This document shows, piece after piece, positions 1 through 25,944 of a stretch of DNA of 25,944 bases. Origin of the DNA: a virus; the IMG/VR virus record IMGVR_UViG_3300025276_000195, positions 1 to 25,944 of that record; one strand, written 5' to 3'. Both the position numbers and the translations under genes were made by a program. Numbering within the stretch: the first letter of the stretch is position 1; every line of letters begins with the position of its first letter. The notes below the pieces were generated by a model, which was not told the DNA's origin, made no database searches, and saw only the letters and a list, made by a program, of their open reading frames with translations.

Positions 1-2044
1 TTAAATCTTCATTTAACCTAACCTTTACCTTTTCATTATTAGTTTCATCAATAATTGATAATATGTCTTTAGAAATGCCTAAATCGTCCGGAAATTCAAT
101 AGAAACTATATTACAAAATTCAGATTCAATAGGATTTGCTGGATATCCAGCTTCTGAAAGTGATTTTATTTTTATTTCTACCGTTTCATTGGGTCTAATA
201 GCAATATCTAGTTGATTTATGTTAACTTGTTCTCCGTTTTCAGTATCTTGTTCTTTCCAATAATACCTACCAGTATCTATATCAAAATATCTTTCTCTTA
301 AAGGTGATTTCATTGATACCCAATTAGAATAAACTCCTTTTTGTGTATTTCCATCTGAATCTGTAAAGTCAAATTCTTGCAAATTGTTTGCAGCACCTCC
401 TTTTGTAAGATATCTATATTCAATCTTGAATTGAATTACGCTTTGTTCAGAACCATCTGTTGCAATTTTATTAGTAGGTAAAGGCCAAAACCCTCTAACT
501 CTATATTTTGCATTGGCACTTGAAGTTGTTTTATCTTCTGCCTTTGTTAGAATATCAGAAACTACCGAATTATAAAGTGATTCAGTTGCAGCTCTTTTTT
601 CTATCAATGTTGATAGTTGATTGGCATCAGAATCTCTTTCGATATCTGATTTATAATTCTTAGTAGAAATTCCTTGTCTTTTAGTAGAAATTGCTTTATC
701 TAAATCTCCTAATTCACTTTTTAATGATAATTTTTCTTTATTAAGTGATTTAATGTCTTCGTTAGATTGTCCATCCGTTGCGTGTTTGTTTATTTGAACA
801 ACTTTAAAGTCGTTCGATACAACTTGTGGAACATTAGGAACTACTGCTTTTGAAACCGGTGGTATATTCTCTTGTGTCATAGAAAATAAAACAGCACCGA
901 AATCTACTACTTTTTCTTGATAGTACGTATCTAAAGTTTTAATTGCACTATCGGTATCTTTTATTGTTAATTCATTAGAATAGAAACTAATTCCAGGGGA
1001 ATAGTTATCAGCCGGTCTATTTGAATCTGGATTTATAGGTTTTAAAAATACAGAAAGATATTCATTGAATCCAATACCAACCCTAATTTCTGGTGATATT
1101 GCTTCAACAGGATAAAAAGATAAATTATCAGCTCCTATATTAACTGAATCATAACCTTCTGCCAAAATAACAGAAACCGTAAATGTTTCAAAATCAATTC
1201 CAGTAATTTTATATCTTGTACTTTTATCATTTTTATTAACCAATAAAGAATCGCCAACTTTTATTTGTTGCGTTTCTAAGATACTAGAATTTTTATCGTT
1301 ATATGTTAATTTGTCTAATTGAAACTTTTGAGATTTTTTTGATGCAGTTACTCCATCAACTAATACATTTTCTGTTGATTCAAAAACTCTGAGTACAGAA
1401 AAATTACCATAAAATCTAGGTTCTACTGGTGGTAAATCTAATATATCGTCATCAATTGTATATAAAATAGCATTTGTATTTATGATGTCTAAAAAGTTTG
1501 CATAAGATAAATCTGGATTATTCTTGATTTGCAAATTGAAAATATTCAATTTTGCATCACTGTCCAAGTTTAAAATAAACTTTTGCATTTTAACCTTAGT
1601 CGTATCCGGATTTAGTTGTGCCGGAAAATTCAATCCAACATACAATAGAGGATTCAAGAAAGATTCAAAGAACCAATTACTTTTAGATTTAAACCCAGTA
1701 GGTGTTTGAACTGTTGTAATATCATCGGCACTTTTCTTTAGTGTAGATTTTACAATAGTTCTAAAAGTACCATCCGGTAACTGAACACTAGCATCTTTAT
1801 TATTCAATGCTGATATTTGAGTTATATTTTCATCTAGTCTTTCGATATCTTTTTTCAAAGCACCGAAACTTGGAATAGTTACTGTTTTGATATTGTCATT
1901 TGCAATATCTTCTAAAGTTAATGTTACTACATCTGCATCACTATTAACAACCGCTGAAAGTTTTGTTAAAATTTCGGTGTTGTTTCTTTGTAGTTTTATA
2001 AGATTGTCCACAATTGAACTTAAACTATTCTTTACGTCTGACAT
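1..2044 (-). CDS. Large phage baseplate/structural protein, C-terminus cut by window edge
   Basis: The frame opens at ATG 2044-2042 (MSDVKNSL...) and stays open for 681 codons to the left edge without a stop, so the C-terminus lies outside the window. The N-terminal ~100 residues look helical. Residues ~415-500 are charged and coiled-coil-like. Residues ~500-650 are beta-rich and resemble a fibronectin III-like domain, with segments such as YRVRGFWPLP and VEIKIKSLSEAGYP. Length and position at the end of a baseplate cluster suggest a peripheral baseplate or fibre-attachment protein. This is inference from architecture; I do not recognise a named family. An ATTAAATA promoter-like octamer at 2069-2076 supports this start, and there is no Shine-Dalgarno. 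The preceding gene ends at 2078, so the motif lies in the gap. Confidence 0.8.
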   Translation of the reverse strand, partial: MSDVKNSLSSIVDNLIKLQRNNTEILTKLSAVVNSDADVVTLTLEDIANDNIKTVTIPSFGALKKDIERLDENITQISALNNKDASVQLPDGTFRTIVKSTLKKSADDITTVQTPTGFKSKSNWFFESFLNPLLYVGLNFPAQLNPDTTKVKMQKFILNLDSDAKLNIFNLQIKNNPDLSYANFLDIINTNAILYTIDDDILDLPPVEPRFYGNFSVLRVFESTENVLVDGVTASKKSQKFQLDKLTYNDKNSSILETQQIKVGDSLLVNKNDKSTRYKITGIDFETFTVSVILAEGYDSVNIGADNLSFYPVEAISPEIRVGIGFNEYLSVFLKPINPDSNRPADNYSPGISFYSNELTIKDTDSAIKTLDTYYQEKVVDFGAVLFSMTQENIPPVSKAVVPNVPQVVSNDFKVVQINKHATDGQSNEDIKSLNKEKLSLKSELGDLDKAISTKRQGISTKNYKSDIERDSDANQLSTLIEKRAATESLYNSVVSDILTKAEDKTTSSANAKYRVRGFWPLPTNKIATDGSEQSVIQFKIEYRYLTKGGAANNLQEFDFTDSDGNTQKGVYSNWVSMKSPLRERYFDIDTGRYYWKEQDTENGEQVNINQLDIAIRPNETVEIKIKSLSEAGYPANPIESEFCNIVSIEFPDDLGISKDILSIIDETNNEKVKVRLNEDL

Positions 2045-2068
2045 ATCGGTTATTGTATTTTCTTTATG

Positions 2069-2076
2069 TATTTAAT
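2069..2076 (-). promoter_or_regulatory. Late-promoter-like octamer ATTAAATA
   Basis: On the minus strand the octamer ATTAAATA is followed by CATAAAG and lies 24 nt upstream of the ATG at 2044. It resembles the T4 late promoter core TATAAATA. The same octamer and similar spacing recur before other genes here. Confidence 0.5.
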
Positions 2077-2077
2077 A

Positions 2078-4171
2078 TTATCTTAAAATGTCAATTGTAA
2101 ATGAATACGTATTGGCATTTGTACAAATTATTTCAATTATAGGTTTTGTTCCTGATAACTCAACATTGTTTAATTTAGTGATTAGCCATTTGTATGCACC
2201 TAATTGTCTTTTATTTTTACTATCGGTATATATGTAAAGATTTTTGGCATCTGCTAGTGAAAATCCTTTATCAAAAACAATTCTAAAAACTTGTCCCGTT
2301 TTAAACTTTTCAACTGTATCATCTATGTTTATAATAACATCGTTGTTTATATTCAAACTTTCAGTCGAATCATTTTTAAAGTAATTCGTAAATTGACCTA
2401 AATTAATTATATTGTTATTAGCAGGGTTCGTTACTACGTTTGGAACCGTTCCATTATTGGCAGCATAATTCAAATTGTTTGAAACGTTATAACATACAGG
2501 AAAAAAATTATATTTTTGAACTACATTACTAAGTATTACTTTACCGGGGACAGATTTGTCTAATTTCAAACCAGCTCCTTGTACGAAAGGACTTAAATTG
2601 TAAGACAAATTGCTCGTTAATTCTCCAGCTGCAAGTTTGTTTAGTCTTGTACTATTATTTCTAATTAATTCTATTATAGTAGTAGGACTTTCTAAGGCGA
2701 TCAATGCATTTTGTACAGAAGTTTGTAATGTACTAATTTTTGCATTCAATTCATCAATAGTTGCTTGATTGAAATAAAACTTTTCTAAGTTATCTACTTT
2801 AGTATTTAAACCTAGTATTGAAAGTTCTTGTGTAACAAAATTTTCTGTTGCATCCTGTAATTGAACCATTGCATCTGAAAACAAATCCATTGAAAATGTT
2901 GAGTACTCATTTATACTTCTTTCCACCCCTACATTATCAGCACTTGTATCAAATTTTATATTTGTTTTTAATGAATATGCATTACCATTTAATTTAGTTA
3001 TTGCATTAGGTTTAAATTTAGAAAATGCTTTTAAATCTGAACCAGCACTTATAGTTTGTTTAAAGTCATCAATAAATAAAACACCATAAAGATTTCTTTT
3101 TACCAACGAACCGTCTGATACGTTGAATATATCATAGTAAAGTAATACGGTATTGAAAGAAAAGTTTTCAGCTTCTGCTGTTGCATTCAATTCTGAAATA
3201 GAACTTACACTTGTATTATTAGTTACTTTAGTATATTTTGAACTATCCCAATCAATGATTGCACCATCCATATTGGATAATTTAACATCGAATTTATTCG
3301 TAAAACCTAAATCAGTTGCAACTTTTATAGTAGTATTTGCTGTTGCACCAAATGTATTTTCTGTTGTATAATAATTTTGACCGGAAGTATCATTAGCATA
3401 ATATGCTTTGATTGACATTCTCGGGTCTGCGGCTGCAGTTCTACCTTCAATATCTTCTCCTGTTCCTCTCCATAATATGCCAGTGTTGTAATTAGTATCG
3501 GAAAGAGTATTGAACAAAACAGTAGGTGTATTTCCGTGTTCTGATGGCATATGTAAGTAAACTTGTGTATAAGCTTCTCCTCCTCTATTGACATTGTTAA
3601 TTAAATCAATATCACCTAAATATTTTACTACCCTGTTGTAGGTATCTTTACTTGAATCGGCAGTATTTTGTCCTTCTTCTACAAACATATTGGCAACATT
3701 CGAATCTACATTCAAAGTTGCATCATCAAATCTTATTGCACCTAAATCGGCCAACCATTTCCAAAATATTCTTTCTGTTACTGTTTGATTAGTACTTGTA
3801 TCGTATAAATTACCGATAGAATTTTGTTTATTAAGAACTATGTTTTCCCAGTTCAAAACGTAATTTTGAAAACTATTGGCTATATATGTATTTTGTTGTT
3901 GGTTTGCACCGAGTAAATCCGTAATAACAGAATTGCTACTCCAAGTTGTTGGTGTTCCGGTATTTGCTCTGTTTCCTAATGCTTGCCAAACTATATTATT
4001 AGAATTACTGCTTGGTTGATTAACCTCAGGTAAATCTAAAGCTGCAAATTTACTAAATGTAAATCTAACATTATCATCACTAAAAGTTTTTGCAATATCA
4101 TTTGCTGCACTGTTAAAAACATAAATTGTTCCACCTTGCGTGCGTAAAGGTCTTAATAGTGGTGTAGCCAT
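2078..4171 (-). CDS. Phage virion structural protein, 697 aa
   Basis: A 697-residue protein beginning MATPLLRPLRTQGGTIYVF. It is rich in Asn, Thr and Ser like many virion appendage proteins. I see no signal peptide and no catalytic motif. The first ~420 residues look mostly beta. Residues ~419-495 form a helical, coiled-coil-like stretch (DNLEKFY...IDELNAKIS), and the last ~200 residues are again beta-rich. This beta-coil-beta layout suits a trimeric baseplate-periphery protein, in the way T4 gp10/gp11 are, but no sequence relationship to them can be claimed. The gene follows a strong terminator (4209-4236) and has its own ATTAAATA promoter-like box at 4194-4201, so it probably starts a transcription unit with the next large structural gene. 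Confidence 0.8.
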   Translation of the reverse strand: MATPLLRPLRTQGGTIYVFNSAANDIAKTFSDDNVRFTFSKFAALDLPEVNQPSSNSNNIVWQALGNRANTGTPTTWSSNSVITDLLGANQQQNTYIANSFQNYVLNWENIVLNKQNSIGNLYDTSTNQTVTERIFWKWLADLGAIRFDDATLNVDSNVANMFVEEGQNTADSSKDTYNRVVKYLGDIDLINNVNRGGEAYTQVYLHMPSEHGNTPTVLFNTLSDTNYNTGILWRGTGEDIEGRTAAADPRMSIKAYYANDTSGQNYYTTENTFGATANTTIKVATDLGFTNKFDVKLSNMDGAIIDWDSSKYTKVTNNTSVSSISELNATAEAENFSFNTVLLYYDIFNVSDGSLVKRNLYGVLFIDDFKQTISAGSDLKAFSKFKPNAITKLNGNAYSLKTNIKFDTSADNVGVERSINEYSTFSMDLFSDAMVQLQDATENFVTQELSILGLNTKVDNLEKFYFNQATIDELNAKISTLQTSVQNALIALESPTTIIELIRNNSTRLNKLAAGELTSNLSYNLSPFVQGAGLKLDKSVPGKVILSNVVQKYNFFPVCYNVSNNLNYAANNGTVPNVVTNPANNNIINLGQFTNYFKNDSTESLNINNDVIINIDDTVEKFKTGQVFRIVFDKGFSLADAKNLYIYTDSKNKRQLGAYKWLITKLNNVELSGTKPIIEIICTNANTYSFTIDILR

Positions 4172-4193
4172 ATTATTTTATATTAGTTTTATT

Positions 4194-4201
4194 TATTTAA
4201 T
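4194..4201 (-). promoter_or_regulatory. Late-promoter-like octamer ATTAAATA
   Basis: ATTAAATA followed by AATAAAAC on the minus strand, 22 nt upstream of the ATG at 4171 and 7 nt past the terminator stem at 4209-4236. Placement directly after a terminator supports a promoter role. Confidence 0.55.
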
Positions 4202-4208
4202 CAAACAA

Positions 4209-4236
4209 AAAAACCTACTAATTGTAGTAGGTTTTT
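4209..4236 (-). terminator. Rho-independent terminator, 12-bp perfect stem
   Basis: AAAAACCTACTA (4209-4220), a 4-nt loop (4221-4224) and the exact complement TAGTAGGTTTTT (4225-4236). Read on the minus strand the hairpin ends in a run of seven U before G. It lies 71 nt past the stop of the 176-aa gene (4308) and just before the promoter-like box of the 697-aa gene, so it separates two units. The T-run on the plus strand makes it potentially bidirectional. Confidence 0.85.
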
Positions 4237-4253
4237 AAATTTAAAATTAGTTG

Positions 4254-4279
4254 TTTTTGTAAACTATATTTTACAAAAA
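4254..4279 (-). repeat. A/T-rich inverted repeat (second hairpin)
   Basis: TTTTTGTAAA (4254-4263) pairs with TTTACAAAAA (4270-4279) across a 6-nt loop. It lies between the stop of the 176-aa gene and the terminator. It lacks a clear U-run of its own, so it may be an mRNA 3'-end stabiliser or a weak helper hairpin for the terminator. Confidence 0.45.
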
Positions 4280-4307
4280 GTGTCATTAATGTAAAAAATA
4301 GCTTTAC

Positions 4308-4838
4308 TTAAATGCTATTAAGATATTTGATTGAATCTTTTAATCCTTTTATTCTTACATCTAAGTAATCATCTTCTTCTCCACCTGGAGCTGATTGTTT
4401 CCAATCCATATATACATCTACTATATCTTCAAATGCCATAATTGCTTTACCTAATTCAGTTCCTTTTATTGCTTTCATTGCTTTAGGAGATAATTTTTCT
4501 GAATACTGTCTACCAGTATCATCATAAAATGGATTTGTTATATCAACACCAGTGTTTCTATCAGCTCGAAATTCACCGTTTGATAAACTTTCATCAATAG
4601 ATTCTTCTTTTATATAGAATGTTTTTCCACTATGTAAATCAGCTATGTAATTTTTTAATTTATTATAAGTCCATTTTTTCTCCGTTTGCTTATTAGTAGG
4701 TGAATTATTATAAGACCTTTCATCTTTATTAAAATACTTTACCAGAATAGCGATAGCTTCTTCTCTATTCGTAGGTCTTTCCTTTTCAGGGTTATATGCA
4801 CTTTCGTTAATTTGTTCGAATTCGCTTAATCCTTTCAT
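4308..4838 (-). CDS. Possible capsid-targeted internal protein (T4 CTS-like N-terminus)
   Basis: A 176-residue, charged, mostly helical protein of no recognised family. Its N-terminus MKGLSEFEQINESA resembles the capsid-targeting sequence of T4 internal head proteins, which begin MKTYQEFI.EA and are cut by the prohead protease gp21 after (L/I)-x-E. Here I10-N11-E12 would be such a site, leaving a mature protein that starts at Ser13. The remainder contains a Lys/Asn/Tyr-rich part (residues ~30-75) and an acidic C-terminal half. Unlike its neighbours it looks soluble rather than fibrous. It is a single-gene unit: a promoter-like ATTAAATA lies at 4858-4865, and a hairpin plus terminator follow. 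Packaging into the head is inference from the N-terminal motif only. Confidence 0.75.
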   Translation of the reverse strand: MKGLSEFEQINESAYNPEKERPTNREEAIAILVKYFNKDERSYNNSPTNKQTEKKWTYNKLKNYIADLHSGKTFYIKEESIDESLSNGEFRADRNTGVDITNPFYDDTGRQYSEKLSPKAMKAIKGTELGKAIMAFEDIVDVYMDWKQSAPGGEEDDYLDVRIKGLKDSIKYLNSI

Positions 4839-4857
4839 TTTTATTTTTTATTTTATG

Positions 4858-4865
4858 TATTTAAT
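4858..4865 (-). promoter_or_regulatory. Late-promoter-like octamer ATTAAATA
   Basis: ATTAAATACATAAA on the minus strand, 19 nt upstream of the ATG at 4838. The same 14 bases occur before the start at 2044. It lies in a 127-bp gap (4839-4965), one of the two longest in the window. Confidence 0.5.
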
Positions 4866-4940
4866 ATTTTAAAACCTAATTAACAAATACAATATACGAA
4901 TAATATTCGACAATTGCAAGTGGTTTTAAAAATAGGTCGT

Positions 4941-4948
4941 TATTTATA
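4941..4948 (-). promoter_or_regulatory. Exact TATAAATA octamer in the gap, uncertain role
   Basis: An exact match to the T4 late promoter core on the minus strand, 102 nt upstream of the ATG at 4838. It would give an unusually long leader compared with the other candidates. The gap also holds a small imperfect palindrome (CGAATAATATTCG). It may be a second promoter or chance in AT-rich DNA. Confidence 0.3.
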
Positions 4949-4965
4949 ATCATTCTAAATAGTTA

Positions 4966-5487
4966 CTATCCTAATTCTACCCAAGCAGTTCCGTTCCAAC
5001 CTTTGAATTTAAGAACACCTACTGTATAATCGAAAACTATCATATTCTTTGTAGCTAAAGATGGCCCAAAAGCAGTAAGTTCAGCAGTTGTCATTCTCGG
5101 AACTTCTATTCCACTAAATCCAGTTGTACCAACAAAGTGTTTAGTTACAGCGGCAACAGTAATAAAAGTATCAATAATTTTAGAACCATCAGCACCTAAT
5201 TCTAAATAAGAACCATTTGTTGTTGCTTTAAAATCTCCATCTGTAATATTTATACTTCCGGTTTGAACTTCAATTCCATTATTATTACTTCCGGAAGTAG
5301 TAAGACCTTCTGTTTTAATAACATTGTTTGTACTAACACCAGTATTGTCAATCAATCCAGTTGTTGTATTGACAACACCTAAAATATTATTAATAGCATC
5401 CGTATTTATCTTAAAGTTATCATTCAGAGTTATTCTATCTGCTGATAATGAACTTGTGCCTTGTAATGTTGTAATAGTTATAGCCAT
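4966..5487 (-). CDS. Small virion appendage protein, 173 aa
   Basis: The protein begins MAITITTLQGTSSLSADRIT and continues with a segment (LNDNFKINTDAINNI) of a type common in short phage structural proteins, where an N-terminal anchor is followed by a repetitive beta-rich shaft. Residues ~40-110 are rich in Thr, Asn, Gly and Ile. The C-terminus (MIVFDYTVGVLKFKGWNGTAW) is a typical phage tail-fibre ending of the 'W-N-G-T-x-W' kind. I infer a minor fibre, collar or baseplate decoration protein. An exact TATAAATA lies 19 nt upstream, overlapping the stop of the 1155-aa gene. Confidence 0.8.
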   Translation of the reverse strand: MAITITTLQGTSSLSADRITLNDNFKINTDAINNILGVVNTTTGLIDNTGVSTNNVIKTEGLTTSGSNNNGIEVQTGSINITDGDFKATTNGSYLELGADGSKIIDTFITVAAVTKHFVGTTGFSGIEVPRMTTAELTAFGPSLATKNMIVFDYTVGVLKFKGWNGTAWVELG

Positions 5488-5505
5488 CTTTCTTATTTTT
5501 AATTT

Positions 5506-8500
5506 TTATTTATATGATTTTACTCTAATCAATCCGTTTTTTGTTATAGTTTTTTTATTTCCATTAGTATCTTCTAATTCTAAAGAAATATTGTATTCTC
5601 CTTCGTCTGTAAATAGATATACCATATATTTATTCAACCAACTAAATACCTCTTCTCCTGTTCCAACTTTCGTTATTTTCCATTTAGGATTTTTATATCC
5701 AGGCATCCACGAAATGTCGTAATTAAAATAAATTTGAGTAAACGGCTTTACATCTCGTTGATAATAAAGAACATCTAAACTATTCCAAGTTGCATTAGTT
5801 GTAATACTTCTTGCATATTTAGTCCCGTAAACCTTATTGTATTTAATGATATTGATTTCATTACTTGAATATATTTTCTTGAATGCCAATATTTTTTCAT
5901 CTTTGTAAGTTGCGGGTGCTGTTGCCCCTTGATAAGATTGTACGATATTAAACCCCCATTCATCAAACGGAGAATTCGTATTCAAATCTGTAGCTAATGC
6001 CGATAGTGTTTGAATACTAGATGGAATAGTATAAGATATATTATCAATAGTTATAGATTGATCTGTAGCTCCTGTTCCGCCTATTGCATAAAAATTATTG
6101 AATCCGTAAATATCAAAACTTGAACCAGAATCTCCAACAGCACCAAATCCATTTAATGGTGTGTTGTATTTTGAAATGTCGTTAATAGAAGCACTAGTAA
6201 AGAAATATCTTTTTGGTTTTTCTAATTTTTTAGATACTGCAATTATTTGATGAATAGTCGGGACTCCGTATTCTATTATTGGTCTATATTCATAAATAAA
6301 ACTTGATAAAATAGGATATCTAGTTTCATCCAAAGAACTTAATTGAAAAACAAGGTCTATGTATTGATTTCCTGTTATATTCAATTTATACCCATCGGCA
6401 GAAAACCCCGTTTTAGCAAATTTTTCTAATATGTTTCCAGCAGCATCTTTTATCGTAATATCATTTCCAGCAGCGGCTAAGAATAAATCTTTGATATAGA
6501 ACTTTGTATAAGTACTACTTAAATCATCCCAATATAAGTGGTCAACATCATCCCAAGTAACATTATCACCAATGTTTTTCCAAGTCTTTGAATTTATATC
6601 ACCTTTACTTCTTAGTATAGCATTTTGTTTTACCAGATTTTGATAAAATTCTACCCTGTCTATGCTATGCCATGCTAAAATAGCATCATCTGTATTTGTA
6701 TTAGGTAAGAAAGGCAATTCCCAAGAACTTCCCATTTCATCCCAAGTTAAATTTTCTAAGTCATCCCACTTAACATCACTTAAATCTTTTACTTTCCAAG
6801 CCGTAAAGTTAGGATTCTTTTGTTCAACTGTAATATGATTTATTTCAGTATTTTTACTATAAGAACCGTACATATCAAATAAAGTCATCTCAACTGTATA
6901 ATCTCCTGGATGAGGTAAATTAACTGCCCATTCTTTAAAATCGACTAGTGACCCCTTTACGGTACTTGACCAAAAAGGTGAAACAGAATTTGCTTTTTTG
7001 TAAATGTACCATTGCATTTCGTAGAAATTTGCATTGCCAAAATCATCCCAAGATACCCCACTATATGGATCAAATCCGGTTGCTCCACCACTAGTATATG
7101 CCGATGTTGGAAATCCGGATGCTGCTGAACCGGGAAAATTGAAATCGTTGTAGTTTCTTTTTTCATCTAAACTATTCCAAGTAACATTTGCATCAGACCA
7201 ATTAATATCAAAACTCGTATTTTTTAAAATTATAGGATATCCAACAGGAATATTTTCATTATTGTCTAATTCAGACAATTTAAAATCTCTATCAAAAAAG
7301 AATTGTAAATATGCTTTTGCATAAGTACTTGTTGGTTGAGCTCCGTTTAGATAGTCTTGAAAACTAAGTGTAGGTACTGTTCCAGCATATATTCCTTGTT
7401 CTACATAAGATGCTAAAACCGCACCAGTATTTTCTTTTTCAACAAAAAGTATTTTATTGTCATCTACTGTTATATAAAATTCATTGAAAGGTGCTCCTAA
7501 TTTAATAAGACCTTCGTATAATTTTAATGCATTTGTTTTGTTTGTACTTTTATAGTCAGCTATTATTTCAAAACCTACACCAGAAACACTATCAAATATT
7601 TTTAGTTTATTTCTAAAAAATGAATTAGTAAGAGTAAATTCTCGTACCTTTAAATTTGCTGAACCATCTAATAATAAGTCAGGACTTATTTTTACACCTA
7701 ACCATTGTAGTGGTCTCAAATCTTCTATGAATCCATATTTACGTGGAAATACTTCAAAAGTCGGATTTATATTTATATCTACATCATCAATCCTATTAAC
7801 TGAATTCCAATAATTCAATTCTACCTTTGTATAATATAGGGCTTCCCCTACAATATCAATTATTCTACTGTTTAGTGGTAAGAAATATTTTTTTAACTTG
7901 TCTTTAAGTGCATATAATTTAACTAAAATTTCATCAATTGTAAATTCAAAAGATTCTTTAGTTATAGGTAAACCGTCTTCATCGTATTTTCCAGTTTCTT
8001 CTGTAATTTGATAGTACATACCAAATTTATTAGTCTTTGAATATACCTTCGATGGAAACAAGTCAGACAATTCTTTTGTATTATTAGAATTCAATAATAC
8101 ACTTTCTATGTCAACCGGTCTTAGTTTTCCAAAATTTTCTGAATCTACTTTTACATTTTTCCAATATTCTTTTATAGTAACCGATTCATAACCGAAATAC
8201 TTAATTACATTAATAAGTGCTTTATATGAACCAAGATACGGAAAAATATTGTGAAATTCGAGTAAAAGTTCTTTTCTTTTTTTGTTAACAACTGCAAAAT
8301 CAATATCTTCTTCGTTTACATTCGTAGAGTCAAATATCAAGAAATCTTTATTATTCAAAGTATGTCCTAAAGTTTCTAACATCAAGGGCAATCTGGTATC
8401 TTCTGCTACCGTATCTATAAATAAAAATACTTCTCCTATTTGAACTTTAGTTGCACCCGTTTTAAAGTACATGTTTACTTTACCTACAAATGAATTTTCA

Positions 8501-8973
8501 ACTTTCGATGAAAAGCCTATATTTGCCGTTGAATAGTTCTCTTGTAATTTGTTTATTTCAAAAGAATTCGGTATATTTGTATAGGTAACTCCTGCAATCA
8601 CAACGTCTGTAAATGAGGCATCATAGGTCGCACCTACGGACTGATTAGTTCCTTTGTCTATATAGTATGTTGTATCATCTAAAGTGATGTCAAACGTAAA
8701 GAATTCGTCTATTGAGGTTTTATCTATTTCGAATAATATTTCTTGTGCATCGTTATCTACATTTGTAGGTTTAACGTACATGAATTTTTGATATTCGGCA
8801 CTATAAACTTTTTCTAATATAATTATTTGTTCTGATTCAATTAAATCTACCGAAACGGCATTTTCACTAAGAACATAGTTTCCTCTGTATAATCCAGAAA
8901 CAGAATCATAAAATAAGTTTAAGTTGTTTCCTTTTTTATTAAAGAAATGTAAGTTTTCTTTTTTAATTGACAT
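5506..8973 (-). CDS. Very large baseplate wedge protein, gp7-like
   Basis: At 1155 residues this is the largest gene here, close to T4 gp7 (about 1030 aa), and it follows gp25-like and gp6-like genes as gp7-type proteins do in contractile tails. The start HFFNKKGNNLNLFYD is of a type seen in large baseplate proteins. Residues ~220-275 form a helical core (VVNKKRKELLLEFHNIF...GYESVTIKEYW), and 345-380 are also helical. Residues ~590-820 and ~1060 carry repeated Trp-Asp motifs (NVTWNSLD, VSWDDF, VKWDDLENLTWDEM, VTWDDVDHLYWDDL, ATWNSLD). Two PKD/Ig-like strands occur at ~685-717 and ~1122-1152. It probably clamps the inner baseplate and extends outwards. The gp7 assignment rests on size, order and general pattern, not on a specific motif. 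Confidence 0.85.
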   Translation of the reverse strand: MSIKKENLHFFNKKGNNLNLFYDSVSGLYRGNYVLSENAVSVDLIESEQIIILEKVYSAEYQKFMYVKPTNVDNDAQEILFEIDKTSIDEFFTFDITLDDTTYYIDKGTNQSVGATYDASFTDVVIAGVTYTNIPNSFEINKLQENYSTANIGFSSKVENSFVGKVNMYFKTGATKVQIGEVFLFIDTVAEDTRLPLMLETLGHTLNNKDFLIFDSTNVNEEDIDFAVVNKKRKELLLEFHNIFPYLGSYKALINVIKYFGYESVTIKEYWKNVKVDSENFGKLRPVDIESVLLNSNNTKELSDLFPSKVYSKTNKFGMYYQITEETGKYDEDGLPITKESFEFTIDEILVKLYALKDKLKKYFLPLNSRIIDIVGEALYYTKVELNYWNSVNRIDDVDININPTFEVFPRKYGFIEDLRPLQWLGVKISPDLLLDGSANLKVREFTLTNSFFRNKLKIFDSVSGVGFEIIADYKSTNKTNALKLYEGLIKLGAPFNEFYITVDDNKILFVEKENTGAVLASYVEQGIYAGTVPTLSFQDYLNGAQPTSTYAKAYLQFFFDRDFKLSELDNNENIPVGYPIILKNTSFDINWSDANVTWNSLDEKRNYNDFNFPGSAASGFPTSAYTSGGATGFDPYSGVSWDDFGNANFYEMQWYIYKKANSVSPFWSSTVKGSLVDFKEWAVNLPHPGDYTVEMTLFDMYGSYSKNTEINHITVEQKNPNFTAWKVKDLSDVKWDDLENLTWDEMGSSWELPFLPNTNTDDAILAWHSIDRVEFYQNLVKQNAILRSKGDINSKTWKNIGDNVTWDDVDHLYWDDLSSTYTKFYIKDLFLAAAGNDITIKDAAGNILEKFAKTGFSADGYKLNITGNQYIDLVFQLSSLDETRYPILSSFIYEYRPIIEYGVPTIHQIIAVSKKLEKPKRYFFTSASINDISKYNTPLNGFGAVGDSGSSFDIYGFNNFYAIGGTGATDQSITIDNISYTIPSSIQTLSALATDLNTNSPFDEWGFNIVQSYQGATAPATYKDEKILAFKKIYSSNEINIIKYNKVYGTKYARSITTNATWNSLDVLYYQRDVKPFTQIYFNYDISWMPGYKNPKWKITKVGTGEEVFSWLNKYMVYLFTDEGEYNISLELEDTNGNKKTITKNGLIRVKSYK
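5507..5514 (-). promoter_or_regulatory. Late-promoter-like octamer TATAAATA
   Basis: Exact T4 late-type core on the minus strand, 19 nt upstream of the ATG at 5487. It overlaps the last codons of the preceding gene, which ends at 5506. Confidence 0.5.
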
Positions 8974-8979
8974 TTGATA

Positions 8980-9201
8980 TTATTTATTTGGATTTTCTTC
9001 TGTATAGTTATATAAATTTTCAATAAGTTTAACTGAATAATAATTATTCATTTTAATCATTTCTAATCTTTTTAAAAATCCTTGCATAATTTCATTTTCT
9101 GTCCCTGTCAAATATGGGGACATAGTTTTTTTGAATATGTCTAATTCTTCTTGAACCAACGGTTCGTATGCTTGTTTTATTTGAGATTTTTTAATTGACA
9201 T
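8980..9201 (-). CDS. Small unrecognised baseplate-cluster protein, 73 aa
   Basis: A 73-residue helical, charged protein lying 9 nt after the gp6-like gene and 6 nt before the 1155-aa gene, so it is almost certainly co-translated with them. It has no transmembrane segment and no cysteine. It starts MSIKK, exactly like the downstream 1155-aa protein, and the two starts share 15 identical nucleotides. A short subunit or assembly factor of the baseplate wedge is plausible from position. No family is recognised. Confidence 0.7.
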   Translation of the reverse strand: MSIKKSQIKQAYEPLVQEELDIFKKTMSPYLTGTENEIMQGFLKRLEMIKMNNYYSVKLIENLYNYTEENPNK

Positions 9202-9210
9202 ATTTATATA

Positions 9211-11019
9211 TTATTTTCTCGGTATAGATTCTCTAATTACAATATTTAGTGCTGATAAATTAGCATCATTTATTCCATCAGAATAAATAATTCCATTCCT
9301 GTCAGTAAATCCACCTCTAATAATCGGCAATTCTTTGTTTCCTATTGTAATATCACCGAATTCATCTAATCCCAAGTTAGGATTTTCTCCTACTTTAAGT
9401 TTAATTTTTTCGTTGGTTTCTATCGAATTGCTTAAATTTAAGTTAGGTACATCGTTATTTTCTCTAACTGCTTTTAATAAAGCACTAGATGTCTCTGTAT
9501 TGTTATAATTAATTTTTTTGAAATAATATCCGTTAAAAATAGCTTCTTCGTTAGTTTTAGAAATAAAATCAACATAAACGGAATCTACGCCATCAATTTC
9601 TTCTATCATCTTAATAATATCTGAACGAGGTATTTTATCTCTTCTTTGTAAAGATAAGAAATATTCTCCTATTACATTTGTTATTTCGGCTTTTACTGTG
9701 TCTTCGCTAATAATGTCATCAAAAACTCTAATAAAAACATTCAATGCATAATTTGTAACAACCGGGTCTATTATTTCTAATTCAGTTGAAATTAATTGTC
9801 TACCACTTTTGTTGATTACATCATAAACAGCATCTTTATCTTCTTTTGAAAGATAGAAGTTGCTAATGTCTGTACTAAAGTAATCGGAATTGCTTTGTAC
9901 TTTCCTTGTAATGTCTGGTAATAAGAAAAGATATACTATGTTGTCATCATCTAAATATTCATCACCAAAAGTATTGAATGCTTCTATAAAACTAAATTGA
10001 TTGTATTTAGATAAGAATGCTATATAATTTGTAGGATTTGCAAGTACTAATCCTCTACTGTTTTTGTTAAGTAAAAATCTAGTAAGTTCTTTATCTTCTG
10101 CATCAGCACCCATTGTTATTTTCTTAGATACGCTAATATCGAAAATTTCATTCAAATCCAACTCGCCACCAAATCCATCAGAAACCTCATCGACAAATTC
10201 AAGCAAAATAGAAGATGATGATTCCCCAATATTACCACCCGAACCATTTGAAGCAATCCACTCCACTTGGATTTTTTCTCCAGAATCTGGTATGTAACCA
10301 TAATCTTTATTGCCAAAATATATATCAACCCCACCATTAATTCCTGTTTTTATTATGACCCCTTTTTCGTTCTTTTTAATATCATAAAGAGATTCAAAAT
10401 TTTTAAATTCTTGACCATTTACTAAAACAGTAATTATATCATTTTCTATTTGTGCAAATCTGGTTGGAATATTGAAAGATTGTAAGTCAGTATTATCTCC
10501 GATAAAATCAGAAGTGTTCAATTCTCCTTCAACAACTTGAAACTTAAATAATTTCGAACTGGTTTTAGGAATATAAACAGACTCAGAATCTAAAATTATT
10601 AGATAATTTTTTTGATTGTTTTTACACAATACTTTACTGTAATTTTGAATTTGTATATTAGCACCCGGTATTTCATTTGCCATTCCAGGTTTTATCTTTA
10701 ACGATAATTCGCCTTTTGCACTAATCGGTCTACTGGGATTGTGACCCGTTAATCTTGATAATCCTAATATAGAATTTTCTTTAAAAGCGGTTAAAAGATT
10801 TCTTTCATTTAAAGAATCCTCTAAATAAAAGTATTGTAATTTGTTTAATTCGTTAAGTACGTCAACAATTTGGCCATATGGACTTGAAGGGGAAAAGTTT
10901 AATCCTCTTTTTTCATATTCTTTGATTAAGTATAGTTCTATTTGTTCTTTTAATTGACCATCGAACAGTCTACTTTTGTCTATAATCTTATTAACTTGGG
11001 CCTTTGCTTTCTTTGACAT
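9211..11019 (-). CDS. Baseplate wedge protein, gp6 / baseplate J family
   Basis: A 602-residue protein directly after the gp25-like gene, the usual order of T4 25-6, P2 W-J and injection systems. The N-terminus is helical (IKEYEKRGLNF...DVLNELNKLQYFYLEDSLNERN), matching the oligomerising part of J-like proteins. The middle contains the typical string of small beta domains with Gly-rich turns (GGVDIYFGNKDYG near residues 228-240, NGSGGNIGESSSS near 258-270), then the helical segment KELTRFLLNKNSRGL. A C-terminal half contains TNVIGEYFLSLQRRDKIPRSDI, the classic 'launch into next repeat' region of J. It forms wedges around the hub and signals sheath contraction. A promoter-like GTTAAATA lies 20 nt upstream. 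Confidence 0.9.
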   Translation of the reverse strand: MSKKAKAQVNKIIDKSRLFDGQLKEQIELYLIKEYEKRGLNFSPSSPYGQIVDVLNELNKLQYFYLEDSLNERNLLTAFKENSILGLSRLTGHNPSRPISAKGELSLKIKPGMANEIPGANIQIQNYSKVLCKNNQKNYLIILDSESVYIPKTSSKLFKFQVVEGELNTSDFIGDNTDLQSFNIPTRFAQIENDIITVLVNGQEFKNFESLYDIKKNEKGVIIKTGINGGVDIYFGNKDYGYIPDSGEKIQVEWIASNGSGGNIGESSSSILLEFVDEVSDGFGGELDLNEIFDISVSKKITMGADAEDKELTRFLLNKNSRGLVLANPTNYIAFLSKYNQFSFIEAFNTFGDEYLDDDNIVYLFLLPDITRKVQSNSDYFSTDISNFYLSKEDKDAVYDVINKSGRQLISTELEIIDPVVTNYALNVFIRVFDDIISEDTVKAEITNVIGEYFLSLQRRDKIPRSDIIKMIEEIDGVDSVYVDFISKTNEEAIFNGYYFKKINYNNTETSSALLKAVRENNDVPNLNLSNSIETNEKIKLKVGENPNLGLDEFGDITIGNKELPIIRGGFTDRNGIIYSDGINDANLSALNIVIRESIPRK

Positions 11020-11039
11020 CTACGAACAATTGTTTTTTA

Positions 11040-11047
11040 TATTTAAC
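11040..11047 (-). promoter_or_regulatory. Late-promoter-like octamer GTTAAATA
   Basis: GTTAAATATAAAAAAC on the minus strand, 20 nt upstream of the ATG at 11019. It overlaps the stop codon of the gp25-like gene (11043-11045). Confidence 0.4.
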
Positions 11048-11408
11048 TGATAACCATTCTAACTAAATTGTCGTCTTCTACGGTTATATCTATAATTGCT
11101 GAATCGCTATTACCTACTTCGTAGAATTTAACATCTATCGAATACTTAAATGATCCAGATAATGCACAATTTAAAGTTATTTGTTGATTTATGGCTTGTT
11201 TCAATTCACTTTCACCTACATTGAAATCCCATAGATAAGAACGCAAACCAACACCGAAATCCGCTCTACCTAATACTGTTGTAGGTGGTGTTCCTAAAAC
11301 CATTTCTATTTCTTGTAAAAACATAGTTAACATATCGTTAGTTTCTACATCGTTTTTACTATATAAAGAACGTTGCGGTCTTCTAATATAAATATCTGTT
11401 GCGCCCAT
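11043..11408 (-). CDS. Baseplate wedge protein, GPW/gp25 family
   Basis: 121 residues, close to T4 gp25 (132 aa). The central region has the family pattern: an amphipathic helix (DMLTMFLQEIEMVLGT), a Gly/Arg turn (VLGRADFGVGLRSYLWDF), a second helix (ESELKQAINQQITLNC), then strands ending DITVEDDNLVRMVIS. The gp25 family joins the wedges to the sheath base and serves as the template for sheath polymerisation. It lies 14 nt after the 257-aa gene and 23 nt before the gp6-like gene, the conserved gp25-gp6 pairing. The family assignment is strong. The leader is A-rich and SD-less. Confidence 0.92.
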   Translation of the reverse strand: MGATDIYIRRPQRSLYSKNDVETNDMLTMFLQEIEMVLGTPPTTVLGRADFGVGLRSYLWDFNVGESELKQAINQQITLNCALSGSFKYSIDVKFYEVGNSDSAIIDITVEDDNLVRMVIS

Positions 11409-11422
11409 TTATTCTTTTATTT

Positions 11423-12196
11423 TTATAGTCCGTTGGTATGAAAGATAAAATCACTACCACCTCTCATACTTTTAACTTCTTCTTTTACTTCATCTACACT
11501 TTCTTTTCCTTGGTCATAAAACCTATCGTAATTGATAGTTGCTCCACCTGGTAAGTCCATAGAAAATGTACCTAATATATTTGCAAGTTGCATTTTAGTT
11601 TGACCTAAACAATAATTAAAAAATAAATCTAAATTATAAAGTGATTCTAAAGGTGCTCTTACTTCACAATCTAATAAAAAATCTGGTGAATGTTCTAAAG
11701 AACCTTTTAAAAATAATTTATTTGATTGTCTACTGTATGTATATGATATAGGATAATTTAAAATAAGGTCAGTTAAATCTCCCCAACTGGATGCAATCAC
11801 ATAACCGAGAACTGCGTCTGTTTGCGTAACATCTTCCGTTCCACCGAAACTACCATTTACCCCCCAATTAGAACTCATAAATCCATTAAAAGAAAAATCG
11901 GCACCACCACCGCTCATTCTACTCTTTGAAGACCTATCCTTTGCAACAGCATTGACAGAATAAACACACTTAGGTAATGTTAATTTCCTAGTTTGTTTAA
12001 ATTCTTCATTTGTGCTCCATACAGTTGCCGGAATTGACAGATATATATTTTCTACACCATCATCCCAATTTCTATGAAACCATTGAGCCGAATATTTTAC
12101 TAAATTGTCTATTGCTTTTTCTGGAACTGAAAATGGTAAACTACAACCAACTGTTATTGCTGTATTAAGTTCATCGTAAAATTCTTGCTTAGTCAT
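11423..12196 (-). CDS. Conserved phage structural/baseplate-associated protein, 257 aa
   Basis: This protein has a Gly/Ser-rich middle (SRMSGGGADFSFNGFMSSNWG, residues ~92-112) and a conserved-looking C-terminal third with FFNYCLGQTKMQLANILGTF, the segment DLPGGATINYD and the helix VDEVKEEVKSMRG. I know this C-terminal pattern as recurring beside baseplate genes of large myoviruses, but not with an assigned role. It has no signal peptide or membrane segment. It lies 17 nt after the amidoligase gene and 14 nt before gp25, so it restarts the baseplate series after the accessory island. An ATTAAATA occurs only 4 nt before its ATG, too close to be its own promoter. A structural role is inference. 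Confidence 0.8.
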   Translation of the reverse strand: MTKQEFYDELNTAITVGCSLPFSVPEKAIDNLVKYSAQWFHRNWDDGVENIYLSIPATVWSTNEEFKQTRKLTLPKCVYSVNAVAKDRSSKSRMSGGGADFSFNGFMSSNWGVNGSFGGTEDVTQTDAVLGYVIASSWGDLTDLILNYPISYTYSRQSNKLFLKGSLEHSPDFLLDCEVRAPLESLYNLDLFFNYCLGQTKMQLANILGTFSMDLPGGATINYDRFYDQGKESVDEVKEEVKSMRGGSDFIFHTNGL

Positions 12197-12213
12197 ATTT
12201 TATTTAATTTCTT

Positions 12214-13524
12214 TTAATCTTCCTTTTCGTCCAGGTTTTCAACATCTTTGTCAATTACGATAGTACTTTCTGTAATTTCAGTATTTGAATGCGAACCTTT
12301 TCTAAAAATACCACCATCTACGTAAGAATCTATTATTTCAACACCATCTAAATAACAATTTTTAAATTCGGCATATCTATTTTCTCCATTTTTTATTCTA
12401 CTGTCTTTGAATTTAGAATTGTTAGTTTCGCATCTATCTAAATCTGAACCCGATATTACACAATCGTGTACTGGTGTTTGAATCATAACAACATTTAGTA
12501 ATCTACAATTATAAAAAAGAATTCTAGGATTTTCTATTAATGTCTTTCTAAATATAAATCCAGCAAATTCAATACAAGAATTGTCAGTATCGTAATTTAT
12601 TATTCCTTTCATATTAAACTTTACTTCTTTCATTCTAATAAGAATAGGAAACAAATCTTTCCACATAAGAGGAAAAAATAATTTTAATGTTTCTACATCA
12701 TCTCTAGTGTCTACTTTGAATTCTATATTTTTGAATATATTATTGAAATTAAAATAGTTTTGACCAGCCAAAAAGATATCTTTCTTTGGTTCTAATAATT
12801 TAATTAGTTTTTCTTTTATTTCACTATCGTCTTTTTCGTAAGATTCTTTGATGCTCATTAAAAAATAATCTAAAAGATATAAGATATCAGATTGTTGTTC
12901 TTCGTATTTTCTACCACCTAAATATCTAAATTCTAAATAATTACTTTTTAATTTTTCAAAATTAACACCATAATACTTACTGGTAGGATAAACAAAACTA
13001 GTTCTATTAGTACTTATTGTTTTGAAATCAAAGTTACTATGTAACGGAATTATTTCTTTTATTGATTTTGTATATATATTGTCTCTTCTTTTAGGAAATC
13101 TACTATAAACTTCTTCTTCATCAAAGTTTAAAATAAATTTAAGAATATCAATTTGTTGTATATAATCAGCATCAGGAAAATTCAAATTCAAATGTATTCC
13201 ACACCTTTCGGTAGTTTTTACTTCTGGCGTTTCTCTAATCCATCTCAAGACTTTTATTAAAACTATTTTTGCATGATTATAATCAAGTGGTCCTGTTACT
13301 AATTCAACAGAATGGTCTCCTAAAGAAAAGTCCGGTTCTATTTTATAGTGATTGTCGGTAGGAATAAACGCTGAATGGTGTTCCTTTTCTATATTAATTT
13401 TTGCCTTTAAAAGTTTTGAAAATTGTTTCTTAATTTCTCCTAAGTTAAAGGTAGGTTTTCTTACAAATTCAATTTCTAAACCAACTTTACTATTGTGTAA
13501 TTCCATATCTTTTTCTTGGTTCAT
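12214..13524 (-). CDS. Amidoligase-like enzyme fused to pentapeptide-like repeats
   Basis: The N-terminal ~205 residues carry the signatures of the COOH-NH2 ligase (amidoligase, glutamine-synthetase/GCS fold) family: GLEIEF at 15-20, KIEPDFSL at 61-68, VELVTGPL at 73-80, ERCGIHLNLN at 106-115 and NYLEFRYLGG at 195-204. Acidic residues E17, E19, E74 and E198, with H111 and R200, would form the ATP/metal site. After a helical middle, residues ~335-420 contain imperfect five-residue repeats (SDLDR, SKFKD, SRIKN, AEFKN, CYLDG), predicting a right-handed beta-helix. The family forms amide or peptide bonds, often modifying proteins or making small peptides; the substrate here is unknown. It has its own promoter-like box behind a terminator. 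MELHNS at codon 7 is an alternative start. Confidence 0.88.
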   Translation of the reverse strand: MNQEKDMELHNSKVGLEIEFVRKPTFNLGEIKKQFSKLLKAKINIEKEHHSAFIPTDNHYKIEPDFSLGDHSVELVTGPLDYNHAKIVLIKVLRWIRETPEVKTTERCGIHLNLNFPDADYIQQIDILKFILNFDEEEVYSRFPKRRDNIYTKSIKEIIPLHSNFDFKTISTNRTSFVYPTSKYYGVNFEKLKSNYLEFRYLGGRKYEEQQSDILYLLDYFLMSIKESYEKDDSEIKEKLIKLLEPKKDIFLAGQNYFNFNNIFKNIEFKVDTRDDVETLKLFFPLMWKDLFPILIRMKEVKFNMKGIINYDTDNSCIEFAGFIFRKTLIENPRILFYNCRLLNVVMIQTPVHDCVISGSDLDRCETNNSKFKDSRIKNGENRYAEFKNCYLDGVEIIDSYVDGGIFRKGSHSNTEITESTIVIDKDVENLDEKED

Positions 13525-13542
13525 AAAATGCGTTAGTTTTCT

Positions 13543-13550
13543 TATTTAAT
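13543..13550 (-). promoter_or_regulatory. Late-promoter-like octamer ATTAAATA
   Basis: GATTAAATAAGAAAACTAA on the minus strand, 18 nt upstream of the ATG at 13524 and 4 nt after the terminator stem at 13555-13582. The box before 4171 has the same terminator-then-ATTAAATA arrangement. Confidence 0.55.
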
Positions 13551-13554
13551 CAAA

Positions 13555-13582
13555 AAAAGGCAATCAGAAATGATTGCCTTTT
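13555..13582 (-). terminator. Rho-independent terminator, 12-bp perfect stem
   Basis: AAAAGGCAATCA (13555-13566), loop GAAA (13567-13570) and TGATTGCCTTTT (13571-13582) form a perfect stem. On the minus strand the loop is UUUC and the 3' side ends in a run of seven U. It lies 25 nt past the stop of the S1 gene (13608) and upstream of the amidoligase promoter-like box. Confidence 0.88.
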
Positions 13583-13607
13583 GTAACGATTGTATGTTAA
13601 TTATATT

Positions 13608-14726
13608 TTAAGTTAATTCTAAAACGTATTTGTTATCTTTATTATCAAGTATTTTTACGTTGTGTCTATCTCCTTTTTTTAATTCTACACCATCTTTTAG
13701 TTTACTTACGTGAAGCAATCCGGTTGCGTTTCTACCTAAAGAAATAAAACTACCATATTTTACGGTCTTAACAACTCTACCTTCAACAACATCTCCTTTT
13801 TCAAATTTAGGTTTTGCAACTTCATTTGGATCAACTACTAGTCTAGATAAAATTATTTTTCTGCTAGTAACAACTTCCTTTAAATAGAAATCAATTTCTT
13901 TTCCAGGAACAACATCACCTTTTTCAAAATAATCAAGTAAAACCTCATCATAATCATCTTTGTGAATCATTCCGGTTAATACGTTGTTAAATTCTATAAA
14001 TATACCAAACGGTTTAGTTCCTGTTATAGTTCCTGTATAAACAGCACCTATTTCTAATTTTTCAATTTCTGTTGGTATTAAAGTTTCTAAATATGCTCTA
14101 TGTGAAACAATTAATTGGTCTTTGAATTTAGAATATGCATTTTCATTTTTAATTGGCATAACTTTTATTGTTTTACCTATTAATGTTTGAAAATCTAATA
14201 ATTTGTTTATTCCTCCTAAACTACCTGGCATAAATACTTGAACACCTTCTATACTAAGAACGTATCCATTTTCTGTTAGACTTAAAACCTCTGCATCATA
14301 TACTATTTCTTCTTCTGAATATTTCATTTCGTTGTAAAGATTCGATTTTACGAATTCTACAATACTAGCTTTTAGATATTCTTTAGTATCAATGATAGAA
14401 GCTTCAACTTCTTCTCCGATTTTATATGATTCTGGGTTTAATTTATCTTTTTCTAATGAAATATAGGCAAAGTCTTTTGAACCAATGTCTAATAATATGT
14501 CAGTGTTAGATATTTGCGAAACTTTACCTACAATAGTTTGTCCAATTTCGTATTTAAGATTTTTAGGTAGTTTGTTAAAGGAATCATCATATTGCTTTAA
14601 CATTTCATCGGCATATGATTCGGTTGAAAGTAGTTTACCGTTTTCTAAGAATGTTGGTTTTTTTGATGTTTCTTCAAATACAGAAATATTTGATGGGTCA
14701 CCATAGGTTACTGTTTGCTCATTCAT
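13608..14726 (-). CDS. S1-domain protein, ribosomal protein S1-like, four OB repeats
   Basis: 372 residues with four S1 RNA-binding repeats at ~60-125, 141-212, 225-296 and 309-372. The third (TGTKPFGIFIEFNNVLTGMIHKDD) and fourth (KYGSFISLGRNATGLLHVSKL) keep the G-x-F and G-L-x-H core of strong RNA-binding S1 repeats. The first and second are divergent, as in the ribosome-docking repeats of bacterial S1. Bacterial S1 usually has six repeats, so this is a shortened form. The N-terminal ~55 residues are unrelated and polar. Known S1 proteins unfold and deliver mRNA leaders to the 30S subunit. A phage copy could favour the short SD-less A/T-rich leaders seen here, or act in RNA replication or decay; this is inference. 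It has an upstream ATTAAATA and a downstream terminator. Confidence 0.93.
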   Translation of the reverse strand: MNEQTVTYGDPSNISVFEETSKKPTFLENGKLLSTESYADEMLKQYDDSFNKLPKNLKYEIGQTIVGKVSQISNTDILLDIGSKDFAYISLEKDKLNPESYKIGEEVEASIIDTKEYLKASIVEFVKSNLYNEMKYSEEEIVYDAEVLSLTENGYVLSIEGVQVFMPGSLGGINKLLDFQTLIGKTIKVMPIKNENAYSKFKDQLIVSHRAYLETLIPTEIEKLEIGAVYTGTITGTKPFGIFIEFNNVLTGMIHKDDYDEVLLDYFEKGDVVPGKEIDFYLKEVVTSRKIILSRLVVDPNEVAKPKFEKGDVVEGRVVKTVKYGSFISLGRNATGLLHVSKLKDGVELKKGDRHNVKILDNKDNKYVLELT

Positions 14727-14752
14727 TTTTTATTTGTTTTAAAGTTATACGT

Positions 14753-14760
14753 TATTTAAT
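14753..14760 (-). promoter_or_regulatory. Late-promoter-like octamer ATTAAATA
   Basis: ATTAAATAACGTATAAC on the minus strand, 26 nt upstream of the ATG at 14726, in a 42-bp gap. It would drive the S1 gene separately from the spike genes. Confidence 0.45.
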
Positions 14761-14768
14761 TTGTTTAA

Positions 14769-15038
14769 TTATGATAATGTTCCTGCACCCGCACCTACTC
14801 CAGCACCTACTCCAGCACCTACTTGTGCAATTGCTGTTCCAGCCGTTGTAACAGCGGTGGTTACTGCTGTACTTACAGTAGTAGTTACTGTTGCACTTCT
14901 GATATATAAATCTATTGCAAGTGCCAATTCTTCAGCAACCTTTTCAATAGCTTCTCTTGCTTCATCGTTTAATCCATCTTCTTTTGCACCTAATATTTTC
15001 TTTAAGTCTTCTTGAAATGTCGGTAATACTAATGCCAT
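14769..15038 (-). CDS. Small baseplate/spike-associated protein, Ala/Thr/Val-rich tail
   Basis: 89 residues in three parts. Residues 7-46 are helical (FQEDLKKIL, EAREAIEKVAEELA, ending AIDLYIRSAT). Residues 48-72 are almost only Thr, Val, Ala and Ser. Residues 73-87 are a Gly-Ala-Val repeat. Short proteins with a helical start, a 'YI(K/R)SATV' junction and a low-complexity T/V/G tail are often found beside spike genes in phage baseplate modules; their function is unknown to me. The gene follows the spike gene by 29 nt. It could plug or extend the spike, or act as an assembly factor. A plus-strand frame over the same bases is an artefact of the low-complexity sequence. Confidence 0.7.
   Translation of the reverse strand: MALVLPTFQEDLKKILGAKEDGLNDEAREAIEKVAEELALAIDLYIRSATVTTTVSTAVTTAVTTAGTAIAQVGAGVGAGVGAGAGTLS
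14791..14826. repeat. 12-bp tandem repeat (GCACCTACTCCA, about three units)
   Basis: Units at 14791-14802 and 14803-14814 are identical, and the third (14815-14826) differs in the last three bases. On the minus strand each unit encodes four residues of the GAGV tail of the 89-aa protein. Slipped-strand expansion or contraction would change tail length without breaking the frame. Confidence 0.85.
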
Positions 15039-15064
15039 AATTATGTTGGTTTAAGTTTATAATA

Positions 15065-15072
15065 TATTTACT
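15065..15072 (-). promoter_or_regulatory. Late-promoter-like octamer AGTAAATA
   Basis: AGTAAATATATTATAAAC on the minus strand, 26 nt upstream of the ATG at 15038. It overlaps the stop of the spike gene. The same AGTAAATAT occurs before the 90-aa gene. Confidence 0.35.
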
Positions 15073-15880
15073 CATTTGGTAATGATGGTCCATCTAAAGT
15101 TACTTTTGAACTTCTTGTAGCTGGTATTTCGTTCTTTTCTATTTCGTTAAGTGCTTTTGTAATTGGTGGGGTTGCAGTACTTAATTCAAGATATGCTGGC
15201 GCTAATCCTGCAGTAAAAGGAACACCAGCAGCAATTGGTTGATTTATTGTAGCAAATTTATTTACTGCATCATTTAATGTTTTTAATTGTTTTGATAGGG
15301 CTTCTAATGCTATTACATTTTTGTCTCCTAGTACAGCTGGTTCTTCAGATATACCTTCTGAACCTAAACTAATTCCGTCATCGTTAATATGTATAACATC
15401 TTCTGTTTTGCCGTTTTTGATAAAAATACTTTCGTCTTCATTTTTGAATTGAATAAACGAAGCATTTTTTCTAATAATCAATCCTTGTGTTTCTGTGTAG
15501 AATATTTCAAGTGTTCTTTCATCAGATACTTCTCCTGTCGCATCCTCTCCAGCTTTTTTGTCATAAACTATTGACCAAACTTTTGGATAGTCTTCTGCAT
15601 ATTCTCCTAAAAGGTCATCATTTGTTTTAGATATTCCCATAAAAAAAGGAATATTTTCATCTCCGTTTTCGAAAAAAACATTACAAATTTCTCCTACTTT
15701 TGGTATATAAACTGTTCCTGATGAAAGTTGATTATAAGGGATTGCCCACGGAATAACATCTGCTTCAAGTTCATCGTATTTACCGAATACTTTTATTTTA
15801 ACTCTTCCAAGTTGTAAAGGGTCTCCTGTATTTATGACTTCTCCAACCCATATAGTTCCTAATGTAATATCTTTAAACAT
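15068..15880 (-). CDS. Tail spike/needle protein, gp5 OB-fold (gpV/VgrG-tip) type
   Basis: Residues ~5-85 show the OB-fold of gp5/gpV spikes: WVGEVINTGDPLQLGRVKIKV, then IPWAIP, VGEICNVFFENGD and PFFMG, the usual 'flow of the barrel' motifs. Residues ~130-175 are beta-rich (IFYTETQGLIIRKNASF, IKNGKTEDVIHI). The rest has the helical segment VIALEALSKQLKTLNDAV and ends SSKVTLDGPSLPNE. T4 gp5 has a lysozyme domain between its OB-fold and its beta-helix; none is present here and no long octapeptide beta-helix is obvious. It would sit under the hub as the membrane-piercing trimer. It follows the 450-aa gene by 2 nt and precedes the 89-aa gene. Confidence 0.9.
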   Translation of the reverse strand: MFKDITLGTIWVGEVINTGDPLQLGRVKIKVFGKYDELEADVIPWAIPYNQLSSGTVYIPKVGEICNVFFENGDENIPFFMGISKTNDDLLGEYAEDYPKVWSIVYDKKAGEDATGEVSDERTLEIFYTETQGLIIRKNASFIQFKNEDESIFIKNGKTEDVIHINDDGISLGSEGISEEPAVLGDKNVIALEALSKQLKTLNDAVNKFATINQPIAAGVPFTAGLAPAYLELSTATPPITKALNEIEKNEIPATRSSKVTLDGPSLPNE

Positions 15881-15882
15881 AA

Positions 15883-17235
15883 TTAATTTTTACCTTTACC
15901 GAATGAGTTGCCTAAATCCTTTAACTTTTTGCCGGGCGCATTTACTATCTTATTTCTTGCCGTTCCTAATGTGCTACTTGCACTAAATCCATATACGTTT
16001 CCTAAAAATAGTGATGATAATTTACTCTTAATTAGATTTGCGGCAGCAGCCGAAACGTTTGATTTAATATCATCAACTAAATCACCGACCTCTTGTTTTG
16101 CCCTTTCCCCAGCAGCTTTTAATAGTGCTTTTCTTTCTTCTGCATTTTTTGGTATTTTACCAAATTGGTTACCTACAAAATTAGGCAACTTTGGTTTACC
16201 TATTTCAGAATCATCATCTTTTGCGCCAAATTGGTTACCCATATTCATCGGCACGTTTGATTCACCAGCTCTTGATTCTGTTGCTTCATATCCAGAAAAA
16301 TTAGGATTATTGACTCCCGGAACATCGTTAATTGCTCTTTTTTGAGCTGCATTTAATTTATCTTGGTCGAAAGAACCTTTCAATAAATCTAATTCTTTTT
16401 TTAGATAATCTCTAACGTAGTAGTGGTTGCTTTGATTACCTAATGCTACTAAACTTCTATAAATATTATCTTCGTTTATGTTTTCGTAACTAATTTTTAT
16501 TGTTTGTACTGCTGATTCGTAACTAGCATTAGAAACAGAACCGAATACTGAACCACTATCATTCGACATAAATTCACAATGTGATAAATTAAATGTAACT
16601 TGTGTAGTATCTTCAATAGTATTACCTAAGAATTGCTCATTGAATTCTTTTTTATTTTCGTTTATTTCATTACTTTCTAAAAATTGACCTGGGTCTCTTT
16701 TAAAATTTCTAATATCATAAACTTTTATAGACAATTGAAATTTTCTAAGATTGTCAGGTAATATACATCTTCTGTTTTGCCAATCGTAAGCAACTTTTCT
16801 ATACAAATCCATCAATGCTGTTATTCTTAAATCAATAGATTCTAAACAAGAAATTGTTACCTCTTTTTTAAATTTTGGTTTGCTGAAATCTCTTGCCCAA
16901 GCATCTGACAATCCATCTATTGATTGAAAGTACCACGGATATTCTGAATTTAATTTAGATAAAAGTTTTTTGAAATCTTTTAACATTTCGAATCGAGCAG
17001 TATCTCCCATTTTATCCAAGTAGTAAAGTGCTGAATTTGAATTAGCTTCTCCACCCAAAAGACCGGTACCAATAGAACCTTCAGATGAAATGTTTTCAAA
17101 AAACAATTTAAACCCGAGAGTTGTTGGGTCTTGAAATAATTTCAAAAAATCACCAGCTCCCGTACCTACTCTAAATGAATTTTTTTCATTAGGATATATT
17201 TTACTTTCGCTATTTTTACTTGGGTCGAAATTCAT
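15883..17235 (-). CDS. Baseplate hub/tube-junction protein, 450 aa
   Basis: The gene sits between the gpD/gp27-like hub (2 nt gap) and the spike (2 nt gap), so it is probably part of the hub or tube-initiation complex. The N-terminal two-thirds contains FKLFFENISSEGSIG, YYLDKMGDTARFEMLKDF and a region with KFQLSIKVYDIRNF (~155-185) of a kind common in tail-tube-initiator proteins. The C-terminal third is low complexity, with spaced G-N-x-x-G motifs: GNQFG at 333-337 and 355-359, GNVYG at 412-416 and GNSFG at 442-446. It also has an Ala/Lys helix between 360 and 410 and a basic end (GKGKN). A T4 gp48/gp54-type role is a guess from position. Confidence 0.8.
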   Translation of the reverse strand: MNFDPSKNSESKIYPNEKNSFRVGTGAGDFLKLFQDPTTLGFKLFFENISSEGSIGTGLLGGEANSNSALYYLDKMGDTARFEMLKDFKKLLSKLNSEYPWYFQSIDGLSDAWARDFSKPKFKKEVTISCLESIDLRITALMDLYRKVAYDWQNRRCILPDNLRKFQLSIKVYDIRNFKRDPGQFLESNEINENKKEFNEQFLGNTIEDTTQVTFNLSHCEFMSNDSGSVFGSVSNASYESAVQTIKISYENINEDNIYRSLVALGNQSNHYYVRDYLKKELDLLKGSFDQDKLNAAQKRAINDVPGVNNPNFSGYEATESRAGESNVPMNMGNQFGAKDDDSEIGKPKLPNFVGNQFGKIPKNAEERKALLKAAGERAKQEVGDLVDDIKSNVSAAAANLIKSKLSSLFLGNVYGFSASSTLGTARNKIVNAPGKKLKDLGNSFGKGKN

Positions 17236-17237
17236 TT

Positions 17238-18713
17238 CTAATTTTTATTTTTTGCAACACCAGCGCTATAAGGTATAGGCCATTCTCTTCTTATCAAATT
17301 AACTGTTTGTGTAAAACCATTAGATTTTTCCCAATTAATAGAAAAATCACGAACAACATAAAATCCACTGATAAAACTATTTGCAATAAAGTTTTCAGGT
17401 CTATCATATGTATCACTACCTTGTTCTGGTTGCGTATCTCTTTCAGCATCACCATATTTCATTCCAGCATTTGCTATTAATCCAGCATCTCTTTCGTATA
17501 TGGCAACTGGAATTCTTTTATACCTTGATATAGAACTAGATATATCTTGTAAAGTTATACTTAGTCCCATTTTATTTAATTCCTCATTGTTTTGATAATT
17601 CAAAATTTTAGCATAATGATAATTTGGATGTAAATTTCCTTCGTTTAAAGTACTAAATTGCCTACCTTGATATAAAAATTTATTTTGTAATTTATATGAT
17701 TCATCTCCTGCTTTACCTTTTAAAATAACTAAGTCTTTTTCAGAACCTTCTGTTGTTAAAGGGTCAACAAAGAAAGATTGAAATTCATAGGTATCCATAT
17801 CCATATATTGACTGTACCTTTTATATCCATTTGTCATCCATATTTGACCGGAATTGTTGAAAAGACTATAGCTTTTTATATAGTTAGATGTATTACTAAA
17901 ATTATCATGATTAGATAAAATAATTTTAGCATCATCTCCCTTAACACCTTCGTTTTGTGAATCTTTATCTTCGGTCACTGATGATACTATATCGGCAATT
18001 CCATCTTCTAAAGTTTCATCCATAGAAAAAAGAGTATTTACATTTACTAGTGTAAGATAATAATACAAGTCGATATAAGAAGTAAAAAAACTATTTTCAT
18101 CTTTATATGAATAGTCAACCGTTTTCTTTATGAAATCTTTTATAGTATTGTTCGGATTAAAACGAGGCATTTTATCGTTTGTAATTGTTTCATTAGACGC
18201 AAAACCTAATTCTGTTTCATCACAAACAGACAATAAATGATTATACGAAGTATCTTCTAAAAAAGATAGTTGTTTTTCGCTGAATAGGTTAGGCACTTTC
18301 ATTATACCCGTTAAACTATAAATATTTTTATTTTTTGATGGTTGTCCTTTTATAGAAAGAATATCAAAATTTATTCTTATTTTCTTTTTTGCATCATTGT
18401 TTCTACTTCTAATATACAATTCTATCAAATCACCATCTTTAGGAAAATCGTTTTGAAATTGTTTAGAAACGTCATTGAATGCTAAATCTATTGTAGGTAC
18501 AAAATCTTTAGAATGTATTTTAAATTTGATAATGGTATTAGAATCCATTTCATATCCATTAATCTTTATATGAGGAGTACTGTTCCCCATATATTTTTCT
18601 TTATTTGCGGTTGTTTGTCTTTCGTCTTCAAAGTTACCTACTTCTATTTGTTCTAAAACAACAGCAGGTTCTTTGATAGTCAATATGTCTGAGTTCTTGC
18701 TTCCTGTTATCAT
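17238..18713 (-). CDS. Baseplate hub protein, gp27 / late control gene D (gpD) type
   Basis: 491 residues. The N-terminal ~60-130 forms a gp27/gpD-like beta domain (FKIHSKDFVPTIDLAFND, then DGDLIELYIRSRNN and INFDILSIKG). This is followed by the helical 'hub' middle (FIKKTVDYSY, DLYYYLTLVN) and a long insertion with Asp/Ser-rich loops. The C-terminus has FISGFYVVRDFSINWEKSNGF and LIRREWPIPYSAG, the closing segment of this hub family. The hub is a trimer that joins the tail tube to the spike. It shares a TAATG overlap with the LysM gene upstream and is 2 nt from the 450-aa gene, indicating translational coupling. Confidence 0.87.
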   Translation of the reverse strand: MITGSKNSDILTIKEPAVVLEQIEVGNFEDERQTTANKEKYMGNSTPHIKINGYEMDSNTIIKFKIHSKDFVPTIDLAFNDVSKQFQNDFPKDGDLIELYIRSRNNDAKKKIRINFDILSIKGQPSKNKNIYSLTGIMKVPNLFSEKQLSFLEDTSYNHLLSVCDETELGFASNETITNDKMPRFNPNNTIKDFIKKTVDYSYKDENSFFTSYIDLYYYLTLVNVNTLFSMDETLEDGIADIVSSVTEDKDSQNEGVKGDDAKIILSNHDNFSNTSNYIKSYSLFNNSGQIWMTNGYKRYSQYMDMDTYEFQSFFVDPLTTEGSEKDLVILKGKAGDESYKLQNKFLYQGRQFSTLNEGNLHPNYHYAKILNYQNNEELNKMGLSITLQDISSSISRYKRIPVAIYERDAGLIANAGMKYGDAERDTQPEQGSDTYDRPENFIANSFISGFYVVRDFSINWEKSNGFTQTVNLIRREWPIPYSAGVAKNKN

Positions 18714-19216
18714 TATACACTAATACTGTTAGTTTCTTTATTTATATCAATATTAGTTTCTCCTGGTTTAAGCTCATTAGGTTTTACGTTTACTTTTGAA
18801 CCATTTTTAACACTACTACTAATTTTTGCAAGGGTTTCTAAACGTTTAGTGTCTACTTTACTTTTCTTAGTAGAATCAATATATTTTTGTTTAGATTCTT
18901 TAGATTCTTTATTTGGATTTTTATAAAAATTCTTAGCATCATCTAGTTCAGGAATAAGAATAACATCACCAGTTCTTACACTTAGTGGGTCTGATATTTC
19001 GTTACATTTTAAAATTATATCAACATAGTCATCAGAATTGTATACTGCTAAGGATATTAAATCAACTCTACGGTCATATTCTTCCGAAACCTTTATCAAT
19101 TTCCTTACAAGAAAATGTACACTATTATATTCTGGAACAAACGTAGGTTCTGCAAAATCAACTATATTAGTTATTTTGTCTTTACTTATTTGTATTTTAC
19201 TTTTTAAATTTTCCAT
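18713..19216 (-). CDS. LysM-domain baseplate protein, gp53-like
   Basis: 167 residues. Residues ~46-92 are a LysM-like fold: EEYDRRVDLISLAVYNSDDY, then DIILKCNEI, then the characteristic VRTGDVILIPE ending. LysM-containing proteins of this size lie next to the hub/spike genes in T4 (gp53), injection systems (Afp7/Pvc7-like) and many myoviruses. There the domain is structural, clamping the wedges to the hub and tube, rather than acting in cell-wall lysis. The C-terminal third is Lys/Ser-rich and ends with NELKPGETNID. It overlaps both neighbours by one base (TAATG), so it is translated in a coupled series with the 521-aa and hub genes. Confidence 0.88.
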   Translation of the reverse strand: MENLKSKIQISKDKITNIVDFAEPTFVPEYNSVHFLVRKLIKVSEEYDRRVDLISLAVYNSDDYVDIILKCNEISDPLSVRTGDVILIPELDDAKNFYKNPNKESKESKQKYIDSTKKSKVDTKRLETLAKISSSVKNGSKVNVKPNELKPGETNIDINKETNSISV

Positions 19217-20781
19217 TATGCTATTGTTTTACCGACATTAGGGCTTTGAAATCTGCCACTTTTTGCTAAAGAAACTGCACCACTTTCGGCCTGTTTTGTT
19301 GTTTTAAGTACGCTATAATCACCTTTATTTCCAGAACTATTTCCACCCCTATTTCTATAATAAGATTTGTTTTCGAAATCGGCATTACTACCATAAAATC
19401 TACTACCTCCAAAATTAAACATTCTTTCTATTCCGTATTTATCTCTAGGCATTGCATGTTTTAATTTAACTTCTAAATTTACATAACTAGGAACATCGTC
19501 TGCTGTAAATGGTCCTTCCATACTGAAAGATGCATCTTCCATAATTAAGTTACCATACATCATAGCTGGATTGAAAGGATTTCCGATTGTTAAATGCCAT
19601 TCTCCTGTTGGATTTGCTGTTAGTAATGAATGTAAGGAAAACATTTCGGGTCTACCTAATTTATCCATACCACCACCTAACATAGATGAGGCTGCATTTC
19701 CAGCAATAGTTTTTAAACCTTTCATTAGTCCACCTTCGAAAGGTTTAGATAATTTATCGGTGATATCTCCCATAAAAGATTTCAAGAAACCACTAATGTC
19801 TCCGTTTTTTAGCATTTTAGAATCTCCCATTGGTCCTGAATGTGCACCACCACCAGTAAATCTAACAGCACCTCCCCAAAAGGGTGCTTTATTTGTAACC
19901 ATATTTAACATATTACCTATAATATCTAAAAATGCAACTTTTGTAGTTATGCCATCATAAGAACGAACAGCATATCTAAATTTTAGTGTTACATCTTGCG
20001 TAAAGTTTATACCTTTATCTCTAGTCATTACTTTATCAATAACATCTATTGGCCCAAAGGTATAATTTGCAGCATGTGATGAATATGGGTCAAAATCGGT
20101 TTTGGCTTGTCCTTGTAATTTTTCTTTTGCAAACTTACCAGAAGTATCCGCATATCCTAAAAAATCTAATTTACCGAATCCAGTTTTTGATTTATCCAGT
20201 GTTTGAATTTCACTTTGAAATTCTTTCCAATTAAAACCAGCACTGAAAGAAAAAACACTATCAAATGCATTTGATTCACCATCTATATATGTTAATAGTC
20301 TAGCAACATCTCTATTTGGATTTTGTAAATTATTAAGTAAGTTATCGTTACTTGGTTGTGGAAATCTTCTAAGGGTAATCAAGTGGTTATTAGGAACTTT
20401 TCCGTAATCATCTACAAATAAAAAGTCTCCCCATTTATATTGCATAGCGTGATTTACTTGAGTTTCGTCAAATGCTGAAACAATGTTAGAACCGGATGGA
20501 TTTCTATATCCTTTAGCGGTTTTTCCATTAAAATATCTACTTTCTTTAAGATTAAAAGAATCTGCTGATAGGTTTGCTCCTTGTTCAAACATATCATTAT
20601 AATGAATAACAGAAAGAGAGTGCAACATAGATTGCCTACCTTCTAATGCTGGAAAGTTTTTGTCGGTCTTTTTACCTTTTTCGTCATACTTAGGACCTTC
20701 AGGTAGATTGATAGCATCTCCTTTAATTGAACGTTCTATATAATTTTTAGAATTGTTATTTGGATTTTCGCTAAAACTCAT
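19216..20781 (-). CDS. Virion protein, probable tail-tube cap/baseplate hub component, 521 aa
   Basis: A conserved-looking phage structural protein. Recognisable segments are QYKWGDFLFVDDYGKVPNNH and LITLRRFPQPSNDNL (residues ~112-146), a Gly-rich middle (VRFTGGGAHSGPMGD; LMKGLKTIAGNAASSMLGGG), and HLTIGNPFNPAMMYGNL followed by GPFTADDVPSYVNLEVKLKHA and the IERMFNFGGSRFYGS end. This last part resembles sequences annotated as tube or baseplate structural proteins in large myoviruses. It begins the unit of the LysM, hub and spike genes, which suits a tube-initiator or cap role (T4 gp48/gp54-type). That assignment is by position. It has its own ATTAAATA 19 nt upstream. Confidence 0.82.
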   Translation of the reverse strand: MSFSENPNNNSKNYIERSIKGDAINLPEGPKYDEKGKKTDKNFPALEGRQSMLHSLSVIHYNDMFEQGANLSADSFNLKESRYFNGKTAKGYRNPSGSNIVSAFDETQVNHAMQYKWGDFLFVDDYGKVPNNHLITLRRFPQPSNDNLLNNLQNPNRDVARLLTYIDGESNAFDSVFSFSAGFNWKEFQSEIQTLDKSKTGFGKLDFLGYADTSGKFAKEKLQGQAKTDFDPYSSHAANYTFGPIDVIDKVMTRDKGINFTQDVTLKFRYAVRSYDGITTKVAFLDIIGNMLNMVTNKAPFWGGAVRFTGGGAHSGPMGDSKMLKNGDISGFLKSFMGDITDKLSKPFEGGLMKGLKTIAGNAASSMLGGGMDKLGRPEMFSLHSLLTANPTGEWHLTIGNPFNPAMMYGNLIMEDASFSMEGPFTADDVPSYVNLEVKLKHAMPRDKYGIERMFNFGGSRFYGSNADFENKSYYRNRGGNSSGNKGDYSVLKTTKQAESGAVSLAKSGRFQSPNVGKTIA

Positions 20782-20800
20782 AAAGACCTAAGATTTATAT

Positions 20801-20808
20801 TATTTAAT
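20801..20808 (-). promoter_or_regulatory. Late-promoter-like octamer ATTAAATA
   Basis: GATTAAATAATATAAATC on the minus strand, 19 nt upstream of the ATG at 20781, inside the 43-bp gap after the 274-aa gene. It would open the hub/spike unit. Confidence 0.5.
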
Positions 20809-20824
20809 CTTTCCGTAAATTAGG

Positions 20825-21649
20825 TCAATCTCGGTTTTCTTTTTCTCTATATAGGTCTCTATTTGTATAATACAAAACATTTTTCTTTCTACTTTTACTA
20901 AATTCGATTCGTCTTGCTGGTCTACCTAAAATATAGTCATCAAAAAAATCATAAACCGTTTTATTTGTTTTCTTGTAGTATTCATATTCAGGGCCCATGT
21001 CATCTATGATTTTTAGTATCATAGGTTTATTTTCTTGAATAAATTTTTGTGTAGAATTTGTATATATTTTGCTTGCACTTTGCACATTGTGTTTCGAAAC
21101 TACAATATCGTGTAGTTGTTTTAAACATTTACAAGCTGACATAAAGTTTAACTTACTAAGATAAGTCATAGAATCGTAATGTCTATCAAAAACAAAGGCT
21201 TCGTTTACCCAAAAAATAAATTTATCTGATTGATTCTTAAAGAATGTTTTGTATTTTCCGTAACTAAAATCTTTGTTTTCAATTTCTTGTACTAATTCAG
21301 AATCGACAAAAGAAAACATCTTAACCCCTTCGTTTAATACAGAATCTTGAATATCGTGTGATTTAATTGCAGTCTTGAACCAATTGTTATGAAAGAAATC
21401 TTTGAGCATTTCTCTTTTTTCGAATGCATTTTTTATTCTAATAACGTATTCTAATGTATGGTCGGCATTTGTTTTGTGTCGTAGGATTTCGCCAGAAAAG
21501 GCTTTTATAGTATCCGGATTGCTGTATGAAAAAAGTAAAAAATAAACCGTATCACCTTTTTTGTAAACTTTATCTCTTAGAATATCTGAAGAATATATTC
21601 CTTGTTTACTTGGTTTATATTTTTTATCGTTGTTATTTGATTTAGGCAT
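20825..21649 (-). CDS. Unrecognised 274-aa protein, overlaps upstream gene; possible frameshift product
   Basis: A basic, aromatic-rich protein. Residues ~28-72 (DKVYKKGDTVYFLLF, FSGEILRHKTN, LEYVIRI) look like a small SH3/KOW-type beta barrel. The rest is helical, ending in a very basic tail (ARRIEFSKSRKKN). It has no recognised family. The first 24 codons overlap the end of the 144-aa gene by 73 nt in the -1 frame. At 21625-21619 the run A_AAA_AAT lies in frame with the 144-aa gene; slipping back one base would continue at Tyr11 of this protein. It may therefore be made from its own ATG, as the second half of a ~395-aa fusion, or both. Tail-assembly chaperones made by -1 frameshift are known in many tailed phages. 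Confidence 0.75.
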   Translation of the reverse strand: MPKSNNNDKKYKPSKQGIYSSDILRDKVYKKGDTVYFLLFSYSNPDTIKAFSGEILRHKTNADHTLEYVIRIKNAFEKREMLKDFFHNNWFKTAIKSHDIQDSVLNEGVKMFSFVDSELVQEIENKDFSYGKYKTFFKNQSDKFIFWVNEAFVFDRHYDSMTYLSKLNFMSACKCLKQLHDIVVSKHNVQSASKIYTNSTQKFIQENKPMILKIIDDMGPEYEYYKKTNKTVYDFFDDYILGRPARRIEFSKSRKKNVLYYTNRDLYREKENRD

Positions 21650-22011
21650 TCTGTATTTATTTCGGTAGGTTCATCTAAGTCGCATATTTGAATTTCCATT
21701 ACAACTTGTAACTTTTTTCTATAACTTTCGATAGTTCCGATAAAGTTTTCAAGAATAACAGAATCTAAAGTATCTGTATAATAAAATATAGTATGATACT
21801 TTAGATTGTGTAGGTTTGCAATTGAATCGTATAATTTATTGAATAGTTCACAACTCAAAACAGAATTATTTTTACTTTCACCGAATAATAAGTATTTTTC
21901 TTGTTGATTTAATATATCAACATAAGATACAGTAATGCTACCCGGTTTCTTTTTGATAAAATCCTTGAATCCTGTGTGTTCTTTTGTATGAATTATAAAA
22001 AAATTATTCAT
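21577..22011 (-). CDS. Unrecognised 144-aa protein; possible tail-assembly chaperone
   Basis: A 144-residue alpha/beta protein (MNNFFIIHTKEHTGF start). Alternating strands and helices such as HTIFYYTDTLDSVIL and KKLQVVMEIQICDL suggest a small globular fold, but no nucleotide-binding or catalytic motif is convincing. It starts in a TAATG overlap with the 90-aa gene. Codons 129-131 (ATA AAA AAT) carry a slippery-type heptamer, and its last 14 codons are shared out of frame with the 274-aa gene. Size and the -1 overlap resemble the G/GT tail-assembly chaperones of phages, but no tape-measure gene follows here, so this is only a hypothesis. Confidence 0.78.
   Translation of the reverse strand: MNNFFIIHTKEHTGFKDFIKKKPGSITVSYVDILNQQEKYLLFGESKNNSVLSCELFNKLYDSIANLHNLKYHTIFYYTDTLDSVILENFIGTIESYRKKLQVVMEIQICDLDEPTEINTECLNQITTIKNINQVNKEYILQIF
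21619..21625 (-). promoter_or_regulatory. Candidate -1 frameshift slippery heptamer A_AAA_AAT
   Basis: In the reading frame of the 144-aa gene the codons read ATA AAA AAT. This places A_AAA_AAT in the X_XXY_YYZ register of -1 slippery sites. After slippage the next codon is TAT, in frame with residue 11 of the 274-aa protein. A weak hairpin (GAATAT at 21600-21595 pairing with ATATTC at 21585-21580) lies 18 nt downstream, further than typical stimulators. Confidence 0.35.
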
Positions 22012-22283
22012 TATAAATCGTCTGGTGTAAAGTCTTCTTCTGCTAATTCAGCATCAATATCTATTTCATTTTCAACATCTACTGAATGTGTTTTTTGACT
22101 AGAAAAACTAGAAATGCCATTATTTTCTTTTAGTTGCTGTTGTAGATTTTCGTGTTGTTCTTTTCCTAATTCAGCCATTTGCTTTTTGATTTCTTGAAAT
22201 TCCGCATTAGTCATCAATCCTTTTTTGACTTGTTTCTTTGCATTCTTTACAAATGATTTTCTTTGTTCTCTAGTGATTTGCAT
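22011..22283 (-). CDS. Small charged helical protein, 90 aa
   Basis: 90 residues with a strongly basic helical N-terminal half (REQRKSFVKNAKKQVKKG), a Gln/Glu-rich coiled-coil-like middle (QHENLQQQLKEN) and an acidic tail (EIDIDAELAEEDFTPDDL). I do not recognise a family. It is coupled to the 144-aa gene by TAATG overlap. The basic-to-acidic layout is compatible with an assembly chaperone or scaffold-like peptide. An AGTAAATA box lies 21 nt upstream. Confidence 0.75.
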   Translation of the reverse strand: MQITREQRKSFVKNAKKQVKKGLMTNAEFQEIKKQMAELGKEQHENLQQQLKENNGISSFSSQKTHSVDVENEIDIDAELAEEDFTPDDL

Positions 22284-22304
22284 ACTTTAAATTTTAATAT
22301 ATGA

Positions 22305-22312
22305 TATTTACT
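22305..22312 (-). promoter_or_regulatory. Late-promoter-like octamer AGTAAATA
   Basis: AGTAAATATCATATATTAAAA on the minus strand, 21 nt upstream of the ATG at 22283. It shares AGTAAATAT with the box before the 89-aa gene. Confidence 0.35.
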
Positions 22313-22317
22313 ACGTA

Positions 22318-22890
22318 TTAATATAAGGTTCCAGGAAATGAATCTGATTTTGATGAATCGTTATTTGAAAACTTTTCTTCTACTATTTTATCTATACAAT
22401 TATTGATATGTTCTTCTGTAATTTGATTTCTTATATAGTCCCTGACTGAATCTAATAATTCACTACCATATAATTCAATCAACATTTTTAATTTATCTTC
22501 TGAAATAAAATCGAAATCAATAGCAATATCTAATTGCATTTTAGAATCTCTTTTTGCCTTATCTAAAATGTCAAATCCGAATTCGTTTTTAGGTTCTACT
22601 TTTTGTATAACCGGAGGTGGTGTTGATAATTGATAAGGTGCATCTGGTAAACCACCATCGTCTGATTGTTTACTAAGATTTTGTTTTTCTATATCCTTTT
22701 CATCAGCAATTCCTGAATGAACCATCATTTCGTTAACTACATGTCCGTTGATTCTTCCTCCACCTACGAAATTTATCCAAACAAAATCTTCAGCAGTTTC
22801 AATGGTATCGACAATTTCAACTTGACCTTCTTTATCTCCTTTTATCCATTGTAGTACTGTTAAAGGAGTGATGTCTTCTATTTTTATCAT
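22318..22890 (-). CDS. Unrecognised 190-aa protein
   Basis: Residues ~10-60 are beta-rich and look like a small barrel domain (VLQWIKGDKEGQVEIVD, then FVWINFVGGGRINGHVV). Residues ~65-100 are a polar, Pro-rich linker (DAPYQLSTPPPVIQK). Residues ~105-175 are acidic and helical (ILDKAKRDSKMQLDI, SEDKLKMLIELYG, RDYIRNQITEEHINN). The tail is Ser/Asp-rich and ends FPGTLY. There is no membrane segment or enzyme motif. It opens the small-gene group after the adhesins; its 56-bp upstream gap is A/T-rich with TATATAAAA but no octamer at the usual spacing. Function unknown. Confidence 0.78.
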   Translation of the reverse strand: MIKIEDITPLTVLQWIKGDKEGQVEIVDTIETAEDFVWINFVGGGRINGHVVNEMMVHSGIADEKDIEKQNLSKQSDDGGLPDAPYQLSTPPPVIQKVEPKNEFGFDILDKAKRDSKMQLDIAIDFDFISEDKLKMLIELYGSELLDSVRDYIRNQITEEHINNCIDKIVEEKFSNNDSSKSDSFPGTLY

Positions 22891-22946
22891 TTTTAAAAAT
22901 TTTATATATATTAATTAAATGTAAATTAAATGGGAAATATTTTATA

Positions 22947-23603
22947 CTAACAAATTATTATTCGTCTTCTTGAACTACCACTTCCACCAAGACCTTTTAT
23001 TTCTACCCTATCTAATGTTATATTAGTACTCGTAGAAGTTGCTCTTATACTTATTGTACCAGCATTATGTCCAGCAGCACTTATAGCTCCTGTTCCAACT
23101 TGTTTATTAGTATTATGTGTGACAAAAGTTCTGTTTGTTCCTGTTGGTATCTGTTGAGTTGCTACAACACTATTTGAACAAGAGGTAATCATTATTAGTG
23201 AATCTTGTTCAACTACTATATTTTTAGTATTTGGTGTTGATGAACCACCACTTCTTTCGTAGTTCCCAACTCCACCACAATCAGTAAAACTTCTTATATG
23301 AATACTAATTGGATTCCATTGATTTCCAGTAAAACTTATTACACAGTTGTTGTTTCCTGTTGGTGGGTCTACTAGATAGAAAAATCCCATTCTTTGAGAA
23401 AGACCGCTTCTGTTTGTACTATGCAATTGCGTCATAGCTTGACCACCATAAGTACATCCGGAATAATTAACAGTATTTGCCATACACAATTGAACAACTA
23501 AAAATCTATTATTTCCTGTATTTTGAGTATGTGCTTGTGTTTTTGAATTAGCTCCCGGTGTTGGATTTGCATTTGTTACATTTCCGTTAGTTGGTACTGA
23601 CAT
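22947..23603 (-). CDS. Adhesin-like virion protein with C-terminal RRRIIIC, 218 aa
   Basis: One beta-rich domain (residues ~20-203) with the pattern of a common secreted/phage adhesin fold: a start rich in Asn/Thr, NRFLVVQLCM, YGGQAMTQL, GFFYLVDPPTGNNNCVISF, IHIRSFTDC and IMITSCSNS. A flexible GLGGSGSS linker (204-211) is followed by the terminal RRRIIIC. The 331-aa protein at 23913-24908 is a paralogue with the same order of strands and the same last seven residues. The gene follows its 94-aa partner by one base. Its five or more cysteines are unusual for this gene set. A receptor-binding or decoration role is inferred from fold pattern and location near the structural gene at the right edge. 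Confidence 0.85.
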   Translation of the reverse strand: MSVPTNGNVTNANPTPGANSKTQAHTQNTGNNRFLVVQLCMANTVNYSGCTYGGQAMTQLHSTNRSGLSQRMGFFYLVDPPTGNNNCVISFTGNQWNPISIHIRSFTDCGGVGNYERSGGSSTPNTKNIVVEQDSLIMITSCSNSVVATQQIPTGTNRTFVTHNTNKQVGTGAISAAGHNAGTISIRATSTSTNITLDRVEIKGLGGSGSSRRRIIIC

Positions 23604-23604
23604 G

Positions 23605-23889
23605 TTATAATTGGTTTAAGTTAGTTATATGAACAATATTTAAGTTTTCTACGTTTTCTACTTCAGTTCTTGCCTCATTCACTGAATCAATACCATTAAA
23701 AAAAGTACTTATTGATACCTCTCCTATTTCTAGTTTGGTTCTATTTTCACCTAAAAACTTACCTAATGTAGAATCAAATTGTTCATTTACTTCATTTGCT
23801 ATGTTAATATCTTCGGTATATCCGACATCTGTATATTTAAGGTTATCTGTTCCTTCTAATTCTATTTTGCTGATTATATAATATTTCAT
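23605..23889 (-). CDS. Small adhesin-partner protein, 94 aa (paralogue of 93-aa protein)
   Basis: 94 residues, acidic. It shares with the 93-aa protein at 24910-25191 the segments TDVGYT, DS-LGKF-GEN-TKL, VSIS-FF and the ending ITN-NQL. Each copy lies one base before an adhesin gene that ends in RRRIIIC, so the pair was probably duplicated as a unit. It has no signal peptide or membrane segment. A dedicated chaperone, adaptor or tail-binding subunit of the adhesin is the simplest inference; no family is recognised. Its leader is A-rich without an SD. Confidence 0.82.
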   Translation of the reverse strand: MKYYIISKIELEGTDNLKYTDVGYTEDINIANEVNEQFDSTLGKFLGENRTKLEIGEVSISTFFNGIDSVNEARTEVENVENLNIVHITNLNQL

Positions 23890-23912
23890 TTTGTATTGAT
23901 TATTATTTTAAA

Positions 23913-24908
23913 TTAACAAATTATTATTCTTCTTCTTGGTCTTTCCGTTACAGAACCAGTTAAAGCGACTGTTTTCGTTGTTGCCCCAGTAGAAACCAAA
24001 GTAATATTACCAGTATAATTATTTACAGCAAGTCCGGTTTTTAATCTTACATATGTAGTAAAAGGTCCCGTTGGTGGTCCACTATGGGTAAATGCTTGTG
24101 TATAAGTACCAGCTTCGGAATTTGATACTTCGTAATCAGTAGGTGCAGTAGTAACCAAGTCACCGGTAGCATCTGCTATTGAATATGTAATAGATTGTGC
24201 TGTACTAGGTCCACTTCCATCTACATAAGTAAATCCACTTAGTGTAGTAGGAGATACCGTGGTTACTGGTGATGTAGAAACAAATTCTTTAATTTCTAAT
24301 GTTTGATTACTAAGAGTTTTCCAGTTTGCACTAGTTGTGGCCGTTGCGTTTATTGTTCCTGCTGGAAGAACACTATTTGAAACACCAGCACTTAATCTTC
24401 TAGCACCATTCGTAACATTTTTCTTAAATATTACTACGCCATTTATTGTGTTGTTTACTGTTCCAGGTGATGCACTCGAAGTAGACATTAAAATCATTCT
24501 TGAACCGGCAGTTACTGGTGATCTATTTCTTGAATGTGGTCTTGCTGCTGAATCGTTATTTCCAACGATTCCTCCTGATGAAGATGCTCCAGTAAAAGAA
24601 AATACTTGCATACATACTGCTTGATACACACCTCCTGTAAAATCTACCCTAACTTGGTTTGTTCCTGTTGCTGGATTAGGTAAAACCCAAAATCCCCACT
24701 TTGATGAAAATGTACTTGAATTGTAGTATAATCTTGATGTCATCGTTACACCATTATACTTAATAGTTGAAATAGTAGCAGTATTATTATGATTTATACA
24801 AACCACTAAAAATCCATTACTTCCAACATCTTGAGTATGATTATGAGTTACTACTGAACTTCCAGGATTATTTACATCTATTGATTTTGTTCCTACTACT
24901 ATTGCCAT
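23913..24908 (-). CDS. Adhesin with inserted Bacteroidota-type Ig-like domain and RRRIIIC tail, 331 aa
   Basis: Residues ~1-209 are the same adhesin-like domain as in the 218-aa protein (NGFLVVCINHNN, IKYNGVTMTSRL, WGFWVLPNPATGTNQVRVDF, QVFSFTGASSSGG). Residues ~213-320 are an extra Ig-like domain: SPTTLSGFTYVDGSGPS at its start, APTDYEVSNSEAGTYT in the middle, then TTYVRLKTGLAVNNYTGNI and STGATTKTVALTGSV. This motif order is typical of repeats in Bacteroidota secreted proteins. The last eight residues are PRRRIIIC. The domain lies between adhesin and tail, which shows modular assembly. It follows the 93-aa partner by one base. A receptor-binding role is inferred. Confidence 0.87.
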   Translation of the reverse strand: MAIVVGTKSIDVNNPGSSVVTHNHTQDVGSNGFLVVCINHNNTATISTIKYNGVTMTSRLYYNSSTFSSKWGFWVLPNPATGTNQVRVDFTGGVYQAVCMQVFSFTGASSSGGIVGNNDSAARPHSRNRSPVTAGSRMILMSTSSASPGTVNNTINGVVIFKKNVTNGARRLSAGVSNSVLPAGTINATATTSANWKTLSNQTLEIKEFVSTSPVTTVSPTTLSGFTYVDGSGPSTAQSITYSIADATGDLVTTAPTDYEVSNSEAGTYTQAFTHSGPPTGPFTTYVRLKTGLAVNNYTGNITLVSTGATTKTVALTGSVTERPRRRIIIC

Positions 24909-24909
24909 A

Positions 24910-25191
24910 TTAAAGTTGGTTTACATTAGTTATCTCTGAAAGGTCTAATCCTTCAAGACTACTTACTTGTGTAGTAGCTCTATATACAAAACTAGTAACA
25001 TCAAAAAAATCAGATATACTAACAACATTATTATCTAATTTAGTTAGGTTTTCTCCAAAAAACTTACCTAAACTAGAATCGTAATCAATATTTATACTAT
25101 CAATTAAACTTTTATTCGTAGTATAACCGACATCAGTAGTTATAGTTTCGTTGTTTTCTCCTAATTCTACTTTTCGTATAATCGTTATCAT
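24910..25191 (-). CDS. Small adhesin-partner protein, 93 aa (paralogue of 94-aa protein)
   Basis: 93 residues, paralogous to the protein at 23605-23889 (shared TDVGYT, DSSLGKFFGEN, VSISDFF, ITNVNQL). It lies one base after the 131-aa gene and one base before the 331-aa adhesin, so the three are translated together. It is mostly polar with short hydrophobic strands and no membrane segment. Duplication of the partner together with the adhesin suggests a one-to-one functional relationship. Confidence 0.82.
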   Translation of the reverse strand: MITIIRKVELGENNETITTDVGYTTNKSLIDSINIDYDSSLGKFFGENLTKLDNNVVSISDFFDVTSFVYRATTQVSSLEGLDLSEITNVNQL

Positions 25192-25192
25192 C

Positions 25193-25588
25193 TTAATCTA
25201 AATAAGTTATTTCAACACTGCCAGCACTAGGAAAAAATTCTTCAATGATTTGTTTGCCGTAATTACTCATTACATAATGAATAGCACTTAGTCCAGTTTT
25301 TCCACCATCAGAATATGTATATTTATCAGAACCGTCTTCGTTTTCCATTTCAAAGTCTTGTCCCATAATATTCTTTTCAGAATCTGAAATTTTTAATTGA
25401 ATTGTCTTATTAGAATCCCATTCGCTAGCTTCTCCGTAACACCAATTAAAAGGCACATTGAACTTTTGAATTGTTTCTCTTCCTGTTGCTATGTTTCCGG
25501 GACAAGAAATTTTTCTTATTCCGGCTGCGTAGATATCAAGACCTCCAGCCTTAATTCCGCTATTTTCTGTTAAAGTTATAGTTATCAT
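25193..25588 (-). CDS. Unrecognised 131-aa protein of the host-recognition module
   Basis: A small acidic, beta-rich protein with a Gly-rich start (SGIKAGGLDIYAAGIRK), a CPGN turn, the aromatic segment FNVPFNWCYGEASEW and a C-terminal helix HYVMSNYGKQIIEEFF. No family is recognised. It lies one base before the 93-aa gene and 19 nt after the structural gene at the right edge. Its leader contains two ATAAATA-like runs 13 nt or less from the ATG, too close to be called a promoter with confidence. Confidence 0.75.
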   Translation of the reverse strand: MITITLTENSGIKAGGLDIYAAGIRKISCPGNIATGRETIQKFNVPFNWCYGEASEWDSNKTIQLKISDSEKNIMGQDFEMENEDGSDKYTYSDGGKTGLSAIHYVMSNYGKQIIEEFFPSAGSVEITYLD

Positions 25589-25607
25589 ATCTTATTTATC
25601 TTATTTA

Positions 25608-25944
25608 TTAATCTTGTGTATATCTTATGTCAATACTTAAATAAACATCAGTACCACTTGCGATTGTTGTTTCTAACCAAATCCAACTATTTGCTGGAAT
25701 AGTAGCATCACTTAATGAAGCAGTATCTCCGGTTGTTGTACTTGTTGTTGCAGCACTTGTTGTTAATGCATTACCGGCATCACTTCTAGTAGGATGATGT
25801 TTTAATTGATAAGTTGTACTTGGTGAAGTTCCAGTTGAACATGCGATTACTTCTTGTACTGTTATGGCAACATCCGTTCTAAAAACTGTAATATCATCAG
25901 AAGCAGTTGGTTCTTGTAAAGTAAATGTTTTGTTAAGAGTTTGT
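25608..25944 (-). CDS. Virion structural/fibre protein, N-terminus cut by window edge
   Basis: The frame is open from the right edge to TAA at 25608-25610 and shows the last 111 residues. They are Thr/Ser-rich and beta-like (FTLQEPTASDDITVFRTD, STTYQLKHHPTRSDAGN, IPANSWIWLETTIASGTDV), ending YLSIDIRYTQD. Such sequences are typical of phage head- or tail-fibre decoration proteins. The N-terminus is outside the window, so neither length nor start can be given. Confidence 0.75.
   Translation of the reverse strand, partial: QTLNKTFTLQEPTASDDITVFRTDVAITVQEVIACSTGTSPSTTYQLKHHPTRSDAGNALTTSAATTSTTTGDTASLSDATIPANSWIWLETTIASGTDVYLSIDIRYTQD

What the first reader, a model, noticed from the sequence alone, without database searches (positions are those of the whole stretch)
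1..22312. Recurrent late-promoter-like octamer set precisely upstream of independent gene starts
On the minus strand, ATTAAATA, AGTAAATA, GTTAAATA or TATAAATA lies 18-26 nt upstream of ten ATGs: 2044, 4171, 4838, 5487, 11019, 13524, 14726, 15038, 20781 and 22283. Genes that overlap or nearly touch the gene before them (for example 9201, 15880, 17235, 18713, 19216, 22011, 23603, 24908, 25191) lack it at that spacing. T4 late promoters are an isolated TATAAATA read by the phage sigma gp55, giving short leaders. This looks like a related system with a shifted consensus, possibly with its own phage sigma factor.
Basis: partly seen in the sequence, partly recalled or inferred. Interest (0 to 1): 0.72.

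Follow-up and report, generated by a model that had tools for sequence, protein, structure and literature searches.

The report
Late promoters of huge Bacteroidota phages
The repeated eight-letter DNA word is very probably a real late-gene switch of a family of very large viruses of Bacteroidota bacteria, related to the one in phage T4; in this branch both the word and the viral protein expected to read it have changed, and some messages appear to start exactly at the first letter of the gene.

Summary
All ten octamers lie where stated. De novo motif discovery on a 203-gene composite of close relatives finds GATTAAATA (LLR 105, null at most 53), mostly 18-22 nt before the ATG. Orthologues keep eight of the ten; TATAAATA before 5487 is not kept and 15038 could not be tested.
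It looks like a T4-type late promoter: one -10-like octamer, no -35 element, upstream of virion genes and uvsW, absent from replication genes. The fifth base after the octamer is A in 46 of 48 sites, the inferred start. Octamer, exactly four bases, then ATG recurs (12 times in the composite; in the window, gene 11423-12196), implying leaderless late mRNAs.
The 'shifted consensus' is real: relatives use GATATATA, AATATATA or TATACATA in the same register. All large relatives carry a gp55-like sigma. This clade's gp55 (ten contigs) has a 68-132-residue insert, predicted SH3-like, between residues that form the -10 pockets in T4 gp55; no GATATATA occurs before 301 isolated gene starts in eight insert-bearing records.
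A new variant of a known kind. Sigma-octamer pairing, start sites and leaderless mRNA are inferred, not measured.

The parts
2069..2076 (-). late-promoter octamer ATTAAATA; predicted start A at 2064, 20-nt leader, gene 2-2044
   Evidence: kept in G001, G003, G005, L010, L015
4194..4201 (-). late-promoter octamer ATTAAATA; predicted start A at 4189, gene 2078-4171
   Evidence: kept in G001, G003, L010, L015, L017
4209..4236 (-). intrinsic-terminator-like hairpin plus T run just upstream of the 4194-4201 promoter
4858..4865 (-). late-promoter octamer ATTAAATA; predicted start A at 4853, gene 4308-4838
   Evidence: kept in G001, L015
5507..5514 (-). TATAAATA before 5487: probably NOT a promoter
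   Evidence: T at +5; TACGAATA in G001, L010, L015, absent in G004, G005
11040..11047 (-). late-promoter octamer GTTAAATA (ATTAAATA in relatives); predicted start A at 11035, gene 9211-11019 (gp6-like baseplate wedge)
   Evidence: kept in G001, G003, G004, G005, L010, L011, L015
12201..12208 (-). late-promoter octamer ATTAAATA, leaderless class: 4 nt then ATG; predicted start is the A of the ATG at 12196, gene 11423-12196 (head-tail adaptor-like)
   Evidence: octamer (AGTAAATA in G004), 4-nt spacing and T at -1 kept in seven relatives while other bases between change
13543..13550 (-). late-promoter octamer ATTAAATA; predicted start A at 13538, gene 12214-13524 (amidoligase plus pentapeptide repeat)
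   Evidence: kept in relatives
13555..13582 (-). intrinsic-terminator-like hairpin plus T run just upstream of the 13543-13550 promoter
14753..14760 (-). late-promoter octamer ATTAAATA; predicted start A at 14748, gene 13608-14726 (S1-domain protein)
   Evidence: kept in G001, G003, L010, L011, L015; ATTATATA in G004, G005
15065..15072 (-). octamer AGTAAATA; predicted start A at 15060, gene 14769-15038; no orthologue to test
20801..20808 (-). late-promoter octamer ATTAAATA; predicted start A at 20796, gene 19216-20781
   Evidence: kept in G001, G003, G004, G005, L015
22305..22312 (-). late-promoter octamer AGTAAATA; predicted start A at 22300, gene 22011-22283
   Evidence: kept in G001, G003; similar octamers nearby in G004, G005

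Best explanation
The octamers are the late promoters of a huge phage of Bacteroidota, of the T4 late type. A small phage-encoded gp55-type sigma factor (sigma region 2 only) directs host RNA polymerase to a lone octamer (consensus GATTAAATA) in the -10 region, with no -35 element. Transcription starts at an A five bases after the octamer, the same spacing as the Bacteroidota host -7 element. Most late mRNAs have leaders of about 13-22 nt; some start at the A of the ATG and are leaderless. Across this phage group the octamer has drifted (GATATATA, AATATATA, TATACATA, here ATTAAATA) while keeping the frame xxTAxATA. In the window's clade the change goes with an SH3-like domain inserted in gp55 between the residues that form the -10 base pockets. 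Shown by sequence: motif, positions, conservation, absence of -35, gp55 and its insert. Inferred: that this gp55 reads the octamer, the start sites, late timing, leaderless translation, host phylum, and any effect of the insert on recognition.
For: Motif: de novo LLR 105 vs null at most 53; cross-clade matrix of octamers. Position: peak at 18-22 nt plus a peak at exactly 4 nt, 12 octamers vs 0.23 expected; the 4-nt peak recurs with GATATATA (7) and TATACATA (4). Start site: A at +5 in 46/48 (P 1e-9) vs 60% after permuted octamers; the same reading recovers known geometry in controls, purine at +5 for host-type TAnnTTTG and at +6 for T4 (PMC6847099; PMC2988020). No -35: upstream information at sampling level, while host-type promoters show a -33 element. 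Gene classes: portal, protease, sheath, baseplate, head closure, gp15-like and uvsW carry it; polymerase, uvsX, 41, 44, 46, 47, 32-, 61-, nrdA- and td-like genes do not. Sigma: gp55 in all large relatives and in the window clade; pocket residues F86 and T99 kept. Terminators directly before two octamers.
Against: No transcript data. gp33 and gp45 homologues not found by HMM. The C-terminal clamp-binding peptide of T4 gp55 is not recognisable. The major head protein gene has no octamer at standard spacing. The window record itself lacks gp55; it is read from relatives. Some non-virion genes (PhoH-like, cytidyltransferase-like) also carry the octamer.
Confidence: 0.86

Rival explanations
1. The octamer is a translation signal (A-rich Bacteroidota initiation region) rather than a promoter.
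For: Bacteroidota lack Shine-Dalgarno sites and favour A at -3, -6, -12, -13 (PMC6847099); the motif lies near start codons.
Against: Two discrete spacings (4 and 18-22 nt) with a nearly empty gap between, and the A at +5 is tied to the octamer rather than to the ATG. Genes with no gap before them mostly lack it. Two octamers sit right after terminators. Clade-specific octamers are not expected of a ribosome signal.
Confidence: 0.05
2. Host primary-sigma promoters with an AT-rich -7 element, read without any phage sigma.
For: Same distance to the start as the host -7 element TAnnTTTG.
Against: The sequence differs from TAnnTTTG; no -33 element, which host-type promoters in PTm1/pT24 do show; the octamer changes between phage clades; host-type TATATTT(A/G) sites exist separately in PTm1, pT24 and LR756500.
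Confidence: 0.05
3. Chance AT-rich words in a 30% GC genome.
For: AT-rich sequence; octamer set picked after the fact; de novo search on the window alone fails.
Against: De novo discovery, positional peaks, strand bias and orthologue conservation in relatives.
Confidence: 0.01

Closest known systems
Bacteriophage T4 late promoters and gp55/gp33/gp45 (PMC2988020, PMC7892883)
   Same: Lone -10-like octamer, no -35, AT-rich downstream, short leaders, virion genes, gp55-type sigma encoded near gp46/gp47
   Different: Octamer ATTAAATA (T4 TATAAATA); start at octamer end +5 (T4 +6); leaderless class not seen in T4; gp55 core about 120 aa without T4's C-terminal region, and here with a 68-132 aa insert; gp33 and gp45 not recognised
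Late promoters of T4-related phages with altered consensus (e.g. Aeh1, a/gC at -13/-12; PMC2988020)
   Same: Consensus change at the first two octamer positions
   Different: Here the first two positions are AT, in a distant huge-phage clade, and the change accompanies an insertion in the sigma
Group 2 jumbo phages with sigma factors, including Lak and PTm1 (PMC7824862); moraphages (PMC12619734)
   Same: Phage-encoded sigma reported for relatives of this group, Bacteroidota hosts predicted
   Different: The passages read give no promoter consensus, leaderless class or sigma insertion
Bacteroidota host promoter with -7 element TAnnTTTG (PMC6847099)
   Same: Element spans -12..-5 with about 4 nt to the start
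   Different: Different octamer, no -33 element

Membership tests
T4-type (gp55-dependent) late promoter | lone 8-bp TATAAATA-like element at -10 | tested here: met
   de novo GATTAAATA; frame xxTAxATA shared with T4 and relatives; exact TATAAATA is not what this clade uses
T4-type (gp55-dependent) late promoter | no conserved -35 element | tested here: met
   upstream information at sampling level, positive control shows a -33 element
T4-type (gp55-dependent) late promoter | start site about one helical turn downstream, fixed | tested here: met
   A at +5 in 46/48; T4 and host controls recovered; inferred from sequence only
T4-type (gp55-dependent) late promoter | drives virion genes, not replication genes | tested here: met
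T4-type (gp55-dependent) late promoter | active late, dependent on gp55 | not testable with these tools
   no expression or in vitro data
T4-type (gp55-dependent) late promoter | phage encodes gp55-type sigma | tested here: met
   in close relatives, not in the window fragment
T4-type (gp55-dependent) late promoter | gp33 co-activator | tested here: inconclusive
   phrog_254 finds T4 only
T4-type (gp55-dependent) late promoter | gp45 sliding clamp and clamp-binding C-terminus of gp55 | tested here: inconclusive
   phrog_223 no match, T4 not among the records searched; G006:45041-45829 looks clamp-like by eye but Pfam and PHROGs find nothing
gp55 sigma family | sigma region 2 with the pocket residues of T4 gp55 | tested here: met
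   F86 and T99 kept; Y97 is F, H95 is F and N13 is K in the window clade
SH3-like barrel (Tudor/KOW) | small beta-barrel fold of the insert | tested here: inconclusive
   AlphaFold2 models of mean pLDDT 69 and 61; VIA Z up to 7.9 and 8.7, rmsd about 2, 55-60 residues

The most novel reading that the evidence does not exclude
A gp55-type sigma has taken an SH3-like domain into the turn between the residues that form its -10 base pockets (T4 F86 and H95/Y97/T99), and this insertion rewired late-promoter recognition from GATATATA to ATTAAATA across the whole late regulon; the same group also makes leaderless late mRNAs whose first base is the A of the start codon.
Probability: 0.4. Interest if true: 0.78.

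Novelty: new variant of a known kind. Interest (0 to 1): 0.62.

Why it matters
It extends gp55-type late transcription from T4 relatives to huge uncultured Bacteroidota phages and gives a readable map of their late regulons. It offers a natural series (TATAAATA, TATACATA, GATATATA, ATTAAATA) in which promoter and minimal sigma differ together, so the base-recognition rules of a one-domain sigma can be tested directly. A leaderless class in phages of bacteria without Shine-Dalgarno sites would be useful for studying initiation there.

Tried and rejected
De novo motif search on the window alone (13 starts) did not beat its null; nor did G004, G005 or G014 alone, and G001 barely did. DNA-level search of the window in GenBank phages found nothing. 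phrog_234 missed the window clade's gp55 because of its insertion; it was found by gene order and BLAST. G016, G017, G019 and G020 were first taken for the clade's missing replication region; they are a separate lineage with AATATATA. A search for a shared C-terminal peptide found gp55 itself, one neighbour in LR756500 and one unrelated-looking protein. Foldseek against PDB gave nothing at E 0.001 for the gp55 model; one BFVD protein of 248 aa (A0A8S5VU51) matched at 6.7e-6, not followed up. The insert profile found no other protein in the fetched loci. Literature searches found no description of these promoters, but the library is open-access only.

Full report
What the window is. The 25,944-bp record is a virus fragment with all called genes on the minus strand: a baseplate and tail module with a gp6-like wedge (9211-11019), a gp5-like hub (15068-15880), a tail-linked small protein (18713-19216) and a head-tail adaptor-like gene (11423-12196). 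Protein relatives in GenBank are large to huge phages: LR756500 (43%), the Lak phages, PAU, PTm1 and pT24. Close relatives are IMG/VR contigs: G001, G003-G006 overlap the window at 74-90% DNA identity, and G027-G031 continue the same clade.

Observation. A composite of non-overlapping stretches of G001, G006, G027 and G004 has 203 genes, 117 of them with a gap before them. EM motif discovery, with no seed taken from the finding, gives G-A-T-T-A-A-A(c)-T-A with LLR 105 against 36-53 for order-2 Markov controls. GATTAAATA is strongly strand-biased (G001 10:0, G003 10:0, G006 9:0).

Corrections. Orthologue alignments keep the octamers before 2044, 4171, 4838, 11019, 13524, 14726, 20781 and 22283; 15038 has no orthologue among the relatives; 5487 is not kept. 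The gene starting at 12196 has the octamer at 4 nt, kept in seven relatives while the intervening bases change (AAAT, CTTT, CATT, TAGT).

Start site and leaderless class. Distances from octamer end to ATG are bimodal: 18-22 nt, and exactly 4 nt (12 octamers, 0.23 expected; none at 0-3 nt). The same 4-nt peak appears with GATATATA (7) and TATACATA (4), but not in T4. At leadered sites the fifth base after the octamer is A in 46 of 48 (57% elsewhere, P 1e-9; 60% after permuted octamers). In the 4-nt class that fifth base is the A of the ATG. The reading was checked on promoters of known geometry: host-type TAnnTTTG in PTm1/pT24 gives purine at +5 (85%), and T4 TATAAATA gives its purine peak at +6, in line with PMC6847099 and PMC2988020. 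I infer starts at octamer end +5 and leaderless mRNAs for the 4-nt class. This also fixes a common register for the clade octamers, xxTAxATA.

No -35. Information upstream of the octamer is near sampling level (mean 0.045 bits, bias 0.036) apart from the preceding G; host-type promoters in the same analysis show a -33 element (0.82 bits). Host-type TATATTT(A/G) sites exist separately in PTm1, pT24 and LR756500, presumably early promoters.

Gene classes. With the octamer at 13-31 nt: portal, prohead protease, sheath, baseplate and head-closure genes, and uvsW, which is a late gene in T4 (general knowledge, not looked up). Leaderless: a gp15-like sheath stabiliser, a terminase-like gene and the adaptor-like gene; a gene 4-like start has 5 nt. 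Without: DNA polymerase halves, uvsX, 41, 44, 46, 47, 32-, 61-, nrdA- and td-like genes. It is not confined to virion genes (PhoH-like, cytidyltransferase-like), and the major head protein gene lacks it.

Sigma. gp55 homologues occur once in every large relative, between gp46/gp47-like and head genes in those inspected. The window clade's gp55 was found at the end of G006 and then in nine more contigs. All ten carry an in-frame insert of 68-132 residues with conserved ends; most relatives without it are about 120 residues. In T4, gp55 pockets take A-12 (Y97), A-9 (N13, H95) and A-8 (T99), with F86 also needed (PMC7892883). The insert falls between the F86 and H95 positions; T99 and F86 are kept, Y97 is F (as in PAU), H95 is F (as in the other relatives), N13 is K. 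Two AlphaFold2 models of modest confidence give the insert as a small beta barrel most like Tudor/KOW folds (Z up to 7.9 and 8.7), a level that can reflect only a common arrangement. Insert-bearing records have ATTAAATA and no GATATATA before 301 isolated starts (some records overlap the same genome region); records without it use GATATATA, AATATATA, TATACATA or TATAAATA. This is one clade, so the association may be a single event and is not proof of cause.

Limits. No expression data; gp33 and gp45 not detected; gene calls are my own simple caller; gp55 is read from relatives, though one gp55 contig (L347) and a contig 94% identical to the window in the gp6 protein (L015) come from the same metagenome.

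Noticed in passing
window 13608-14726 (-): Encodes a protein with S1 RNA-binding domains (PF00575, E 4e-24), under a conserved late octamer; S1-domain proteins are known in a few huge phages (PMC7162821). May bear on translation of short-leader or leaderless late mRNAs.
   Followed up: partly
window 12214-13524 (-): Amidoligase_2 domain followed by a weak pentapeptide-repeat match, under a conserved late octamer right after a terminator.
   Followed up: no
window 22891-22950, upstream of the 22890 start: TAATTAATATA is conserved before this start in four relatives down to 52% protein identity; it is not the late octamer and may be another signal.
   Followed up: no
window 22947-25191: Repeated pairs: a small acidic protein (23605-23889, 24910-25191) and a longer protein ending RRRIIIC (22947-23603, 23913-24908), looking like a tandemly duplicated two-gene unit.
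   Followed up: no
G006:43501-47049: Family B DNA polymerase split into two genes with a third, clamp-like gene (45041-45829) between them; similar arrangement in G007, G008 and LR756500.
   Followed up: partly
LR756500:231551-233587: gp55 and its downstream neighbour (537 aa) end in the same peptide NAEIYSI, possibly a shared binding peptide.
   Followed up: partly
BFVD entry A0A8S5VU51: A 248-aa Ackermannviridae protein matches the inserted gp55 model by fold (E 6.7e-6): a possible second inserted gp55.
   Followed up: no

Follow-up and report, generated by a model that had tools for sequence, protein, structure and literature searches.

A fibre gene and two adhesin cassettes

The stretch of DNA analysed here, termed the window, is the complete IMG/VR record IMGVR_UViG_3300025276_000195 (25,944 nt). 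Judged by two large virion genes, its closest annotated relatives are the Bacteroidota phages MaF61 of Flavobacterium and MA9V-1/2 of Chryseobacterium, together with uncultured megaphages. The window phage is a myovirus of Bacteroidota type, with a contractile tail.

The genes examined all lie on the minus strand. A tail-fibre gene is cut by the window edge, and what is left of it encodes the C-terminal 111 aa of the protein (25608-25943), a domain that we term the class-R fibre tip and propose below as a docking site; in a relative, a full-length fibre of this type has 1121 aa (L103:1903-5268). The fibre gene is followed by the gene for a 131-aa protein (25193-25588) and then by two cassettes in tandem, each with a small partner gene and an adhesin gene. 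The first cassette encodes a 93-aa partner protein (24910-25191) and a 331-aa adhesin (23913-24908), and the second a 94-aa partner protein (23605-23889) and a 218-aa adhesin (22947-23603). The 218-aa protein consists of a body predicted by AF2 to be all-beta, a Gly/Ser linker and a C-terminal tag. The 331-aa protein has a body (about 24270-24908), an extra Ig-like domain and a tag, and the two bodies, though homologous, share no more than 28% identity (alignment A1). The presence of two tagged adhesins behind one fibre may permit mixed or alternative tips.

A search with the 331-aa protein itself gave no match in IMG/VR or among cultured phages, and its relatives were found only through family alignments. 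At least three phages have an adhesin with an extra Ig-like domain between its body and its tag; these adhesins are encoded at 23913-24908 of the window, L156:5998-6996 (tag LIRRIIIV) and L191:6657-7727 (tag QRRIIIT).

The RRRIIIC ending is conserved as protein

An earlier note on this DNA had reported that the two adhesin-like proteins diverge through their bodies and yet both end in RRRIIIC. The open reading frames bear this out, and the coordinates and protein lengths that it gave are right. Tag and stop codon together occupy 22947-22970 in the 218-aa adhesin and 23913-23936 in the 331-aa adhesin, both on the minus strand, as placed by the frame ends and a pattern scan. The 16 bases said to be identical at the two stops are likewise real, with the plus-strand run TAACAAATTATTATTC the same at each.

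A degenerate DNA pattern for RRRIIIC followed by a stop found no further match in the 25,944-nt record, and reversed-pattern controls in the record gave 0 matches. The same kind of scan of IMG/VR returned 28 loci. Matches that end frames of at least 90 aa are all adhesins of one family, including divergent homologues of 210-235 aa, and the remaining matches end frames of 64 aa or less. In a scan for RRIIIT endings, the real proteins again all belonged to this adhesin family; two other matches look like spurious frames.

Judged by its coding, the tail is conserved at the level of protein and not of DNA, because relatives encode RRRIIIC by seven different codon strings and close it with TAA, TAG or TGA. 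The 16-base identity in the window comes from relatedness and A+T-rich codon use rather than from a DNA element. In a literature drawn mostly from outside subscription journals, we found no paper that contains RRRIIIC and none that describes such a tag in its title or abstract.

One body family carries two classes of tag

To guard against circularity, a second family search used a query stripped of the tail (alignment A2), and this yielded 79 loci. The C-termini found on this one body family are of two kinds. Class R follows the consensus RR(R)I[IFLQ][IVN] and then C, V or T; class F follows G[DN]FFxxM/F and typically reads GGDFFMLM or GNFFxMF. The number of class-R loci is small, about 20 distinct ones, and class-R proteins were accepted as members on the basis of either a family body or a class-R tip upstream. 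Among 1780 background genes, a class-R tail occurred twice, both times in true members: one is the 331-aa protein of the window, from a locus that had been clipped, and the other a megaphage protein encoded close to a class-R tip. The rule for F tags is a loose one and matches 42 of the 1780 background genes (2.4%). One 128-kb contig, IMGVR_UViG_3300030110_003801, carries two tip/adhesin loci (L016/L352 and L131/L351) with the endings RRRIIIC and SRRIIVV.

These results give good support to the earlier suggestion that the proteins are modular and that their ending is a tag for sorting, docking or attachment. That suggestion would have failed had related phages lacked proteins with such an end, and related phages do carry it. 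Two further ideas in the earlier note fared less well. The terminal Cys, proposed as a site of modification, is not conserved: the last residue of 24 accepted class-R proteins is C in 12, V in five, T in five, and G and N in one each. A Cys-modification tag is unlikely because relatives end in C, V or T. Recognition of the tag by the 93/94-aa partner proteins is also unlikely. The partner follows the body, is kept when the tag class changes (94% identity between L018 and L236/L237 despite such a change) and is absent from several F-tag systems.

Each tag class is paired with its own fibre tip

The upstream fibre at R-tag loci ends in a homologue of the domain at 25608-25943 of the window, whereas the upstream fibre at F-tag loci ends in an unrelated domain of the form ...KWDVxAV (phrog_3030). 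In a reverse search, these tip domains were used as bait and the ends of downstream genes were scored for the cognate tag. R tips were followed by an R tag in 19 of 20 distinct loci when scored automatically, and in 20 of 20 once the adhesin of L189 was read past an in-frame TAG to its ending, SSRRIFVIG. F tips were followed by an F tag in 80 of 90 loci, and more than 500 IMG/VR contigs carry an F tip. Behind neither kind of tip did an adhesin carry the tag of the other class. L348, which has an RRIIIT tag, was left unscored for tip pairing, as its contig ends at the adhesin.

At several of the F exceptions, the genes listed downstream are all small and none encodes an adhesin, as would fit the end of a contig. 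Behind the F tips of L248, L249 and L231, the next gene bears no obvious tag. At L248 and L249 no recognizable tagged protein lies downstream, which could reflect loss or a third arrangement that we did not see. The F tip of L231 (8775-8981) is followed by an untagged 769-aa gene, and two genes further along a 68-aa ORF has the ending NSNFFLFFNVF and is perhaps a detached tag carrier.

Two other observations concern single loci. The adhesin frame of L189 (456-1160) is broken by one in-frame TAG, due either to a sequencing error or to a phage that recodes TAG. At one R locus, a downstream gene other than the adhesin satisfies the loose F rule.

Counted from the tip gene, the tagged gene usually comes first or second, preceded by the 93/94-aa gene and sometimes also by the 131-aa gene. 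The 131-aa protein (25193-25588 in the window) occurs in only some loci. Its distribution argues that it is not tag-specific, because it is present with both tag classes, including the F-tagged loci L111, L120, L129 and L166.

Tag and tip switch together while bodies are exchanged

A maximum-likelihood tree was built from 72 bodies with the tags excluded. On this tree the tag must have switched about 10 times and the tip 10 times. Among independent pairs on supported branches, tag and tip switched jointly in nine of nine (sign test p=0.004), and the two were concordant in all 66 tree rows in which the tip is visible. As far as the tree can tell, the association of tag and tip is not explained by shared ancestry.

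Near-identical bodies can carry different tags. The bodies of L016 (RRRIIIC) and L098 (GDFFAVF) are 93% identical, and those of L018/L236 and L155/L156, which also differ in tag, are 89% and 92% identical. In the cross-class pairs that we compared, DNA homology starts at the beginning of the 93/94-aa gene (about -270 to -294) and breaks off at nt 605-619 in the adhesin gene, just short of the tag, whereas in same-class pairs it runs on through the tag. The limits of homology in cross-class pairs therefore indicate that the unit traded is the partner gene with the adhesin body and that the tag remains with the fibre.

Some phages differ in tag class within a similar backbone. L156 (R) and L143 (F) have 16 genes in common, among them the gene downstream of the adhesin, and differ in tip and tag; L170 (R) and L161 (F) have 10 genes in common and again differ in tip and tag. 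The tag is not simply hitchhiking with its 3' flank, because L156 and L143 share the downstream gene across classes. By these gene-content comparisons, tag class is set neither by the backbone nor by the 3' flank. A tie between tag class and virion type, which the myovirus of the window and the podovirus-like first F loci might have suggested, was rejected on finding that R and F tags share backbones.

Predicted structures of the adhesin and the tip

All structure predictions were made for single chains. The model of the 218-aa adhesin has a mean pLDDT of 94.2, with an all-beta body at about 98. At residues 207-214, outside the folded body, the pLDDT drops below 50; this segment comprises the linker and the first part of the tag and is predicted to be flexible. 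Foldseek comparison of this model with BFVD returned minor tail proteins from phages of Mycobacterium and Gordonia, among them A0A1C9EHB2 of Tonenili, with a TM score of about 0.7 and E values down to 1.9e-7. The 'minor tail protein' families phrog_553 and phrog_2106 were matched by an F-tagged homologue, L112 (E=1.7e-11 for phrog_553).

The R tip is predicted with confidence to be a beta-sandwich (pLDDT 94.0). Its best solved match is the trimeric phage cement protein 7dou (TM 0.68), and the solved matches also include 9rkv, a tail fibre of Agrobacterium phage 7-7-1. The long tail fibre of 7-7-1 has a triple jelly roll at its C-terminus (PMC12796354).

Sequence comparison of the R tip with solved structures gave no match, and profile comparison of the R and F tips detected no homology between them. 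Between the F tip profile (L105:5448-5711, alignment A4) and the TRAF-like substrate-binding domain of SIAH1 there is a weak match (E=0.0027), possibly due to chance, and no argument here is built on it. This SIAH1 domain binds short peptides.

Tags on other bodies, in cultured phages and in bacteria

By sequence, the tagged proteins group into eight clusters; one of these, L254 (WMHFEIGS), probably fits the loose F rule by chance. Several cultured phages have a tagged protein behind an F tip. In Methylophilaceae phage P19250A this is a 926-aa Gly-rich protein ending TGNFFFMF; the next genes end SNGTFFAFF in Tsukamurella phage TPA4, SGNFFPLIMA in Mycobacterium phage Tonenili, QNFFPLIAA in QBert and AGNFFAFF in Pipsqueaks. 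The Tonenili protein has the body fold of the window adhesin according to Foldseek, so it does not represent an unrelated body. Unrelated F-tagged bodies are found in Gly-rich and MADRYWVGG-type proteins. The cultured phages yielded no member of class R. At L190, however, an R tip precedes an unrelated 190-aa protein that has an R tag (GGRRIFITG), and a megaphage protein of 689 aa, encoded about 3.5 kb beyond an R tip, carries one as well (L176, GRRIFVIS).

Scanning bacterial genomes for R tips revealed one locus, L273, on a 323-kb contig of a Saprospiraceae MAG (JAQXDE010000016.1). An 811-aa fibre-like protein (L273:2889-5324) has a signal-peptide-like start and an R tip at its end. A 642-aa protein (L273:5993-7921) also has a signal-peptide-like start, followed by an extra N-terminal domain and the same adhesin body, and ends TRRVFIVN. 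The neighbouring genes are of bacterial type, and no virion genes were found within the 10 kb examined. Such a locus is present in one of 299 genomes of the same order, and it looks as if a bacterium has put a phage tip/adhesin pair to use. In a Bacteroidota genome with an F tip, the next gene ends NTNFFQMFFFK. The Saprospiraceae R pair and this F pair lie outside the data from which the tags were defined, and both fit the pairing rule.

A proposed docking function and its alternatives

We consider it probable that the window adhesins are exchangeable receptor-binding proteins that are docked by their C-terminal RRRIIIC peptide onto the jelly-roll domain of the fibre tip. The tag would be a flexible docking peptide that holds the adhesin to the tip of the fibre encoded just upstream. 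There would be two such pairs, the R tag with the jelly-roll tip and the F tag with the KWDVxAV tip, and as the tip types have no sequence homology these would represent two unrelated docking solutions. When a host-recognition cassette is swapped, the tag would stay with the fibre, and a foreign body would thus be fitted to the local tip. The tag presumably binds the tip physically, and the R tip would be trimeric. Fold, gene position and gene exchange suggest that the adhesin is part of the virion and that its body binds a host receptor.

A small share of probability goes to the tagged protein being an assembly chaperone of the fibre tip rather than a virion adhesin, with the tag gripping the tip during folding and then being released. 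T4 gp38 is a chaperone of this kind, released after assembly (PMC12892980). The order of fibre gene and tagged gene is that of T4 gp37 and gp38, and covariation of tag and tip would be expected equally. However, the bodies are diverse and either Gly-rich or modular, as expected of adhesins; their homologues are annotated as minor tail proteins, and they are swapped as cassettes. The occurrence of F-tagged bodies in several unrelated families would also be odd for the chaperone of one conserved tip.

It is improbable that the tag docks instead on another part of the virion, such as the baseplate or capsid, that is inherited together with the fibre tip. The data do establish a genetic association and not contact, but tip and tag switch together in the similar backbones of L156/L143 and L170/L161. 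Furthermore, at the Saprospiraceae locus the 10 kb examined contain a tip protein and a tagged adhesin but no virion genes, which speaks for the tip protein itself as the partner of the tag.

Little credence can be given to the conserved 3' end as a DNA site (the IMH of a diversity-generating retroelement, a recombination site or a terminator) or a leftover of tandem duplication, to which the 16 shared bases and the tandem cassettes might point. The tag has seven synonymous encodings and all three stop codons, an unrelated peptide sequence replaces it under the other tip, and in L156/L143 the downstream gene is common to both classes. Least credible of all are a signal for membrane association, lipidation or disulphide formation centred on the terminal Cys, and a site at which the 93/94-aa partner would recognize the tag. 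The basic-hydrophobic-Cys pattern of the two window proteins speaks for such readings, but homologues with the same tip have V or T in place of Cys, and a change of tag class leaves the partner gene in place, while other tagged systems lack it.

Relation to known systems

The proposed docking of adhesins onto fibre tips resembles that of gp38 in the Tevenvirinae phages T2, S16 and PP01. There too, a separate adhesin gene lies closely downstream of the fibre gene on the same strand, and a dedicated part of the adhesin sets fibre compatibility: between PP01 and T2, swapping the N-terminal 113 aa of gp38 restored compatibility with the fibre (PMC12892980). These gp38 proteins cap the tip of the gp37 long-tail-fibre trimer, a position that we propose for the adhesins described here. 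The systems differ in that gp38 docks by a large N-terminal region, whereas the docking proposed here uses a C-terminal peptide of 6-9 residues after a flexible linker. In the window adhesins, the N-terminus belongs to the exchanged body and the C-terminus covaries with the fibre, so the N-terminal attachment of gp38 type was not found. Moreover, the receptor-binding domain of gp38 is a polyglycine-II sandwich, while the window adhesin is predicted to be all-beta with no gp38 among its listed PDB matches, and two tag classes with two unrelated tip domains are present here, unlike in gp38. The arrangement is a variant of fibre-tip adhesin attachment and not a member of the gp38 group, because it is the C-terminus that covaries with the fibre and because the body lacks the polyglycine-sandwich fold.

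The minor tail proteins of Mycobacterium and Gordonia phages (phrog_553, phrog_2106) share the body fold of the window adhesin. Tonenili gp229 carries an F-type tag at its end and lies behind an F tip, whereas Tourach gp24 has the body fold without a tag; the minor tail protein annotations do not describe the tag. Gp015 of phage 7-7-1 (PDB 9rkv) and the KHP40 cement protein (PDB 7dou) have folds like that predicted for the class-R tip. For gp015, the part of the published account that was available describes no peptide-docked adhesin (PMC12796354), unlike what is proposed here. A 3' element conserved at the nucleotide level, as in diversity-generating retroelements, was not found, given the seven synonymous encodings of the tag. 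Nor does the tag behave as a sorting signal of the Bacteroidota-restricted T9SS type, since the F tag is present in Mycobacterium, Tsukamurella and Methylophilaceae phages.

These findings bear on how, in the evolution of host range, receptor-binding proteins can cross between unrelated phages and yet fit the tail. A tag with its matching tip offers a simple and testable rule, in which the body is traded and the tag is kept with the fibre. We lean towards the view that this reflects a general plug-and-socket code in tailed phages, with a few short C-terminal tags that each have their own fibre-tip domain. If so, the code, with R and F as its first two letters, would allow unrelated receptor-binding proteins to be swapped between phages without remodelling of the tail, and a bacterium could even draw on it for a secreted fibre of its own. 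The rule also gives a route to receptor-binding proteins of uncultured phages that resemble nothing known, as the gene behind a tip that carries the matching tag.
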